Positions 1-64,000 of a DNA stretch of 64,000 nt are shown one piece after another. Each line of letters begins with the position of its first letter. The stretch's first letter is position 1. Under the pieces are notes generated by a model. It saw nothing but the letters and a program-made list of their open reading frames with translations, searched no databases and had not been told where the DNA came from. Origin of the DNA: Acidobacteriota bacterium (lineage in GTDB: Bacteria; Acidobacteriota; Terriglobia; Terriglobales; Acidobacteriaceae); NCBI GenBank assembly GCA_013289795.1, contig JABCZH010000003.1:186001-250000 (forward strand). The letters are read 5' to 3'. The position numbers were made by a program, and so were the translations under genes.

Positions 1-940
1 GGGCGATGAATCCGCCCGGCATGCCGTGAACTTCCAGCGTCGGACGCGCCCAAGTGCGGTACAGCACCGAAAATCCCGGCTCCCCCGTCAGGACCTTGGA
101 GCCAACTTCAGTCTTGCGGTAGTGCTCTTCGTTGAAGGGCAGCCGCTTCCACGCCTTCAGTTCATCTTTGCTCGGAGCCTTCACGTTCTTGTAGAAGCCA
201 GGGATCAAGACCTTGCCCTTGGAGTCTTTCAGTTTGCTGATGATCTCGATCAACGCGAAGAAGGGGTTGGGTGCCGCGCCGCCGTACATGCCGGAGTGCA
301 AATCTGTCTTGGCTCCGAAGGCTTCGATCTCGGTGTACACCAGGCCGCGCAGTCCTACACACAACGTTGGAAGGTCAGGGGCAAACAATTCTGTATCGCA
401 AACCAACGCGAAGTCGGCCTTCAGCTTGGCCTTCTGCTTGCGCACGTATTCGGCAATCGACTCGCCGCCGACTTCCTCTTCCCCCTCGATGATGAACTTC
501 ACATTCAGCGGCAGCTTGCCGCCATGGCCCTTCATCAACGCTTCGATCGCCTTGATCTCCATCCACAGCTGGCCTTTGTCGTCCACCGCTCCGCGCGCGT
601 AGATGTTGTTGTTGCGCTCGGTTGGCTCAAACGGCGGACTGATCCATTCGTCGAGAGGCTCTGCGGGCTGCACGTCGTAGTGCGCGTAACACAGCACAGT
701 CGGTTTGCCGGAAGCATGCAGCCAGTCGGCGTAAATCAGCGGATGGCCCTTGGTGGCGATGACTTCCACGTTGTCCATGCCAATGCGCCGCAGTTCATTG
801 GCCACGACATCGGCTGCCTTTTGCACGTCGGACTTGTGTTCAGGTGCAGTGCTGACGCTGGGGATACGAAGCAAATCTTTGAGTTCGTTTAAAAAGCGTT
901 GCTGGTTCTGCCGGGCGTAATCGATTGCAGGTGAAGCCAT
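1..940 (-). CDS. M20 family dipeptidase, 3' end cut by window edge
   Basis: Zinc-dependent dipeptidase of the M20 (ArgE/DapE/CPG2-like) family, probably cytoplasmic peptide turnover. The protein starts with ATG at 940 and about 313 residues are visible before the window ends; the family is usually about 450-470 residues, so the C-terminal catalytic part is missing. Visible family signatures are AHYDVQP (first metal His/Asp, residues 87 and 89), ARGAVDDKG (bridging Asp near 120) and EGEEEVGG (general-base and metal Glu, 152-159). The start of the lid/dimerisation domain follows (GLRGLVYTEIE). It stands alone on the minus strand, divergent from the M13 peptidase. Family assignment is firm; substrate is unknown. 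Confidence 0.93.
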   Translation of the reverse strand, partial: MASPAIDYARQNQQRFLNELKDLLRIPSVSTAPEHKSDVQKAADVVANELRRIGMDNVEVIATKGHPLIYADWLHASGKPTVLCYAHYDVQPAEPLDEWISPPFEPTERNNNIYARGAVDDKGQLWMEIKAIEALMKGHGGKLPLNVKFIIEGEEEVGGESIAEYVRKQKAKLKADFALVCDTELFAPDLPTLCVGLRGLVYTEIEAFGAKTDLHSGMYGGAAPNPFFALIEIISKLKDSKGKVLIPGFYKNVKAPSKDELKAWKRLPFNEEHYRKTEVGSKVLTGEPGFSVLYRTWARPTLEVHGMPGGFIA

Positions 941-1143
941 AGGGCGATCCTCATTTCTCGCGCGGGAAACGCGATTCCGACTGGGGTCTGATGGATAAAA
1001 CGATTAAGTATACCTGACCGCCGGGCCTGACTTCCCTGAGCGGCCGCCTCCTTGGGCGCCCGTCATGCTACCCTCTTGGGTTGCGTACCGTCTTAATACT
1101 TGGCCGTACGGTTACATTGCCGGGGCCCTTTTGGAGTTTATCG

Positions 1144-3225
1144 ATGAAATCCATATCTAGATCCTTGTTTTCTTCTTGGGTGTGCGCCATTTTCGCGCTC
1201 AGCAGTCTTTCTTCAGTTCTTATGCGCGCCCAGGATGCGCCGCAGCCGGCTATTCACGGCATCGCTGTCGCCAACATGGATCGCTCGGCCAGGCCCGGCG
1301 ATGACTTTTATGAATACGCCAACGGCGACTGGATCAAGCGAACCGAAATTCCGCCGGACCGCGGCCGCATCGGCGTTTTTACCGCCCTGTCTGAACTCAG
1401 CGACAAGCGCACCGCTGGCTTGATTGAAGAAACTGCCAAGGGCGGATCACCGGCCGGCTTTAGCGCCCGTAAGATCGCAGATCTTTACAACTCCTACGTG
1501 GACGAGACCACCATCGAGTCCCGTGGCCTCACTCCCCTCGAACCCCATCTCAAAGCTATTAAGGCCATCCGCAACAAGCAGGAGTTGGCCCATGCCCTCG
1601 GGGAAGGCCTGCGCGCTGACGTCGACGCTCTCAACAACACCAACTTCCATACCGCGAACCTGTTTGGCCTGTGGGTCGCTCCCGGTTTCAACGATTCCGA
1701 TCACTACGCGGCCTTCCTGTTGCAAGGCGGCCTCGAACTGCCCGACCGCGAGTATTACATCGCGGACAGCGATCGTATGCGTGATCTCCGCGGCAAGTAT
1801 CAAACTCATGTCTCCACCATGCTCAAGCTGGCTGTATTCACGGACCCAGACGCTCGCGCCGCACGGATCGTGGAACTGGAGCACGCCATCGCGCAAACCC
1901 ATCTCAGCCTGGCCGATAACGAAGACATCCACAAAGCCAATAATACCTGGCAGCAGGCTGATTTCGCGGCCAAGGCCCCCGGCCTTGACTGGGCCGAATA
2001 CTTCCGTGGCGCCGGACTCAGCCAACAACCCAGTTTTATTGTTTGGCAGCCGGGCGCGTTCACCGGCGAGTCTGCTCTGGTGGCCTCGACCCCCCTCGAC
2101 ACGTGGAAAGACTGGCTCGCATATCACTTGATCGAAGCCTACGCTGGGGTGTTGCCCAAGGCGCTCGCGGACCAACGCTTTGCCTTCTTCGGCAAGATAC
2201 TTTCCGGTACGCCTGAGCAGCGTCCGCGTTGGAAGCGTGGCGTCGACACTGTGAATCGACTACTCGGTGACGAGGTGGGAAAGCTCTATGCACAACGTTA
2301 CTTCCCACCGGAAGCTAAGGCCCAGGCAGACGCAATGGTCGCGAACATCATCGCCGCCTTTCGACAGCGTATCGAAGCGCTGTCCTGGATGGATCCTTCC
2401 ACAAAAGCCGAAGCCCAGGCCAAACTGACCACCCTTTACGTAGGTATCGGCTATCCGGAAACCTGGCGCGATTACTCGGCCTATGAAGTCAAAGCCGATG
2501 ACATCTTTGGAAATTTCTGGCGTGCCAGCCTGTTTGACTATCGCCACAACTTGGCACGTTTGGGCGCTCCAGTCGATCGCAAGCAATGGTGCATGACACC
2601 GCAAACCGTCAATGCAGTCAATCTCCCGCTGCAAAACGCGCTCAATTTCCCCGCTGCCATTCTGCAGCCGCCGTTCTTTGACGCGCAGGCACCGGCTGCC
2701 GTCAACTACGGCGCCATTGGCTCGGTCATCGGACACGAAATCAGCCACACGTTTGACTCCGAGGGCGCGGCCTTTGATTCCAAAGGCAGAGTGCGCAACT
2801 GGTGGACGCCATCTGATCTCGCTCACTTCGAGGCGGCGACCGCGAAGCTGGCCGCGCAGTACGATACCTATAGGCCTTTCCCGGATCTCCCCGTTAACGG
2901 CAAGCAGACGCTGGGTGAAAACATCGCAGATGTTGCCGGCATTGCCGCCGCCTACGACGGCTACCGGGCGTCGTTAGCCGGCCACATTGCCCCGGCGCAG
3001 GAAGGATTTTCAGGCGACCAGCAGTTCTTTATCGCCTTCGCACAGAATTGGGGAGCGAAGTCTCGCGAAGCAGCGGCGCGACAGCAAGTGATGACGGATC
3101 CGCACGCTCCCGCCCAGTACCGTGCAGCCACCGTCCGCAATATTGACGCGTGGTACGCCGCGTTTGAGATCGAACCTGGCGACAAGCTCTCCCTTGCCCC
3201 CAATGACCGGGTGCGGATTTGGTAG
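1144..3225 (+). CDS. M13 (neprilysin/PepO-type) metallopeptidase
   Basis: Exported zinc endopeptidase of the M13 family, 693 residues. The reading frame opens further upstream, but ATG 1144 is preferred because GGAG lies 7 nt before it and it begins a clear signal peptide (MKSISRSLFSSWVCAIFALS) followed by an Ala-Gln cut region. The N-terminal M13 domain begins with the typical RPGDDFYEYANGDWIK segment. The zinc site HEISH is at residues 531-535, with the third ligand in GENIADVAG (Glu 592). The C-terminus ends in the family-like DRVRIW. It probably acts on oligopeptides in the periplasm or outside the cell. Transcribed alone, divergent from the M20 peptidase. Confidence 0.95.
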   Translation: MKSISRSLFSSWVCAIFALSSLSSVLMRAQDAPQPAIHGIAVANMDRSARPGDDFYEYANGDWIKRTEIPPDRGRIGVFTALSELSDKRTAGLIEETAKGGSPAGFSARKIADLYNSYVDETTIESRGLTPLEPHLKAIKAIRNKQELAHALGEGLRADVDALNNTNFHTANLFGLWVAPGFNDSDHYAAFLLQGGLELPDREYYIADSDRMRDLRGKYQTHVSTMLKLAVFTDPDARAARIVELEHAIAQTHLSLADNEDIHKANNTWQQADFAAKAPGLDWAEYFRGAGLSQQPSFIVWQPGAFTGESALVASTPLDTWKDWLAYHLIEAYAGVLPKALADQRFAFFGKILSGTPEQRPRWKRGVDTVNRLLGDEVGKLYAQRYFPPEAKAQADAMVANIIAAFRQRIEALSWMDPSTKAEAQAKLTTLYVGIGYPETWRDYSAYEVKADDIFGNFWRASLFDYRHNLARLGAPVDRKQWCMTPQTVNAVNLPLQNALNFPAAILQPPFFDAQAPAAVNYGAIGSVIGHEISHTFDSEGAAFDSKGRVRNWWTPSDLAHFEAATAKLAAQYDTYRPFPDLPVNGKQTLGENIADVAGIAAAYDGYRASLAGHIAPAQEGFSGDQQFFIAFAQNWGAKSREAAARQQVMTDPHAPAQYRAATVRNIDAWYAAFEIEPGDKLSLAPNDRVRIW

Positions 3226-3348
3226 AAACCAGCTAGCTGTTGTTCCGCAGTGAATGCTCGGAATCACGCGTATGCCACCAGCATTCGGCGGCCTGCATGC
3301 TACTGCGAGCAGCAAAAAGCCAGCCGGAGGATAGGTTATGCTCCGAGC

Positions 3349-3543
3349 ATGGCAGCGGAAGACAAGATCAACGCGGAGCGTCGGCGTGTTGGACTCTGCC
3401 TTGACTGCCAATATTCGCGACGCGTCGACTCCTCCCGCGGATCAACTTTCTATCGCTGCGGACTCTCCGACACCGACCCCAGCTTCCCCAAGTATCCGCG
3501 CCTGCCCATTCTGCAGTGCCCCGGTTACGCGCCGAAGAGTTAG
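3349..3543 (+). CDS. Conserved small Cys-containing protein
   Basis: Sixty-four residues with four cysteines: CLDC near residue 17, a third in FYRCG and a fourth in the C-terminal LQCPGY, a pattern that could bind zinc. I recognise the overall shape (MAxxxKINAERRRVGLCxDC...PKYPRLPxLxCPGY) as one common in acidobacterial genomes, but it has no known function. A GGAGG at 3326-3330 is well spaced for an ATG at 3338 in another frame; that frame encodes a Ser/Pro-rich sequence without family character, so ATG 3349 is preferred. It converges on thiO, whose stop lies 10 bp away. Confidence 0.7.
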   Translation: MAAEDKINAERRRVGLCLDCQYSRRVDSSRGSTFYRCGLSDTDPSFPKYPRLPILQCPGYAPKS

Positions 3544-3552
3544 TGCGGCCTT

Positions 3553-4608
3553 CTAATTGCCGAACCGCTTCGCAGAAAACGGCGTCAGATCTAACTCCGG
3601 CTTCCCGCCCGTCACTATCTGCGCCATCACCCGTGCCGTGATCGGAGCTAGCAGGATGCCATCGCGAAAGTGTCCCGCGGCCACGAAGTATCCCGGCGTG
3701 TTGGTTCCTCCTAGAATTGGCAGATCATCCGGCGTTCCAGGCCGCAGCCCTGCCCAGGACTCCAGCACCCGCGCCCGCTCCAGCCCTGGGACAAGCGCCA
3801 CCGCTGCCCGATGCATGCGCTGAATGGTGTCAGCGTCGGTGCGCTTATCGTACCCAGCTTCTTCGACGGTAGCGCCGATCAGCACTCGCCCTTCACTCCT
3901 AGGTACCAAATACACGTCCGGCGCACGCAACACGTGGGTCAACGCCGGTCCGCCCACTACGCACAGCATTTGTCCTTTTACCGGCCGGGTAGGGAGGTGA
4001 TATTCGGAAATCTGTCCTGCCCATGCCCCCGCGCAGTTCACCACCACCGGCGCGTGGTAGCTGGACTTGTCGGTATCTACGCCCACGACCCGGTCATCGG
4101 AAAGCAACACGCCGATCACGGATGTCCCGGAAGAAATATCCACGTCGCGATGTTTGGCCGCCTTGAGCGCCGCCGTCGTCAGCGCCCGCGGATCGATGCT
4201 GCGTTCTTTCAAGAAGAATGCCAGCTGCTTGGGATCGGCGAGCGCCGGTTCAAGCTTGGCTAGGCGCCCGGCAGAAATCTCCTCTGCCTCAAGGCCACGA
4301 CCAGCATGCTCGGCCGAAAGAAACAGCAGCGTTCCCTGATCCCGCAGGTCAACATTCACACCCGATTCATCTTGCAGCTGATGCACAAACTCGGGATACA
4401 TTCGCGCGCTTGCCCGCGCCAGAGGCTGCAGCGCTAACGGAGTCTCGAGCGCGCAATCGCTGAGCATTCCTGCGGCAGCATGGGATGCTTCGCGCCCCGG
4501 TTCTCCCCGCTCGACCACCAGCACCTTCGCGCCGCGCTTGCGTAGCGCGATCGACAGCGAGAGCCCAATAATCCCACCGCCAATGATGATGACGTCCCAA
4601 GTTTTCAC
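3553..4608 (-). CDS. thiO: Glycine oxidase ThiO (FAD-dependent)
   Basis: FAD-dependent D-amino-acid-oxidase-fold enzyme, 351 residues, the usual length for ThiO, which oxidises glycine to the iminoacetate used in building the thiazole of thiamine. The N-terminus shows the dinucleotide-binding GGGIIG (residues 10-15), and the FAD-contacting segment GREASHAAAGMLSD follows near residue 40. The DAO C-terminal half contains RPVKGQML and AGHFRDGILLAP, both characteristic. No thiamine genes flank it, so its pathway rests on the family alone; a related sarcosine or amino-acid oxidase role is the alternative. Confidence 0.88.
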   Translation of the reverse strand: MKTWDVIIIGGGIIGLSLSIALRKRGAKVLVVERGEPGREASHAAAGMLSDCALETPLALQPLARASARMYPEFVHQLQDESGVNVDLRDQGTLLFLSAEHAGRGLEAEEISAGRLAKLEPALADPKQLAFFLKERSIDPRALTTAALKAAKHRDVDISSGTSVIGVLLSDDRVVGVDTDKSSYHAPVVVNCAGAWAGQISEYHLPTRPVKGQMLCVVGGPALTHVLRAPDVYLVPRSEGRVLIGATVEEAGYDKRTDADTIQRMHRAAVALVPGLERARVLESWAGLRPGTPDDLPILGGTNTPGYFVAAGHFRDGILLAPITARVMAQIVTGGKPELDLTPFSAKRFGN

Positions 4609-4673
4609 TCAAGCATTGTAAGAGGGAAAGCGGCGGACGTGCAGGTGGGGGGCGGAGCGAATCACTGTGAAGG

Positions 4674-4679
4674 TATACT
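4674..4679 (+). promoter_or_regulatory. Possible -10 box for tRNA-Arg(TCG)
   Basis: TATACT lies 15 bp before the mature tRNA 5' end, a suitable place for a sigma-70 -10 element. No good -35 hexamer is visible 16-18 bp upstream, so the call is tentative. Confidence 0.35.
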
Positions 4680-4694
4680 TTGGAGCAGTGGGGC

Positions 4695-4771
4695 GGACCC
4701 GTAGCTCAACTGGATAGAGCAATGCGCTTCGAACGCAGAGGTTGGGAGTTCAAGTCTCTCCGGGTCCGCCA
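4695..4771 (+). tRNA. tRNA-Arg (anticodon TCG)
   Basis: A 77-nt cloverleaf with an encoded CCA. The acceptor stem GGACCCG pairs with CGGGTCC; the D arm is GCTC...GAGC; the anticodon loop CTTCGAA puts TCG at positions 34-36 (reads CGA, Arg); the T arm is GGGAG/CTCTC around TTCAAGT. The outermost anticodon-stem pair is a mismatch. Found by folding by eye. Confidence 0.93.
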
Positions 4772-4953
4772 GAGTTCCTCGCTTCCGCTCAGGGTATCGT
4801 TTTTCCCGAAGCCCTATGCCGTTCGTACCTAACTTTTCAGCTCCGCCTCTTGCCAAGGTTGCAAGTTTTTGTGACGATAGGGTTGTCCTCCCTTGGACCG
4901 TCCCCGGGCGCAATATCAGGTAATAAGTAGAGCAAACGCAAGAAGTCGAACGC

Positions 4954-5283
4954 GTGCACAAGTCCTCGACAAGGCGCTACGCCCGCTACCGTACCGAGCT
5001 CCCTGTGATCGTAAAGGTCCTGGGGCAGGAAGGATACCTGCGCATTCACGGCCGCTGCTTCGAAATCGCGGAGAATGGCTTGGGAGCGGTCGTGACCAGC
5101 GAATTCCGCCCTGGGGAAATGGTCTCGCTTGAGTTTTCCATCCCCAAAGTGGACGAACTCCAGACCCTGCGCGCCGTGGTGCGCCATCGCATGGGATTCC
5201 TCCACGGCTTCGAGTTTGTCGGCATTCTTCCCGAACAGGTCAGCAAAATCCGGATCTTCTGCCGAACTCTGCCCCCCGGCTAG
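4954..5283 (+). CDS. PilZ-domain protein
   Basis: A 109-residue stand-alone PilZ domain, a cyclic-di-GMP-binding module. The N-terminal arginine motif appears as RRYARYRTELPV, and the second part of the site is EIAENGLGAVV, close to the usual D/N-x-S-x-x-G but with Glu/Asn replacements, so binding is not certain. It ends with the strand GFLHGFEFVGI. A second PilZ protein lies 164 bp downstream in the same orientation, suggesting a duplicated pair that may tune motility, exopolysaccharide or transcription. No partner enzyme is encoded nearby. Confidence 0.8.
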   Translation: MHKSSTRRYARYRTELPVIVKVLGQEGYLRIHGRCFEIAENGLGAVVTSEFRPGEMVSLEFSIPKVDELQTLRAVVRHRMGFLHGFEFVGILPEQVSKIRIFCRTLPPG

Positions 5284-5447
5284 GGCAGCAACGGGGTTTC
5301 CTTAGTGTTTCCCCGTGTCCTCTGCGGTGAACGCCTTTGTCCGCCGCCCCAACGCCGTAACCGGTTACCACTCGTACCTTGGTAATTTGAAGGCGCGTGG
5401 GTCAGTCCCTATCATCGCCCTGTACGCAACTAGGCAGGGCAGTCACG

Positions 5448-5726
5448 ATGCAGTCTCCCGCCAATACCCGCCGCTGGAAGCGCTATCCGGTTAATCTTCC
5501 TGTAAGCATCCTGCTGTGTGATGGGCCTAAGGCAAAGCACGTAAGTGGACTCGGCGTCGAGATCAGCGAAGGCGGCATGTCCATATACGCCGGAGTTCCG
5601 CTGCAACCCGGCGACCTCACCGAAATCGAGTTCAGCCAGCCCCACCACGCCCGCCTGACCGCCATTGTCCGCAATCGCACCGGCTACTGGTTTGGGCTGG
5701 AATTCATCTCCCGCCTGCCATCGTAG
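5448..5726 (+). CDS. PilZ-domain protein (second of a tandem pair)
   Basis: Ninety-two residues from ATG 5448; the frame also opens at 5397, but the PilZ fold starts only at RRWKRYPVNLPV, which supports the shorter form. The c-di-GMP site is better kept than in its neighbour: RxxxR-like RRWKRY and EISEGGMSIY, the latter matching D/N-x-S-x-x-G apart from Glu at the first place. The closing strand is GYWFGLEFI. It shares fold and length with the gene at 4954 but diverges widely in sequence, so duplication is old. Confidence 0.78.
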   Translation: MQSPANTRRWKRYPVNLPVSILLCDGPKAKHVSGLGVEISEGGMSIYAGVPLQPGDLTEIEFSQPHHARLTAIVRNRTGYWFGLEFISRLPS

Positions 5727-5739
5727 GAAGTCACGATCC

Positions 5740-6606
5740 CTACGGGTTCGTGCGGGCACCCGCAACCCGGTCTAAAAACGCCAGATAAGCTGCCAGTAAG
5801 CCGTAAGTCTGGTAGTAATCGTCCAAGCGCATGGCTGAAATCCTGTCCTTCGAGGTGTGCAGGATACGGGCATTCCAGGTTTCCTGTGTCAGCGAGTGGA
5901 TGGTGATGCTGGGAATCTTTCGTGCGGCGAATTGTACGGAATCGGTGCTGCCGATCTGGTCCACATCGACACCCTTAACCGGCAATCCCAACTGCTTTGC
6001 GATGTAAACAAGTGCGCTACTCAGTCGCCGGTCCGAATGGCTGGCCCAAATCTCGGTTTGCGCCAGGCCCAGCGTGTCGATGTTGACCATGGCGTCGGTT
6101 GCCGCGACCTGCTTCTTGGTCATTTGGCCGGCATAGAAACGTGAGCCGACTTCCCCCTTCTCTTCATCGGTGAACCCAACGAAGATGTAACTATGCTTGC
6201 GCGGTTCCGTCTTCACCGCTTCGAACAGGGACGGCAGCAGCGACGCTCCGCTCCAATTGTCCACGACTCCGTCGCCTGCGGACACGTGATCGAAGTGCGC
6301 GCCGACGATGATGACCTTGTCTGAGCTGCCCGGCAGCACGCAGATGACATTGGGCTGCTTCGCTCCTCTCACCGCCTGTTCGGAGAGGTGTCGGTCGTCG
6401 CACCCGGCATCGCCAAACATTTGCTTGAGCGTCACCTCGCGTTGCTGATCATTGCCGGCGTACTTCTTCAGGCGGGATTCAACGAGCTCTCGAGAAGCCG
6501 GCTTATACCGGACGGTTTCATCGGCGCCAAGCCCGGTGGGCGGCATTGCCAGACCGACTACCGAAAGGACTGAGATCCAGCCAGCAACCGTCGTGCGAGG
6601 AATCAT
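5740..6606 (-). CDS. M28 family zinc peptidase, exported
   Basis: A 288-residue aminopeptidase-like M28 enzyme. Start ATG 6606 gives a signal sequence (GWISVLSVVGLAMPPTGLGA) and avoids overlap with the upstream gene; the frame opens further up, but that part is basic and unlike a leader. Metal and catalytic motifs are in order: GAHFDHV, VVDNWSG, DEEKGEVGS, NIDTLG and a late His in SITIHS. M28 enzymes hold two zinc ions and trim N-terminal residues from peptides. It follows the STAS gene at a distance of 67 bp and could be cotranscribed. Substrate is unknown. Confidence 0.88.
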   Translation of the reverse strand: MIPRTTVAGWISVLSVVGLAMPPTGLGADETVRYKPASRELVESRLKKYAGNDQQREVTLKQMFGDAGCDDRHLSEQAVRGAKQPNVICVLPGSSDKVIIVGAHFDHVSAGDGVVDNWSGASLLPSLFEAVKTEPRKHSYIFVGFTDEEKGEVGSRFYAGQMTKKQVAATDAMVNIDTLGLAQTEIWASHSDRRLSSALVYIAKQLGLPVKGVDVDQIGSTDSVQFAARKIPSITIHSLTQETWNARILHTSKDRISAMRLDDYYQTYGLLAAYLAFLDRVAGARTNP

Positions 6607-6673
6607 GCACTTGTTTTCCCGGGGTACGCGTCTGAACAGCCCTTGCGGAGGAGTCTCCAAAGTCAGGAACCAT

Positions 6674-7378
6674 TTACGCCGCAGTTCCCGCAGTGCGGCT
6701 GCGGATGGTGTCCAATAACTTCGTCGCAGCCTCTCCCGGGTCCTGCGCGCCAAAGCCGTCGTCGAGCACCACTAGCGACACCGCCGGATCAATCTCCTCC
6801 ATCGCCTTCTTCGTCGACGCGCCGTGCACCGATTGCATATTCGCGCCCAGGACGACAAGCCTTGCCTTCGTGGCCCTTAACAGAATCTGAGCGTCGTGAA
6901 CGTTGCCGGTAGTAACGGCCTTGTAACCGGCGCGGCACAGCACTTCTCCCAGTAGAGCTCGCACGTCGGCCGAGTCATAGACACACAGAATCCGGAGTTG
7001 CTTCTCGTCACCCTTGTCCTTGGAATAACGTGAACCCAGATACGCCGCCACGATGGCTTCGGCTTCGGAGTCGTAGATCTCGAACAACGAAAGCAAATTC
7101 GTCAGCTCTAAAGTTCTGCGCACCTGCTGCGGCAAGGCACACAATTTAAGATCGCTGCCGTTGGCACGCGCCGTTGAGACCAGACGTACCAGCGCTCCCA
7201 ATCCGCTGCTGTCAATGAACTCCACCCGCTCCAAGTGCAGGACGACCTCATGATGTTGAGGCAAGACCTTCCCTAACAACATCTGCAACGAATGAACGTC
7301 CGCTCCCGCGACGATGCGCCCGCTGCATTGCACCACTAAGATGTCGCCCACCGGGCGGCTGTCCAGACGCAGTGGCAT
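6674..7378 (-). CDS. STAS-domain (anti-sigma antagonist-like) protein fused to a degenerate receiver
   Basis: A 234-residue two-domain protein. Residues 1-110 form a STAS domain like SpoIIAA/RsbV, with the phosphorylatable-Ser region as FIDSSGLGALV. Residues about 125-230 resemble a CheY-type receiver (LRILCVYDSADVRALLGEVL), but the phosphoacceptor Asp position reads VVLGAN and the conserved Lys region is not recognisable, so this half is probably a pseudo-receiver used for binding. GGAGG is well spaced before ATG 7378. The likely role is partner switching that controls a sigma factor or another output; no kinase or phosphatase partner lies nearby. Confidence 0.82.
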   Translation of the reverse strand: MPLRLDSRPVGDILVVQCSGRIVAGADVHSLQMLLGKVLPQHHEVVLHLERVEFIDSSGLGALVRLVSTARANGSDLKLCALPQQVRRTLELTNLLSLFEIYDSEAEAIVAAYLGSRYSKDKGDEKQLRILCVYDSADVRALLGEVLCRAGYKAVTTGNVHDAQILLRATKARLVVLGANMQSVHGASTKKAMEEIDPAVSLVVLDDGFGAQDPGEAATKLLDTIRSRTAGTAA

Positions 7379-7599
7379 GGTTTCTCCTCCGACCAGCCCC
7401 TGGTCTTAGGTACATCAGGAGGGGCCGCTCGCTTCAAGGTCTCACACTATAACGACCTTGCACCTCGGGGACAATACCATTCGGAGGGCTTCTCCGACAA
7501 AGGCGGAAGGATGGAGGCAAGTTGGAGAAAACTCCGATTCTGGTAGGTGGGCCGAATTCCCGGAAATCAGGTTCCTGCATTCGCAGCAAAACGATGTCT

Positions 7600-8574
7600 T
7601 TATCTGCTGGCGCCGGTGGCGGCCTCCTCCTGCTCTACGGTTTTTTGCCAGGCGGAATCGGGGTTGTATTCCTTCATAGCTCGGGCACGAGCATCGGTCT
7701 TCTTACCGAGATCCTTCTCGTACACAAGCCCATCCCCTCCGACTATGAATGTCATCACCCCGGATGATCGGTATTCCGCTGGGTAGGCCACGAAAGCAAA
7801 ACTGACTGTCATTTTGCCGTTGACGATGTAGTTTTTCGCGCCATCCGGAGCACTCTTCCCCTGACGTGTCAGGAGGCGGTAATAGTAACCGCGGTAAGGA
7901 GTCGGAGCCCCTTCGAGGCTATCAACGTAGCCCCTGGCAACGGCCCGTGCCACCAGCGGCCCGATGGGGCTTTGAGGTTCGCCCGAGGCCGCCTTCCAAT
8001 AAAGACCATTGTGTTGCCCTTCATCACTGAAGATTTTCTGCGCGTACTCGTTGTGCTGCGTGGAATATTCTTTCTGAGCCGCAGCCAGCTCCTGGCAGAT
8101 ACGAATGGCAGACATTTCATTGCGGCCGACTCGCCTGAACAAAATCTCTTTCTTGCCCGCCTCGGTGTCGAAATACCAAGCATTACCGTTGTTCACGAGC
8201 GGTATGGGGGTCGGCCAATTCTCCGCGCCGATATACAAGGTAGTGGTCCCATCCGGCTCTTTCACCAGGCGGTGCATTTGCTGATATCTCTGTACGAAGT
8301 TGGCGCGGCCATTGGCGTCCTCGGTGTCGTCTCCCGACGAAACGACTTGCTTTCCGTCTGGTCCGAGGATGTCGAGCAACGCTTTCTCATCATTGTTCTG
8401 CGCTGCCGTGACCATTGCGTTGCTTGCGTCCTCCGGCGATGAGAATGTTTTCTGGCCTTTCTGTTGTGCCAGAGAATGCGCGGCAAAACACCCCGTCACA
8501 AGCATCGCGACCGCGGCCAATTTCAGAAAACTGGGCCCCTGGGAATTGTCGAAGTTCAGCTTCGTTCGCGGCAT
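7600..8574 (-). CDS. DUF2950 family exported protein
   Basis: A 324-residue protein with an N-terminal membrane or signal segment (FLKLAAVAMLVTGCFAAHSLA) preceded by a long basic n-region. The body fits DUF2950: FSSPEDASNAMVTAAQNND, ILGPDGKQVVSSGD, EILFRRVGRNEMSAI and PYRGYYYRLLTRQG. The function of the family is unknown. GGAGG lies 5 nt before the start. It lies directly downstream of the DUF3300 gene (52 bp gap), an association I recall from other bacteria, and both are exported, so they probably act together in the envelope. Confidence 0.9.
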   Translation of the reverse strand: MPRTKLNFDNSQGPSFLKLAAVAMLVTGCFAAHSLAQQKGQKTFSSPEDASNAMVTAAQNNDEKALLDILGPDGKQVVSSGDDTEDANGRANFVQRYQQMHRLVKEPDGTTTLYIGAENWPTPIPLVNNGNAWYFDTEAGKKEILFRRVGRNEMSAIRICQELAAAQKEYSTQHNEYAQKIFSDEGQHNGLYWKAASGEPQSPIGPLVARAVARGYVDSLEGAPTPYRGYYYRLLTRQGKSAPDGAKNYIVNGKMTVSFAFVAYPAEYRSSGVMTFIVGGDGLVYEKDLGKKTDARARAMKEYNPDSAWQKTVEQEEAATGASR

Positions 8575-8626
8575 ATCGCCTCCACTCTAGATTTCACACG
8601 CTGTTCGGAACACAACTACAGTTCGA

Positions 8627-9844
8627 TTACCGCCGCCCGCCACCACCGCCGCCGCGAGATCCGCCGCCGCCGAAGCCGCGCGATCCTCCACCAAAGCTGG
8701 AGCTCCCACGCGATGAAAAACTCCTCGCTTGGCCACCATGGTCGTAGCCGCTGAAAGCGCCGGAGCGGACACCGGTCTGACCGCGGGGTTCAGCATATCC
8801 CCGGGCCGCCTGACTGTTTCCGTTGAATGGCCTGGGGACAGCTCCAGGACGGTTGTAAACTCCGCCGTGTCCCGCGATGTTCCCGCTGGGAGGTCTGGGC
8901 ACATTGCCGCGAGCATTCACTCCACCGCGGAAACCGTTAGCTCCACCGCGGTAGAAGGTGTTGCGGTTATAAAACGTCCGGCTTCCGGAGTAGTACCGGC
9001 CGCGGTTGTAAATTGCGTATCCGCCGCGCCAATTGAAGCCCCAATGGCCCCAACCCCAGCCAAAACCGCCGTACCAACCAATTCCGAAGCCGAGTCCGAA
9101 CGAGAGGTACGGACCGCCAAACCAGATTCCGGGATACGGGTACCATCCCGGCCACACCACGAGGGGAGCTCCGTAAACCAGCCATGGATTGTACGCAGGG
9201 ACGTAAACAACATTCGGGTTGGCCGGCTGAATGGCGATATCATCATCTTGGCCGCTCGTGTCCACGGTTTGCTGTGGCGTGGATTTGAGGTTGCCCGCTG
9301 CTCGGGCTCGACGGCGCATTACCTGCACTGCATCCATCACGTCTTGTTGCTGATTGTAGTAAGCATCTCCCAGGGAGGACGTCCAGGAGAGATTCTTGTC
9401 CATATTGCCGAGGACGGATGGAAACCCAGCGAGCGCCTTAACACTTGGGTCCCAGGGTTGCTGATCAACCGCCTGACCCAAAGCGTCGTCCTTCAAATCA
9501 GGATGAGCTTGCACCCACCTATCGGCCTCGACGACCTGCTCGGGGAACGTGGACGCCGCCAGAATTTGCGCCACTAGCGAATCCGGATAAAGCGCAATCG
9601 GCGCTACCAGTTGCTGCAACTGCTCGGGGGTCTGTTGCGTGTATGCCGGTGCCTGAGCGGTCTGATCCGCCTGACCACCCTGCACTGTGGCTTGAGCGCC
9701 CTGCGCCGGAGCTTGCGCGTCTTGAGAGGCCAACAGGTCCTGAGGCCATGTTGTAAGCAACAGAGCCAACGACAACAAGGAGCCCAAGCTCTGCTTTGCC
9801 AATTGAGGCCCTGTGAGCTTTGAGGCATGTCCGAAAATGTTCAT
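8627..9844 (-). CDS. DUF3300 family exported protein
   Basis: A 405-residue envelope protein. Start ATG 9844 is chosen because GGAGGAGG precedes it at good spacing; an ATG nine codons earlier has no such site. After a long signal-like N-terminus come a Gln/Ala-rich stretch, the DUF3300 core (LVAPIALYPDSLVAQILAAS, PEQVVEADRWV, VLGNMDKNLSWTSSLG) and an aromatic/Gly-rich region (WPGWYPYPGIWFGGPY). A low-complexity Gly/Arg/Ser tail ends in GGGGGGRR. Function is unknown; paired with DUF2950. The tail is probably disordered and may bind polyanions or cell wall, which is inference only. Confidence 0.9.
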   Translation of the reverse strand: MNIFGHASKLTGPQLAKQSLGSLLSLALLLTTWPQDLLASQDAQAPAQGAQATVQGGQADQTAQAPAYTQQTPEQLQQLVAPIALYPDSLVAQILAASTFPEQVVEADRWVQAHPDLKDDALGQAVDQQPWDPSVKALAGFPSVLGNMDKNLSWTSSLGDAYYNQQQDVMDAVQVMRRRARAAGNLKSTPQQTVDTSGQDDDIAIQPANPNVVYVPAYNPWLVYGAPLVVWPGWYPYPGIWFGGPYLSFGLGFGIGWYGGFGWGWGHWGFNWRGGYAIYNRGRYYSGSRTFYNRNTFYRGGANGFRGGVNARGNVPRPPSGNIAGHGGVYNRPGAVPRPFNGNSQAARGYAEPRGQTGVRSGAFSGYDHGGQARSFSSRGSSSFGGGSRGFGGGGSRGGGGGGRR

Positions 9845-10078
9845 ATTCTTGAACCTCCTCCGTACCTTCATCGCGCCCGCCTACTGCAATATATAGATGC
9901 GCGTTACACTACCCGGGAAACACCTCGGCGGCGTCGGTGACTCGTATGTTGCTCAACCGATAAGTCACAGAATACGAAACCGAAGGGATACCGGTGTGTT
10001 CAAAATTGCACACTCTGGATAGTAAAGACAAGGCTACGGTTTGTCCGATCAGTTGCGAACGCGATGCAGGTGAGTATT

Positions 10079-10294
10079 CTACCTCCAAACCCATTGGGCA
10101 AAACGGACGAGCCCGATGACGAAGCAAACGACCCCGCCAATCCCGGCCATTACGGCGATGAACCACCAAGCCAAAGCCCACGCCCCGTTCTTGGTCTTGT
10201 GGACAATTCGGGACGCAATCATCGCGCCCATTCCGCCGCCCACGCTCCAAAGCAGCCATCCCCCCCACGAGAGAGGCGACGGGCCTATTGGCAT
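10079..10294 (-). CDS. Small two-helix membrane protein, unknown function
   Basis: Seventy-one residues, mostly two transmembrane helices (WLLWSVGGGMGAMIA and AWWFIAVMAGIGGVVCFVIG) joined by a short basic loop (RIVHKTKNG). ATG 10294 is favoured over the GTG at 10324 because GAGGT sits 7 nt before it. The fold resembles small superinfection/phospholipase-D-nuclease N-terminal-like membrane pieces, but I do not recognise a family. It is the last chromosomal gene before the tRNA-derived repeats and the mobile element. Confidence 0.6.
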   Translation of the reverse strand: MPIGPSPLSWGGWLLWSVGGGMGAMIASRIVHKTKNGAWALAWWFIAVMAGIGGVVCFVIGLVRFAQWVWR

Positions 10295-10454
10295 GGGACT
10301 ACCTCGTTCGTTAGAAACGACCACTTCGGCTGCATAGTGTCCAGCGGTTCCGCAAATTTATGAATCCAAAGTAGCCAGTTGCAGGAGGAAGGTCGGATGG
10401 ATGATACAACTCGAACCTTAAGCCATTCTTAAGGGCAGTTGCATTCTGGTGATA

Positions 10455-10474
10455 GTGCGCCCTGAGAGATTCGA
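10455..10474 (+). repeat. Partial tRNA-Arg(ACG) 3'-end remnant (old att site?)
   Basis: Twenty bases (GTGCGCCCTGAGAGATTCGA) match the acceptor/T-arm part of tRNA-Arg(ACG), the same sequence that opens the left repeat at 10552. If 8 bases are allowed to be missing, the match runs on for another 6 bases. It lies 97 bp outside the present left junction and looks like a scar from an earlier integration or excision. The stretch 10295-10551 otherwise holds a small hairpin (GGGG TGAAAT CCCC near 10514-10527) and no credible gene. Confidence 0.6.
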
Positions 10475-10551
10475 CCTTGGCCCGTTTAGCGGCGTGAGGG
10501 ATGCGGAAGCCGCGGGGTGAAATCCCCAGCCCCGCCGAGGGAGGGGAGAAT

Positions 10552-10597
10552 ATGGTGCGCCCTGAGAGATTCGAACTCCCGACCTTCTGGTTCGTAG
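10552..10597 (+). repeat. Left attachment site: 46-bp copy of tRNA-Arg(ACG) 3' part
   Basis: Positions 10552-10597 are identical to 25421-25466 over 46 bp. The shared sequence is the complement of the tRNA 3' end, from the encoded CCA through the T arm into the anticodon loop; it diverges right after the anticodon. Duplicated tRNA 3' ends are the usual mark of tyrosine-integrase insertion. The 5' half of the tRNA is absent here, so this copy is not a working gene. Confidence 0.92.
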
Positions 10598-10735
10598 TCC
10601 GATTCTGCCCTACACGCTGGACAAGGCAGCACACCTAAGTGCAAGAAAAAACTGAAGAACCGCTTTGGTTTGCTCGTTCTGTTTTGGCTCACTTTGGTTC
10701 ATGTTCACGGACAAAAGGCGGTACAATCGCCCACA

Positions 10736-11092
10736 GTGTCCCGCAAGGTCAATTTGAAAATCGTTCTTGCCGTTGCGAACTTGGTGGGACTGTCTTGCGG
10801 CTTGGTTGGCGGTTTGCTTCTGGTATACGCTCTCACCTTGAAGCCCTCTCAATTCCGGCTGGTGGAAACTAGCGACGGTAACATGGCTCTATGTCTGAAG
10901 GACAAGCGCGTAGCGACGGGTTATGGGGGGCCGCTTGGTGTTACGGATGAACCATGCCCCGAGTGGCAACACACCGGGCCAACAGCCGAGGTCGTCACGG
11001 AGAAGCCAGCATACGTGCCTTGGGGAGTCCGGCTCATCATCATTGGTTTCGTCCTTCAACTCCCAGCGGCTATCGCGGCACTGTGGTCATGA
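10736..11092 (+). CDS. Hypothetical membrane protein (element cargo)
   Basis: About 118 residues with two transmembrane helices, one near the N-terminus (LVGLSCGLVGGLLLVYAL) and one at the C-terminus (GVRLIIIGFVLQLPAAIAAL). Between them is a soluble loop with two cysteines and the segment PLGVTDEPCPEWQ. GTG 10736 is preferred; the frame also opens with a TTG at 10670, but neither start has a good ribosome site. I do not recognise a family. It is the first gene inside the left attachment site. Confidence 0.5.
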   Translation: MSRKVNLKIVLAVANLVGLSCGLVGGLLLVYALTLKPSQFRLVETSDGNMALCLKDKRVATGYGGPLGVTDEPCPEWQHTGPTAEVVTEKPAYVPWGVRLIIIGFVLQLPAAIAALWS

Positions 11093-11154
11093 TGTGCCCC
11101 AGCAGGGTGTCGCAAGCTGCGGGTAGAATCTCGATTTCCCGGAGGCGAGACGAA

Positions 11155-11508
11155 ATGTTCACACTCATGAAATCAGTAGGGTTGTTGCTTCTCCTTCCAG
11201 TCGTGGCGCTTGCCCAAGAACATGCGCCAACCGTGGAGCAGTGCAGGGCCGATGCAGCAGTGTGGTCTGCTAAAGATGCGGATATCAAGACCCCCGCGAT
11301 GAAAGAACTATGGGCACGGGTACACGAGATGAACCAGTGCTTGGAGGTTGACCCAGTAGAGAGCGCACACGACTACACGTTCAAGTACATCTCGGTCTCA
11401 AACACGGTTGGCCGGGAATATGAAAGCCGAGTTATTGATTTTCTCAACAGACACGACCCAACTTGGAAGCAACGATTTGATGACGAAGACGCGGCTGGGA
11501 AACGATAG
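11155..11508 (+). CDS. Hypothetical secreted protein (element cargo)
   Basis: One hundred and seventeen residues. GGAGG at 11141-11145 is well placed before ATG 11155, and the N-terminus is a textbook signal peptide (MFTLMKSVGLLLLLPVVALA, cut before QEHAP). The mature part of about 95 residues is acidic and helical with two cysteines (VEQCRADAAVWS and EMNQCLEVDP) that could form a disulfide. No family is recognised. The gene lies 62 bp after the membrane-protein gene in the same direction. Confidence 0.68.
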   Translation: MFTLMKSVGLLLLLPVVALAQEHAPTVEQCRADAAVWSAKDADIKTPAMKELWARVHEMNQCLEVDPVESAHDYTFKYISVSNTVGREYESRVIDFLNRHDPTWKQRFDDEDAAGKR

Positions 11509-11521
11509 AAGTGGGCGTGGG

Positions 11522-11695
11522 CTACTTTGAACTTTTGCCAACCGTTGCTTCTAGGGTGTGAATCTCTCGGCTAATCTTCTCTATCCGCGCCTTGATTTCA
11601 ATTGCCACGTGCCCTAAATCCGGTCTCGTCTCCAGTTCCGGCAAGAGCTTTTCCAGGAAGGCCAATTCGTCTTTCAATATTGGCAGCCGAATCAT
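11522..11695 (-). CDS. Small helical protein, 57 residues
   Basis: An ATG at 11695 opens a 57-residue frame rich in Glu/Lys/Leu with heptad-like spacing (ILKDELAFLEKLLPELE, AIEIKARIEKISREIHTLEA), so a short coiled coil is likely. No Shine-Dalgarno is visible, but TATAAT occurs on the same strand only 8 nt before the ATG, which would fit a leaderless transcript. It converges on the secreted-protein gene ending at 11508. No family is recognised; coding potential is judged from composition only. Confidence 0.45.
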   Translation of the reverse strand: MIRLPILKDELAFLEKLLPELETRPDLGHVAIEIKARIEKISREIHTLEATVGKSSK

Positions 11696-11961
11696 GGCCC
11701 GAAATTATACGCTCGACGCAGAAAAACCCGCTCCCTTTCGGGCACGGCGGCATCAATGCTAAGTGTGGGGCTTCCCACGACCGGTTGACCGCCGGACTAC
11801 TGTAGTTCTCTATATGCATTCTTGGCCCGACCTGGGCCGCAGTTCGTGAAAAATTTACATCGCACCCCAAAATAAATGTGCCTTTTCGCCCAAAGTTGTT
11901 CCGCGAAATCGGTATATCATAACGGGCACTTTTTCCAAGCCTGCCCCCCAAAAGGAGAACT

Positions 11962-12237
11962 ATGAGCACTCAGCCAATAGGAACAAATCTGTGGGCAAGA
12001 TTTTGGCCGGTTTTTTGGAAACTGGTAAAGGGGGCGTGTGACGCCAACCAACTCAAGTGGCCAATCCGTATCGTAGCTAAGCATGAGAGCGATGAACTTT
12101 GGGACATGCCCAGTGTTCCGCAGAATGGCCAAGTGCAAATTGTTGGAACTCTGACACCTGCCGTCTTCCCGATAGATTTCGAGATCACCGATGCTGATGG
12201 CCAAAAGTTCGCTTTCACGATGCCGACGTGCCCGTAG
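11962..12237 (+). CDS. Hypothetical protein (element cargo)
   Basis: Ninety-one residues; AGGAG sits 5 nt before ATG 11962. The N-terminal third is aromatic and basic (LWARFWPVFWKLVKGACD) and may lie against the membrane; the rest looks like a small beta-rich domain (GQVQIVGTLTPAVFPIDFEITDADG). No signal peptide and no known family. The next gene starts 11 bp downstream, so the two probably form an operon. Confidence 0.6.
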   Translation: MSTQPIGTNLWARFWPVFWKLVKGACDANQLKWPIRIVAKHESDELWDMPSVPQNGQVQIVGTLTPAVFPIDFEITDADGQKFAFTMPTCP

Positions 12238-12248
12238 GAGAAGACGCC

Positions 12249-12587
12249 ATGCCGAAACGCAACCTTGACCATGCAGTCCAGAAGCCTTTGACCGAACCGA
12301 GGATGATTGACAAAACCTACCCAGACCCGAACGGAACAAGGCACAAGCGTTACAGCGTAAAGCTAAACCGCTGCTGGAATGACTCTGGAACCGGAATTCG
12401 ATGTGAGTATGTGATTGTGGACAAGGAAACGCAGTCCGACTTCTGGCCGCCTGACAAGCCGAATCCGTTAGGGCTGCTCGGTGCTTACGGGTTTCGCACC
12501 CGTGAGGCTGCTCGGGCATGGCTGAAAAAAACCACTGTTCGCAGGTTCAAAATTTTGGAAGTCCGCAACGCCCTAGATGGGATTTAG
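12249..12587 (+). CDS. Hypothetical protein (element cargo)
   Basis: One hundred and twelve residues. The chosen ATG at 12249 has GGAG about 9 nt upstream, partly within the end of the previous gene; a GTG seven codons earlier is less well placed. The protein is basic with conserved-looking aromatic clusters (IRCEYVIVDKETQSDFWPPD, GAYGFRTREAARAWLKK). The C-terminal GFRTREAARAWLKK is typical of short helical AP2/Arm-like DNA-contacting segments but too short to assign. Translationally linked to the gene ending at 12237. Confidence 0.6.
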   Translation: MPKRNLDHAVQKPLTEPRMIDKTYPDPNGTRHKRYSVKLNRCWNDSGTGIRCEYVIVDKETQSDFWPPDKPNPLGLLGAYGFRTREAARAWLKKTTVRRFKILEVRNALDGI

Positions 12588-12728
12588 CTACAAGGTGCTT
12601 TCACTTCTTCTCAGGGAACATCGGCGCGTCTTTGACCGTAACTTTCGGCATTGGCTCACAAAGCTACTCTGCGTCCGTTGCGGCATTGGTGAATTGACAA
12701 GGCTTTAGCGGCGAACTACGCTTTCGGC

Positions 12729-12935
12729 ATGAGTCAAGGACCGCCTTGCCGTGGATACGGCGTAGGTACCGAAGGAATCCCGGAAGGTGCGACGCATCAC
12801 AAGTGCCCCGTCTGTGGGATGACGTGTAAAGTAATTTGGCCCACGCCTGAAGAGCAAGAGGCCGGACACCTTCCTCAGCTTGAATCTCATCGTCAGGGTG
12901 GAAGTAGGAGGCGGACTCACCCGGCGCGTCGGTAA
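12729..12935 (+). CDS. Possible small zinc-ribbon protein
   Basis: Sixty-eight residues with a CPVCGMTC cluster in the middle (HHKCPVCGMTCKVIW), suggestive of a metal-binding knuckle, and a basic C-terminus. No good ribosome site precedes the ATG, and two minus-strand frames overlap it, so coding status is uncertain. The plus frame is preferred because of the Cys/His spacing. Confidence 0.4.
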   Translation: MSQGPPCRGYGVGTEGIPEGATHHKCPVCGMTCKVIWPTPEEQEAGHLPQLESHRQGGSRRRTHPARR

Positions 12936-13014
12936 CCATTAAATGACCTTGGCCTGGCTCACCATTTGGACGATCTAGGTATTAAAATCTTCAAAGCAGC
13001 CGTGTGCGGGACAA

Positions 13015-13233
13015 TCAACCTAAATCTGTCTTCACTTTGGACAGGGCATCCAACTTGCGTGCGATTGAATCGAGGGCCTGGCCGATTTCCCCGAGGGCGG
13101 CGAATCCAGTGAGGGCCAGAAAAGTAAACCAAGCCACCATCAACCCCGAGCCGAAGACGTAGAATACAACAGCCACTACGATATTGAATCCAATCGCAAT
13201 TAAGAACCGTGCGGCAGAGTCGTCCATCCTCAT
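13015..13233 (-). CDS. Small membrane protein, unknown function
   Basis: Seventy-two residues: a hydrophobic N-terminal two thirds that can form two helices (FLIAIGFNIVVAVVFYVFG and MVAWFTFLALTGFAALG) and an amphipathic C-terminal helix (ALDSIARKLDALSKV). AGGAGAGG lies about 8 nt before the ATG. It follows the 69-residue gene at 13263 by 29 bp on the same strand and may share its transcript. No family recognised. Confidence 0.62.
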   Translation of the reverse strand: MRMDDSAARFLIAIGFNIVVAVVFYVFGSGLMVAWFTFLALTGFAALGEIGQALDSIARKLDALSKVKTDLG

Positions 13234-13262
13234 TGGCCACCTCTCCTGCTAGTTGTTTCGAT

Positions 13263-13472
13263 TTAGAAGTCCAGCGCAATTTCCCTTGCGGTCTTCACCA
13301 CCAGCCGACGCAGGGCAATGCGGGTCTGCAAGGTTTCCGGCTTGCGGGCCAAATGGACGATTGCCCGGAGCAAGCGGTCGGACTCATTCGCCCCATCCCG
13401 CTGATGCTCGCCCTTGGCTGGGATAGGGCGGGCTGCAATCGAAGAGAGCGGGCGCGGGGAAATCAGTTCCAT
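13263..13472 (-). CDS. Hypothetical protein, 69 residues
   Basis: A short basic protein with a disordered N-terminus (ISPRPLSSIAARPIPAKGE) and a helical C-terminal half (ESDRLLRAIVHLARKPETLQ, RIALRRLVVKTAREI) that could bind nucleic acid or a partner. No clear ribosome site. It lies directly upstream of the small membrane protein gene and downstream of the protease gene on the same strand. Confidence 0.45.
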   Translation of the reverse strand: MELISPRPLSSIAARPIPAKGEHQRDGANESDRLLRAIVHLARKPETLQTRIALRRLVVKTAREIALDF

Positions 13473-13549
13473 CGGGCTATTTCTACACTAAACAGCACTA
13501 CAGACCAAATCGCTCCCCTTAAAGTGAACTCTCTTCGCCCGAAAAGTTT

Positions 13550-14398
13550 TCACTTTGGCTGAAAATCGTCGGCCACCTTTGGCCCAATCGGATGCTTACG
13601 AATCAAGTCCACCGCGAATGCTATGTCATGAGCGAATGCGATGCCAGTATTCAACCGAACAAAATCGGTTGTCTCCTGGGTGATCTTGTAGGATTTTTGA
13701 TGGTACTGGAGGATACGGGATTCTTGCTTATCCTCGGCAGTGATTTGCGCCGGGGCCACCTCTTCCGTCTTTAGCACTGGCCCCGCCTCCGACAAGAAAG
13801 ACACAACAACGCCTGCAACCTTGAACGTCACTTGGCTCTTTGTGGAATCACGGAACACTACAGGGGAACCGGAGAAACCAGGATTGTTGTATCCATCCAA
13901 CACAATAATCGAACCCTTGTCAGGAACTAACGGGATCATTCCAGACAACGTGGCTTTCTTAACCAAGGGCAGCGGATAGCCGCCAGCCAATTTAAGTCCG
14001 GTCGTGATCCCATAAGGAAATCCGAGGAAGGAGGTTTCGCCACCAAAGAACACTCCCTCCGCTGTCGCTTCTAGGGGGAAATTTACGGATAGCTGCGATG
14101 GTGGAATCAACACAGCAATGTCCACGGGATCATCGCATCGAAATACTTTGACAGTGAGCGGAAACCACTGGTCGTTTTTTCGGATTTGAATCCTGTCATC
14201 TTCCTTCATGCCCTTGACGACATGCTTGGCCGTAATAAGATACTGCCGACCATCGACCTCGATGGTGAACGCTGTCCCGCCTTCGACTGGCCCCTGAACA
14301 AGAAACACTCTCTCGAAAACGTTGCTCGTCATCTGTGCGTTAACGACCGTAGTGAACATCGCGAGAACTACAAGGAACCTCGAAATCAGAGACTGCAT
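13550..14398 (-). CDS. Exported trypsin-like serine protease (element cargo)
   Basis: A 282-residue S1/trypsin-like peptidase. ATG 14398 is chosen because GGAGGTGA precedes it and it opens a signal peptide (RFLVVLAMFTTVVNA). The catalytic triad is visible: His 59 in TAKHVV, Asp 93 in DDPVDIAVL, Ser 176 in NPGFSGSPVV. There is no PDZ domain, unlike DegP/HtrA. The last 100 residues, with a long Gln/Glu-rich piece, match nothing I know. A secreted protease carried by a mobile element could serve competition, envelope remodelling or host benefit; which of these is not shown by sequence. Confidence 0.85.
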   Translation of the reverse strand: MQSLISRFLVVLAMFTTVVNAQMTSNVFERVFLVQGPVEGGTAFTIEVDGRQYLITAKHVVKGMKEDDRIQIRKNDQWFPLTVKVFRCDDPVDIAVLIPPSQLSVNFPLEATAEGVFFGGETSFLGFPYGITTGLKLAGGYPLPLVKKATLSGMIPLVPDKGSIIVLDGYNNPGFSGSPVVFRDSTKSQVTFKVAGVVVSFLSEAGPVLKTEEVAPAQITAEDKQESRILQYHQKSYKITQETTDFVRLNTGIAFAHDIAFAVDLIRKHPIGPKVADDFQPK

Positions 14399-14666
14399 TT
14401 TACTCACCTCCTGGGTGAAGGAATTATGCACCTGAATTAGTCCACTTCAAGCGGATTTAGGCAGGTTCATGTTCCCCATTTTTGTAGGTTTTCCGTGAGC
14501 GACCAATGCGGTGTTTAACTTATTTATTTTCTATACTTTAGCCTTTCTTTCTGGTACAAGAATCAAGGGAAAAAGACCGAGCGGCACCGCCGGAAAACGG
14601 GCAACGCTGTCGCATCAGGCAAACCCGTGCTCATCAGGGGCGCGTGGGTCGCAGTCTGGGCAATGG

Positions 14667-14770
14667 GAGCCGAGCCGACGCTCTGACGGGCAAGCTGTGA
14701 GAGTAAGCGAACCGTTGTGGCTGTGTTAGACAACGCACGCTGAGGGTACAGCAGGGGATCGGCTCGGCTC
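14667..14770. repeat. 12-bp perfect inverted repeat flanking 80 bp, upstream of a FimB-like recombinase
   Basis: GAGCCGAGCCGA at 14667-14678 is the exact reverse complement of TCGGCTCGGCTC at 14759-14770. The pair frames 80 bp and lies 154 bp before the recombinase start, within a stretch (14399-14924) that has no convincing gene. It may be the border of an invertible segment, the closing stem of an RNA, or a chance pair; no promoter could be identified inside it. Confidence 0.5.
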
Positions 14771-14797
14771 TCTAAATCACCAGAGAAGCGCATCCCC

Positions 14798-14906
14798 AAA
14801 ACGCAACCGTTTACTCATAGTGTTGCGTTCCGGGAGTGAATCACGGTCGCAACCGCTTTGCTTGCGTGCATCCGATTTTCGGGAGTTACGACGTAATGTT
14901 GCGTTT
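14798..14906. repeat. Repeated GTTGCGTT / CGGGAGT motifs before the recombinase
   Basis: GTTGCGTT occurs at 14822 and 14898 and inverted (AACGCAAC) at 14800-14807. CGGGAGT follows the first copy (14831-14837) and precedes the second (14880-14886). Such mixed direct and inverted copies directly upstream of a recombinase may be its binding or core sites, or operators for its promoter. Confidence 0.4.
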
Positions 14907-14924
14907 CGTATCCAGGAGAAAACC

Positions 14925-15521
14925 ATGAAGAGAGCAAATCGCAATTCGATGACGTTTCTCACCCCGGCTGAAGTGTTGGCTGTGCTCCGTACCGCCAAGC
15001 AGTCCCGCGTCCGGGACTGGGCCATGATACTGCTTGCCTATCGGCACGGGTTTAGGGCCAGTGAGGTTTGCAGTCTGCAACTGGCCGACGTTGACCTGAA
15101 GAATCAAAGCGTCGTCGTACAGCGCCTCAAGGGTTCACTGAAGACCACACAGCCGCTCTACCCGCATCGTGGAATGCCTCTGCTGGATGAGCCAACGGCT
15201 CTAGGTGCGTGGATGAAGCAACGGCCCGACGATGGCAGCCCATTTCTGTTCGTCAGTCAAAAAGGCGGGCGTCTCTCCCGTTCTGCATTCTTTCGCGCTT
15301 TCCAGGCGATTGCAGAAGCCGCTGGGTTGCCGGTTGAGAAACGGCACCCGCACTGCCTGAAACATTCTCTGGCGTCTCATCTCGTGGCATCCAATGTCAA
15401 TCTGGCGTTGGTCAAGCAGGCGTTGGGTCATCGGTCGATTTCGAGCACTCTGCAATACGTCGGAACGACCGACGCGCAAGCTGCCACGGCAGTGCAGTCG
15501 GCAATGATGGCAACGTTCTAG
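14925..15521 (+). CDS. Minimal tyrosine recombinase (FimB/FimE-like size)
   Basis: A 198-residue catalytic-domain-only tyrosine recombinase; it lacks the N-terminal core-binding domain of ordinary integrases, as in FimB/FimE invertases. AGGAG is 6 nt before ATG 14925. Catalytic residues visible are Arg 44 (GFRASEV), Lys 69 (RLKGS), His 143, His 169 (LGHRS) and Tyr 178 (TLQYVG). In the H-x-x-R box the Arg is replaced by Lys (HCLKHS, residue 146), which I believe occurs in some short recombinases but lowers certainty about activity. It may act on the nearby inverted repeats or help resolve the element. Confidence 0.85.
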   Translation: MKRANRNSMTFLTPAEVLAVLRTAKQSRVRDWAMILLAYRHGFRASEVCSLQLADVDLKNQSVVVQRLKGSLKTTQPLYPHRGMPLLDEPTALGAWMKQRPDDGSPFLFVSQKGGRLSRSAFFRAFQAIAEAAGLPVEKRHPHCLKHSLASHLVASNVNLALVKQALGHRSISSTLQYVGTTDAQAATAVQSAMMATF

Positions 15522-15527
15522 AAAAAC

Positions 15528-15565
15528 GACGGCAGGGCTGCAATGGCATGAGTCCTGCCGCCGTC
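15528..15565 (+). terminator. Stem-loop just after the recombinase gene
   Basis: GACGGCAGG pairs with CCTGCCGCCGTC leaving a 3-nt bulge and a loop of about 17 nt, starting 6 bp after the stop codon. There is no T-run, so it may be a weak terminator or an RNA-stabilising hairpin. The rest of 15566-15858 holds the second hairpin at 15721 and no credible gene. Confidence 0.4.
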
Positions 15566-15720
15566 ACTCAGTGCGGCTGAGCACGCAGGCAATTGTGGAG
15601 CCGGTTCGCCTGAGACCGTAGTCGAATTCCTGCCGGTGAGCCTGCAAAAGTCTTTTGGCCCCGACCCACCAGCAAAGCGTCGAACCTGCGCCATGATTAA
15701 AGACGGGGCCGCAACTTTCA

Positions 15721-15745
15721 GGGGAGTGGGATTTAACCACTCCCC
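15721..15745. terminator. Strong GC-rich hairpin between convergent genes
   Basis: A perfect 9-bp stem, GGGGAGTGG / CCACTCCCC, around a 7-nt loop, between the recombinase (+) and the end of the minus-strand operon at 15859. Its position suits a two-way terminator, although neither side has a long T-tract. Confidence 0.5.
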
Positions 15746-15858
15746 CCTTTCCCGCTGGGGTAATCCGTCGTTCTCCCTAACAGGAGGCTAGGCGGTGACG
15801 AATAACGCCCAGCTTTGAATTCAAAGAGAACAACTCGTCTGAGAGTCCCCAGCGAAAC

Positions 15859-16254
15859 TCACAAAACTTTTCCCCACGCGGCAATCTCTAACCGTTCCAT
15901 CTCCGCATCGGGCAGCACGCCTTCAATCCGCGCTTTGCGGAGTGCCGCTCTCGCGGGGGCGTGTTGCTTGTACCAATCGTGAGCACCAGCCCCAGCCGCC
16001 CGCTTGCGGAAGTCGCCATGCGCTGAGGCATTGCGCTGGGCGTCAGTGACGGTGATGCCGGTAAGTTGTTCGACCAGCCAGGACTTTTCGATTTCGGCAA
16101 CGATGCCGGTGCTATCCGAAAAGCCGGTTGCCTCTGGGAGTGTGATTGTCGGTTCCGGCGTTCGCGTCGCGCTGCGCTCAAGATTGAATCGGCTTGACTC
16201 ATCGCCCAGCAAATCGTCGGCGAATTCCGGCAGTAGGATTCCATCTAGCTTCAT
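15859..16254 (-). CDS. Hypothetical protein, last gene of the small minus-strand operon
   Basis: One hundred and thirty-one residues. The ATG overlaps the stop of the upstream gene as ATGA, so the two are translationally coupled. The protein is soluble and acidic at its N-terminus (KLDGILLPEFADDLLGDESS), then helical, with a C-terminal segment (HDWYKQHAPARAALRKARIEG) that could contact nucleic acid. No family recognised. Confidence 0.6.
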   Translation of the reverse strand: MKLDGILLPEFADDLLGDESSRFNLERSATRTPEPTITLPEATGFSDSTGIVAEIEKSWLVEQLTGITVTDAQRNASAHGDFRKRAAGAGAHDWYKQHAPARAALRKARIEGVLPDAEMERLEIAAWGKVL

Positions 16255-16508
16255 GGTGTCACCCCGCTTGTGTTGCCACTGTAAAACGGCTGTGGCCCCG
16301 TGCCTGCAATCATGGGTGCGGTACTCAAGATTGGCGTGCCTTGTTGCTCGGTTTGAACCAACGAACTGACAAAAGTCTCGGTCGCAGATTCGCTCCGGCC
16401 TGTGTTTTGCGTGATTGCGCCCGAAGGCGATTGCGGAACCGTGATGGTGCCGGTTGCCGGTGGTGTCACTCCGTAGGCAACATCATTAGGGCCAGGTGTG
16501 TAAGTCAT
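16251..16508 (-). CDS. Hypothetical Thr/Ser/Pro/Gly-rich protein
   Basis: Eighty-five residues of low complexity rich in Thr, Pro, Ser and Gly, with no predicted helix and no signal peptide (YGVTPPATGTITVPQSPSG). GGAGG is well spaced before ATG 16508. The composition resembles disordered linker or tail-decoration pieces in phage proteins but cannot be assigned. It sits in the middle of the five-gene operon and overlaps the next gene by four bases. Confidence 0.55.
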   Translation of the reverse strand: MTYTPGPNDVAYGVTPPATGTITVPQSPSGAITQNTGRSESATETFVSSLVQTEQQGTPILSTAPMIAGTGPQPFYSGNTSGVTP

Positions 16509-16587
16509 TTTCAGTGAACCTCCAAGTTTTGTTTGGCAACTGACGCGGCCTTGAGCGCCTGGTCGAAACGAAATTCAGCCGCTCGAA

Positions 16588-16749
16588 TCAGACCAGGTAG
16601 GGCAAGGTATTGCGGTCAAGCTGGGCGCGGATTTCGTCTATCGCCACAACTCGCGGATTGACGTTGGCCGCTTCCGCCGTGGCCAACTGCGACTGCAAGG
16701 CCACGACTTCTGCCGCAAGATTGGGTGATTCAGTTCGCTCTGTTCTCAT
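16588..16749 (-). CDS. Small coiled-coil protein with an open out-of-frame continuation
   Basis: Fifty-three residues from ATG 16749, which has GAGGA 6 nt upstream and overlaps the end of the preceding gene by 20 bases. The middle is a helical, coiled-coil-like stretch (LAAEVVALQSQLATAEAAN). After its stop, the frame one base behind stays open from 16615 to 16511 for 34 codons with protein-like composition (QYLALPGLIRAAEF, DQALKAASVAKQ) but no start codon of its own. A -1 frameshift, programmed or mutational, would join the two into one helical protein of about 80 residues. Confidence 0.5.
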   Translation of the reverse strand: MRTERTESPNLAAEVVALQSQLATAEAANVNPRVVAIDEIRAQLDRNTLPYLV

Positions 16750-17236
16750 GGTCGTCCTCATTTTTCTCGTTTGTGATGTACGCGACTCCGACCAGCCATT
16801 GCTGGAAGTCATCGACCAGTCCTTTTGAAATCAGCCATTCAGTGAATTGGCGCACTCTCCCCACGTCGCCCCAAGAACTGTGGCAGCAGTGGCAGTGCGC
16901 ATATTGCTTGGTCTGGGCGGTGCGAAGCAGTGAATCCAAATGATCCCGGATGATCTGGTCTCTCGTCTCTTGCGATATTCCGGCCTGTGCGCCAGCGGCT
17001 TTCTCGGCTTCCAGTGTGTCGCGCCACTCGGCCAAACCTCTGAAAGCTGCCTGCAAACTTGATGCTTGCGACCTTAAATCACCCGCCAGAACCGCTGAAT
17101 TCCATAGTTCATGGCAATGCGTTCGCCAGACCGATAGCTCTTCAGAAAAAGTCGGCAAGTCGAAGTCCTCAAGGTGAGCGGAGACTGGCCGGTCATCTTC
17201 GGGAAGATCGTCTTTACGAAGATCGTCTTCGATCAT
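16730..17236 (-). CDS. Hypothetical acidic protein with a CxCC cluster
   Basis: One hundred and sixty-eight residues. ATG 17236 overlaps the stop of the upstream regulator as ATGA; the frame opens earlier, but that part is the regulator gene read out of frame. The N-terminus is very acidic (MIEDDLRKDDLPEDDRP), the middle helical, and a Cys/His cluster (YAHCHCCHSSWGD) suggests a metal site followed by RVRQFTEWL. No family recognised; the coupling to a DNA-binding protein points to a role in element control. Confidence 0.62.
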   Translation of the reverse strand: MIEDDLRKDDLPEDDRPVSAHLEDFDLPTFSEELSVWRTHCHELWNSAVLAGDLRSQASSLQAAFRGLAEWRDTLEAEKAAGAQAGISQETRDQIIRDHLDSLLRTAQTKQYAHCHCCHSSWGDVGRVRQFTEWLISKGLVDDFQQWLVGVAYITNEKNEDDHENRAN

Positions 17237-17613
17237 AGCGGCGCTCCTTCCGAGAACGATTTCAGCGTGGAAAGTTTTATTCGCCAATGGCCATGCCGGG
17301 GCGTGGTCTTGGTCGCGGCAATCGCTCCGGTGCGGGCCAGCCGCCTCAGCGTTGACACGGAGAGTCCGGCAACCACGGCGGCTTCGGGCAAACGCACCGC
17401 GGGGTCGCATAGCACGCCGTCCATGAGTCCGGCACGCCTCGCGGCCATCTTTTCTAGCTGGATGTAGTAGGAAGAACGGCTACCAAGCGGGCGTCCGTTT
17501 TTCTTGGCTGGTTGCGGGGAATCGAGTACGACCGGATTTGGCACAATGCTCCTGTCCACCATGAGATTCAGCGGCGTGACAGGATCGCCCCGGAGGGATG
17601 GCTGAACGAACAT
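17233..17613 (-). CDS. Putative DNA-binding regulator, first gene of the minus-strand operon
   Basis: One hundred and twenty-six residues. A basic piece with an AT-hook-like core (AKKNGRPLGSRSS) is followed by a helix-turn-helix resembling the excisionase/MerR-like class (LPEAAVVAGLSVSTLRRLAR) and a wing-like segment (GHWRIKLSTLKSF). It starts next to the GTCAC/GTGAC-rich region, so it may bind those repeats to control replication or its own operon, which is inference from position. An internal ATG at codon 18 is an alternative start. Confidence 0.6.
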   Translation of the reverse strand: MFVQPSLRGDPVTPLNLMVDRSIVPNPVVLDSPQPAKKNGRPLGSRSSYYIQLEKMAARRAGLMDGVLCDPAVRLPEAAVVAGLSVSTLRRLARTGAIAATKTTPRHGHWRIKLSTLKSFSEGAPL

Positions 17614-17750
17614 TACGCGCCTCAGTTGGGATAAGTCAAGAAAAAGTTCCGGTAACTCGTGCTAAGTCGCTTCACGCTGGATAAAGGGCAGGGCCATAGG
17701 GGACGTTACCAACACTCGATTGCTCTGGGGAGCGGTGCGGCTTCACTAAG

Positions 17751-18056
17751 GTGACACGAGTGACATGTCACACCCGTCACCACGTCGGCCTTGCAATATG
17801 GCTGGGGAAGGTGGAGTGACGCGAAATGACACGAACGCCACGTTCTCCTATATAACCGCCTATTACATATATGTTTAGTTTTAGTGTTTATCTAGAGAAT
17901 TACGTGTCACTATATGTCATCGGGAACAAAACATTCGGGGTTAACTCTCTTTCTCGCGTCATTTGTGCGTCACGTTGCCGTCACCATGCGTCACTTTCAC
18001 GGGTGCGAGACATGGAAAACCGTTCGCTCATCGCAATAATCCGTCACAAGTGTCAC
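17751..18056. other. Candidate iteron-type replication origin of the element
   Basis: GTCAC occurs at 17767, 17776, 17906, 17969, 17980, 17990, 18043 and 18052; its complement GTGAC at 17751, 17760 and 17816; near matches (GTCAT or ATGAC) at 17826, 17916 and 17958. Many are 9-11 bp apart, about one helical turn. GTGACATGTCAC at 17760-17771 is a perfect palindrome. The repeats surround a markedly AT-rich stretch (about 17848-17905) that could unwind. The region (gap 17614-18081) has no gene, lies between divergent units, and is 1.5 kb from the primase-helicase, as expected for an origin. Confidence 0.65.
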
Positions 18057-18081
18057 GGATGTGTCCCACTCCCCCTGATCG

Positions 18082-18819
18082 CTAATGCGCTTTCTTCCCG
18101 CGCAACTTCGCCCGGCGTCTGCGGGTGCGTTGACGGCCACTGCATTGAGGTTTGCAATATTGCTGGTCAAGCCGGTCAGGGATAAAGGGCTTATCGCAAC
18201 CGGGGCACGCCCGCAAGTCCCGCAGGACAGCGTGCACGTACATCGCGGTCTTGTAATCCGGGCAGAAGATGGCCGGTAGGAACCGCTTGCGACGGTTATT
18301 CCACCACAGCACCAACCGTGCGGACTCCATCTCGTGCGCCATTGCCGGGGGAAGATTCACCGGGGCGGTCTTGGCTGACCAAGTGGGATGCGACCAGAAC
18401 CCGGCTATCCGGCTGACCATCGCAGCATGTTCCTCGGGCGGGTTGGCGGGAAATCCCTTGGGTGCCTTTGGGGGGAGCATGGTAGCGAATAGCTTCTGGT
18501 TGGCAGCGTCAATCTCGTAGCTGTCGCCCTTCTCGTGGGCGTCCCGGAGTTGGTTGGACGCAATAAACAGGTTCCAGTTCTGACCCGGCATGGATTTCCG
18601 TACTGCCTTATTGAGTTCGCTGCCTTCCCTGAGATATTCCGCGCCAAACATCCTTACCGGCTGCAACGGCTTCCGCTGATCGAAGTTGGCTAGGCCGTCG
18701 AAATCGCGCCGTTTGATTTGTTCCGGCGTGGCCTTCACCAGCACCGGCAAAGGTGTGCTGTAACGGGGTGTCACGGTCTGACTGCTGGTAACGCTCTTTT
18801 TCCTAGGGCGTGTCGGCAT
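18082..18819 (-). CDS. Zinc-finger protein of the element, unknown function
   Basis: A 245-residue protein. ATG 18819 is preferred to one 23 codons upstream because it opens a basic start (MPTRPRKKS) and leaves the intergenic operator-like palindrome free. The body is helical without a known domain; the C-terminus has a treble-clef or ribbon-like Cys pattern (ACPGCDKPFI...QQYCKPQCSGRQRTRRRR) ending in a strongly basic tail, so nucleic-acid binding is likely. It reads toward the candidate origin and is divergent from the HTH gene at 18875. Confidence 0.65.
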   Translation of the reverse strand: MPTRPRKKSVTSSQTVTPRYSTPLPVLVKATPEQIKRRDFDGLANFDQRKPLQPVRMFGAEYLREGSELNKAVRKSMPGQNWNLFIASNQLRDAHEKGDSYEIDAANQKLFATMLPPKAPKGFPANPPEEHAAMVSRIAGFWSHPTWSAKTAPVNLPPAMAHEMESARLVLWWNNRRKRFLPAIFCPDYKTAMYVHAVLRDLRACPGCDKPFIPDRLDQQYCKPQCSGRQRTRRRRAKLRGKKAH

Positions 18820-18833
18820 AGCTTCTATAAGCT
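18820..18833. promoter_or_regulatory. Small palindrome between divergent regulators
   Basis: AGCTT-CTAT-AAGCT directly before the zinc-finger gene start, in a 55-bp divergent intergenic space. It could be an operator shared by both genes; arms of 5 bp are short and chance is possible. Confidence 0.3.
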
Positions 18834-18874
18834 GACCACAGTTCGCCGTACAAATCAAACTTCGCAGGTGATGG

Positions 18875-19096
18875 ATGGAAGAAAGCACGAGAAGCGGAAA
18901 GGGCTTGCGGGGACTCTTGAACGTTCCTCAATTCGCGGAAGCGACGGGCTGGTCGGAGTCCACAGTCCGGCAACGGGTCTGGTTGCGCCAGATTGAGTTT
19001 GTCCGCATGGGCCGCTCCATCCGGTTCAAGCCGGAGACGGTCGAGCAATTGATTCGGGAAGGGACGGTTCTGCCGTTAATGGAAAAGCAGGATTGA
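18875..19096 (+). CDS. Excisionase-like helix-turn-helix protein
   Basis: Seventy-three residues of the excisionase/HTH_17 type: NVPQFAEATGWSESTVRQRV forms the helix-turn-helix and IEFVRMGRSIRFKPETVEQL is the typical winged second half. AGGTG precedes the ATG closely. Such proteins bend DNA for excision or regulate transcription (AlpA-like). Divergent from the zinc-finger gene and first in the rightward set, it may regulate the primase operon or assist the integrase. Confidence 0.78.
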   Translation: MEESTRSGKGLRGLLNVPQFAEATGWSESTVRQRVWLRQIEFVRMGRSIRFKPETVEQLIREGTVLPLMEKQD

Positions 19097-19117
19097 GTCT
19101 AGAGAATGTTGATGTAA

Positions 19118-19160
19118 CCCAAGGGCGTTCCTAACCAGCCACGGCAAGACTGCCCTTGGG
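19118..19160 (+). promoter_or_regulatory. Hairpin between the HTH gene and the primase operon
   Basis: CCCAAGGGC at 19118-19126 and GCCCTTGGG at 19152-19160 form a perfect 9-bp stem around a 25-nt loop, followed by GATGAAACG rather than a T-run. Its position, between a regulator and the replication operon, allows an attenuator or RNA-level switch. Confidence 0.4.
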
Positions 19161-19179
19161 ATGAAACGCGAGTGACAAA

Positions 19180-19539
19180 ATGCACCATACCGTACAACCC
19201 TGGTACAAGGCAACTCCAATTACCGTCCCCGACTCGCTCACCGAAATGATTGAGCGGGTTCTGGCTGGCAAGCCTAATGCGGATTTTTCTTTTCAGTTTT
19301 CCGTTCCCCCGGCTGAGATTTGCCACGTCGCGCCCTGTAGCTTTTGCCGTCAATTGACCTTGCCACTCTCTCTCGCAAATGGCGATGGGTATGACTCCAC
19401 GGTCTTCACAGATGCGGACGGCGAACTGCGCTGCGACGTGTCTCCACATCTGTGCGCCGGGAGCAAGCAGCACCGCGAATTCTTGAATGCACCAGAGCCG
19501 GAAGAGTTCGATTTCGATTCCCTGGAAGAGACGCAATGA
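19180..19539 (+). CDS. Hypothetical Cys-containing protein upstream of the primase
   Basis: One hundred and nineteen residues from ATG 19180. It has Cys residues in EICHVAPCSFCRQL and in the C-terminal half (LRCDVSPHLCAGS), which could form a zinc site, and an acidic end (PEPEEFDFDSLEE). Its stop overlaps the primase start as ATGA, so the two are made together and may interact. No known family. Confidence 0.65.
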   Translation: MHHTVQPWYKATPITVPDSLTEMIERVLAGKPNADFSFQFSVPPAEICHVAPCSFCRQLTLPLSLANGDGYDSTVFTDADGELRCDVSPHLCAGSKQHREFLNAPEPEEFDFDSLEETQ

Positions 19540-21668
19540 CCGCGCCTGCAAATCTGCGTCCCAGCGATCTGGCGATGTTCGCCCGGCTGGGAATTTCGCC
19601 AGAGCTTCTCACACAAGCCAGCATCCGGCGTGTGACTGACGAAGAGGCGCGGGCCGATTTCGGGTTTAACAGTTCTGGCGGCAACTCTGGAATCGTTTTC
19701 CCGTATATCAACCCCGCCACCGGCTTCCGCGCCACGGCCCGGTTGCGCCGTGACCATCCAGAAATCGAAATCGAGGACGGGAAAGAGAATCCGAAAAACA
19801 AGTACGTCATTCCCGCCTTGGACAAACGTCATCTGTACTTCGTTCCGGGTTCCAAGGCTCGGTTGGACAAACCACACATGCCGGTGTGCTTGGTGGAAGC
19901 GGAGAAATCGGCTCTGGCGCTGTGGGCTTGGGCGGAGCGCATGGGCCGCGATCTTGTGCCGGTTGCAACCGGCGGTTGTTGGGGTTGGCGCGGAAGAATC
20001 GGAAAGGCGGAGACTGCCGACGGCAAGGGCACTGCGGAAGTTGGGCCGCTTCCTGATCTGATTCTTTGCGCGAAAGACCGGCTGGTCTATGTACTGTTCG
20101 ATGCCAACGCGCGGACGAACTGGAAGGTACGGGCCGCACGGATTGCCTTGGTTGACCAGCTAGTGAAACTGAAAGCGACGGTCAAGGTTCTCAACCTGCC
20201 CGTGGCCGAAGGGGTGAATGGGCCGGACGATTTCATTGCCATTAACGGTGACGAGGCTATGGAAAAAGTCTTTGATGCCGCGCCTGAGTCGGACATTGAT
20301 TCCCCGAATTTCAGCGAGGACTGGTTAAGTCTGCGATTCACCGCTGCCCACGGTTCCAGGCTACGTTTCACGGACACTACGGGACGCTGGCATCTGTGGA
20401 CGGGCAAGGTTTGGACGGAGGACAAGGCGAACCTTGTCCACGATCTGGCGCGGGAAATCTGTCGGCAGGCGGCTTTGGAATTTGATTCCATCACGCCAGG
20501 GAAAGGGAAATCACTTGCCAGCGCCAAGGTGGTTTCTGCCGTGGAGCGTCTTGCCCGCAGTGACACACGGCACGCGATTACCGTGGAGGAATGGGACGAT
20601 CACCCCAAACTCTTGAACTGCGATAACGGGATGGTTGACCTTACGACCGGCCAACTGCTGGCCCACGCTCAGGGTTTCTATGCAACCAAGATCACGGGTG
20701 CGGAACTGGCCGCGCCCGGCACGCCCACGCCGCTATGGTCTGCGTTTCTCAACCGCATCACCGCCGACAATTCCGAACTGGAAGCGTACCTGCGTCGTGT
20801 CGCTGGGTACTGTTTGACCGGACTAACGACGGAGCAATGTTTGTTCTTTGCCTTTGGCACCGGCGCGAACGGCAAAAGCGTTTTGCTGGGCACGCTGATG
20901 GGAATCTTGGGCAGCTACGGCAAGACCGCAAGCATGGAAACCTTTCTCGCTTCCTCAGTCGCCCAGCATCCGACTGACCTTGCCAGCCTACACGGTGCGA
21001 GGCTAGTTGCCAGCGCGGAGACGGAAAAAGGCCGACGTTGGGACGAAGCGAAAGTCAAAGCCCTGACCGGTGGCGACCGCATCGCAGCCCGTTACATGCG
21101 GCAAGATTTCTTTGAGTTCACGCCGGTTTTCAAGTTGCTGGTCACTGGCAATCACCGGCCTGCTCTCCGCAGTGTGAATGAAGCAATCCGGCGACGGATG
21201 CACCTGATTCCTTTCGCGGTCGAAATTCCCCCAGCCGAACGCGACCCGCTGCTAACCGACAAACTCAAAGCGGAGTGGCCGGGGATTCTCCGCTGGGCGG
21301 TAGACGGTTGCCTTGAGTGGCAATCCACGGGACTAAACCCGCCTGCGGTAGTGCGGGCAGCAACCGAGGAATATCTGGCTGAGGAAAACACCGTCGAACG
21401 CTGGATTGAATCTGCCTGCGTTCTCAAAAACGGTTACTTCAGCAGCACTGCGACCTTGTACCGAGATTGGAAAACTTGGGCGGAAGCGATGGGTGAGTTT
21501 CCAGGTAGCGTCAAGAGCTTTGCCCAAAGTTTGGAACAAGTGGAGGACATCTACCGGCACCGCACGAACGACGTTCGCGGCTTTCGCGGGATTGCCCTGC
21601 GTCATGGCGATCACCAGACGGTAGACGCCGGTGAGAGCAACGCGGGCGAGAAGGATTCGATTCAATGA
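19536..21668 (+). CDS. D5-type primase-helicase (Toprim-like domain plus SF3 helicase)
   Basis: A 710-residue replication protein. The frame opens earlier, but ATG 19536 overlaps the preceding stop (ATGA) and begins the real protein. Residues 1-260 look like a DUF3854/Toprim-like primase part (MPVCLVEAEKSALALWAWAE, VYVLFDANARTNWKV). A D5_N segment follows, then the SF3 helicase with Walker A GTGANGKS (441-448), a Walker B-like ARLVASAETEKG and motif C ending in LLVTGNH (Asn 539). This is the type used by phages, P4-like satellites and integrative plasmids to start replication; it should act at the iteron region to its left. Confidence 0.92.
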   Translation: MTAPANLRPSDLAMFARLGISPELLTQASIRRVTDEEARADFGFNSSGGNSGIVFPYINPATGFRATARLRRDHPEIEIEDGKENPKNKYVIPALDKRHLYFVPGSKARLDKPHMPVCLVEAEKSALALWAWAERMGRDLVPVATGGCWGWRGRIGKAETADGKGTAEVGPLPDLILCAKDRLVYVLFDANARTNWKVRAARIALVDQLVKLKATVKVLNLPVAEGVNGPDDFIAINGDEAMEKVFDAAPESDIDSPNFSEDWLSLRFTAAHGSRLRFTDTTGRWHLWTGKVWTEDKANLVHDLAREICRQAALEFDSITPGKGKSLASAKVVSAVERLARSDTRHAITVEEWDDHPKLLNCDNGMVDLTTGQLLAHAQGFYATKITGAELAAPGTPTPLWSAFLNRITADNSELEAYLRRVAGYCLTGLTTEQCLFFAFGTGANGKSVLLGTLMGILGSYGKTASMETFLASSVAQHPTDLASLHGARLVASAETEKGRRWDEAKVKALTGGDRIAARYMRQDFFEFTPVFKLLVTGNHRPALRSVNEAIRRRMHLIPFAVEIPPAERDPLLTDKLKAEWPGILRWAVDGCLEWQSTGLNPPAVVRAATEEYLAEENTVERWIESACVLKNGYFSSTATLYRDWKTWAEAMGEFPGSVKSFAQSLEQVEDIYRHRTNDVRGFRGIALRHGDHQTVDAGESNAGEKDSIQ

Positions 21669-22375
21669 TGGACACCAGGTCATTGCGACGGTTGGTTAAG
21701 ACCATCGAGAGCGAAGGCGGGAGCTTTGTGCCAACTGACCACTTCATGCAGGTTGATTTGCCCGACGCGCTGGTGAGTATGGCCGACACGGTGCGGGAGA
21801 ACAGTGATGCGCTTTACGCCCTGCTCTTTCCGCCCAAGCGGTGGCCACGAAAGAAGCGCAGTACGTGTGCGATTTGCAAGAGCGGGGCCGGATGCCGCAA
21901 ACGTCAAGCCATCAAGGAATACCAGCTTTGCCCGGTTTGTTCGCACTGGTGCGCGAGTCATTTCTTGGCGGAAAGTCATTCTGTCGCTGGGTGCATGTGG
22001 AGGCTCGGGCACACTTCGAGCGACATGGTGCGCTGCCAATGTCCGGGCTGGCCACCACCGGTAGAGCCGGTCAAGACCCGCAGGAAAAACATTCAACCGC
22101 AGGAGAACTCGATGCCGCTATTTTCTGAATCCGAAGTATGTGCGATGCGCGAACGCCACCTGCAAAAGCAGGCCGCGCTAGAAGGCGAACGACCAAAGAC
22201 GAAAGCGCAAATTTTGGTTGACCTGGTTTGCGCCGACCCGAGCTACACGGTCGCGGAACTGAGTGAAGGCAGCGGGCACAGCAAGAGTTGGGTGCGAAAG
22301 CATCTGCGGGCGGCTGGGCTGAAGGCAGCACCGGGGATACGGCAACGAAATCCAGAATCGGAGGCAGCGCGATGA
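21665..22375 (+). CDS. Cys-rich protein with C-terminal helix-turn-helix
   Basis: A 236-residue protein whose ATG overlaps the primase stop. The middle holds a Cys cluster (CAICKSGAGCRKR, LCPVCSHWCASH, RCQCPGW) that probably binds zinc. The C-terminal 60 residues form a helix-turn-helix (YTVAELSEGSGHSKSWVRKH). The two halves may act in origin recognition or in regulation of the operon. No full-length family is recognised. Confidence 0.65.
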   Translation: MMDTRSLRRLVKTIESEGGSFVPTDHFMQVDLPDALVSMADTVRENSDALYALLFPPKRWPRKKRSTCAICKSGAGCRKRQAIKEYQLCPVCSHWCASHFLAESHSVAGCMWRLGHTSSDMVRCQCPGWPPPVEPVKTRRKNIQPQENSMPLFSESEVCAMRERHLQKQAALEGERPKTKAQILVDLVCADPSYTVAELSEGSGHSKSWVRKHLRAAGLKAAPGIRQRNPESEAAR

Positions 22376-22710
22376 CCAAGAAACAGAAGCAACAAGTGCA
22401 AGAAGTTCTTGATGTCTTGGACAGGAAACCTGCCCCCCTGAGTCCGCTGGAGAGAATCGGGGAGAAAATCTTCTACCTTCGCCGCAGACCTAATGTTGGC
22501 GTGACCATTCGCTTGTCCCACTCGGAAGCTGATGCGCTTAAAGCCATTTTGCCTAAGCACCGAGAGCTTGATGAATGGGAGGAAGTTGCATACCCATTCC
22601 GTGACCAAATTCGCCGCGAAGTCCGCGTGTGGGGGTTGCGTCAGGAGAAAGCAGCACCGGCACCACGTCGATGGAAGGCAGAACCACCGGTAGAGGGGGA
22701 AGCGCGATGA
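22372..22710 (+). CDS. Hypothetical basic protein in the primase operon
   Basis: One hundred and twelve residues, coupled to the previous gene by an ATGA overlap. It starts with a Lys/Gln-rich helix (MTKKQKQQVQEVLDVLDR) and has a central segment (VTIRLSHSEADALKAILPKH) like a small helical domain, with a basic, Pro-rich tail. No known family. Confidence 0.6.
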   Translation: MTKKQKQQVQEVLDVLDRKPAPLSPLERIGEKIFYLRRRPNVGVTIRLSHSEADALKAILPKHRELDEWEEVAYPFRDQIRREVRVWGLRQEKAAPAPRRWKAEPPVEGEAR

Positions 22711-23546
22711 GCTATCCACCACCACCTTCCCCTCCGCCGGGAATATTTACACAATGGACAAACACATTTTGCGCGTGCGGGAAGCCACATTATCGTCGAT
22801 CTATGTGTGATAGCAACGGCAAATTGTGGTATCCGCCATACGAAGTATTTTGCGTGCGCGGGCACAGTGAAGTGCTATTGAGTCCAACACCATCGCCGGA
22901 AGAATTTGACCGGGGATACTCGCACCAATCTTGGCAATTACGCCGGGAAGAAAAGCCGGTGCGCCATCGCCAAGGATTCGCCGTCCCCAGTGAGTGGATA
23001 TTCGCCTACGTCGGCAAGCTGGGTCGTGACCGTACCTATTGGAAATCTTCCCGCGTCAGGCGGATACCCGTCCGGGCGAAGGGCAAAGGCGTTAGAACAC
23101 TTTCGTTCGAGGACGCGGGTAAGGCAATCCGAATCCTGATGCGTGAGCTAGGAGCACGTCCCTATTGCAATTCCAACAGGAACTCCTACCTAGACCGAAT
23201 TGACCACAGCAGGAGATTGGATTACCGGATGGTCATATGGGACGTGCGCCGGGAGCCAAACCAAAAATGCGCCGCGATTGACGGCCCCAACCTGTTCTCG
23301 GGTACCCGTCCCGCATCCCGCGTAGAGAAAGCTGCCGCCGCGCTGGTTGCCGCCGGAATCACTGATTTCAGGGTGACTTTCCACGGCTGGCTTTATATCC
23401 GCGTGCCCAAGGATTGCTTTGCCTGTTCTTTCTACGGTTCGGATGACCCGCAGGAGTGGGCGCGAAAAGACAAGCAGCGGCATGACGCGATTGTGAGGCG
23501 CAAGAAGATTCGCGAGACCTTGGCGGCGCTGGACGGTGCGGCGTGA
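22707..23546 (+). CDS. Hypothetical protein with N-terminal Cys motif
   Basis: A 279-residue protein coupled by ATGA overlap to the gene before it. It opens with a Pro-rich stretch, then FCACGKPHYRRSMC, possibly a zinc knuckle. The rest is basic with mixed helix and strand and ends in a charged helix (DKQRHDAIVRRKKIRETLAAL). Nothing identifies a function; the operon position suggests a role in DNA metabolism or replication of the element. Confidence 0.6.
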   Translation: MSYPPPPSPPPGIFTQWTNTFCACGKPHYRRSMCDSNGKLWYPPYEVFCVRGHSEVLLSPTPSPEEFDRGYSHQSWQLRREEKPVRHRQGFAVPSEWIFAYVGKLGRDRTYWKSSRVRRIPVRAKGKGVRTLSFEDAGKAIRILMRELGARPYCNSNRNSYLDRIDHSRRLDYRMVIWDVRREPNQKCAAIDGPNLFSGTRPASRVEKAAAALVAAGITDFRVTFHGWLYIRVPKDCFACSFYGSDDPQEWARKDKQRHDAIVRRKKIRETLAALDGAA

Positions 23547-23776
23547 CCACGTTTTGCATTCTCTGCAAAGAGACCATCCCGGAGTCACGCCAGCGCCGTG
23601 GGGCCGTGACTTGCTGCCCGGAGCACCAGCGCGAGTACCGGCGGCAGAGACGTGCAGAGCGGTCGCTGCGAAATTGTCGGCTCTGTGGACGGAAGGCACG
23701 GAAAGCGAAGCCGGTAGAGGCTGTGCTTCAGGAGCACAGCGAGATTACAGAGCAGGCAAACCCAGCAGGAGCATGA
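23543..23776 (+). CDS. Small double zinc-finger-like protein
   Basis: Seventy-seven residues beginning with GTG in a GTGA overlap with the preceding stop. Two Cys pairs are visible: FCILCKETIP with TCCPEHQREYRR, and NCRLCGRK. The first half resembles a treble-clef finger of the kind seen in phage and HNH-associated small proteins; the Arg-rich centre fits DNA or RNA binding. Confidence 0.65.
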   Translation: MTTFCILCKETIPESRQRRGAVTCCPEHQREYRRQRRAERSLRNCRLCGRKARKAKPVEAVLQEHSEITEQANPAGA

Positions 23777-23786
23777 AAGGGGGCGT

Positions 23787-24134
23787 ATGGGCGGACGAGA
23801 AACACTCGAAACAGTCATGCAGTTGGCCCATCAACTGGCCCCCGAGGAATTACCTCGTTTCCTTGGCCAATTGGAAGAAGCCCGCGTTACCGCATTCGCC
23901 CGGCTATCCGCGCCCGTGCCTGCCCAGCAGCAAGCCGACGAACTGCTGGGCGTTTCCGAAGCGTCTCACCGGCTTGGCATCTCTCGGGATTATCTCTACC
24001 GGCATCATGGGGAATTTGACTTCACTCGTCGCCAAGGAAAACGATTGCTTTTCTCGGCATCCGGCATCGAACGTTACATTCGAGGCACAGGCGCTTTGAC
24101 GCCTAGACGCCGCACTGCTACAGTGACGCCATGA
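23787..24134 (+). CDS. Excisionase-like DNA-binding protein next to the integrase module
   Basis: One hundred and fifteen residues. The N-terminal half is helical (LETVMQLAHQLAPEELPRFL); the C-terminal half is a helix-turn-helix of the excisionase class (LLGVSEASHRLGISRDYLYR) followed by FDFTRRQGKRLLFSASGIERY. It lies two genes before the integrase and overlaps the next gene by ATGA. It probably acts as directionality factor or repressor for integration and excision. Confidence 0.75.
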   Translation: MGGRETLETVMQLAHQLAPEELPRFLGQLEEARVTAFARLSAPVPAQQQADELLGVSEASHRLGISRDYLYRHHGEFDFTRRQGKRLLFSASGIERYIRGTGALTPRRRTATVTP

Positions 24135-24289
24135 AACCGAAACCCGAACCAATGGCGAGAGCGACCATGCGGCTGCCACAATCGCTCTGGGATGCTGTGC
24201 AACATCGGGCCATCGACGAGCACATTGCTCTGTCAGAACTTGTGGCCAAGGCACTGACCGAGTATCTGAAGAAAGGGGCACGTCAATGA
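24131..24289 (+). CDS. Ribbon-helix-helix-like small protein
   Basis: A 52-residue protein between two ATGA overlaps (with 24134 and with the integrase start). The sequence fits a ribbon-helix-helix domain: a strand (MARATMRLPQSLWDAVQH) and two helices (RAIDEHIALSELVAKALTEY), ending KKGARQ. Such proteins bind operator DNA as dimers, so it may control the integrase or plasmid-like copy number. Confidence 0.75.
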   Translation: MKPKPEPMARATMRLPQSLWDAVQHRAIDEHIALSELVAKALTEYLKKGARQ

Positions 24290-25353
24290 GAGGCGACGGG
24301 CGCATTTTCAAGCGTGGCGAGAACTGGTGGATTTCGTTTTACGTTGACGGCAGGGAACAGCGTGAAACGGCCCGGACTACTGACGAGGCCAAAGCCCAGA
24401 AGTATCTGCGGGCGAAACTGAAAGAAGTTCACGCCCATGAGCTAGACCCCAGCAAGCCATTCATCACCCAACACGACCGCAGGCGCACTGTCGCTGACCT
24501 AATGGACGCCCTGAAAGCCGATTTCAAGATACGCGGCAAAGCCAGCAGTCAGAATCTCTCGAACATCAAGCGGGCACGGGCCGACTTCGGCAGACTGCGG
24601 GCGACGGCTCTCACTGCTGAAGCCGTAGACCAGTACATGGAAAAGCGGCTGACCGATGGAGACGCAGAAGCCAGCATCAACCGGGTGACACAGCTACTCA
24701 AGCAGGGGTTCGTACTCGCGGAACTTCCCGCCCCGAGGATTCGACGGCTTGACGAGTCGGGCAACGTGCGCCGTGGCTTTTTCTCCGAGTCGGAGATTCG
24801 ACGGGTAATGGCAAACCTGCCGAGTGCCTTGGCTGACTTCACACTGTTCGCGTGGCTCACCGGGATGCGGAAGTCGGAGATTGCCTCACTGCGCTGGGAA
24901 GATGTTGACGGTGATTGCATCCGCTTGCGGGCGGAGAACGCCAAGAATGGCAACGCCCGATTGATTCCGCTAGAGGGGGAGTTGTCCAAGCTGATGGCAC
25001 GGCGCAAGGTAGCACGGCAGGTCAAGGTCAACGGCAACCCGGTGATGCTGTCGGCCCTGATTTTCCATCGCGAGGGCGAACCAATCCGGGAGTTTAGAAA
25101 GTCGTGGGCCACGGCCTGCAAGAAGGCTGGAATCAATCGGCTGTTTCACGACCTGCGACGTAGCGCCTGCCGGAACATGCTTGCCGCGGGTGTCTCACAG
25201 GTCACGGCGATGGCGCTATCTGGTCACAAGACCGATTCGATGTTCCGGCGCTATTGTATCGTCTCAGAGACCGATTTGCGGAAGGCTCTGCGGGCTACGC
25301 AGCAATACCTGGCCACGGCGAAAGAGAGTGTGGTCGCAATGGCCAAGAAATAG
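24286..25353 (+). CDS. int: Tyrosine integrase of the element
   Basis: A 355-residue phage-type integrase. An Arm-like N-terminal domain (FKRGENWWISFYVDGREQRE), a core-binding domain (about 65-150) and the catalytic domain (about 165-340) are in order. Catalytic residues: Arg 195 (TGMRKSEI), Lys 220, His 288 and Arg 291 (HDLRRS), His 314 (SGHKT), Tyr 323 (FRRYC). The gene ends 67 bp from the attachment site inside tRNA-Arg(ACG), the normal place for an integrase that uses a tRNA. It is the last gene of the coupled operon, so integration may depend on replication-module transcription. Confidence 0.95.
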   Translation: MRGDGRIFKRGENWWISFYVDGREQRETARTTDEAKAQKYLRAKLKEVHAHELDPSKPFITQHDRRRTVADLMDALKADFKIRGKASSQNLSNIKRARADFGRLRATALTAEAVDQYMEKRLTDGDAEASINRVTQLLKQGFVLAELPAPRIRRLDESGNVRRGFFSESEIRRVMANLPSALADFTLFAWLTGMRKSEIASLRWEDVDGDCIRLRAENAKNGNARLIPLEGELSKLMARRKVARQVKVNGNPVMLSALIFHREGEPIREFRKSWATACKKAGINRLFHDLRRSACRNMLAAGVSQVTAMALSGHKTDSMFRRYCIVSETDLRKALRATQQYLATAKESVVAMAKK

Positions 25354-25382
25354 AACACGGACAATTCACGGACAAATTCAAA

Positions 25383-25406
25383 AGGGCACCCATCGGCGGG
25401 TGCCCT
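25383..25406 (+). terminator. Hairpin terminator after the integrase
   Basis: AGGGCACCC and GGGTGCCCT pair perfectly (9 bp) around ATCGGC and are followed by AAGTTATT, a weak T-containing tail. It lies between the integrase stop and the tRNA and would stop operon transcription before it runs antisense into the tRNA. Confidence 0.65.
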
Positions 25407-25420
25407 AAGTTATTGAAATG

Positions 25421-25466
25421 ATGGTGCGCCCTGAGAGATTCGAACTCCCGACCTTCTGGTTCGTAG
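25421..25466 (-). repeat. Right attachment site within tRNA-Arg(ACG)
   Basis: Identical over 46 bp to 10552-10597. It covers the 3' part of the tRNA from the CCA to the anticodon loop, so integration keeps a complete tRNA at this end. Confidence 0.92.
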
Positions 25467-25498
25467 CCAGACGCTCTATCCAGCTGAGCTAAGGGCGC
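25422..25498 (-). tRNA. tRNA-Arg (anticodon ACG), integration target
   Basis: A 77-nt cloverleaf on the minus strand with encoded CCA. The acceptor stem GCGCCCT pairs with AGGGCGC; the D arm is GCTC...GAGC; the anticodon loop CTACGAA places ACG at 34-36 (A34 would be edited to inosine to read CGU, CGC and CGA); the T arm is around TTCGAAT. The element lies immediately 3' of it. Confidence 0.95.
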
Positions 25499-25525
25499 AT
25501 GCGTGGGACTTGCGCGGTGCGTCCG

Positions 25526-25531
25526 ATTATA
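25526..25531 (-). promoter_or_regulatory. Probable -10 box of the tRNA-Arg(ACG) promoter
   Basis: TATAAT on the minus strand, 28 bp before the tRNA 5' end. TTTCTT lies 17 bp further up as a possible -35. Apart from this, 25532-25894 holds no gene or repeat that I can support. Confidence 0.5.
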
Positions 25532-25894
25532 ACGGAACCCGCGCGCTCAAGAAAATCACCGACGAGCTACTTTCGGTGAGCTTGAGGCTCGCCCCCCAAA
25601 TACCCATCCGGCGCGCATTTTCGACAGGCTGCGGTATATGGCCTGCCCTCGCAACATCCCGCGCGTAATTCTTTCCCGCCCCTAGAAATTCCTACCGGTA
25701 ACCGTCGCCACCCGATGTCGTATTTTCAGCGGCTTATGATTGGCACGCCGGATGCATCCAGACACAACAGACGAAGTGGCGCGCAACGGGGCGTTCTTGA
25801 AGATAACTTCGGCCAGAGGTTTTCTTGAACGCCCCTTGCTTTTACCTGAAACCCTTGAGTTTGGTTGGCCGAAGGTAGCCCTCCCCCGGGCAGC

Positions 25895-26122
25895 TCAAGC
25901 CAGTGCCAGTTTCGCCCCGACGTCGATTCCTGCCTCCCGCAACAATCCCGCAATCATCGGCTCTTTGAGGCGAGACGCGTCGAATTCCACGCGCACGATC
26001 CGCTCCTTTTCGTCAAAAGTGATGCGGCGGATGCCGTAAACCTCGCGCATGCCAGCCAGGGCGCGCATGGTTTTCTCCCCCGGTCGACTCTCATAGTGGT
26101 ACGCCACCTCCAATTGCGTCAT
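25895..26122 (-). CDS. HMA-like small protein lacking the CxxC motif
   Basis: Seventy-five residues with the beta-alpha-beta pattern of heavy-metal-associated domains (VYGIRRITFDEKERIVRVEF, EPMIAGLLREAGIDVG), but without the metal-binding CxxC in the first loop, where MRALAGMREV is found instead. AGGAGG precedes ATG 26122. It is divergent from the copper-type ATPase 69 bp away, so a role in metal handling is likely; direct metal binding through CxxC is not possible. Confidence 0.7.
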   Translation of the reverse strand: MTQLEVAYHYESRPGEKTMRALAGMREVYGIRRITFDEKERIVRVEFDASRLKEPMIAGLLREAGIDVGAKLALA

Positions 26123-26191
26123 AACGCCGTCTTCCTCCTTTTACAACCATACAACAATCGAAATGCCGGGCGGAGTAATCTATAAGAGCCT

Positions 26192-28639
26192 ATGGCCCAA
26201 CCGTCCGCTGTGGGATCGAAGTATAAAGATCCGGTCTGCGGCATGACTGTGGACCCGGTCACCGCCAAGCACCGGCGCCAGCACGGCGGCCAGACCTATT
26301 CCTTTTGCTGCCAGGGCTGTGCGGACAAGTTTCAAGCCGATCCCCAGAAGTATCTGACGCCTCGGCCTGCTCCTGCCGTGATCCAAATCGCTGCTGCAAA
26401 ACCACAGCCGGGGCTGGCCGGAAACTACGTATGCCCCATGTGTCCCGAGGTGCGGCAGACCAAGCCCGGCCCGTGTCCGAGTTGTGGCATGTCACTCGAG
26501 CCGGAAATGCCTACTGTCGCCGCGCGGACTGAGTACACCTGCCCTATGCATCCCCAGATCGTCCGCCCGGGGCCGGGGACGTGCCCGATTTGCGGCATGG
26601 CGCTTGAACCGCGCACGGTCACTGCGAAGGACGAATACAATCCCGAACTGCGTGATATGAGTCGCCGCTTGTGGGTCGGCGTAGTTCTTACCGTTCCTCT
26701 GCTCGTGATCGCCATGGCCGACATGCTGCCCAGCATGCAGGTGCGGCGAGCGCTCCCCGGGGGCTGGCTGCCGTGGATCGAATTGCTGCTGGCCAGCCCG
26801 GTCGTCCTCTGGGGGGGGTGGCCGTTCTTCCAGCGGGGATGGACATCGCTGGTGAATCGCTCCACCAACATGTTCACGCTGATTGCCATGGGCACCGGAG
26901 TGGCGTATCTGTTCAGCCTGGTGGCGACGCTCGCGCCGGGAGTATTTCCGGAGGCGTTTCGTGACATGTCGGGAACACCGCCGGTGTATTTCGAAGCAGC
27001 GGCGGCGATCGTTACCCTAGTGCTGCTGGGACAGGTTCTCGAGCTGCGCGCCCGCAGCCACACCGGAGCGGCGATCCGCGCGCTGCTCGGCCTGAGCCCA
27101 AAGACCGCCCGCATTCTGCGCGCGGGCAAAGAAGAAGATATTCCGCTGGATCAGGTGAAGGTCGGCGACCGTCTGCGGGTTCGGCCGGGCGAAAAGATTC
27201 CGGTGGACGGTGTAGTCCTCGAAGGCAGCAGTTCCGTGGATGAATCCATGATCACCGGCGAGGCGATCCCGGTGGAGAAGCCGCCTGGCGGCCGCGTAGT
27301 GGGCGCCACCGTGAACGGAACCGGATCGTTCGTGATGCGGGCGGAACGGGTCGGCGCTGAAACCCTGCTGGCGAGGATCGTCCAAATGGTGAGCCAGGCA
27401 CAGCGCAGCCGTGCCCCCATTCAGCGCCTCGCTGACCGTGTGGCCGGATGGTTCGTGCCGGCGGTCATTGCCATCGCCGTGGTGACGTTTATGGCCTGGA
27501 GCTTCCTGGGTCCGCAGCCTCGCCTCGCGCATGCCCTGGTGAATGCAGTGGCGGTGCTGATCATCGCCTGCCCCTGCGCCCTGGGACTCGCAACTCCCAT
27601 GGCCATCATGGTGGGTACTGGCCGCGGAGCACATGCCGGCGTGCTGATCCGCAACGCCGAGGCCCTCGAAACCCTGGAGAAAGTTGACACCCTTGTGCTC
27701 GACAAGACCGGAACCTTAACCAGCGGCAAGCCAACCGTCGAATCAGTAGTGGCAGGCGCGGGTTGGGACGAATCGGAACTGGTCCGTCTGGTTGCCAGTC
27801 TGGAGCAGGGAAGCGAGCACCCGCTGGCGGCCGCTCTGGTGACCGCCGCGACGGCCAACAATATCGCCCTGGCAAGTGTCTCCGAGTTTCAATCGAAAAC
27901 CGGCGGCGGCGTGACGGGCAGAGTGGCAAGCAAGAATCTAGCCGTTGGCAACGAGAAGTTCTTGAGCGAGTTGGGAACCGACGCGTTGGGATTGGCCGCG
28001 CCAGCCGAAGAACTTCGCCGCCAGGGGCAAACGGTAGTCTTCGTCGCTGTAGACGGCCGAACTGCTGGAGTGATCGGCATTGCTGATCCCGTCAAGCCCT
28101 CTACTACGCAGGCGCTTCGTGATCTCCGCGCGGCAGGGTTGCGCATTGTCATGCTGACCGGGGACAGCCAAAGCACCGCGGAAGGCACGGCTCGTGCCTT
28201 GGGCATCGCCGAGTTTCAAGCCGGCGTCCGGCCTGAGCAGAAAGCTGAAGTCGTGCAGCGTCTGCAAAAAGAAGGCCGCATTGTGGCCATGGCAGGCGAT
28301 GGCATAAACGACGCTCCCGCGCTTGCTCTGGCCGATGTTGGCATTGCCATGGGCACGGGCACCGATGTCGCCATGGAGAGCGGTGGTGTCACTCTGGTGA
28401 AAGGCGACCTATTGGGTATCGTGCGGGCGCGCAAATTGAGCCAGGCCACCATGCGCAACATCCGGCAGAATCTCTTCTTCGCGTTTATCTACAACTCAAT
28501 TGGCGTGCCTATCGCGGCAGGCGTGCTGTATCCGTCCTTTGGATGGCTGCTGAGCCCGATTCTGGCGGCCGCTGCTATGAGCTTCAGTTCAGTTTCGGTG
28601 ATTGCGAATTCGTTGCGGCTGAGAAGGTTACAGCTGTAG
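26192..28639 (+). CDS. copA: Heavy-metal (copper-type) translocating P-type ATPase
   Basis: An 815-residue P1B-type ATPase, probably exporting Cu(I) across the inner membrane. The N-terminus has no classical HMA domain: it has a YHS domain ([11 protein letters not shown], residues 11-55) and two CPM/CPxCGM zinc-ribbon-like metal domains (about 79-105 and 114-140). The core then shows the transport site CPC (460-462), TGEA (355-358), DKTGTLT with the phosphorylated Asp (504-510), SEHP (541-544) and [13 protein letters not shown] together with a YHS/CPM front fits the CopA/SilP-like group. Divergent from the HMA-like gene. Confidence 0.93.
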
Positions 28640-28767
28640 GCCTTTTGCTGTGGCAGATCGCCCGTTCAGAACCTGCCTGAGCTCCCCACAGAATCATTTG
28701 ACACAACCATCCCTCTGCTCAACAATGGTCAGAACCAAACTCACACCACACTCAGGAGAATAACCTT

Positions 28768-29604
28768 ATGCCGGACGAGGGCCAACAGGTAGCAGAAGTC
28801 CACACGGAGTCCGAGGGCAACGCCGGAAAGTGGATACTGATGTTGCTGGCGGTAGTTTACGTTGCCGGTTCGATCTATCTCTTCTACACGTTGCGCGGGC
28901 GCATCGACGATCTGTCCAAAGGGCAGGGTGCGAGCAATGCGCAGATCGCCGAGCTCAGCAAGCGCATGCAGTCCGCGGAAACGGACTCGGAGGCAATGGC
29001 CACGCAGCTGGGGATGACCAAGAAAGAGCTTGCCGAGCGTTCCGCCGAACTGACGCGGCAGCAACACGCGGCCGAGCAGCGCCTCTCCGAAGAGCAGAAA
29101 AAGGAGGCCAGCCGTATCAGTCAGGTCAGCGGGGACGTAAGCAACGTAAAGACCGATGTCGGTGGAGTCAAGACTGATGTGGCCTCGACCAAGGCCGACC
29201 TCGCCGCCACCATGGCCAAGCTGCAAAGTACCATCGGCGACCTGGGGGTGCAGAGCGGTCTGATCGCGAACACCCGCCAGGATCTCGAGGTCCTCAAGCA
29301 CAAGGGCGATCGCAATTACTACGAATTTACGTTGGTCAAAGGCGCCAGCCCGCAGCCGGTTGGGACCATCAGCCTGCAGCTCAAGAAAACTGATCCCAAG
29401 AAGGGCAAGTTCACTATCAATGTGAGCGCTGACGACCGCACCATTGAGAAGAAAGATCGCAACATCAGCGAGCCCATCCAGTTCTATACCGGACGCGATC
29501 ACATGCTGTACGAACTGGTGGTGTGGTCGGTAGATAAGAAGCAGGCCACCGGCTATCTCAGCACGCCGAAGAACGCGCCCACTCCCGTGACTACCGGCGA
29601 ATAG
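28768..29604 (+). CDS. Membrane-anchored coiled-coil protein
   Basis: A 278-residue protein with one transmembrane helix near the start (WILMLLAVVYVAGSIYLFYT), a long coiled coil (about 45-180) with repeated VKTDV/STKADL units, and a C-terminal beta-rich domain (YYEFTLVKGASPQPVGTISL, IEKKDRNISEPIQFY). No family name is known to me. The topology suggests a periplasmic spacer carrying a small sensor or binding domain. The YetF-like gene starts 5 bp after its stop, so they probably share a transcript. Confidence 0.7.
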   Translation: MPDEGQQVAEVHTESEGNAGKWILMLLAVVYVAGSIYLFYTLRGRIDDLSKGQGASNAQIAELSKRMQSAETDSEAMATQLGMTKKELAERSAELTRQQHAAEQRLSEEQKKEASRISQVSGDVSNVKTDVGGVKTDVASTKADLAATMAKLQSTIGDLGVQSGLIANTRQDLEVLKHKGDRNYYEFTLVKGASPQPVGTISLQLKKTDPKKGKFTINVSADDRTIEKKDRNISEPIQFYTGRDHMLYELVVWSVDKKQATGYLSTPKNAPTPVTTGE

Positions 29605-29609
29605 CTCGC

Positions 29610-30134
29610 ATGTTTCCCGGTGTTCATGTACTTGGCGAAATCGCGTTGCGCACTGGGGTGATTTACCTCGTCGTCCTGACGGGCGTACGCCTTAGCGGCA
29701 AGAGGGAAGTGGGTCAGATGACCCCCTTCGACCTCACTCTTCTGCTGCTTATCAGCAACGCGGTGCAGAACGCGATGACCGGCCCAGACACGTCCTTGGC
29801 AGGCGGCGTGGTGGCTGCCTCGACTTTATTGGTGTTGAACTATCTGGTGGCGGAGCTTTCCGGCGGCAATCGCCGCTTCCGCAAGTTTGTTGAGGGCCAG
29901 CCCAGCCTCATGGTGCATGACGGTGAGGCAATCGCCTCCCATATGGCGAAAGAGCACGTCAGCCTGGATGAACTTCAGAGGGCCATGCGCGAACATGGCA
30001 TCGCCAGTCTCAAGGATGTCGCCTTGGCCGTGCTGGAGGTGGATGGTTCAATCAGTTTTCTGAAATACGACGAGATCAAGCCCGACGCCAACACCCACCT
30101 GGTGCGCAGAAAAGGATACTTGCAGAAACATTAG
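29610..30134 (+). CDS. YetF/DUF421 family membrane protein
   Basis: A 174-residue protein of the DUF421 (YetF/YcaP) family. Three membrane helices occupy the first 85 residues, with the signature GKREVGQMTPFDLTLLLLIS between them; the cytoplasmic C-terminal half is the mixed domain with FVEGQPSLMVHDG, LDELQRAMREHGI and LAVLEVDGSISFLKY. Related proteins in spore-formers affect germinant receptor assembly, but the role elsewhere is unknown. It follows the coiled-coil gene closely. Confidence 0.88.
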   Translation: MFPGVHVLGEIALRTGVIYLVVLTGVRLSGKREVGQMTPFDLTLLLLISNAVQNAMTGPDTSLAGGVVAASTLLVLNYLVAELSGGNRRFRKFVEGQPSLMVHDGEAIASHMAKEHVSLDELQRAMREHGIASLKDVALAVLEVDGSISFLKYDEIKPDANTHLVRRKGYLQKH

Positions 30135-30199
30135 CTGTACAAACTACTTCCTCAAACCTGAAGAACGCAAAGCGAAGCTTGAAACAAGAACACTCTGCC

Positions 30200-30787
30200 C
30201 TACTTGGTGAGAACCAGAGGCACCGGCTGACCGTAGGGCTGAATCGTCACCCGCAGCAGTTTGCGAGTGGCAAAGACCTCCGGAGTAACCGGAAAGCTCA
30301 CGAGGATGGTCCCCTTCGTCTGACCGCCGACATCGATTTTGCTTTCACGCTGTAGGGGAGGCCCGGCGTATTGCTTGAGCGGCGGAAACGCCTGATAGTA
30401 GCGATCCAGATCGACGGTAGATGCGGCATCGGACGAAAAAGTGTTATCGGTGGTCTGAACTTCGGCCTTGATGGTCTGAATGAAGAACGGCTTGGTTCCA
30501 ATATTTTGGAAAGCCAGGTTGATGGCCACGATCACAGCGTGCCGATTGGGAATCTCAACCGCAACCACTTCATTGATCGTGCCGGTTGCAGAGGGCCGAG
30601 GGCGTTGCACAAGGGCTGCGAATGCCCAGGCCACCGCGATGAGGGCAATGCCAATTCCAATAATCTTCACCGGCGGCAGGTTCTTCTTCGCAGTGCCAAA
30701 CTCCTCGCCGATGTGAAAATCGGTCCGGGGTTGACGCGGAGTCGCTGCGGGCGGCGGAGGCGGTGTCGGCGGCGTTTCTTCAGTCAT
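30200..30787 (-). CDS. Hypothetical single-pass membrane protein
   Basis: One hundred and ninety-five residues: a Pro-rich cytoplasmic N-terminus (MTEETPPTPPPPPAATPRQP), one transmembrane helix (IIGIGIALIAVAWAFAALV) and an extracytoplasmic beta-sandwich-like domain (HAVIVAINLAFQNIGTKPFF, VGGQTKGTILVSFPVTPEVF). The pattern is like late-embryogenesis/DUF-type immunoglobulin folds, but I cannot name a family. It lies downstream of polX on the same strand with 81 bp between. Confidence 0.65.
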   Translation of the reverse strand: MTEETPPTPPPPPAATPRQPRTDFHIGEEFGTAKKNLPPVKIIGIGIALIAVAWAFAALVQRPRPSATGTINEVVAVEIPNRHAVIVAINLAFQNIGTKPFFIQTIKAEVQTTDNTFSSDAASTVDLDRYYQAFPPLKQYAGPPLQRESKIDVGGQTKGTILVSFPVTPEVFATRKLLRVTIQPYGQPVPLVLTK

Positions 30788-30868
30788 GGAGTTGCTGCCA
30801 TTCTAGTCCTTCAAAACTTTCACACCTGCAGAAGACTGCTAACTGAATGCTGATTGCTGAAGGCTTCT

Positions 30869-32614
30869 TCATGCCCACCCATGTTTCGTTGCCTTGGCAA
30901 ATTTCTCCACCGGCAGCGTATTCAGCACATCTTCCTTTGTCAGCCATGCCCGCCGGGCTTGCAGAATGCCGAAGCGGATCTTGTCCATGTGCGAGGTATG
31001 ATGCGAATCAGTATTGATGACGATCTTCACTCCGTACTGCTTGGCCAGCCGCAGGTGCCGGTCGCACAAGTCCAGGCGCTCGGGGAACGAATTCAGCTCC
31101 ATTGCGACCTTCCGCTGCGCTGCCGCTTTCAGCACCGCATCCACGTCGAAGGGATAGGCATCGCGCCGCAACAACTGGCGCCCCGTGGGATGCCCGATGA
31201 TCGAAGTGTTCGGATTCTCCACCGCTTTCAACAAGCGCTCTGTCATCTCTGCCGGGCTCTGATTGAAATGCGAGTGTACGCTGGCGATCACCAGGTCCAT
31301 TTCTTCCAGCACAGAATCGGACAGGTCAAGCGTGCCATCCGTCAAGATATCTACTTCAATTCCCGCGAAAATCCGGATGCCGCCCGCTGCAGCGTTAACT
31401 CCGCGAATCCGCTTCACGTGCTCTATCGCGCGCTTGTCGTCCAGGCCGTTGGCAAACGCCAGGTTCTTGGAATGGTCGGTGATGGCCATGTACTTGTAGC
31501 CGTGTTCGCGGGCGGCCTCTGCCATTTCTTCAATCGTGTTCCGGCCGTCGGTTTCGACCGTGTGCATGTGCACATCACCCTGAATATCGGCTTGTATAAT
31601 CAGCACTGGTAGTGCGTGCTTTTCGGCGGCATCGATTTCGCCGAGATTCTCCCGCAGTTCGGGTGGGATGTAGTCCAGCCTCAGCTTGGCGTATATGTCT
31701 TCTTCAGTCTTGCCCGCGACGACTTTTTCATTGTCCAGTCTCGCCAGACTGTACTCGCTGAGCGTGTAGCCCATTTTGAGGGCCCGTTGACGCAGAGCGA
31801 CGTTGTGCGCCTTGCTGCCGGTGAAATACTGCATGGCCGCGCCGAAAGACTCCGGCGCTAGAAAGCGAACGTCCACTTGCATGCCTCCTCGGACGCGAAA
31901 GCTGACCTTGTTCTCACCCCGCGCAATGATGTCCATGAGCCCCGGCAGCTTGATGATGTGATCGATCAGCTTCTCTCGTTCCGCATCGTTGCAGCACGCC
32001 TTGCCAGTCACCAAAATGTCGAGATCGCCCACCGTTTCTCGCCCGCGCCGCAAAGAGCCGGCAGGAGTGACGTTCTCCACCCCCGGAAATCCTCGCAAGT
32101 GCTCGATGATCTTTTCCGCTTGTGTTTCCGCGGTGTCCAGCAGAAAGCGTCCGCCGATGCGACGATAGTCTTCAATCGCTTTCAGCAGCTTGGCTTCCTG
32201 CTTCTCGCCCATTCGCGGAAGTTCACGAATCTTGCCTTCCCGCGCCAGTTTCTCCACGCCCTCGAGGTCGCTGACCTGGTAGGCGCTCCAAATGAGAGCA
32301 ATGGTCTTCGGCCCCAGCCCCTGGATCTTCAGCAGATCAAGCATCGACGGCCGGTATTTTTTTAGCAGATCGGCGTGAACCGAGAGCCGCCCTTCTTTGA
32401 AAATCTCCTGTAGGTTTAACAGCATTCCCTTGCCGATGCCTTGGATCTCCAGCACCTTCTTAGGTTCGCTGATCAGGTCGGCAATCTGTTGCGGCTGGGC
32501 TTCAATCGCTTCGGCAGCATTGCGGTAGGAACGAATACGGAACGAATCTGCAGCATCGATCTCCAGCAAGTCAGCGGTTTCATACAGGATCCCAGCGATG
32601 GCTTTGTTATCCAT
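30869..32614 (-). CDS. polX: DNA polymerase X family protein with PHP exonuclease domain
   Basis: A 581-residue PolX, the usual length. Helix-hairpin-helix pieces lie near 55-65 (LEIQGIGKGM) and 96-105 (IQGLGPKTIA). The polymerase-beta-like active site is GSLRRG (186-191) with GDLDI (Asp 197 and 199) and a third Asp in MQVDVR near 248. The C-terminal PHP domain starts at HMHTVETDG (349-357) and continues with ITDHSK and NTDSHH, metal ligands for 3'-5' exonuclease activity. It fills gaps in base-excision repair. Confidence 0.95.
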   Translation of the reverse strand: MDNKAIAGILYETADLLEIDAADSFRIRSYRNAAEAIEAQPQQIADLISEPKKVLEIQGIGKGMLLNLQEIFKEGRLSVHADLLKKYRPSMLDLLKIQGLGPKTIALIWSAYQVSDLEGVEKLAREGKIRELPRMGEKQEAKLLKAIEDYRRIGGRFLLDTAETQAEKIIEHLRGFPGVENVTPAGSLRRGRETVGDLDILVTGKACCNDAEREKLIDHIIKLPGLMDIIARGENKVSFRVRGGMQVDVRFLAPESFGAAMQYFTGSKAHNVALRQRALKMGYTLSEYSLARLDNEKVVAGKTEEDIYAKLRLDYIPPELRENLGEIDAAEKHALPVLIIQADIQGDVHMHTVETDGRNTIEEMAEAAREHGYKYMAITDHSKNLAFANGLDDKRAIEHVKRIRGVNAAAGGIRIFAGIEVDILTDGTLDLSDSVLEEMDLVIASVHSHFNQSPAEMTERLLKAVENPNTSIIGHPTGRQLLRRDAYPFDVDAVLKAAAQRKVAMELNSFPERLDLCDRHLRLAKQYGVKIVINTDSHHTSHMDKIRFGILQARRAWLTKEDVLNTLPVEKFAKATKHGWA

Positions 32615-32792
32615 GCGTTATCCAGAGTAAAGCAAGATCGCGCTGGAGAGAAAGCCCGGTGCGACTTTCGCCCAGGCACACTACTCCCTTCGCCGGGCAA
32701 GGTGCGAAACTTCCACCACGCGCTGGAGGGGAAAACTTTCGCGCGGTGTGCGGGGAGGCTAGGAGTGACTTCCCGCTACTTAATGTCTTACT

Positions 32793-33002
32793 TCAAGATG
32801 CCTTTGTAACATTGGCCGCTTGCGGACCTTTGGGGCCTTGGGTTATTTCAAACTCAACCTGGTCCCCTTCTTGCAAGCTTTTGTATCCCTCGCTCGTGAT
32901 CGCGCTGTAGTGGACAAAAACGTCCGCTCCATCTTCACGCCCGAGGAATCCATAGCCCTTGGCATTGTTGAACCACTTGACGGTACCTTTCAAACGTTCC
33001 AC
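32793..33002 (-). CDS. Cold-shock protein (CspA family)
   Basis: Sixty-nine residues of a single cold-shock domain that binds single-stranded RNA and DNA. RNP1 is KGYGFLG and RNP2 is VFVHYSAI; the ends [18 protein letters not shown] and [10 protein letters not shown] are typical. It starts with GTG preceded by AGGGGG. The 108 bp upstream could hold a regulatory leader, but no known cold-shock element was recognised. Confidence 0.95.
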
Positions 33003-33111
33003 GTACGCCCCCTGGCGCGACCCCTAACGGTGTGAGGCCACGCTTTCCGATTTGCTGTCATTTTCCGGCTATAGGTGGGTGCTGTCAAGCACAGAAGTCT
33101 GCGCAAGGGAA

Positions 33112-33681
33112 CTACTTTGAGGGCGGCTTCCGGTGGTTCCGTTTCTGGCTTAGCCAGAGTACGCCGGAGATGGTTTTGGCGTCACGGATCGTGTTCCGCA
33201 TGACCATAGCGACGGCTTCCCGAAGCGGGAAGAATCGGGTTTCGATGACTTCGTCTTCCTCGGGCTGTGCCTGTCCGGCACGCAGCCCGCGGGCCAGGTA
33301 GATTGCCATCGTCTCCGCCACAAAACCAGGGCTGGCGTAAAAGCCGAAAATACGTTTCCAATGCTTTGCGGTGTATCCAGTCTCTTCCAGCAATTCCCGC
33401 TTGGCAGCGGGCAAGGGGCTTTCATCGGCATCAATGCGGCCCGCGCAAAGCTCCCACAAATATTGCTGAGCGGCGTGGCGGTATTGTCGGAGCAGCAAGA
33501 CTTTGGGCTCGCGTCCCGCATCGTCAACAGCCAGAACCACGACCGAGCCGGTGTGATGTACAAGGTCCCGCCTAGCTCGCACTCCGCTGGGTTCCAGAAC
33601 TTGATCGGTCGTGACCCAGAAAGCCGGCCCACGGTAAACCACTTGGGAGGAAAGTACACGCGCTTTTTTCTTTCGTGCCAT
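33112..33681 (-). CDS. Nudix hydrolase, ADP-ribose pyrophosphatase-like
   Basis: A 189-residue Nudix enzyme. The Nudix box spans Gly 81 to Tyr 103 (GRIDADE...REL LEETGY), with all catalytic Glu residues. LLLRQYRHA before the box and PGFVAETMAIYLA after it fit the ADP-sugar pyrophosphatase group, which removes ADP-ribose. ATG 33681 is chosen because the part upstream (29 codons) has no domain character. It reads away from the DUF2520 gene across a 132-bp space. Confidence 0.9.
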   Translation of the reverse strand: MARKKKARVLSSQVVYRGPAFWVTTDQVLEPSGVRARRDLVHHTGSVVVLAVDDAGREPKVLLLRQYRHAAQQYLWELCAGRIDADESPLPAAKRELLEETGYTAKHWKRIFGFYASPGFVAETMAIYLARGLRAGQAQPEEDEVIETRFFPLREAVAMVMRNTIRDAKTISGVLWLSQKRNHRKPPSK

Positions 33682-33813
33682 CTCAACACTATAAAGCCTG
33701 GTCCCGGTTTCCGGCGCGGCGCACGTTCGTTCCCAAATGAGAAGCCATGTTCCTTGAGGCTCGGTCACATCTGCTTTTGCCGCCGACCGACCAGCCTGCT
33801 ATGCTGCCCTCAA

Positions 33814-34665
33814 ATGCCCACAAAACCCACCATCGCAATTGTTGGGCTGGGAAGGCTGGGCACCGCACTCGCCTTGCAGTTGGCTAGAGCGGGATACCGC
33901 ATCGCAGAAATTGTCTCGCGGACCCCTGCGTCCGCACGCCAAGCCCGTCCTCTCACGCAAACATTGAAGGCGCGCTCATCCCATCACCAGAATATGAGTC
34001 TGGACGCCGGTCTCATATGGCTCTGCGTCCCTGATAGGCAGATTGCCGTCGTCGCCAACGACCTTGCCGCACTCCATATCTGGAAAGGGAAAACCGTCTT
34101 CCATTCCAGTGGAGCACTCGACAGTGACACTCTGAGCGCTCTCCGCAAACGCGGCGCTAGCGTTGCTTCCGTCCATCCCATGATGACGTTTGTGCGAGGG
34201 GCGGTTCCAACCATGAAGGGCATCACTTTTGCTCTCGAAGGCGACGTGGCGGCTGTGCGACTGGCGCGGCGAGTCGTTCGCGATTTCGGAGCGCGTAGCT
34301 TCCTGATCCGCAAACAGAACAAGGCTGCCTATCACGCATGGGGAGCGTTCGCCTCTCCTCTGCTGGTGGCTGCTCTTGTTGCTGCAGAGCAGGCGGCGCG
34401 CTCGGCCGGAGTGAAGACTGCCGAAGCTCGCCGAATGATGCTGCCCATTGTCTGTCAGACGTTCGTGAACTACGCCGCCCTTGGTCCGGCCGGGGCGTTC
34501 AGCGGGCCACTGGTGCGCGGTGATACAGAGATTGTGCGCAAGCATCTACAGGCCCTGAAGAAAGTTCCAGAGGCGAGAGCAGTTTATGTTGCACTTGCCC
34601 GCTCCGCGCTGCGTCACTTACCGGTGGAAAACCGCCGGCAACTGGAAAAGGTCCTGAAAGCCTGA
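33814..34665 (+). CDS. Rossmann-fold and DUF2520 domain protein
   Basis: A 283-residue oxidoreductase-like protein. The N-terminus binds a dinucleotide (IAIVGLGRLGTALALQLARAG); the middle has the GKTVFHSSGALDS and ASVHPMMTF segments; the C-terminal all-helical part (AAYHAWGAFASPLLVAAL, GPAGAFSGPLVRGD) is DUF2520. The frame opens far upstream, but ATG 33814 is where the fold begins. Similar genes are related to pyrroline-5-carboxylate reductase and ketopantoate reductase-type enzymes; substrate is unknown. Confidence 0.88.
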   Translation: MPTKPTIAIVGLGRLGTALALQLARAGYRIAEIVSRTPASARQARPLTQTLKARSSHHQNMSLDAGLIWLCVPDRQIAVVANDLAALHIWKGKTVFHSSGALDSDTLSALRKRGASVASVHPMMTFVRGAVPTMKGITFALEGDVAAVRLARRVVRDFGARSFLIRKQNKAAYHAWGAFASPLLVAALVAAEQAARSAGVKTAEARRMMLPIVCQTFVNYAALGPAGAFSGPLVRGDTEIVRKHLQALKKVPEARAVYVALARSALRHLPVENRRQLEKVLKA

Positions 34666-34672
34666 CCCCGGC

Positions 34673-35461
34673 TCAACTCATCATCACCCGCTGGATCGCC
34701 CGTGCCCGCCCTGTGGTCTCGTCGCAATCCACCACCACCGCGCACAGACGAACATCTCCGGTTGCGGCTTCGAACCTGGTCGGCATGTTTTTCAGGAACT
34801 TCTCCACGATCAATTCCTTTTTCACCCCGATTACGCTGTCGTAGGGGCCGGTCATGCCAACGTCTGTGATGTAGGCGGTTCCATTCGGCAACACTCGCTC
34901 GTCCGCAGTCGGAACATGGGTGTGCGTTCCCACCACTACTGTGACTCTGCCGTCGAGGTACCAGCCCATAGCCATCTTCTCCGAGGTCGCCTCAGCGTGA
35001 AGATCAACAAAGACTACTTTCGCAGTGACTTCCTTCAGCAACTGGTCGGCAACTCGGAACGGGTCATCGTTCGACGCCATAAACACGCGCCCTTGGAGAT
35101 TGAGCACTGCATAGGGAACGGCGCCCTTGCGACCTTGGTACATTCCGGCTCCCGGCATGCCTGGCGTGTAGTTGGCAGGGCGAAGCAGGCGCCGGGCAGG
35201 ACTGTGGGGACCATCCGCGGACTCGAAATAATCCACGATTTCGCGTTTGTCCCAAACGTGATTGCCGGTGGTGATGACATCGATGCCTAGTTCAAACAAA
35301 TCCTCGGCGAGAGGCGGCGTAATGCCGAACCCGGCGGCTGCGTTCTCCCCATTGGCAATCACCAGGTCGATGGCATGATCTTTGACCAACCCAGGGAGGC
35401 GTTCCTTGACAATCGTCCGTCCGGGTTTGCCAAAAATGTCACCAATAAAAAGAATGCGCAT
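34673..35461 (-). CDS. ymdB: YmdB-like metallophosphoesterase (TIGR00282 family)
   Basis: A 262-residue calcineurin-like phosphoesterase of the YmdB group, which hydrolyses 2',3'-cyclic nucleotides. Metal-site motifs are in order: LFIGDIFGKPGR, IANGENAA, TGNHVWDKRE, VDLHAEATSEK, GTHTHVPTADE. The late TDVGMTGPYDSVIG is the family hallmark. In Bacillus YmdB affects motility and biofilm choice; that role is not shown here. Converges on the DUF2520 gene 7 bp away. Confidence 0.93.
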   Translation of the reverse strand: MRILFIGDIFGKPGRTIVKERLPGLVKDHAIDLVIANGENAAAGFGITPPLAEDLFELGIDVITTGNHVWDKREIVDYFESADGPHSPARRLLRPANYTPGMPGAGMYQGRKGAVPYAVLNLQGRVFMASNDDPFRVADQLLKEVTAKVVFVDLHAEATSEKMAMGWYLDGRVTVVVGTHTHVPTADERVLPNGTAYITDVGMTGPYDSVIGVKKELIVEKFLKNMPTRFEAATGDVRLCAVVVDCDETTGRARAIQRVMMS

Positions 35462-35540
35462 GAAATCGATGGTACCACGCAGTTTCAGGCGAACTGGGAA
35501 CCGAGAAGGGGGAACAGAGATCTGGCTTATCGACTCGCGC

Positions 35541-37106
35541 TCACTGTTCCAGCTCCGCGGTTTTCAAGAAGTCGTAATTCCCCGGTGGATTGAGCGTGAG
35601 GTTTCGCACCCGCCTCGAATGCACCATCACATTGTCCTGATACCAGAGCTCGACATACGGCAGATCTTCGGCCAGAATCTCCTGGACCTCCCCGTACAGC
35701 CGCTTGCGTGTTTCCTGGTCGAGTACGCTACGTGCCTGGTCGATCAGCTCATCCACTCGCGGATTGGAATAAAAAGTACGGTTGGCGCCTCTGGGCGTGA
35801 ATTTGCTGGAATGAAACACATACTCGAACATGTCCGGATCTTCATTCCCGCCCACCCAGCGGAGGGAATGCATCTGATAAGCTCCACGAGTTACGTCGGC
35901 AAAGAAAGTGGCAAACTCAAACGTGCGGATATCGAGCACAATGCCCACGTCCCTCAGCTGCTGCTGCAAGACCGCGGCCAGCAACCGCGTGCTCTCCTCG
36001 GTCCCAGTCTTCATAGTGAGATGAAAGCGTACGCCGTTGACCACGGGATGTCCGGCTTGCTCCAGTAACTCTCTCGCCCGCTCCGGGCTATAGCCGTAAC
36101 GCGCGACGTTGGAGTTGTAGGCCCAGCTCTCCGGCGGAAGCAAACTGTCGGCGGGCCGCGCGAAATCGCGTAAGAGGTAATGAATTATTGGCCGGCGGTC
36201 GATCGCGTGGGCCAGCGCCTGTCGCACCCGCGCGTCTTTGAGAATCGGGTCGCGCGTGTTGAACGCAAGATATGACAACACTGTGCCGGGTGCGTGAAGC
36301 ACTTGCAGGGTGGGTTCCTTTTCGAGCGCCAGCACCAGGTCCCCGGTCAAAGCATTGATGGCGATGTCTGCGCTTCCTTTGCGCAGTTCCAGCGCCCGCG
36401 TAGTGGTATCGGGGACAACCGTAAAACGCACCTGTTGCAACTTTGGTTTCTGGCCCCAGTAGTCATCGTTGCGTTTGATGACGACTTCTTTGTCCTGCTC
36501 GGCGCTGACAAAGCGAAACGGCCCCGACCCGATTGGGTTCGCACTGATTTCGGCGCCTGTGCCAAACGGCACAATGCCGATTGCTCCGTCGGACAAATTC
36601 CACAACAGCGTCGCAAACGGTTCTTTGAGATGGAACACCACCGTGAAGTCGTCGGGGGCCTCGACGCGATCCACCAGTCGGTAGGCGGCCGCCTTCGTGC
36701 TATGAATTTTGCCATCGAGCAGGGAATCGAATGTCCACTTCACATCCCGCGATGTGAGCCCCCGGCCATCGTGAAACTTCACTCCTCGCCGGAGGTGAAA
36801 AATGTACGTCTTAGGATCGGGAATGTCCCACCTCTCGGCCAACTGCGGCTGCACGTTCAAATGCTCATCGCGGGTGAGGAGATCGTCGAAGATCAACGTA
36901 TCAATCCGCTCTGAGTACGCATCCAGTCCCACCCGCGGATCAAGATTGGTGGGGCTGCTCTCGATGATCATGACCAGCGTATTCGGATCGTGTTTCGCAG
37001 AGCAGGAGGTGAGCGCAGAGCAGGCGGCCAGAATCAACACGAACCACGCGGGCGCGGCCACCTTCTTCTGCTCATTTGCTGCGTAGCGGCGAAAGGGCCT
37101 ACGCAT
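35541..37106 (-). CDS. Peptide/nickel-type ABC transporter substrate-binding lipoprotein
   Basis: A 521-residue family 5 extracellular solute-binding protein (DppA/OppA/MppA type). ATG 37106 overlaps the anmK stop by 8 bp. The signal ends in lipoboxes LAAC (Cys 29) or LTSC (Cys 35), so it is membrane-tethered. Family motifs: LAERWDIPDPKTYIFHLRRG, VKFHDGRGLTSRDVKWTFDS, PIGSGPFRF and ARVRQALAHAIDR. No permease or ATPase genes are adjacent. Its place after nagZ and anmK suggests uptake of murein peptides or anhydro-muropeptides, as an inference from context. Confidence 0.9.
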   Translation of the reverse strand: MRRPFRRYAANEQKKVAAPAWFVLILAACSALTSCSAKHDPNTLVMIIESSPTNLDPRVGLDAYSERIDTLIFDDLLTRDEHLNVQPQLAERWDIPDPKTYIFHLRRGVKFHDGRGLTSRDVKWTFDSLLDGKIHSTKAAAYRLVDRVEAPDDFTVVFHLKEPFATLLWNLSDGAIGIVPFGTGAEISANPIGSGPFRFVSAEQDKEVVIKRNDDYWGQKPKLQQVRFTVVPDTTTRALELRKGSADIAINALTGDLVLALEKEPTLQVLHAPGTVLSYLAFNTRDPILKDARVRQALAHAIDRRPIIHYLLRDFARPADSLLPPESWAYNSNVARYGYSPERARELLEQAGHPVVNGVRFHLTMKTGTEESTRLLAAVLQQQLRDVGIVLDIRTFEFATFFADVTRGAYQMHSLRWVGGNEDPDMFEYVFHSSKFTPRGANRTFYSNPRVDELIDQARSVLDQETRKRLYGEVQEILAEDLPYVELWYQDNVMVHSRRVRNLTLNPPGNYDFLKTAELEQ

Positions 37107-38259
37107 AAGAAATCTTCCCAAGAACTGCAGGCCTCTTCGCCCCGGTAGCCGAAGGCATATTCGATGGCCGCCGGTTCCAGGTCTCGTAGGCCAGCAAGGC
37201 GAAAGCCGTCGCTTCCTTGGCCTCCGAGGGCAGTCCGAACTCATCGGATGAATGCATCCTCAGCCCGAGCGGTCGCAGTTCGACGGCCAACATCGTCATC
37301 AATGTCGGATTCCTGGCACCGCCGCCGGAGACGATGAATTCCCGATAACTGCCCTGCTTCTTCAGAACCAGCCGCCGAACCGACTCCGCAATCGATCTCG
37401 CCGTGAGTGCCGTTGTAGTAGCCGCGACGTCGCGGGAAGCTGCGCGTCCGCAACGTCGCATAAACTTCTGTGCGAATTCACGCCCAAACTCTTCGCGCCC
37501 CGCCGTCTTCGGAGGTCTCAGCCGGAAGAAGGGTTGACGCAAGATATCTACAACCACACGATTCAGCACCGTTCCCGACGCCGCCACGCGCCCATCGCGA
37601 TCATACGGTTTCCGGAACAGCCTTTCCATGACTGCGTCAATCACCATGTTGCCGGGCCCGGTATCGAAGGCAATGACCTGTGCGCTCGAAGCTCCAGCCG
37701 GGATTGCCGTCAGGTTGGCGATGCCTCCGATGTTCTGCACAATTCTCCCAATGCGTGGATCGCGATAAAGCAGAAAATCGAGGTAGGGAACCAGCGGCGC
37801 ACCCTTGCCACCCGCCGCCATGTCTGCTGGACGAAAATCGGAAACCACGGGGAGCCCTACACGGGCTGCGATCACCGCACCTTCACCGGTTTGCCAGGTT
37901 ACCGCCAGCTTCCTTCCTAGAAATGCCGCGGCGTCGCCCTGGTGATAAATCGTTTGCCCATGGCATCCAACGAGTTCCGCTTTCACGCGAAACCGCCGCT
38001 GGGTGGCGAGTATCGCGTCCGCGTATAGCTCCCCCAGCAAGAAATTCAACCGTGCCAGATCAGCGACGCTGGCCCGCTGCGAATTCATCGTTGCCAGAAT
38101 AAACTTGCGAACCGTTATCGGATAAGGATATTCCGCATGCCCGAGCAGTTCGAAATCGAGCAAGCCGCGCGTCCTCGCTCGGCGCGCGCTCGCCACACGC
38201 ACCAAGGCGACGTTGATCCCGTCCGCCGAAGTCCCACTCATCACTCCGGCGACGATCAT
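37099..38259 (-). CDS. anmK: Anhydro-N-acetylmuramic acid kinase
   Basis: A 386-residue AnmK, which converts 1,6-anhydro-MurNAc to MurNAc-6-phosphate during peptidoglycan recycling. ATG 38259 overlaps the nagZ stop as ATGA; an upstream extension of the frame has no family character. The ATP-binding start is VMSGTSADGINVAL; further motifs are GCHGQTIYH, TWQTGEGAVIA, SDFRPADMAAGGKGAPL, NIGGIANLT and FDTGPGNMVID. Coupled to nagZ upstream and to the binding protein downstream. Confidence 0.94.
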   Translation of the reverse strand: MIVAGVMSGTSADGINVALVRVASARRARTRGLLDFELLGHAEYPYPITVRKFILATMNSQRASVADLARLNFLLGELYADAILATQRRFRVKAELVGCHGQTIYHQGDAAAFLGRKLAVTWQTGEGAVIAARVGLPVVSDFRPADMAAGGKGAPLVPYLDFLLYRDPRIGRIVQNIGGIANLTAIPAGASSAQVIAFDTGPGNMVIDAVMERLFRKPYDRDGRVAASGTVLNRVVVDILRQPFFRLRPPKTAGREEFGREFAQKFMRRCGRAASRDVAATTTALTARSIAESVRRLVLKKQGSYREFIVSGGGARNPTLMTMLAVELRPLGLRMHSSDEFGLPSEAKEATAFALLAYETWNRRPSNMPSATGAKRPAVLGKISYA

Positions 38260-39359
38260 GCTTCGTCCTGCCGCCTGATGGCTTCGAGCCTCACTTGTTC
38301 CCCGAACTCCCACAACTGGCGCGACAACTTCTGAACTCTTTCCGGGGTAGGCACGGACGTTCGTCGTTTCAACTCCTTCGACCTCATCTTGAATCTTTGC
38401 ACTCGCGTCAGTGACTCCTGGCAGCGCCGGGCGAACTTGCAATCACGCTCAACTTCGTGCAGCAGAGCCTCGTACGCCTGCTCTACGTGTTCCCCGACGT
38501 GACACACCAGACACAGGTCGCCCCCAGCTCGAATGTGACCGACTGCCGCCTGCCCCATCGACGCGGCTTTCAACACCCCGCCCATCTCGAGATCGTCTGA
38601 CAACACCAGCCCGCGATAACCAATCTTCTTGCGCAGAACGTCCGTAATCCACTTTTTCGACAACGACGCTGGAGTAGCATCCCGGGTCACCGCAGGATAT
38701 GCCGCATGTCCCACCAACACCATCGGGGCGTCCCGGCGCAAGGCTCGATATGGCGTGATGTCCTGTTCCCAAAGTCGTTTCCAGGATTTCTCCACCATCG
38801 GCAGTTCATGATGTGTGTCCAGATTCGCTTCTCCCAGCCCCGGAAAATGCTTGATTGTCCCCAACACTCCCTCCGAACGCAGCCCGAAAAGGAATTCGCG
38901 GGCGTAGGTAACGGTCTCCCGCGGTTCGGCTGACACTGCTCGCGAACTCATGACCGTGTGCGAAGCCTCAAATGCCAGGTCCACCACAGGGGCAAAGTCC
39001 GTGTTGAACCCCAATGCCCGGCAGGACTCGCCGATTACCCTGCCGTGCTTGCGGAAGAGGCGCCGGTCGCCGGTCGCATACACTTCCGCTGCTGGCGGCG
39101 CCGGCCCGGTAACATTCCGAAAGCGGTCGACGCTGCCACCTTCCATGTCGACGCAAGTAAACAACGGATCGGAAACGCAGACTTGACAGTCCTGCAGCAG
39201 CTTGTGCGTTTGTTGCGCGCTGGCGATATTGCGTGCAAACAGAATCACACCCGCAGGCTGGATTCTGGTCAGCAGCGAGCGTAGCCCCGGCGACATCTCA
39301 GTGCCGTCAAAACCCAGAATGATGAATTGGCCGACAGACAGCTGTAAGCTCTTGGTCAC
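38256..39359 (-). CDS. nagZ: Beta-N-acetylhexosaminidase NagZ
   Basis: A 367-residue family GH3 hexosaminidase that cuts GlcNAc from anhydro-muropeptides. The hallmark KHFPGLGEANLDTHHELP spans 170-187 with the catalytic His/Asp pair, and VLSDDLEMGG (252-261) holds the nucleophile Asp. It begins with GTG 39359; GGAGG directly abuts the start, which is unusually close, and no other start fits. The 26-bp space to mutS is made of an intergenic repeat seen at two other places. It feeds AnmK. Confidence 0.94.
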   Translation of the reverse strand: MTKSLQLSVGQFIILGFDGTEMSPGLRSLLTRIQPAGVILFARNIASAQQTHKLLQDCQVCVSDPLFTCVDMEGGSVDRFRNVTGPAPPAAEVYATGDRRLFRKHGRVIGESCRALGFNTDFAPVVDLAFEASHTVMSSRAVSAEPRETVTYAREFLFGLRSEGVLGTIKHFPGLGEANLDTHHELPMVEKSWKRLWEQDITPYRALRRDAPMVLVGHAAYPAVTRDATPASLSKKWITDVLRKKIGYRGLVLSDDLEMGGVLKAASMGQAAVGHIRAGGDLCLVCHVGEHVEQAYEALLHEVERDCKFARRCQESLTRVQRFKMRSKELKRRTSVPTPERVQKLSRQLWEFGEQVRLEAIRRQDEA

Positions 39360-39385
39360 CTCCGTGTCCTCTGTGTTCCCTGTGG

Positions 39386-42022
39386 TTAGATTTCTTTCTT
39401 CAACTCCGCCAGCAAATTCAGTGCTTCCAATGGGGTCAGACGATTCAAATCCACTTCGCGTAATCGCTCCAGAACCGGCTGCGAGAGCGGCGTGAAGATG
39501 GTCAACTGTGCCGGCGGACGCGGCTGCAGGTCGTCATTCGCCAGCTGCGCTGTCAGCCGCTGTTCTGCACTCTCATGCTCGGCCAGCACCTCGCGTGCCC
39601 GCTCTACCACCTCATTGGGAAGTCCGGCCAGCTTCGCCACCTCAATCCCGTAGCTGCGATCGGCCGCCCCAGGCTCGACCTCGCGCAGAAACACGATGCC
39701 GCCCCCGGTCTCTTTCACTGACACGTGATAGTTCTTGACTCCCGATAAACGCTCCGCCAGTTCGGTCAGCTCAAAATAATGTGTCGCAAACAGCGTCTTG
39801 GCCCGGGTACGAGCGTGAATGTACTCGACCGCAGCCCACGCAATGGCCAGCCCATCATACGTGGATGTGCCGCGCCCGACCTCATCCAGCAGGATCAGTG
39901 ACCGCGGTGTCGCCGTATGGAGAATCGCCGCCGTCTCTGTCATCTCGACCATGAACGTGGACCGACCCCGCGCCAAATTGTCGCTGGCGCCGATGCGAGT
40001 GAACACGCGATCCACAATTCCCAACCGCGCTGAGCTTGCCGGCACAAAGGATCCCATCTGTGCCAGAATCACCGCCAGCGCCGTCTGCCGCAAATAAGTC
40101 GATTTGCCGCCCATGTTAGGCCCCGTCAGCACCAGCACGGTGTGGGTGGTTGAGTTGAGATACAGATCGTTGGGAACGAAACGCTCACCGGCAAAGTCCT
40201 GCTGCTCGATCACGGGATGCCGTCCGCTGACAATTTCAATATCCGCGGAATCGTCGAACTTGGGCCGGCAATAATTCCGTAGGGCCGCGAGATGGGCCAA
40301 TGCCGCCAGCACATCTACTTCAGCTAGGGCCAGCGCAGTCTGCCGGATGCGCCGCGCCTCTCCTGCAATCGCCGAACGCAGCTCGGCAAACAGCCGCCGT
40401 TCAATCTCGACAATCTTTTCTTGCGCATCGAGAATCCTGGATTCGTATTCCTTAAGCTCGGGCGTCGTATATCGTTCCGCATTCACCAAAGTCTGCTTGC
40501 GCTCGTAATCCGGAGGCGCCAGGTGAACGTTAGCCTTCGATATTTCAATGTAGTATCCGAAAATTGAATTGAATTTCACTTTCAGCGACGCAATTCCGGT
40601 ACGCTGCCGCTCCCGTGACTCGATCTGCGCCAGGTATTGTTTGCTGTTGCGGCTCAAATCGCGGAGTTCGTCGAGTTCTTTTTCCACGCCAGGCTGAATC
40701 ACACCGCCGTCGCTCAGCGACAGCGGGGGCTCGGGCACGACGGTCGCCTCGATTCGGCCACGCAAATCGCACAGTTCGTCGATGGCGGTGTGCAGCGTCT
40801 TCATCCGCTCGGTGCCAAAGCGCGCCAAAGCGCTTCGCACTGCGGGGATCTTTGCGAGTGACGCTGCCAGCGCCAGCACATCGCGCGGGTTCGCCGTCTC
40901 CAGCGTGACCCGGCTCAGCAGGCGCTCTAGATCGAGAATTCCGTCCAGCGCCCGCCGCAGTTCCTCACGCGCCATCAAGTCCTTGACTTGGCTCTCCACA
41001 GCGTCCAGGCGGGCATTGATCTCCGCAGTCTCTATCGACGGTCGCAGCATCCACGAACGCAGCAGGCGTTTGCCCATCGGCGTGACCGTGGCGTCCATCG
41101 AGCGAAACAGCGTCACGCCTTCGTCGGTTCCAGTAAATAGAGGCTCGATCAGTTCCAGATTGCGTACTGTCACTGCGTCCAAAACCAAACAGTTCTGCCG
41201 TTCGTAGAATCCAATGCGGTCAACATGGTCGAGCGTTCCCCGCTGTGTGGAGCGCACGTAATAGAGAATCGCTCCAGCAGCCGAAGCCGCCGCCGGCTTG
41301 CCCGCCAACCCGAAGCCTTCGAGGGACAACACTCCAAAATGATTCTCCAGCAGCGGGATGGCATGGTCCGGTGCGAAAATCCAGTCGTCTAAGGGCGTTT
41401 CGGACCACAACGCTCCTGATGTCCGCGGCTGCGGCGCCGATCCCGAAGCTGCGGCTTTATCTCGAACCTCAAACAGTGGTGCAGCCGATCCGTACAAAAT
41501 CTCCTTTGGCCTTAACTGTTGCAATTCGTCTTGTATTCTCTGGGTTGCATCCTCGCCGCGAAACTCGGTAGCGCGAAACTCGCCCGTCGAAAGGTCCAAC
41601 GCTGCGAATCCCGCCCGGTCGCCGGTCTGCGCCACCGCCGCCAGGAAATTGTTTTCCTCTGAACCCAACGACGAATCAGTTGCCGTCCCCGGCGTAACCA
41701 CCCGCGTTACTTCGCGCCGCACCAATTTCTTGGCCAACCGCGGATCTTCCATTTGCTCGCAGATTGCGACTTTGAAACCCTTGCGAATGAGTTTCGAGAT
41801 GTAGCCTTCGGCCGCATGATACGGCACTCCGCACATCGGCACCGCAATGCCTTTCTCTTTGTTGCGCGAGGTCAGCGTGATCTGCAACTCCCGCGACGCC
41901 ATCACCGCATCGTCGAAGAAAAGCTCGTAGAAATCGCCCAGGCGAAAAAATAAGAGGGCAGTGGGATGTTGCTTCTTGATGGCGGCATATTGCCGCATCA
42001 GCGGAGTGGATGTCTCGGTCAT
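39386..42022 (-). CDS. mutS: DNA mismatch repair protein MutS
   Basis: An 878-residue MutS1. ATG 42022 starts [20 protein letters not shown]; the 16 codons before it in frame are not family-like. The mismatch-reading Phe-x-Glu is in GDFYELF (about 29-35). Connector, lever and clamp regions follow, and the ATPase shows Walker [26 protein letters not shown] and [10 protein letters not shown]. Transcribed first in the line mutS-nagZ-anmK-binding protein. The link of mismatch repair with wall recycling is positional only. Confidence 0.96.
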
Positions 42023-42076
42023 GGCAAACAGAGCGCGGGTCTCACCTCGAAGCCCTGGCCAAGCCTTCAATCGATC

Positions 42077-42817
42077 TCACGGGAGCCCCCAGTCATAAGT
42101 AAAAAACTTAGATGATCCTATTCTCCGGAAGTAAGCAAAACCGAAAAAAATACGGCAGTCTTGCTTTCCATCTTTCGGGCAATTCTCATAGACCCAAAGG
42201 CCAGGGAAGGTTTCAAGGATATGGTCCAGAGCATCCGAAACGGTTACGTTGTCCAACGATCCCGTAACACGCGGCTGCCCCGGCGGCCACTTCCCGTTAA
42301 GGTTCCCAGGCACTCCTCCACCAGTCCCAGAATATGGAAATTCGATGGCATGGGCCTTCATAAAGGCCGTTACCTCCGATGCTTGCGAGACAATCCTCAA
42401 AGCGAGCCCTGGACTATACACTCCCATCTGACCGTTTGCCAATGGAACGTCAAAGGTTAGGTGGCTAATCTTGATATTCAGAACGTCCGTTGAAACCCCG
42501 CTTTCAATGATTCGAAACTTTCCGTCTTGTCCTTGCATTGCCTTAATTCCCGGAGTATCGGCGAGTATTTCGTGCAATGCTTGGAGAGGGGGAGTTTTGG
42601 TTGTCAGGGGGGTGCGGAAGTGTGGGAAACCCGGAATATGTCCCGGATTGCAAATCGCTGAAAGTTCCAGAGCTCCTGAGAGTTTCGCCCGGTCCAAAAC
42701 CTCAAGAATCGGCTGAAGCTGCACTCCTTGGGGCTGGTAAATCGATGCGTTTTGGGCATGGGCAATTGCAAGCATGACCCAAGTAACGGTAAGTACGGCA
42801 AAAACAGATCGAAACAT
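42077..42817 (-). CDS. Secreted protein with STN-like repeats, unknown function
   Basis: A 246-residue protein with a signal peptide (MFRSVFAVLTVTWVMLAIAH, cut near AQN). Two stretches look like the secretin/TonB short N-terminal fold: GVQLQPILEVLDRAKLSGAL with LQALHEILADTPGIKAMQG, and SLDNVTVSDALDHILETFPG. The C-terminus is aromatic with two cysteines (YENCPKDGKQDC). Such proteins are frequent in acidobacteria with unknown roles. It precedes mutS on the same strand with 54 bp between. Confidence 0.68.
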   Translation of the reverse strand: MFRSVFAVLTVTWVMLAIAHAQNASIYQPQGVQLQPILEVLDRAKLSGALELSAICNPGHIPGFPHFRTPLTTKTPPLQALHEILADTPGIKAMQGQDGKFRIIESGVSTDVLNIKISHLTFDVPLANGQMGVYSPGLALRIVSQASEVTAFMKAHAIEFPYSGTGGGVPGNLNGKWPPGQPRVTGSLDNVTVSDALDHILETFPGLWVYENCPKDGKQDCRIFFGFAYFRRIGSSKFFTYDWGLP

Positions 42818-42962
42818 AAAGCACGCCCTTACCTGGCCAGACGGGAATCCGGCAAAGAACGATCTTCGGGGTTCGCGCGGATTATAACAAACTGCGCTCG
42901 CCGTTCCTGTGTCCTAAATCACAGTTGACGCCAATCCCCTGCGAGTGTTTTCCTTATTCGGC

Positions 42963-43937
42963 ATGGAGCTTCGCAAAGATCCCATCACTCGCTCCTGGGT
43001 CATCACCGGCGACGACGTCCCTGACATCGCTCCCCGACCGGAATCGTCGTGCCGTTTGTGCCCAGATTCCGCCCATGCCCCGCAACTCGTCGCCACCCTG
43101 TCAGGCGGGCAGCGAGCGGTGGTGCATCCAACCGCTCTGTATCACATTGAAGGCGAGGCGTCCCGCCGGGCCGACGGCATCTACGATCGCATGCGTCCCG
43201 TTGGCGCCCACGAGGTGTTGATCGAGAACCCGCGCCACGATGGGCATCTGTGGAACGCCAGCGACGCCGAGATTGGCCAGTTTCTGCTGCTGGCTGCGCA
43301 GCGCATTCAAGACCTGAAGCGCGACGGCCGCTTCAAGTACGTCAGCATCTACAAGGACCACGGCAGCAGCGCCGGACAGGAATTTGAACATCCTTCGTCC
43401 CAGCTTACAGCGACCACATTCGTACCGCGCCGAGTTCTCTACGAGTTGCGCGCCAGCCGCGAATACTTCACGCAAAAGGAGCGATGCGTTTTCTGCGACA
43501 TCGTTTCCCAGGAAACCAAACAGGAAGTGCGCGTGCTGGAATCTCGTGGTGATTTCATCGCGCTACTACCCTATGCGCCGCGTGTACCCTACGAAACCTG
43601 GATTCTGCCCCGCACTCACGAGGCTGCCTTCGAGCGCATGGGACTGAATCGTCCCCACATGCTGACGGACCTGGGCGCGTTGCTCCGCCGGACCTTGCAG
43701 CGTATTCGCACCATCACCGAATCGTTCCATCTGGTGCTGCACACGTCGCCGAACAGCCTGCACCGCTCGGGCAGCATGGGTTATTGGAAGACGATTGACG
43801 AGGACTATCACTGGCACATTGAGATCATGCCCATCCTCGCGGCCAAGTCGAAGTCATATACGTTTAAAGAGGTGTACTACTCGCCGCTGACCTCGGAAAC
43901 GGCAATCAAGAGATTGCGTGATGCGCGGATCGAATAA
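42963..43937 (+). CDS. galT: Galactose-1-phosphate uridylyltransferase-like protein
   Basis: A 324-residue HIT-superfamily GalT. ATG 42963 is used; a GTG six codons earlier is possible. It begins MELRKDPITRSWVITGDD, has zinc ligands CRLC (Cys 30 and 33) and CVFCDIV, the FENKGAEAGASSxHPHxQ-like region as IYKDHGSSAGQEFEHPSSQL, and the catalytic HWH at 283-285. In GalT the catalytic motif is HPH; the first HPx here reads HPS, so the exact substrate (GalT or ADP-glucose phosphorylase-like) is open. It may start the run leading to the haem genes. Confidence 0.85.
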   Translation: MELRKDPITRSWVITGDDVPDIAPRPESSCRLCPDSAHAPQLVATLSGGQRAVVHPTALYHIEGEASRRADGIYDRMRPVGAHEVLIENPRHDGHLWNASDAEIGQFLLLAAQRIQDLKRDGRFKYVSIYKDHGSSAGQEFEHPSSQLTATTFVPRRVLYELRASREYFTQKERCVFCDIVSQETKQEVRVLESRGDFIALLPYAPRVPYETWILPRTHEAAFERMGLNRPHMLTDLGALLRRTLQRIRTITESFHLVLHTSPNSLHRSGSMGYWKTIDEDYHWHIEIMPILAAKSKSYTFKEVYYSPLTSETAIKRLRDARIE

Positions 43938-44299
43938 TGACCATCCGTCGCATGAAAACTTACACCGGGGGACAAGGCTACGTTTATCAGTACTATTTCG
44001 TCGGTGATCGCCCAGCTCCGGCCAAACGCACCCAGGAAGCAGCCAGGGAATACATTTTCGATGTGACTTCTGATCGCAAGATCACCTTTGCCGTCAGCGT
44101 TTTTCTTCCCGCGAAAGCGGTCGAAACCTGGGCTGCCCGTCACCGCCGCCCGCTGACCGATGCGGAGCAGTATGGCGCCGTCAAGATGCGTCTCTTCCAA
44201 GCCTTCGATGAAGTCGAAGACCTGATGTCCCATGGGCGCCAGCTTTGGGTGGACTCCGAGATTCTGGAAAAGGCCCTGACTACACTGGGCGTGGATTGA
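43937..44299 (+). CDS. Conserved hypothetical protein after galT
   Basis: One hundred and twenty residues; its ATG overlaps the galT stop by one base (TAATG), indicating coupling. It is a soluble protein with a strand-rich first half (QGYVYQYYFVGDRPAP, YIFDVTSDRKITFAVSVFLP) and a helical second half (DAEQYGAVKMRLFQAFDEV). The pattern fits a family of uncharacterised acidobacterial proteins; no function is suggested by motifs. Confidence 0.68.
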   Translation: MTIRRMKTYTGGQGYVYQYYFVGDRPAPAKRTQEAAREYIFDVTSDRKITFAVSVFLPAKAVETWAARHRRPLTDAEQYGAVKMRLFQAFDEVEDLMSHGRQLWVDSEILEKALTTLGVD

Positions 44300-44372
44300 C
44301 CTTCACAACCACTCCAGCGGATGCCCCGGTGCTCCGGCAAAGCTATAATCCACTGGAGGATATCCGTTCCCC

Positions 44373-45185
44373 ATGCCTGCCCTTTGGCTGCGAGTCGCGC
44401 TAGGTTGCTACGCGGTCGGGTTGCTCTACGCCCTGGTGGCCCTGACCCGGACCAGCGACCTGCTGAACCGCATCGCTCTCCACGCCGCTTATTTGGGGAT
44501 GGTGTTTCATTTTGTCTCGCTGACCGAAGCTTTCTTGGTTTCCGGCTCGGCGACTCTGACCTCCGTACAGAACGCTGAATCGGTGCTGGGCTTTCTGGTG
44601 ATGGTCGTGTTCTTGCTCGTGTACATGATCTATCACACCACGTCTCCCGGCATCATCGTTTTCCCACTGGTGTTCTTGCTAACGTTCTTGTCCGCCACCA
44701 GCCAGGCTCCGTTCCTGATTACCTCTCCCGGCGTGCGTACGGGATGGCTGTTCGCACACATTGCTCTGATCTTCACCGGATACGCTGCCCTCATTCTCAG
44801 CTTCGGTGCCAGCCTCCTCTACCTGATTCAAGAACGGTCGCTGAAAGCGAAGCGGCCTGGAATTCTGTCTCGCCTTCCCGCGCTCGAAGTCATCGATGAA
44901 ATCGGCTTTCGCTCGCTGCTTCTCGGATTTCCGTTCATGACGCTGGGCCTGATTGCCGGGACCGTAGTCGCACAATCCACCTACGGACGCATCGAGCTGC
45001 TCGATCCCAAGATCCTGCTCTCGATTCTGATGTGGACTGTCTATCTGCTTCTGCTGTTCACTCGTTGGAGCGCGGGCTGGCGCGGACGCCGCGCCGCCTA
45101 CCTGGCTGCGGGCGCTTTCATTGCCGCTGTGGTCGCATGGGTCGCCAATTACTTTAGCGCCATACACAGGTTTGCCCAGTCATGA
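44373..45185 (+). CDS. CcsA/HemX-like membrane protein
   Basis: A 270-residue protein with about eight transmembrane helices of the cytochrome c assembly family (CcsA/ResC/HemX). GGAGG precedes ATG 44373. The first two helices are LLYALVALTRTSDLL and LGMVFHFVSLTEAFLV; a histidine in FAHIALIFTGYAALIL is family-like. The tryptophan-rich haem motif of full CcsA proteins (WGxxWxWD) is absent, and the next gene is hemA (4-bp overlap), so HemX, which limits HemA amounts in Bacillus, is the better guess. Confidence 0.85.
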   Translation: MPALWLRVALGCYAVGLLYALVALTRTSDLLNRIALHAAYLGMVFHFVSLTEAFLVSGSATLTSVQNAESVLGFLVMVVFLLVYMIYHTTSPGIIVFPLVFLLTFLSATSQAPFLITSPGVRTGWLFAHIALIFTGYAALILSFGASLLYLIQERSLKAKRPGILSRLPALEVIDEIGFRSLLLGFPFMTLGLIAGTVVAQSTYGRIELLDPKILLSILMWTVYLLLLFTRWSAGWRGRRAAYLAAGAFIAAVVAWVANYFSAIHRFAQS

Positions 45186-46480
45186 GCTTCCACCTCATCG
45201 GCGTCAATCATAAGAGCGCGCCGGTCGAGGTCCGCGAGCGACTCGCGATTTCCGATTCGCGTTTGCCCGACGCCCTCAAACGCTTCACCCATCATCCCGG
45301 TGTGGACGAAGGCCTCATCCTGAGCACGTGCAATCGCGTCGAGTTGCTGGCTCAAACCCGGAATGGCGGAGCCGACTTGCGCGCTTTTCTTCGGGAATAC
45401 TTTCAGCTCGACGACTCCACGCTTGATCCGCACTTGTACGAATACCGCGAGCAGGAAGCCGTCCGCCATTTGTTCCGCGTCGCTTCGAGCCTCGATTCCA
45501 TGGTGCTCGGCGAAGCTCAGATCCTGGGACAAGTGAAGGAAGCCTACGCTACCGCACGCGCCGTCGGTGCCGTCCAATCGCAGCTTGATCGGTTGCTCAC
45601 CCGTGCATTCGTAGTTGCCAAGCGGGTACGTTCAGAGACTGCGGTGGGCTCGTCAGCGGTGTCGGTGGCTTCGGTGGCCGTCGAGCTTGCTAAGAAGATT
45701 TTCGGGTCGCTCAACGGCAAGCACGTCTATCTGGTGGGCGCTGGAAAGATGAGTGAACTGGCGGCGCGTCATCTTCTGGCCCATGGCGCGGAGTCCATCT
45801 TTGTTTCCAATCGCACCTACGATCGCGCCATTCGTCTGGCTCATCAATTCAACGGCCAGGCCATCGAGTTCAGCCGCCTGCACGATACCTGCGACCGCGG
45901 CGACATTGTCATCACCTCGACCGGCTCTCCGCATGCAATCTTTCGGCGCAAGCATGGCGAGATCTTTCTGAGCCGCCGCAAGAACCGTCCTATGTTCTTC
46001 ATCGACATCGCCGTTCCGCGCGATGTCGATCCGGAAATGAACAAACTGGATGGCATCTTCGTCTACGACATTGACGACTTGCAGCAGGCCGTGGCGTCGC
46101 ACGTTGCCGACCGCCAGAAAGAAGCCGAACTCGCGGACAACATTATCAACGTCGAAGTCGAGCGCTTCCACGCCCGCCTGCAGGCGCTCGAAGTCGTTCC
46201 TACTATCGTCTCGTTGCAGGACCATTTGGAGACCATTCGTCAGGCCGAAATCGATCGCGTTCGCGGCCGCCTCGGGCCGCTTTCCCCCGAGCAGGAATTG
46301 GCTGTCGATGCGCTTACACGCGGCATCGTCAACAAGATCATGCACACCCCGATCAGCACGCTGAAGACCGCCGCTCGCGAATCGGAAGCCACGACGATCA
46401 TCGAAGTCGTACGCCGTCTGTTCAACCTGGAAAGCAAGAAAGCCGCCAAGTCTGGCGATGGCTCCGGAGGCCGCGCCTGA
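45182..46480 (+). CDS. hemA: Glutamyl-tRNA reductase
   Basis: A 432-residue HemA, which reduces glutamyl-tRNA(Glu) to glutamate-1-semialdehyde with NADPH, the first step of C5 tetrapyrrole synthesis. The N-terminal catalytic domain has [13 protein letters not shown] and the nucleophile Cys 50 in STCNRVE. The NADPH domain follows at [18 protein letters not shown], and the C-terminal helical dimerisation domain carries [18 protein letters not shown] overlap with the upstream membrane gene; the hemC start overlaps the hemA stop by one base. Confidence 0.97.
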
Positions 46481-47415
46481 TGGCGCGTCTGCGCATTGGT
46501 TCCCGTGGGTCGCAACTCGCGCTCTGGCAGGCCAACCACATCGCCGCGCTTCTGCGCACCCGCGGCCATGAAGTCGAGATCGAAATCATCAAGACCACCG
46601 GCGACAAGATCACCGATGTTCCCCTCGCCAAAGTCGGCACCAAGGGCATGTTCACCAAAGAAATTGAAGAAGCGCTGGCCGCTGGACGCGTAGATCTTGC
46701 CGTACACAGCCTAAAAGATTTGCCGACCGAGATTTCTTTAGGGTTTGAGATTGCTGCTGTGACGCCGCGAGATGACCCCCGCGACGTGTTTTGCTCGCGC
46801 AAGTGCGCGAGCATCGAAGTCCTGCCGAAATCCGCGCGCGTCGGAACCAGCAGTTTGCGGCGGCAGGCGCAATTGAAAGCTCTTCGCCCTGATCTGGATG
46901 TTCATCCCCTGCGAGGCAACGTCGACACCCGTCTGGCCAAGCTTGAGGCAGGTGAATACGACGCTGTTATTCTCGCAGCTGCCGGACTCAATCGCTTGGG
47001 CAAGACCGAGTTGATCAAACAATTCATATCCGCGGACGTTATGTGCCCAGCCGCGGGTCAGGGCGCGCTGGCGGTCGAAGTGCGTGCTGGAGACGTGGAT
47101 ACCTTGGAACGGCTCAGGTTCCTCGATGACCCTGATGCCCGCGCTACCACCATCTGCGAGCGCGCCCTGTTGGGCCGACTGGGTGGAGGTTGCCAGGTCC
47201 CCATCGGCGCCTTGGCGGAAGCACGAGGCGGTCGATTGCACCTTCAAGCGGTCGTCGCGAGCCCCGACGGTTCACAAGTTCTACGCGAATCAGCCGACGG
47301 TGAAAGCTCGGTACAACTCGGCGAATCTGTTGGAGACGCATTGCTCCGCCGCGGGGGCAAAGCAATCCTGGAAGCGGTCTACGGACAGGAAATGGCTCTG
47401 CCCCAGCCGCCATAG
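46480..47415 (+). CDS. hemC: Hydroxymethylbilane synthase (porphobilinogen deaminase)
   Basis: A 311-residue HemC that joins four porphobilinogens into hydroxymethylbilane. It begins [19 protein letters not shown], includes VHSLKDLP (75-82) with the catalytic Asp, [13 protein letters not shown] and [11 protein letters not shown]. The dipyrromethane cofactor is bound by Cys 238 in [11 protein letters not shown]. Starts within the hemA stop codon. Confidence 0.97.
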
Positions 47416-47488
47416 CTTTTCTCCGCGAACTCAGCGGCAGTTCTCTGCGCTCTCTGCGTTTTAAGATTGTTCTCTGGGAGAAAAAAGC

Positions 47489-48289
47489 CTGGCTCACAAT
47501 CGGCCACTTCACGGACTTCGTATTCTCGTCGGACGCGCCCGCCATCAGGCGAGCGCCCTTTCTTCCGGCTTGCGCAAACTCGGAGCGGAGATCACGGAGA
47601 TCCCCTTTATCGAAATTCGCCCGCCACGATCCTTCAAGCCGCTGGACTCTGCGTTGAAGAATCTCGACGCCTACGACTGGCTCATTCTGACCAGCGTGAA
47701 CGGAGTCGAGGCTCTTTGGGATCGGATCGAGAAGAAGCACCTCACAAGGAAGCACTTAGAGCAGCTGAAACTTGCCGCCATCGGCCCGGCTACTATGAAG
47801 GCGATTGAGGCTCATGGGTTGAAGGTTAACGTCGTTCCGAGGCAGTACGTTGCAGAAGCGGTCGTAAGGAGCCTGCAAAAGCGCGTAGCAGGGAAGCGTG
47901 TACTACTGGTCCGCGCCAGAGTAGCCCGCGACGTCATTCCTCGCGAACTCCGCAAGCTCGGCGCGCACGTCGATGTCGTCGAAGCCTATGAGACCGTGAT
48001 CCCACGGTCTTCTCGTGTCCGTCTGCTTGCGGTTCTAGGAAACTCGAAGGGTCGCCCGCAGGTGATCACGTTCACCAGTTCATCGACGGTGCGAAACTTT
48101 GTGACGCTTCTGGGAAAAAACGTATGGCGCAGGCGCCCTCGCCCGCTGGTTGCCGCCATCGGTCCGGTGACTTCAGCCACTCTCCGCGAGCTCGGCCTGC
48201 CCGTTGACATCGAAGCCAGGAGATACACCATCCCCGGCCTGATCCGCGCGATCGTAGAGACACAGCTTGCTGCGTCTGCTACTCCTTAA
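47489..48289 (+). CDS. hemD: Uroporphyrinogen-III synthase, apparent CTG start
   Basis: HemD closes hydroxymethylbilane to uroporphyrinogen III. The usual first strand (HGLRILVGRARHQASALSSG) lies before the first ordinary start codon (TTG 47570), so the gene must begin upstream. Between the in-frame stop at 47462 and that strand there is no ATG, GTG or TTG; the only well-placed candidate is CTG 47489 with GGGAG 8 nt before it, giving M-A-H-N-R-P and 266 residues. Later segments include LILTSVNGVEALW, AIGPATMKAIEAHG and ITFTSSSTVRNFV. A sequencing error in the start codon is the alternative. It overlaps the S9 peptidase tail-to-tail by 11 bp. Confidence 0.88.
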   Translation: MAHNRPLHGLRILVGRARHQASALSSGLRKLGAEITEIPFIEIRPPRSFKPLDSALKNLDAYDWLILTSVNGVEALWDRIEKKHLTRKHLEQLKLAAIGPATMKAIEAHGLKVNVVPRQYVAEAVVRSLQKRVAGKRVLLVRARVARDVIPRELRKLGAHVDVVEAYETVIPRSSRVRLLAVLGNSKGRPQVITFTSSSTVRNFVTLLGKNVWRRRPRPLVAAIGPVTSATLRELGLPVDIEARRYTIPGLIRAIVETQLAASATP

Positions 48290-50267
48290 TCGTGCATCCG
48301 CAATCCGCTGGCGGCACATGCGCCTTCAAGAAATCCGACACCCGCTTGTAGGCATCAATCTGGTTCTCCACCTTCGCGAACCCGTGGCCTTCATTCTCGT
48401 AGACTTTCAATTCCACCGTCCCGCCGCGTTTCTTCACTGCTTCCACCACCTGCTGTGATTCTTCTTTTGGGCACCGCGGATCGTTACCACCCGCCAGTAA
48501 AAGCAACGGTGCTCTGATCTGGTCGACAAAAAAAATTGGCGAGCGGTCGTGGAACAAGTCTTTGTTCTTCTCCAGGTCGCCCATAGTCGCCAAATCCGAC
48601 TGTTGCAGCACCGGATCTTCGTTCCGAATCTCCGTGAACCAGTTGACGAAGGGCACAATAGGCACCCCTGCCGCCCACACCTCAGGAGCCTTGGTTACTC
48701 CCATCATGGTCAGGTAGCCACCGTAGCTCCCCCCCGCGAGTGCAATCTTCTTGGGATCGAGATAACCCGTCTGCTTGATGAAGTCCACCGCCGCCAGCAC
48801 GTCTTGCAAATCGCCGCCGCCCATATCGAACAAGTTTGCCTGCTGGAACTCTTTGCCATAACCGGTCGATCCACGATAGTTGGGCGCAATCACCATGTAT
48901 CCCTGATTGACCAAGTGCTGAATGAACCGGTTAAACGAGTTCACCGTCTGCGAAGTCGGTCCGCCGTGTACATAGACCAAGGCCGCGTTATGGCCGTTGC
49001 GCACCATGTTGTAAGGCACGTAAACAAACGCAGAAATCGTCCACTTGCCGTCGCGGCTGGGGAAGTGCACGAGGAATGGCTCGACCATGTCTTCCGCACG
49101 CACACCTGCAACCAGCGAGTGCGTAATCTGCTGCGACTTGCCGGTCGCCAGGCCATAGGTCCACAAATCACCCGGCGCGTTCGCCCCATTATGGTTGTAA
49201 AGCAGGCGCGACCCGTCGTGGCTGAAAACCGACTGCGCTCCAACGGGATAGTTCACGCCTTTCGGCAGCGGCAAGGCCGTGGTCGTGCCCGCAGTTAGAT
49301 CGTGCAAATAGATTTCTGTGTTCCCATCAACGTTCGCAGTCCATGTCACGGACTTGCCATCAGGCGAGAAATTCCCGCCGCTGATCTCCCACTTGTCTTT
49401 GGTAAGCCAGGTGATTTTCTTGCTGGCGATGTCGAGCAACCCAACATTTTCGTAGCCATTGGCAGCGTTCGACGTGACCAGCAACTTCTTGCCATCAGGA
49501 GAAACGTCCTCTGCCTCATAAAGCTGCTCGCGCTCGTGAGGCGTCAGCAAAGCGCTTTCCCCGGTGTCGACGTCTGCAATGAAAATGTTGGAATCCGTGC
49601 CCTTGGCCTGCGACTGGGTGTAGACAATCGACTTGCCATCATGCGACCAGATGGGATTGTCATTGATCTTGTCCACTGCGGTCCCAGCCGTTGCGTGCTT
49701 CACCGACCGCATCAGTTTGTCAAAGACATCAATCTCATAAACCGAGGAAGTCTTCGGTTTCACCGTGTACGCTAAATATCGCCCATCCAGCGACCAGCGC
49801 GGATTCTCTTCGGAAATTTCGCGAGTATGCGTCAGGTTAACGACTTGCCCCGTCTTCGGTGACACCATGAACACATCCCACTGTTCATCGCCGTCGTAGT
49901 CTGATATGTAGGCGATCCACTTTCCGTCCGGCGACCAGGTGGGGCTGGTCTGCCGTTGGTCGCTCACCGTGAGCTGCGTCGGCCAGCCGCCATCCGCTGC
50001 CACCAGCCACAAATTATTCCGGCCGCTGATGTTTGCCACAAAAACCAACTGCTTACCATCCGGCGACCACGATGCCGCCCCGATCTGCCGCGTCATATAC
50101 AGCTTCTCGATCGCCAGGCTTTGCTGAAACTGCTCCACGTTGGCGTTCGGTTTGCTGGTGATCTGTTTGGGATCAGTGATGGCCTGCGGGACAGGCAGGG
50201 TCTGGGCGGCAGCAACGCTACTTATGAATACGACAACAGCAAAGAAACGAAGGCTGGGAATACGCAT
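48279..50267 (-). CDS. S9 family prolyl oligopeptidase-type serine peptidase, exported
   Basis: A 662-residue exported peptidase (acylaminoacyl-peptidase/DPP-like). ATG 50267 opens a signal peptide (MRIPSLRFFAVVVFISSVAA); an ATG seven codons earlier is possible. The first 400 residues are a WD40/TolB-like propeller (repeated SPDGK..., such as WSPDGKWIAYISDY). The alpha/beta-hydrolase domain carries the triad Ser 514 in GGSYGGY, Asp 596 in NDPRCP and His 628 in NEGHGF. It probably degrades short peptides in the periplasm. Confidence 0.94.
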   Translation of the reverse strand: MRIPSLRFFAVVVFISSVAAAQTLPVPQAITDPKQITSKPNANVEQFQQSLAIEKLYMTRQIGAASWSPDGKQLVFVANISGRNNLWLVAADGGWPTQLTVSDQRQTSPTWSPDGKWIAYISDYDGDEQWDVFMVSPKTGQVVNLTHTREISEENPRWSLDGRYLAYTVKPKTSSVYEIDVFDKLMRSVKHATAGTAVDKINDNPIWSHDGKSIVYTQSQAKGTDSNIFIADVDTGESALLTPHEREQLYEAEDVSPDGKKLLVTSNAANGYENVGLLDIASKKITWLTKDKWEISGGNFSPDGKSVTWTANVDGNTEIYLHDLTAGTTTALPLPKGVNYPVGAQSVFSHDGSRLLYNHNGANAPGDLWTYGLATGKSQQITHSLVAGVRAEDMVEPFLVHFPSRDGKWTISAFVYVPYNMVRNGHNAALVYVHGGPTSQTVNSFNRFIQHLVNQGYMVIAPNYRGSTGYGKEFQQANLFDMGGGDLQDVLAAVDFIKQTGYLDPKKIALAGGSYGGYLTMMGVTKAPEVWAAGVPIVPFVNWFTEIRNEDPVLQQSDLATMGDLEKNKDLFHDRSPIFFVDQIRAPLLLLAGGNDPRCPKEESQQVVEAVKKRGGTVELKVYENEGHGFAKVENQIDAYKRVSDFLKAHVPPADCGCTIKE

Positions 50268-50291
50268 ATGGTGGGAAGAGTCTACCATTCA

Positions 50292-51122
50292 CTACTTCGC
50301 GTTCTTATGGGTCTCGACCGTGCTCCAGGTCTTGTCGCCCGCATGGCAGAGGTTCTCGAGTGGACACTCCACACACTTCGGCCGCCGCGCAATACACAGC
50401 TTGCGTCCATGCCAGATGATCTGGTGCGCGAACAGGATCCACTTTTCCCGGGGAATCACCTTCATCAGATCCTGCTCGATCTTGGGCGCATCGGTATTCT
50501 TGGTTAGCTCCAGCCGGCGGGAGATTCTGGTAACGTGGGTATCCACTACTACTCCATTGGCCTTCCCAAACCAGCTTCCCAACACAACGTTGGCCGTCTT
50601 ACGTGCCACGCCGGGCAGGGTCAGCAGTTGGTTCATGTCCTCGGGTACGTCGCCGCCAAAATCGGCAACAATCTTCTTCGCCGCTCCCACCACCGACTTC
50701 GATTTATTTCGGAAAAATCCCGTGGCGTGAACATCCGGCTCCAGTTGCTCGGGAGTGAGTGCGGCAAAATCCTGTACCGTGGGGTATTTTCGAAACAGCT
50801 CCGGCGTGACCCGATTCACCGTCGCATCGGTCGATTGCGCCGACAGAATGGTTGCCACCAGCAGCTCCCATGCGCTCCTGTGAGTCAGCGCGCAGGTAAC
50901 ATTCGGATAAAGCTGGTCCAGCCGCTTGAGGATCTCCGACACGCGCTCGGGAGCGAGCGGATTGTATTTTGATCGTGTGGGGACGGATGACCCCGACCGC
51001 ACTGCCGGGGATGAAGTGGACGCTTTCCGGGGAGTCCTGACCGGGCGTGCAACTCTCGCTCCTTCGTGTCGCCCACTCTTTGCTGGTCGTCTCGGCACAA
51101 CACCGCGTGGCATCGAATTCAT
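50292..51122 (-). CDS. nth: Endonuclease III with basic N-terminal extension
   Basis: A DNA glycosylase/AP lyase for oxidised pyrimidines. The core shows the helix-hairpin-helix LPGVARKTANVVL with the catalytic Lys, VVDTHVTRIS with the catalytic Asp, and the 4Fe-4S ligands C-x6-C-x2-C-x5-C (CIARRPKCVECPLENLC). About 50 basic, low-complexity residues precede the core (RRPAKSGRHEGARVARPVRT), longer than E. coli Nth. The start may be ATG 51122 or 51113; AGGAG abuts the former and suits the latter better. Adjacent to the S9 gene on the same strand. Confidence 0.94.
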   Translation of the reverse strand: MNSMPRGVVPRRPAKSGRHEGARVARPVRTPRKASTSSPAVRSGSSVPTRSKYNPLAPERVSEILKRLDQLYPNVTCALTHRSAWELLVATILSAQSTDATVNRVTPELFRKYPTVQDFAALTPEQLEPDVHATGFFRNKSKSVVGAAKKIVADFGGDVPEDMNQLLTLPGVARKTANVVLGSWFGKANGVVVDTHVTRISRRLELTKNTDAPKIEQDLMKVIPREKWILFAHQIIWHGRKLCIARRPKCVECPLENLCHAGDKTWSTVETHKNAK

Positions 51123-51245
51123 TCTCCTGAAAACGACACTAAATGTTAGCAGAACGAAACTTGCGCCATGGCATTTCGGTAATTTGACGCGGACGCGCCG
51201 CCTAGGTAGTCTGAGTTTGATCCAACACAATCAAGGAAGGCTCTC

Positions 51246-51470
51246 GTGGCGGTGAAGTCCATTAAACTCGGCCAGGTCTGGCGCAAGGACGACGACGGGA
51301 AAGACTACCTCGTCACCAAGGTCTACAGCGAAGTGTTCGCTCAATACGCGGTGTTGCGCCCCGCCGAGGTCACAGCGCCCGACGCCAGCACCACGCGGGT
51401 GAAGGTCGCCAAGAGTGCCGACGGCGCCTCGTTGCCCGGCTTCACTTTTACCCAGGAAGGCTCGTTCTAG
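51246..51470 (+). CDS. Small conserved hypothetical protein
   Basis: Seventy-four residues from GTG 51246 with AGGAAGG about 5 nt upstream. It looks like a small beta-barrel (SIKLGQVWRKDDDGKDYLVT, VFAQYAVLRPAE). The GQVWRK-DYLVTKVYSE pattern is of a type I associate with acidobacteria; no function is known. The DedA gene follows 50 bp later. Confidence 0.7.
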   Translation: MAVKSIKLGQVWRKDDDGKDYLVTKVYSEVFAQYAVLRPAEVTAPDASTTRVKVAKSADGASLPGFTFTQEGSF

Positions 51471-51520
51471 CTCGAATGGAGGACGGTCGTCCTCGCCCGT
51501 CGATGACATTCTGATTCCGC

Positions 51521-52147
51521 ATGACTGAAACAATCCTCGGCATCCTGTTCCTGTTCATCAAGTCGGTAATTGCTGCCACCAGCTATGGCGGCGTCGCCCT
51601 GCTCATGGCCATCGAATCCGCCTGCATTCCGCTGCCTTCGGAATTAATCATGCCCTTCGCCGGCTACCTGGTTTACGAAGGAACATTGAAGCTGTTATGG
51701 GTGGCTACGGCGGGCGCCATCGGCTGCAATCTCGGTTCGCTGGTTGCGTATGAGATTGGCTGCTACGGAGGCCGTCCGCTGGTGGAAAAATACGGCCGAT
51801 GGGTTCTGCTCAGCCGCCGCGAACTGGACTGGGCCGACCGTTTCTTCGCGCGCTGGGGATATCTCGCGGTGTTCATCGCCCGCTTGCTCCCGGTAGTCCG
51901 GACCTTTATTGCTTTACCCGCCGGAATTGCTCGCATGCCCCGCGGACGCTTCCACATTTACACCTTTATCGGTTCCTGGATATGGTGCCTCGCGTTGGCA
52001 TGGTTCGGAATGAAGCTGGGAGAGAACTGGCGCGAGTTAGGCAAGTACTTTCACCAGTTCGATGCCGTCATTGGAGTCGTTCTTGTCGTGGGCGTGGTTT
52101 GGTTTGCGTGGTCGCATTGGCAGAACAGGATCGGTGCAACGGAGTAA
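51521..52147 (+). CDS. DedA family membrane protein
   Basis: A 208-residue DedA/SNARE-associated protein, a family thought to flip or carry undecaprenyl or other lipids. It has the conserved IESACIPLPSELIMPFAGYL near the start, the loop GCNLGSLVAYEIG, and the charged FFARWGYLAVFIARLLPVVR with the essential Arg, then LPAGIARMPRGRFHIYTFIG. Four to five membrane helices are predicted by eye. Confidence 0.93.
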   Translation: MTETILGILFLFIKSVIAATSYGGVALLMAIESACIPLPSELIMPFAGYLVYEGTLKLLWVATAGAIGCNLGSLVAYEIGCYGGRPLVEKYGRWVLLSRRELDWADRFFARWGYLAVFIARLLPVVRTFIALPAGIARMPRGRFHIYTFIGSWIWCLALAWFGMKLGENWRELGKYFHQFDAVIGVVLVVGVVWFAWSHWQNRIGATE

Positions 52148-52150
52148 CAT

Positions 52151-52584
52151 TTGGTTGTTGGTCGTCGGCAACGACAGGTTATGGCACGCCAGCCTCGAGA
52201 TCGTCTCTTCGAAAGCTGCCAGGAAGCGGCGAGGCACATGGTTGAACTCGTCGCGTCCGAGGGGGCGCGAGTTGGCACAACGCTTGGCAATGAGGAAAAA
52301 GCAATTCTCCTTGCCCGCCCATCGAGGCGGTGCCCGAGGAGCTGGTTTGGAAATCGAGGAAACTGATCGAACAGCTACTCCGAAGAGAAAAAGAGGCGGG
52401 GGATCGAAAGGATGCTAGAAGCTTCGGAAACTCCTTTGACTGGTCCGATGGAGCGAATGCGAATATTCTCGTATTGACACTGGATGTCCTGACGGACACT
52501 CCACTTCTAGCCCCCAAGCTGCACGGCGGGAAACTAGTTAAAGACCGAGTACAGCTTGTAGGTTGTGACCTCATAGGTTGCTGA
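52151..52584 (+). pseudogene. Possible frameshifted ORF
   Basis: Two open stretches in different frames read like parts of one soluble protein. The first (52151-52366 frame) includes RLFESCQEAARHMVELVASE and KAILLARP. The second begins IEAVPEELVWKSRKLIEQLL in another frame from about 52320 and runs to a stop at 52584. Adding one base near 52320 would join them. Neither has a good ribosome site, so this may be a decayed gene. Otherwise the 500-bp stretch between the DedA gene and 52649 shows nothing recognisable. Confidence 0.3.
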
Positions 52585-52648
52585 TGTTTCTTGCGGTCAT
52601 CATCGCTGGCTATGCTTTCCATTGGAAGTAAGGATCGGGGAGGATAAC

Positions 52649-53086
52649 TTGAAACCACTTGCTTTGGCCTTCATATTCGCGCTATTCAGTCCGGCTTTCT
52701 GTTTTGCTCAGGCTCCCGCACCCAGCCAGCCCTTCGTCGTCGAGTACTACTACAAAGCCAAGTGGGGACATGCCGACGAATTCCTGCGGCTCTTCAAGAA
52801 GAACCACTACCCGCTGCTCAAGAAAGAAGTCGAAATGGGCCGCATGCTCAAAGTCTGGGTGGACCAGCCCCGCTACCACACCACTGAAGACGGCCGCTGG
52901 GATTACCGTGTGACCATCGTCTTCAAGAACGCCACGGTCGCGAACGAACCCTTCGACGAGGACGCGCTCAAGAAACAACTATTTCCCGATCCGGCAACCT
53001 ACGCCCGCGAAGAACAACAACGCTTCGAAATCCTCGACGCGCATTGGGATCTGCCATTAAAGACCGTCGATCTCGAGGGGAAGTAG
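52649..53086 (+). CDS. Hypothetical secreted protein with TTG start
   Basis: One hundred and forty-five residues. The TTG at 52649 follows GGGGAGG by 5 nt and gives a good signal peptide (KPLALAFIFALFSPAFCFAQ), so it is chosen over the TTG nine codons earlier. The mature part is a single alpha/beta domain (FVVEYYYKAKWGHADEFLRL, WDYRVTIVFKNATVANEPF) reminiscent of the dimeric ferredoxin-like/ABM-type fold. No named family. Confidence 0.7.
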   Translation: MKPLALAFIFALFSPAFCFAQAPAPSQPFVVEYYYKAKWGHADEFLRLFKKNHYPLLKKEVEMGRMLKVWVDQPRYHTTEDGRWDYRVTIVFKNATVANEPFDEDALKKQLFPDPATYAREEQQRFEILDAHWDLPLKTVDLEGK

Positions 53087-53100
53087 CGCTGGTGTCCGGC

Positions 53101-53634
53101 TCAGATTCGGTACGAAGGCGGCCGGATACCCTTGTCCCGCAGGTAGATTTCAGCCTGGCCGCGATGATGTGCCACATGCACGTACATCGCGAGCAGGATT
53201 TCTCGTCCCAGAAGCCGGCCATCCGGAGAGTTGTGCGCCTTGTTGAGTTGTTCTTCTGTAAGGTTGGAGATCACGCCGGAGCAATAGTCGAAGGAGTCTC
53301 TCAGAAACTTGACAACGCCGTCTCGATCGCTTGGTGAGGGCAGCGCGGGAGGGTCGGCATCTTTCAGGCCGGCGCAGAACCGATAGTTCGTGGTCGCGAT
53401 ATGTGACATCAGGTCACCAAAATTCATGGACTCGGGATGAGGCCGGAAACCATACTGATCCGCCGGCATCGCCTGCGCGACTTCGACCGACAGCTTGCTG
53501 AGTGCCCCAAAGTGCTTCGAATACTCTCCGGCAGCACTCGCCGGGGCCGGTACGCCCACGGCGGCTACCGGCGAGAGTGACAACACACCTACCAAGGCCA
53601 ACAGAACAAAAGCGACATTCGGACGAGTTGTCAT
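53101..53634 (-). CDS. Exported DinB family protein
   Basis: A 177-residue DinB-like four-helix protein with a signal peptide (VAFVLLALVGVLSLSPVAAV). AGGAGG sits before ATG 53634. The three metal His positions appear as DLMSHIATTNY and VHVAHHRGQAEIYLR. DinB-fold proteins include thiol-dependent enzymes, but most exported ones are uncharacterised. Converges on the secreted-protein gene 14 bp away. Confidence 0.9.
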   Translation of the reverse strand: MTTRPNVAFVLLALVGVLSLSPVAAVGVPAPASAAGEYSKHFGALSKLSVEVAQAMPADQYGFRPHPESMNFGDLMSHIATTNYRFCAGLKDADPPALPSPSDRDGVVKFLRDSFDYCSGVISNLTEEQLNKAHNSPDGRLLGREILLAMYVHVAHHRGQAEIYLRDKGIRPPSYRI

Positions 53635-53779
53635 ACAACCTCCTGGCACACTTGGACGACTCATGGACCAATGCGGTTAGCGCCTCCGTCATTGTCACGT
53701 CGACACACCGTGCCTTTACGCGTATCGAGAGCGCTACGAGAGCAACTGTACTGTTGAGACATATGCAAAGTTCTGCATC

Positions 53780-53808
53780 TTGACTTCAGCATAGCGCCTG
53801 AATACAGT
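53780..53808 (+). promoter_or_regulatory. Candidate sigma-70 promoter for the Asp-box gene
   Basis: TTGACT (53780-53785), a 17-bp spacer and TACAGT (53803-53808) match the consensus well, 120 bp before ATG 53928. A small palindrome ATGCA-AAGTTC-TGCAT (53763-53778) lies directly upstream and could be an operator. Confidence 0.45.
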
Positions 53809-53927
53809 TGTGCGGTTGCAACGGAGTGTCCGGGGCGCCTCGCACGTTTCGATGATCCCTTCTTGCTGGCCCTCTGTCGCAAGTCGTTTCACCAGCAGCG
53901 GACGAGATCATTCAGGAGAAAAGGAAA

Positions 53928-55298
53928 ATGAAAGAAAATACCGCCCCCATGTGCCTACTGGCAATTGCGATTTCCGGCCTTGTTCTTGGTGCAGCCATCA
54001 TACCGGCAAGTGCGCAGAGCAATAACTTCAACACCGTTCCAATGCCACACGCGCTGGTTCCTCAAGTTTGGGATCTTCCCGGAACGATCGGGCCTAACAT
54101 CAACGTCACCGATGAGGCTGGTCCACAGAGCGAAACCAGCGTCGCTGTCGATCCCACCAATGCGAAGCACCTTCTGTATAGCGTCAACGACCTCAATGCT
54201 CCAACCGGCGCAGGCGCGGTGGTGTGGGAATCGACGGATGGAGGCGCAACCTTCACCAGCTTCAACCAGAATTCGAACGGATTCTGTTACGACACATGGC
54301 TCGGCTTCAACTCAAACGGCGATGCCTTTATGTCTTATCAGTGCGGGGATCAGAATATTGCGTATAAAAAGAAGGGCCAGACCGCCTGGACCTCGACTCT
54401 GCTTAGCAGTGCCGGCTCCTTTCCTGATCGTGACATGGTAACGGTTGACAACGCGCCAAACAGCCCTTTCAAGGGCAGCGTTTACATTGGCTACGATGAC
54501 AACGGCAACAATAACACGCCTTATGTCATGTACTCGCGCAATGGATTCAGCGGCTGGAACCGCAGCGCCGCGATTCCAGCACCCAATCCGACCATCGGTG
54601 TGAATGTAACGACCGGGCCGGACGGTTCCGTGTACGCCTGCTGGGAGGACTACGGTGCTCAGAAACTGTGGGTATCGAAATCGACGGATGGCGGGGCAAC
54701 CTTCGGTACCGCGATCCTGGTAACGAACTATCGTTTGAATACCACTAGCTTCTTCGTTTCCATTCCGCCTCAGGCTTCGCGCGGCATCCTTCCCATGCCC
54801 TTCTCGGCGACAGCCCTGAACGGCGCTCACGCTGGCCGCGTATTCATCAGCTACGTCGATCAGGATCCTGCCGGCAGCAACCTCAACACCTACATCCGTC
54901 ATTCCGACGATGGCGGTGCAACTTGGTCGACCGAAACCAAAGTCAACGATGACACCAACCACGCTTATCACTTCCACAATGCAATCGCGGTGTTGACCAC
55001 CGGGCTGCCCGGAGCTGTCGGGCTTTCCTACTACGACACCCGCCGCGATCCGACGAACATCAAGACCGACCGCTACTTCACCTACTCGACCGACGGAGGT
55101 GTTACTTGGGCCAAGAATCTCCGGATCACCACCGCCCAGTCGGACGAAACCGCTCCTGGAACTGACCAGGGCAACCAATACGGTGACTACCAGGGAATGT
55201 ATGCGGACCCGGCAATCGGGGTGCATCTTTCCTGGACCGATTCACGCAACCCCGGAGCGATCCACGAAGACATGTTTTCCGGCAGCGTTCACAAGTAG
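53928..55298 (+). CDS. Secreted Asp-box (sialidase-like propeller) protein
   Basis: A 456-residue exported protein with a signal peptide ([20 protein letters not shown]). It has at least four Asp-box turns (STDGGATF twice, [16 protein letters not shown]), so a six-bladed BNR/sialidase-type propeller is likely. Catalytic sialidase residues (RIP Arg, Tyr/Glu pair) are not clear, so enzyme activity is doubtful. AGGAG precedes the start. It stands alone. Confidence 0.82.
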
Positions 55299-55543
55299 AT
55301 TCCGCGCGATGTTCTATTAGGACGGATGCGGAGGGTTTCGCCATGGAATCCTCCGCGGTCCGAAACTTGAGAGTCTTGCATTGATGCATGCTTGGGCGAC
55401 AGGGCTCCCACTCAATCCCTCCACGCGCCCGTTGAACTCCGATCTTCCACCTTCCGCACCTCTTGGTTGCAATTCTCCTCGCAAGTACGAGAACATGACG
55501 GTTTGCCTTAATCCCAACATTCTCATAAGGACGTGGCCACCCC

Positions 55544-56905
55544 ATGGCGACTCAGCGGAAGCACGCGAAAATAGCAGACACGAAACCCGGCAGCAGCGAG
55601 ATCCAACCCGCCAAAGGCAAGCTCGGCGTCATGATCCCCGGCATGGGCGCGGTCGCAACCACCTTTGTTGCCGGCGTGGAAGCCGTGCGCCGAGGAATTG
55701 CCAAGCCCATCGGATCGCTCACCCAGATGGGCACCATTCGCCTCGGCAAGCGCACCGACGCCCGGTCGCCCAAGATCAAGGAGTTTGTCCCGCTCGCTGG
55801 CCTCGACGACCTGGTCTTCACCGGCTGGGACATCTTTGAAGACGACATGTATACCGCCGCCACCAAGGCAGGTGTGCTGGAGCGCGACTTGCTCGACAAA
55901 GTCAAACCGCTGCTCAGGTCGATCAAGCCGCAAAAAGCCGTCTTCGATCACAACTACGTCAAGAAGATCGACGGGCCCAACGTGAAGAAGGGCAAGAACA
56001 AGATGGACCTGGCAGAGCAGGTCCGCGCCGACATGCGCGCTTTCAAGAAAAGTTCCGGAGCCACGCGCCTCATCACCATCTGGTGTGGCTCGACAGAAAG
56101 TTACATCGAGCCCAGCGCCGCCCATCAATCGGTGAAGGCCTTCGAGAAAGCTCTGCTCAAGAACGACGCGAACATCGCGCCCTCGATGATCTACGCCTAC
56201 GCGTCTCTGATGGAAGGCGTGCCTTTCGCCAACGGTGCCCCGAACTTGACCGTCGACATTCCGGTGATGCATGAGCTCGCGCGCCAGAACGAAGCTCCAA
56301 TCTGCGGTAAAGACTTCAAGACCGGCCAGACCCTGATCAAGACCATCCTCGCCCCCGGATTCAAGGCCCGTATGATCGGCCTCAACGGCTGGTTCTCCAC
56401 CAACATTCTGGGCAATCGCGACGGAGAAGTGCTTGAAGATCCGGGGTCGTTCAAAACGAAAGAGGAGTCCAAACTTTCGGTGCTGGAGCACATCCTGCAA
56501 CCCGAACTCTATCCCGACCTGTACGGCAACTTCACCCACAAGGTGCGCATCAACTATTACCCGCCGCGTGGTGATAACAAAGAGGGTTGGGACAATATCG
56601 ATATCTTCGGATGGCTGGGCTATCCGATGCAAATCAAAGTCGACTTCCTCTGCCGCGATTCAATCCTCGCGGCACCCATCGTGCTCGATCTGGTGCTGTT
56701 CATGGATCTGGCGAAACGCAGCTCTGAGCTACGCGGCATCGGCATTCAGGAGTGGATCAGCTTCTATTTCAAGTCCCCGATGACCGCCCCCGGACTCTAT
56801 CCCGAGCACGATCTCTTCATCCAGTTGATGAAGCTGAAAAACACCCTCCGGCATCTGCGTGGCGAAGAGCTGATCACGCACCTGGGGCTGGAATATTACG
56901 ACTGA
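55544..56905 (+). CDS. ino1: Inositol-3-phosphate synthase
   Basis: A 453-residue NAD-dependent myo-inositol-1-phosphate synthase, turning glucose-6-phosphate into inositol-3-phosphate. The NAD segment is LGVMIPGMGAVATTFVAGVE, and IWCGSTESYIEP, CGKDFKTGQTLIKT and GFKARMIGLNGWFSTNILGN are family signatures. KTGQT holds the active-site lysines. Inositol could feed phosphatidylinositol or osmolyte synthesis; no such genes are in view. The 245 bp upstream hold no gene. Confidence 0.94.
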   Translation: MATQRKHAKIADTKPGSSEIQPAKGKLGVMIPGMGAVATTFVAGVEAVRRGIAKPIGSLTQMGTIRLGKRTDARSPKIKEFVPLAGLDDLVFTGWDIFEDDMYTAATKAGVLERDLLDKVKPLLRSIKPQKAVFDHNYVKKIDGPNVKKGKNKMDLAEQVRADMRAFKKSSGATRLITIWCGSTESYIEPSAAHQSVKAFEKALLKNDANIAPSMIYAYASLMEGVPFANGAPNLTVDIPVMHELARQNEAPICGKDFKTGQTLIKTILAPGFKARMIGLNGWFSTNILGNRDGEVLEDPGSFKTKEESKLSVLEHILQPELYPDLYGNFTHKVRINYYPPRGDNKEGWDNIDIFGWLGYPMQIKVDFLCRDSILAAPIVLDLVLFMDLAKRSSELRGIGIQEWISFYFKSPMTAPGLYPEHDLFIQLMKLKNTLRHLRGEELITHLGLEYYD

Positions 56906-56909
56906 CCCG

Positions 56910-58325
56910 CTATTGCACAGTGAAGTTCCCCCGACTCACCGTCGTGCCGCCTGGGTTGGTCACGCTGATTGGTCCGGTGGTCGCACCTTGAGGCACAATC
57001 GCCAAGAGGTTGCCGGCGTTGAGCACTTTGAACGCAGCGCTTACTCCGTTGAAGCTGACGGCAGTGGTGCCTACGAAATGATTTCCGTGAATCATGACGT
57101 GCTCGCCCACGTTGCCGCGCGATGGATTGAAGATTACCAATCCCGGCTTCGGCGCAGCCAGACTCGCATCCAGGGCAAAGACCACTCCGTTTGCCGTCTC
57201 TCCCTGCGGGACCGTACCACCGAGTTGCGTGACCCCGAAAAGCCTGCCATCGCTGCCCTGAACCACCGCCGCGTCCGGATACTGACCGTTGCTACCGTCG
57301 AAAGTGACGGTCTGCAATAGCGTGCCATTCAGTGAAAGGTTGACCACTTCGATGGTGTTCAAATCGTAGGCCACCATAACGCACCAGAGATTTCCGTCGG
57401 AGGCTGGCGTCAGGTACTGGATATAGTCACCGAACGTCAACGAGGGAAGCGGGATATCCTCAAAACCACTGCCGGAAAAGTTGCTGGCAAACAATGCCGT
57501 CTCAGCTTGATCTTCAAATCGGCTTAAACCACCGTACAGCCTGCCGTTTAAGGCTTCAACCGGCGCACTGGTTGCGAATTGACCATAGTGAAGAGTTTGC
57601 AGCGTGGTGAACTGGCCGGCAGGCGTGAGACGATAAAGAGTCGTCAAAATTTCCTCCCCGCCGAGGGTAGTGCCATAGAGGTTGCCGTCGGAGGCTAGGT
57701 TCATTCCCAATGTCATGGGACCTTCGACCGTGGCGTTGAGCGCGTGTAGGAGCGTGTAAGTACCGCTCGGAGTGACACGGAACAAGCTTCCGCCGTTCAC
57801 GTTCGTGCCAAATGTGCCACCGTACAGATTGGCGTCTGCGCCGAGTACAAGGGTCGTGGGTCCGAAGCCGTTATAGTCCACATTGTCATTTAGGACTCGA
57901 AATGTCCCCGTTTTACTGATCTTGAATACCAGCCCAGTGTCGGTCGACCCTCCTAGCAGAGTAGTGCCATACAGAAATCCGTCATTACCTTCGACCAAAC
58001 TGTTCGGGAGATTGCCGTTCGAGTACTTTCCATTCTGGTCAGCCTCAAACGTGTAAAGCAACGTGAATTGACCGGCTGCGGTGATCTTGAAAACTGTGCC
58101 CCCAGCTGACACGTTTCCGGCACCGCCCAGGAACGCTGTGCCGTAGAAATTGCCGTCGGCAGATTGAAGGAGGGAATTCGGATACTCCCCGTTCAGGCAG
58201 ACGTTGTTCGAATCGCAGGCGAAGGTGAACAGTTGACTGATGATGGGCGCAGACGGTTGCGCCTGTAGCCCAACCGCAAAGAACAAAACCAGGAATCCAG
58301 CAATCAGACTGAGGGTGCGTTTCAC
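56910..58325 (-). CDS. GloVer-repeat secreted protein with IPT/TIG domain
   Basis: A 471-residue exported protein with a signal peptide (MKRTLSLIAGFLVLFFAVGL). At least five repeats of the choice-of-anchor GloVer type follow (LLQSADGNFYGTAFLGG, LVEGNDGFLYGTTLLGGS, LASDGNLYGTTLGGE, VQGSDGRLFGVTQLGG), each likely a propeller blade. The C-terminal 80 residues are an IPT/TIG immunoglobulin-like domain (GLVIFNPSRGNVGEHVMIHG). The function is unknown; extracellular adhesion is a guess. Stops 5 bp from the ino1 stop. Confidence 0.88.
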   Translation of the reverse strand: MKRTLSLIAGFLVLFFAVGLQAQPSAPIISQLFTFACDSNNVCLNGEYPNSLLQSADGNFYGTAFLGGAGNVSAGGTVFKITAAGQFTLLYTFEADQNGKYSNGNLPNSLVEGNDGFLYGTTLLGGSTDTGLVFKISKTGTFRVLNDNVDYNGFGPTTLVLGADANLYGGTFGTNVNGGSLFRVTPSGTYTLLHALNATVEGPMTLGMNLASDGNLYGTTLGGEEILTTLYRLTPAGQFTTLQTLHYGQFATSAPVEALNGRLYGGLSRFEDQAETALFASNFSGSGFEDIPLPSLTFGDYIQYLTPASDGNLWCVMVAYDLNTIEVVNLSLNGTLLQTVTFDGSNGQYPDAAVVQGSDGRLFGVTQLGGTVPQGETANGVVFALDASLAAPKPGLVIFNPSRGNVGEHVMIHGNHFVGTTAVSFNGVSAAFKVLNAGNLLAIVPQGATTGPISVTNPGGTTVSRGNFTVQ

Positions 58326-58477
58326 AGTGCAGATCCTCCTTCGAGTAACGGTCCGTTTCTAGTGTGGTTGAGACCTACCGGAAGATAGATACTCCGTGTG
58401 AGGCGGCGTTATGTCAGCCGTTTGTCACGGGTTTGTAAAATGTTGGTTTCGGGGGAATTGGGAGCATCGACCGGCCA

Positions 58478-59770
58478 CTATGCCTGTCTCTTCTCTTTAC
58501 GGTACTCGTCGTACTTTTCCAGGAACCTGTCGATGTCTTTCTTCTCCAAATAATACGGCGTAGACAACCGCAGCTTCGACGGTTCTCCCCCACGGACGCG
58601 AATCTTGTGGTTTGTCCAAAGTGATTTTTCCAGATCCATTCTCTGTAACCCCGGCACATTCACGGTTGCGATCGCGCAACGCATGGCAGGATCGGGTGAA
58701 GTCCACGATTCCACACCGCGTTTCATCATCTCGGTCAGAATGTAGTCGCAAAGTTGCCGGTGCCGCCGCTCAATTTTATCTATGCCGATGTCGTTGGCCA
58801 GCTTGATGGAGGCGCGCAACCCCCACAACGCCGGCACGTTGGATGATCCAATGCGCTGGAATCGTTCGGCGCGAATCTTGAAGTCGTCCCAGCCTTCAGT
58901 CGCAATCGTATTCCACACCCGGTCGATCACTTCGTCCCGCACGAACAAGAAACCCGAACCCTTGGGCGCTTGCAGCCATTTATGCGGACTCGATGAATAC
59001 ATGTCACAACCCAGTTCGTGCAGATTAAAGCGCATCATGCCGGGCACGTGCGCGCCATCGACCGCCGACAGGATTCCCTTCGATCGCGCCAACGCACAAA
59101 GCTCCTTTGCTGGAAGGACCACGCCGGTATTGGTCGTGACATGACTGAAAAACATCACACGCGTTCTCGGAGTGATTGCGTCACTGAACAGATTCAAGAC
59201 CTGGCCTGCGCTCTTCACCGGCTTGGGCAGTGTGACTTTCCTGACGACAATACCGTAGCGCTTCGCCCGCAGATCCCACGGGTGCTCGCCGCCGGGATGC
59301 TCCTGGTCCGTAATCAGCACTTCATCGCCAGCCTTCAAGTCGACGCCATTGGCGATGTAGCTATTGGCCTCGGTGGCGTTGCGGAGCAGCGCGATCTCGT
59401 CGCGCGTGCATCCCACAAACGCCGCCAGGGGATCGCGAAACTCGTTCCATGCAGCGTAGCCCCAGATCGGATAGTCCTCGGGGTCGTGCTGGTCCAACTT
59501 CTCGGTCGTGTTGTAGCCGTCGAAAATGGCCCGCAGCACCGGGGCCGGACTCGAGCCGACAGTCCCATTGTTGAGATAAACTTCGTCCTCGGGGATAAGA
59601 AACTGCTTCCGCAACGCCGCCCAGTAAGCGTCTTCATTCGTGCCAAACGACGCCGCGTCGGGCAGGGACGCGGGCGCTTTCTCTAACTGCGCCAGCAAGC
59701 TGGGACGAACGGTAAAGGCGGCGGCAAGGCCAGTGGTGGTGGCAGTCAGGAAACGGCGGCGGTTGAGCAT
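58478..59770 (-). CDS. Tat-exported class V aminotransferase-fold protein
   Basis: A 430-residue PLP enzyme of the class V (isopenicillin-N epimerase/cysteine desulfurase-like) fold. The N-terminus is a twin-arginine signal (NRRRFLTATTTGLAAAF), so it folds with its cofactor before export. Family motifs: LNNGTVGSSPAPVLRA, TRDEIALLRNATEANSY, AVDGAHVPGM, and the PLP-binding Lys 264 in SSPHKWLQAPKGSG. Which amino compound it handles outside the cell is unknown. Divergent from the M48 gene. Confidence 0.9.
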   Translation of the reverse strand: MLNRRRFLTATTTGLAAAFTVRPSLLAQLEKAPASLPDAASFGTNEDAYWAALRKQFLIPEDEVYLNNGTVGSSPAPVLRAIFDGYNTTEKLDQHDPEDYPIWGYAAWNEFRDPLAAFVGCTRDEIALLRNATEANSYIANGVDLKAGDEVLITDQEHPGGEHPWDLRAKRYGIVVRKVTLPKPVKSAGQVLNLFSDAITPRTRVMFFSHVTTNTGVVLPAKELCALARSKGILSAVDGAHVPGMMRFNLHELGCDMYSSSPHKWLQAPKGSGFLFVRDEVIDRVWNTIATEGWDDFKIRAERFQRIGSSNVPALWGLRASIKLANDIGIDKIERRHRQLCDYILTEMMKRGVESWTSPDPAMRCAIATVNVPGLQRMDLEKSLWTNHKIRVRGGEPSKLRLSTPYYLEKKDIDRFLEKYDEYRKEKRQA

Positions 59771-59947
59771 GGCATTCTCCCGGGAAAGGAACGCGCCATG
59801 TTACGACCCGGAACCGAGAGATAGCAAGCCATGTCCCTCAAATTCAGGACTTTGATGGTAACCAGAGCGTAATGAGGCAGCTAGGCCCGGATAACCTTCC
59901 TGGCTCAGCTTGCGTCCTACTCCGTAGGGGGCATTGTCTCTGCGGCG

Positions 59948-59953
59948 TATAAT
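59948..59953 (+). promoter_or_regulatory. Possible -10 box of the M48 peptidase gene
   Basis: TATAAT 41 bp before ATG 59995, with no evident -35 hexamer. Position suits a short leader that contains the GGGGAG ribosome site. Confidence 0.4.
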
Positions 59954-59994
59954 TATGGCAACAGCCCGCCCAGTTGTTAAAAGGGGAGTCGGTT

Positions 59995-61176
59995 ATGAAG
60001 TTTTGCCTTTTGGTTATCAGCGCAAGCCTTCTGGGCGCTAGCGCGTCATTCGCTCAGACACAGGACGCCCAAACCCCGAGCACTACCGACCAGACCGTAT
60101 CCACCGGCGCACCGCAGAGCGGCAGCGGCCAGAGCACGAGCGGCCAAAGCACGCCGGATGCTCAAACTGGCACTGCGAGTAGCTCCGCCCAGACGCCCCC
60201 ACAGAAGCCTCCAGTAGCCGAGCCCGACCCCAGCAAGGTGAAACACGACGGCGGTAAGAACGACGTGGATGCCATCGGCAACCGTAAATCCGTTGGCGGC
60301 CGCGGCTTGGGCGACTGGTATTCCCTGGAAAGCGAGATTCGCATGGGCAAGCAGTACTCCATGATGGTCGAATCCAGCTCCAAGATGGTCACCGATCCCG
60401 TGGTCACTGAATACGTGAACCGCATCGGACAGAACCTGGTGCGCAACTCCGATGCTCAGGTTCCTTTCACCATCAAGGTCATCGACTCAGACGTAGTGAA
60501 CGCCATGGCCCTGCCCGGTGGCTTCTTTTACGTGAATAGCGGGCTGATTCTTGCCGCCGACGAAGAAGCCGAACTTGCCGGCGTCATGGCCCACGAGATC
60601 GCACACGTTTGTGCCCGCCATATCATGCGCCAAATGACGCGGGGGAACTGGGCTAATATCGGCACCATCCCCTTGATCTTCGTCGGTGGCGGTATCGGAT
60701 ACGCTGTTCGCTCAGCTGCTGGTATCGGCTTACCCTTGACCTTCGTGAGTTTCCAGCGCGGCTTTGAGGCCGAGGCTGATTATCTCGGGTTGCAGTATAT
60801 GTACAAGACGGGATACGATCCCCAGGCCTTTGTCGCGTTCTTTGAGAAGATTGAGGCGCTGGAGAAGAAGAAACCAGGCACCTTGGACAAAGCCTTCGCC
60901 ACGCATCCCCAGACCCCGGATCGCATTGAAGCCAGCCAGAAAGAGATTGCGACCATTCTGCCCGCCCGGCCGGAGTACACCGTGACTACGTCGGAATTTG
61001 ATGAAGTAAAGGCCCGTTTGGCAGCCATTGAGAACCGCCGCAAGATGGTCGATCACAAGGATGCGGGCAAGCCCAGTTTGCGTCGTGCTTCCAGCACCGA
61101 CAAGAACGGCAACGACAACAAGACCAGCGACGACGACCGTCCCACACTCAAACGGCGCGACGACAGCAGCAATTGA
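59995..61176 (+). CDS. M48 family metalloprotease, exported
   Basis: A 393-residue periplasmic M48 peptidase of the BepA/LoiP-like group. ATG 59995 has GGGGAG 6 nt upstream and a signal peptide (FCLLVISASLLGASASFA). A Gln/Ser/Thr-rich linker (about 20-75) comes before the protease domain with the zinc site HEIAH (200-204), then the third ligand in GFEAEADYLG. The C-terminus is charged and disordered. A strong terminator follows. Confidence 0.92.
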   Translation: MKFCLLVISASLLGASASFAQTQDAQTPSTTDQTVSTGAPQSGSGQSTSGQSTPDAQTGTASSSAQTPPQKPPVAEPDPSKVKHDGGKNDVDAIGNRKSVGGRGLGDWYSLESEIRMGKQYSMMVESSSKMVTDPVVTEYVNRIGQNLVRNSDAQVPFTIKVIDSDVVNAMALPGGFFYVNSGLILAADEEAELAGVMAHEIAHVCARHIMRQMTRGNWANIGTIPLIFVGGGIGYAVRSAAGIGLPLTFVSFQRGFEAEADYLGLQYMYKTGYDPQAFVAFFEKIEALEKKKPGTLDKAFATHPQTPDRIEASQKEIATILPARPEYTVTTSEFDEVKARLAAIENRRKMVDHKDAGKPSLRRASSTDKNGNDNKTSDDDRPTLKRRDDSSN

Positions 61177-61194
61177 TAGTGCCGGATCAAACAA

Positions 61195-61222
61195 AAAAGC
61201 CGCGACCCTCGTCGCGGCTTTT
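61195..61222. terminator. Bidirectional rho-independent terminator
   Basis: A perfect GCCGCGAC / GTCGCGGC stem with CCTC loop, flanked by A6 on the left and T4 on the right, so it can stop both the M48 gene (+) and the small gene at 61241 (-). Confidence 0.85.
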
Positions 61223-61240
61223 CGCTGCTGTCAAAACAAT

Positions 61241-61480
61241 TTATGCGGCGTGCTTCGTGGCCAGCGACTGGGCATACTGACGCTGGTCCGCCTGGGTTCC
61301 AATGACCTTCATGTCCTCCCAGTCATAGGGCAACTCTCTCCCGCAATCCAGACACACCACGTAGGTCCCGGTCAGGGAAGCCGCTCCTGATTTCCGGCGC
61401 GCTCCAGAACGAGTGCTGATAGGGAAGCTATAATTTCCGTGCCAACAGCCAAAAAAGGCGTCGAACAATCTGTCGACCAT
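61241..61480 (-). CDS. Conserved small protein with CxxC
   Basis: Seventy-nine residues from ATG 61480, preceded by GGGAGG; the frame opens 13 codons earlier without family features. The layout MVDRLFDAFFGCWHGNYSFP then GTYVVCLDCGRELPYDWEDM, with a CxxC, is one I associate with acidobacteria; function unknown, perhaps a redox or zinc knuckle. Read toward the shared terminator. Confidence 0.72.
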   Translation of the reverse strand: MVDRLFDAFFGCWHGNYSFPISTRSGARRKSGAASLTGTYVVCLDCGRELPYDWEDMKVIGTQADQRQYAQSLATKHAA

Positions 61481-61673
61481 CACTGCCTCCCACAGGGCCG
61501 GGACCCAACTCCTGAACACCGAACCTGCCCGCTACCACTATAGATTCAGTTCCGAAGCAAAAGGTTCGCAACTGCCGTAGTTGTAAACCCGGGACTGGGC
61601 CTGCGGTTGCGCGATGTTGGAAGGTACTGTGCAATCAGAGGATTGCGGAAGACTGGCGGGACGTAGTGCCTGG

Positions 61674-64000
61674 TTACTTGTCTTCAGGCCAACCCACGAC
61701 CACTCGAATCTCCGTCGGATTGGCATGCTCGGAACGCGTCATGACGAAGCTCTGACCATCGGGGGACACATCGTATCCGCTGACCGCGCCCCCGCGGTCG
61801 AACTGGCGGTCGAACAACTCCACCGGCTTGGAGGCTTGGAAAGCCGGCTGCAGGGTTACGGGGACGCTTAGCAGCGCAGTTCCGTCGCGGTAGAAAATCT
61901 CCCGGCCGTTTCGCCCCCAGCGGGGTTGCTCGCCGCCGTTGTTCGATATCTGCCAGCGGGCGCCCGGCCCCGGCACCGGCTCGACATAGATTTCCGAACG
62001 GCCCGATTCATTGGAAGCATATGCCAGCCATCGGCCATCGGGAGAAAAAGTTGCCTGCCGCTCTGTGGCCGACGTGCGCTTGAAGGGGTGCATTTCGTAG
62101 GGCTCTCGAAGACTGAGGAGCCACAGATCCGCGCTGGTGTCGGGATCATTCACCATCACGACCGCTGTGTCTCCAGCCACGGCTGTGACGTGACTGCTCA
62201 AGGTAGTCTCCCGGATCAACTGCGGCGCTGCACTGCCATCGGCGGCGACGCGATAGATGCCGCGCTTCTGTGAAGCGCTGACAGAGTCATACAGCAGGCT
62301 CTTGCCGTCCGCGGTCCACGCCGGGGCATTGTTGATCAAGCCATCCGCGACAATACGGGTAAGCGAGTTTCGGTCGCGATCGAAGACCGCCAGCTGCTGG
62401 TCGCCCATACGACGAACACAGACGACGAGGCGCTTCCCGTCCGGAGACAACACGGCATCCACGTAATCCTCTGGCGGGATATCGACTTTATGTTCTAGGC
62501 CGCTGCGGCTCACCAGGAAGAGGTTGCGTGAGAAGTTGCCGGCTGGCCCGGGTGCGTACACCAGCACGCCGCTCGCCGAAACGGCCGCCTGCGCCACATA
62601 ATTCTCTTCACCCACCCCTGTCGCAACCTGCTCGGCGTCACCCAGAGTAGTGAGCTTTTTCGGGTCAAACGGGACGGCCCACAACGAACCTGCTGAGTAG
62701 TAGACCAGGTGACCTGCGGCAAAAGACGCGCCCTGTGCGCTATTCACCAGCACGCGCACTTCGCCCGAAGCCAGTTTCACTGCATCCACGCGGCGCGTGG
62801 CAGCCAGGTAGTCGGTGAAGAGAATCCACTCTCCGCCCGGAAGCCAGCTGGGACCCTCTGGGTCCACATGTTCCTTGACGACGAGCGGAATGCGCTGCAG
62901 CGACCCTCCGCTGGCCGGCACCGTGGCCAGACCAAGGGTGGGAAGGGCAACCACGATATTGTCCTGTGGTGTCCAGGTGCCCCCGAAGAACGTAGACACT
63001 TCGCATATCAATACGGGATTGCCGCCGCCAGCGGGGGCTTTCTTGAGTTTCCCCTGACTGAAGAATGCGACCCAATCCCCGTTGGGAGAGAAAAACGGAA
63101 AAGTCGGAGCTTCGGAATCCGGTATCTCAACCGCATCGAACTGGTCGAGGCGGCGCACGTAGAGATGGGACACTCCGCGCTCAGATGCCACATAGGCTAG
63201 GCGTTTGCCATCGGGCGAAAGCGCGACTGCCTGCGTAGCATCTACCGAAAGCGTCTGTCGCGGAGGTAGAACCATGCTGAATCGGATGATCCCGCGAGGG
63301 TTTCCCGTCGAGTGTCTATTGATGGCCTGGATAAGTAGCGTCACTGTGAGGACGACGGCGACCAGCCCAATGCCCATGGCGCCAAGATGGCGTGAGCGCG
63401 GCACCGCCAAAGACGTCGGTACGGTCGCGTTTCCATGCAATAACCAGTTGAGTTGTAGCCTCACGTCGTGGGCGGTTTGAAATCGTTCATCGGGATCCTT
63501 CGCGAGGCACGTGCGAATGACGTAGTCCAAAGCCAGTGGAGACGCGGGTTGAATTGTGTTTATGGGCGGTGGTTCCTTCTGGAGAATTGCGGACGCCACC
63601 GAAAGGTGTGATTTGCCGTCAAATGCGCGCTTCCCGGAGGTCATCTCATAGAGCACAGCACCGAGTGCGAAGATGTCGCTGCGCTCATCGGCGTCTTTCC
63701 CTTCGATCTGTTCCGGCGCCATGTAGTGAATTGTGCCGACCACCGTCCCGACTCTGCTGATAGGCGTCGCTGGGCTCTGCATGGTGGCCGTCTCAGCCCC
63801 AGAGAAAGAGCGTCCGCTCGCATCCTTGAACGCGCCTGCTGCCGCCGGCTTCGCCAACCCGAAATCCATCAACTTGGCGCCGTTCTTCGTCAGCATGATG
63901 TTCGAAGGTTTCAGATCGCGATGCACAACCCCCAGGCGATGGGCTTTGGTCAAAGCGTCGGCAATCTCGATCCCGATCTTCAACACCTCAGAGGACGGCA
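61674..64000 (-). CDS. Ser/Thr protein kinase with C-terminal propeller, 5' end outside window
   Basis: At least 774 residues of an acidobacterial-type Hanks kinase. The N-terminal lobe is beyond the right edge. Visible are the catalytic loop [22 protein letters not shown], the MAPEQIEG anchor and a conserved Arg near [12 protein letters not shown]. One transmembrane helix follows ([20 protein letters not shown]), then a TolB/WD40-like propeller outside the cytoplasm ([38 protein letters not shown]). The layout suggests a sensor propeller controlling the kinase. The first codon lies beyond 64000; a GTG at 63986 is internal. Confidence 0.93.

Follow-up and report, generated by a model that had tools for sequence, protein, structure and literature searches.

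A tRNA-Arg(ACG) island of an acidobacterium resembling phage satellites or islands derived from them

Introduction

What kind of element occupies a tRNA gene, brings its own integrase and primase-helicase, and carries no recognised genes for a virion or for conjugation? The window, a 64-kb stretch of an Acidobacteriota genome, holds such a mobile DNA island, 14.9 kb long between its att repeats (10552-25466) and lying inside a tRNA-Arg(ACG) gene. Named satellite families are attributed, in three sources, to Gram-positive cocci, Enterobacterales, Pasteurellaceae, Vibrionaceae and cyanobacterial/actinobacterial hosts (PMC6092414, PMC10803314, PMC11389934), and an acidobacterial survey mentions satellites as a possible identity of prophages that lack virion genes (PMC5900883). 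The island may be a parasite of viruses, that is, a phage satellite of a kind for which the literature searched yielded no report from acidobacteria. The best explanation, to which we assign a probability of about 0.55, is a satellite resembling phage-inducible chromosomal islands (PICIs) and the PICMIs of Vibrionaceae, or a replicative island derived from such a satellite.

Integration site and integrase module

The integration anatomy of the element is well supported. The tRNA-derived direct repeat of 46 bp proposed by the initial annotation is exact over its whole length (10552-10597 vs 25421-25466), and the repeat finder lengthens the pair to 51 nt at 96%. The intact tRNA gene was the sole match of the Rfam scan and adjoins an HMA-domain gene and CopA (copper-ATPase genes, 25895-28639), with the PF00589 integrase on its other side, as had been claimed. 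ARAGORN calls no tRNA-like gene at the far att, where one had been considered. All three copies of CACGGACAA in the window lie beside the two att repeats, and five cousin elements have the motif or a variant arranged likewise; these copies resemble integrase arm sites and are treated as candidates. The integrase would recombine attP, in which CACGGACAA arms stand on either side of the 3' half of the tRNA, into tRNA-Arg(ACG) and thereby restore the tRNA.

The integrase is 45-56% identical to its counterparts in three same-family genomes (G084, G639, G633), the four tRNA-Arg(ACG) integrases not forming an exclusive clade. Its viral relatives comprise one remote protein when searched from a three-row alignment (30%) and 27 from five rows (best 37%). 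Just upstream lie an HTH_17 protein (49-57% identity in siblings; TIGR01764 8.7e-5, below cut-off) and an RHH-like protein (72% identical to its counterpart in the G084 sibling, L074), which, by analogy with PICMIs, may act as excisionase and partner. The several HTH/RHH regulators of the initial annotation amount to three HTH_17 proteins, those at 23787 and 17233 above the Pfam cut-off and that at 18875 below it, and a weak RHH match, while the gene overlaps were verified as ATGA at 19536, 21665, 24131 and 24286.

Related elements at the same site

Homologous loci at tRNA-Arg(ACG), which the initial annotation had suggested looking for, were found in three same-family genomes, beside the same HMA-CopA genes and with tRNA repeats as bounds. 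Homologous integrase and HTH genes are present in all three, and an SF3 primase in two. Three bounded elements at one site support a predicted family of integrative, probably replicating elements at tRNA-Arg(ACG). The earlier idea of a satellite or integrative plasmid family stands as regards the family, and is weakened by virion-type genes in some relatives. G210 provides an unoccupied site at the level of the family; within the species none was found, the left-flank proteins of the window having no match (E<=1e-8) in any of 20 loci (L074-L093, several of which are short) that surround copies of tRNA-Arg(ACG) from the family or order.

The closest sibling, L245 in G639, belongs to another genus, has intact ends and retains in 9.4 kb the order primase-Cys-HTH-Int together with a 69-aa protein. 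Its longest ORF after primase and integrase encodes 208 aa, so that a terminase large subunit, portal or tape measure would hardly fit. The G633 sibling (L246, 14.5 kb) encodes primase, TerL and a weak TerS-like protein, and no match to the portal/capsid families tested falls within it. L074 (16.2 kb) has a head-protease gene, gave no match in the primase search and showed no full virion set among the 10 proteins scanned. Nor was a full set recognised among the part of the ORFs scanned in small cousins.

Structural genes near homologues, named beforehand as the sign of an eroded prophage, turned up in part, namely tail-like genes in L051, a 45.7-kb viral contig, and virion-type matches in some cousins. 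The element could accordingly be what is left of a temperate prophage after loss of the virion genes, with integration, replication and regulation retained. L051 carries the closest viral relative of the primase (53% identity) with a related HTH gene before it, and a reduced prophage is conceivable because cousins with a related integrase can carry terminase, portal, head-protease or tape-measure matches, one cousin reaching 33.4 kb. However, L245 shows the same reduced core in another genus, with no ORF that would fit the large virion genes, which makes the same loss twice less likely; in the window element, moreover, the reading frames of Int, HTH and primase are uninterrupted and the two att copies match exactly. 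Such an origin is considered unlikely.

Table 1. Features of the element and its borders, in window coordinates
Feature	Position	Strand	Evidence
100-bp stretch directly outside far att, beginning with tRNA 3'-end fragment	10452..10551	.	related stretch in L245 and L082
att repeat, far side (displaced 3' half of tRNA)	10552..10597	.	46/46 identical
Small ORFs	10670..12587	+	no family match
Third candidate arm site CACGGACAA, far arm	10706..10714	+	motif search
69-aa protein common to closest sibling	13263..13472	-	37% to L245:12698-12910, E 3e-7
Trypsin-like protease	13550..14431	-	PF13365 3e-8; SplB 3e-4; PADLOC
Short tyrosine recombinase, catalytic domain alone	14820..15521	+	PF00589 3.5e-35
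Rest of minus-strand row, four small ORFs	15859..17233	-	no family match
HTH_17/excisionase-like protein, heading minus-strand row	17233..17613	-	PF12728 4.1e-7
Candidate replication origin, GTGAC/GTCAC repeats flanking most AT-rich stretch (17842-17921)	17751..18056	.	repeat and AT analysis
Protein with C-terminal Zn/HNH-like motif	18082..18888	-	PHROG matches, E about 1e-3
HTH_17-like regulator, divergent from 18082-18888	18875..19096	+	PF12728 2.6e-5, below cut-off
Protein of no family, ATGA-coupled to primase	19180..19539	+	no family match
D5/SF3 primase-helicase with N-terminal DUF3854	19536..21668	+	PF08706, PF19263, PF12965
Cys-rich protein (11 Cys), possible C-terminal HTH	21665..22375	+	Pfam scan, Cys count
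Protein of no family	22288..22710	+	no family match
Protein of no family, 8 Cys, start uncertain	22629..23546	+	no Pfam/PHROG family; no relative in viral contigs
Small two-CxxC protein	23543..23776	+	39% identical to L245:18011-18241; CxxC count
HTH_17/excisionase-like protein	23787..24134	+	PF12728 1.4e-6, above Pfam cut-off
Small RHH-like protein, ATGA overlap with int	24131..24289	+	weak Pfam: PF12441 E 0.018, PF01402 E 0.076
Tyrosine integrase	24286..25353	+	PF00589 5.5e-22
Two candidate arm sites CACGGACAA, 11 bp apart	25356..25375	+	motif search
att repeat, tRNA side	25421..25466	.	repeat search
Intact tRNA-Arg(ACG), integration target	25422..25498	-	ARAGORN; Rfam RF00005 69.1 bits; synteny

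Gene content, cargo and transfer

The scan covered 22 different ORFs, 20 against Pfam and 20 against PHROGs (E<=0.1), and among them recognised no virion or transfer family other than a terminase-small match (E 0.093) to the HTH protein at 18875, which bears out the claimed absence of structural and conjugation genes. The terminase, portal, capsid and tail genes expected of a complete prophage were not seen among the scanned ORFs, and the longest ORF after primase and integrase encodes 305 aa. No capsid-redirection gene, interference gene or convincing terS was recognised in the element. On the satellite reading, the element, in which no capsid or tail gene is recognised, would have to spread in the virions of a helper phage. 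Neither the host genome nor the G639 genome matches the virion families PF04860, PF05065 and PF03237.

Alternatively, the element might be an integrative plasmid or a mobilizable island, able to replicate once excised and passed on by conjugation or transformation with no need of virions. The primase family does occur on small plasmids (8.5 kb in Thermaerobacter, 12.5 kb in Planctomyces), and the lack both of a recognised virion family and of a helper in the host genome, as judged by those three families, fits this view. Against it, the 20 ORFs compared with Pfam include no relaxase or conjugation/transfer ATPase of the kind that marks an IME or ICE, and the terminase of L246 points to packaging, so that we regard a plasmid way of life as rather unlikely.

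The left third of the element is probably cargo, a role that is probable for the small ORFs nearest the far att and for the protease, which by eye has a signal peptide. PADLOC gave weak protease matches as its only indication of defence cargo. The second recombinase reported by the initial annotation is present as a short tyrosine recombinase, which also matches the invertase model PRK09870 (3e-31, below cut-off). This recombinase, the additional tRNA fragment outside the far att and the lower G+C at 11-15 kb (51.6-53.2% vs about 55-60% in the remainder of the unit) could mean that two or more islands are stacked, the left part (10.6-15.5 kb) being a separate element. Such a composite is nevertheless improbable, given that the repeat search found no third full att repeat within the unit, that the 69-aa gene has a relative inside L245, and that stretches related to the one outside the far att occur in L245 and L082. 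The one in the window was also considered as a dispersed repeat and rejected, the genome holding one full copy.

Replication module

The D5/SF3 primase-helicase is recognised by phrog_6088 (2e-131) and, at 301.6 bits against a cut-off of 108.7, by TIGR01613 ('phage/plasmid primase, P4 family'), besides the Pfam families of Table 1, and is 52% identical to the L245 primase over 697 aa. Relatives of the HTH_17-like protein at 18875 adjoin the primase in L051, L106 and L109, and the Cys-rich protein downstream is 39% identical over 108 aa to the gene directly after the primase in L133. No relative in viral contigs was found for the proteins at 22707-23543, 18085-18816 and 16733-17233.

The iteron-like region of the initial annotation corresponds to 11 GTGAC/GTCAC copies in 330 bp at 17751-18056, which exceeds 300 dinucleotide shuffles of the element (mean 3.4, maximum 6) but lies within chance once every 5-mer is allowed to count, since 40 order-2 Markov simulations then give a mean of 9.1 and a maximum of 12. 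Taken alone, the cluster is therefore not significant by the latter measure, in the window or in L245. L245 shows the same layout at the equivalent position, with 11 ATGAC copies surrounding the AT peak of that element. A second stretch of the window element (14512-14576) is nearly as AT-rich as the centre of the candidate origin.

At the 3' end of the primase gene, inverted repeat pairs occur in 62 of 97 testable relatives, not dereplicated, vs 45 of 8349 control windows, and in the viral set in 44 of 71 vs 32 of 3783 (14 of 22 after dereplication). These counts omit loci in which the primase match falls short of residue 640 or the sequence extends less than 300 bp past the stop, 9 of 80 in the viral set. 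The window repeats lie upstream of the primase, with no pair at its 3' side. Replication of the element is plausible: on the excised circle the primase-helicase would open the AT-rich centre of 17751-18056, as its geometry suggests, and prime copying. Beside these primases the repeat geometry is kept while the letters change, which makes primase-origin specificity directly testable.

Relation to known satellites

The element has several features in common with PICIs as set out in PMC6092414, namely a size of about 15 kb, an integrase, regulators, a primase and no recognised structural genes; at 14.9 kb and with 22 ORFs scanned, it agrees with the PICI definition by size and by lack of structural or lytic genes. 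PICI origins are described there as two repeat sets around an AT-rich region, 3' of the replication gene, and the candidate origin has a similar layout but lies upstream of the primase. PICI att sites are described as never used by prophages; at the site of the element, L074 has a head-protease gene, with no full virion set among the 10 of its proteins scanned. The element differs from PICIs in sitting in a tRNA gene. Induction, interference and packaging that depend on a phage likewise belong to the PICI definition.

PICMIs, according to PMC10803314, combine int, an ATGA-overlapping gene, AlpA (PF05930 or PF12728) and a DUF5906/DUF3987 primase. The element likewise has int, an ATGA-overlapping gene, an AlpA-type HTH_17 and a DUF5906 primase with no recognised capsid genes, and PF00589, PF12728 and PF19263 are all above cut-off. 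It differs in lying at tRNA-Arg(ACG) rather than fis, integration at fis being optional in one PICMI search of that source, and in having much cargo within its 14.9 kb. With P4-like satellites (PMC8628076) it shares an integrase, an AlpA-like HTH and a primase-helicase with an SF3 domain, but its primase has a DUF3854 N-terminus, and membership was rejected, there being no Pfam match to Psu, delta (Ogr) or epsilon among 20 ORFs; for Sid, another P4-like marker, that source uses a custom profile. Membership of the cfPICIs was likewise rejected: own capsid/packaging genes were not recognised among the ORFs scanned, nor any PF05065, PF04860 or PF03237 match genome-wide. Phages with TIGR01613-type primases are alike in the C-terminal half of the primase and in the repeat pairs beside it in many relatives; the primase of Acidithiobacillus phage AcaML1 is 48.7% identical over 66% of the query, as read from the match row. 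Unlike L051, the window element has no recognised virion family.

The satellite reading is favoured by the exact att repeat, the motif resembling arm sites, which is present at both ends and again in five cousins, the siblings' shared site, the L245 core order, the L246 terminase, the origin layout common to the window and L245, and the repeat pairs beside the primase in many relatives. Counting against it are the position of the nearest primase relatives in phage contigs, the virion-type matches in integrase cousins, the lack of a recognised interference or capsid-redirection gene and of a helper match in the three families searched, the location of the repeats upstream of the primase, the chance level of the repeat cluster when any 5-mer counts, the second AT-rich stretch and the non-exclusive clade of the four integrases. 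With its ends defined, its siblings at a single site and an origin predicted, such a family offers a concrete target to induce and sequence. More tentatively, and short of an even chance, tRNA-targeting phage satellites may form a family that spans the phylum, united by a single integrase-HTH(-RHH) module whose attP arm code (CACGGACA and variants) is common to its members. Such a family would exchange replication and packaging modules, the origin repeats keeping their geometry and changing their letters along with the primase. The modules exchanged in this wider reading are a primase alone, a terminase and tape measure with no recognised full capsid set, or a primase with its own terminase.

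Affiliation and layout of the window element

A satellite resembling PICI or PICMI is the best fit to the window element, judged by the genes it carries, its size, the layout of its candidate origin and its siblings; we do not claim that it strictly belongs to any described satellite family. Its integration is well supported by anatomy, its predicted replication is supported by repeat geometry and homology, and packaging can be inferred only from the siblings' terminase genes. Four satellite studies serve for comparison (PMC6092414, PMC10803314, PMC11389934, PMC8628076), and in the literature searched no paper mentions both phage satellites and acidobacteria. Among 35 putative acidobacterial prophages, 6 lack virion genes, and such elements could be satellites (both from PMC5900883); hitchers are present in some genomes without any possible helper, according to PMC11389934.

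An exact 46-bp repeat, matching the 3' half of tRNA-Arg(ACG), delimits the unit, and the tRNA itself is intact. Between primase and tRNA lie three unknown genes, two of them with 8-11 Cys, then one gene each for a two-CxxC, an HTH_17 and an RHH-like protein, and finally int; across the element, 22 different ORFs were scanned against Pfam, PHROGs or both.

Features of the window element and of cousin loci
Feature	Position	Strand	Remarks
Stretch directly outside far att	10452-10551		100 bp; tRNA-Arg 3'-end fragment at its start
Integrated unit	10552-25466
Left third of element			short tyrosine recombinase, trypsin-like protease, small unknown ORFs
Trypsin-like protease	13550-14431		putative signal peptide
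Runner-up AT-rich stretch	14512-14576		72% AT
Inverted repeat	14667-14770		12 bp perfect, GAGCCGAGCCGA / TCGGCTCGGCTC, inside 19-nt arms; 66 nt between arms
Short recombinase	14820		directly 3' of inverted repeat
Opposite-strand gene row	17613 down to 15859	-	another HTH_17 protein first
GTGAC/GTCAC region	17751-18056		11 copies
AT peak of element	60 bp from 17862		73% AT vs element mean 44%
Divergent pair, minus-strand gene	18082-18888	-
Divergent pair, HTH_17-like gene	18875-19096	+
Primase-helicase	19536-21668	+	small coupled gene precedes
ATGA overlaps	19536, 21665, 24131, 24286
Tape-measure-matching large ORFs of cousins	L213:4965-8342, L215:4281-7682, L216:13323-15749		weak in two
SIR2-like protein of cousin island in tRNA-Asn	L247:5309-6439		PF13289 E 1e-4, under cut-off

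Siblings in the same tRNA

Integrase searches covered two overlapping samples, 396 genomes from the phylum and 399 from the class, and returned 18 (own included) and 33 matches, respectively, at E<=1e-45. Three same-family genomes have a sibling in tRNA-Arg(ACG) next to HMA and CopA genes: L245 (genome G639; 9370 bp, 48-bp repeat), L246 (G633; 14,463 bp, 51-bp repeat) and L074 (G084; 16,215 bp). The L245 primase is 52% identical over 697 aa to that of the window and precedes Cys (39% protein identity to the window counterpart), HTH (49%) and Int (47%) genes; two other L245 proteins had no match in family libraries, and the longest ORF apart from primase and Int measures 208 aa. Nine scanned proteins of L246 include a D5 primase, HTH (57%), RHH-like and Int (48%) proteins, TerL (PF03237 1.7e-24, PF17289 3e-15) and a TerS-like protein (phrog_1206, E 0.0012). 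L074 carries HTH (51%), RHH (72%) and Int (46%) genes, a head-maturation protease (phrog_53, 1e-88) and a weak replication-initiator match (E 0.0014); a primase looked for there gave no match, nor did its 933-aa ORF in PHROGs.

Virion families were searched in seven genomes (G000, the window's own, G639, G633, G084, G405, G474 and G461). The PF05065 capsid matched in none of them; the PF04860 portal matched in G084, G405 and G633, never on the element's contig, and PF03237 matched inside the element in G633 and elsewhere in G474, G405 and G084. In the same-family genome G210, tRNA-Arg(ACG) and tRNA-Arg(TCG) lie 30 bp apart with nothing between them, an unoccupied site at family level; the L245 element sits between these two tRNA genes.

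Candidate integrase arm sites

Arm sites are a feature of the lambda integrase system. Three copies of CACGGACAA occur in 64 kb (chance expectation 0.89; at least three in 7 of 100 shuffles), all adjoining att repeats: two, 11 bp apart, between int and tRNA, and one 109 bp inside the far repeat. Among six elements (window, L245, L246, L074 and the cousins L247 and L250), the motif CACGGACA is found in the window, L245, L246 and L247, the last with just one int-side copy, with variants in L250 (TCGGACA) and L074 (GGGCACAG). In all six, 43-78 bp separate the core from the motif or its variant on the int side, and 104-162 bp on the far side. By analogy with lambda, these motifs are candidate integrase arm sites.

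Candidate replication origin and primase relatives

The AT peak of the element falls inside its GTGAC/GTCAC region, the core of which reads GTGAC-n4-GTGAC-AT-GTCAC-n4-GTCAC. L245 has 11 ATGAC/GTCAT between a minus-strand gene and the primase operon, a region that contains its six most AT-rich windows. When any 5-mer was allowed to count, simulations reached maxima of 12 (window) and 15 (L245), against 11 observed in each.

The nearest viral relative of the window primase (53%) lies on L051, a contig that spans 45.7 kb and also carries integrases and tail-like genes. Deposited phages gave 1120 matching records, none over 80% of the query and the best being AcaML1 (48.7% over 66% of the query); 407 plasmid records and at least 80 named genome loci also matched, the latter, among those listed, mostly Proteobacteria with some Acidobacteria. 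Given matches in phages, plasmids and genomes, the primase alone cannot separate phage, plasmid and satellite.

Phage and plasmid P4-family primase genes (L051-L183, L294-L373) are often followed by inverted pentamer pairs, mostly with a 9 bp period and about 78 bp between pairs. When pairs with periods of 8-11 bp were counted in an interval that starts 60 bp ahead of the primase stop and ends 340 bp beyond it, they occurred at 62 of 97 testable loci versus 45 of 8349 other windows of the same loci (not dereplicated), and in the viral-contig set at 44 of 71 versus 32 of 3783 (14 of 22 after 80% dereplication), the two sets possibly having phages in common. Both sides had 9-bp periods in 33 of these 44, with 16 half-sites and a median offset of 78.5 between pairs. 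The pentamer letters differ (GTGAC, CTGAC, ATGAC, GACGC, GTGCC, CGCCA, CCGTC) and the geometry is constant. The layout is known in kind, since PICI repeats are described as framing an AT-rich stretch on the 3' side of the replication gene (PMC6092414), and the origin of pRN1, a stem-loop, follows the SF3 replication gene at its 3' end (PMC4234260). Whereas the PICI repeats are 3', those of the window element lie upstream of the primase, with no inverted pentamer pair 3' of it.

Cousins at other sites

A tree built from 31 integrases places that of the window together with those of L245, L246, L074, L247 and four more loci, nine in all, with support of 96/94; integrases at tRNA-Arg(ACG) do not form an exclusive clade. 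Neighbours of 35 integrase loci, many ending at contig ends, include HTH genes (18), RHH genes (5), SF3 primases (3, by a profile built from five primases) and TerL (5, four being sources of the TerL queries themselves).

Eight further integrase relatives have a far-side repeat of their own tRNA's 3' end: L207/L219 (33.4 kb), L213 (14.5), L214 (8.3), L215 (15.8), L216 (12.3), L247 (14.8), L250 (6.4) and L256 (9.4). The small (12-16 kb) tRNA-bounded L213, L215 and L216, with far repeats of just 24-29 bp, combine a TerL match with a large ORF that matches tape-measure proteins (about 1e-6 in L215 and L216); L216 adds portal and TerS matches and L215 a RepA/primase-like helicase, and no full tail or capsid set was recognised among their scanned proteins. 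The sole protein scanned in L214 is a helicase. The SIR2-like protein of L247 is possibly defence cargo.

Minor features of the left part

The window's protease is weakly similar to candidate defence-system proteases (PADLOC LmuA 1.7e-9) and SplB. The inverted repeat could be the recombination site of the short recombinase, or a hairpin. Only one full copy of the stretch outside the far att exists in the genome; L245 and the locus L082 have relatives of it outside their att copies. It suggests that this tRNA has been used repeatedly.
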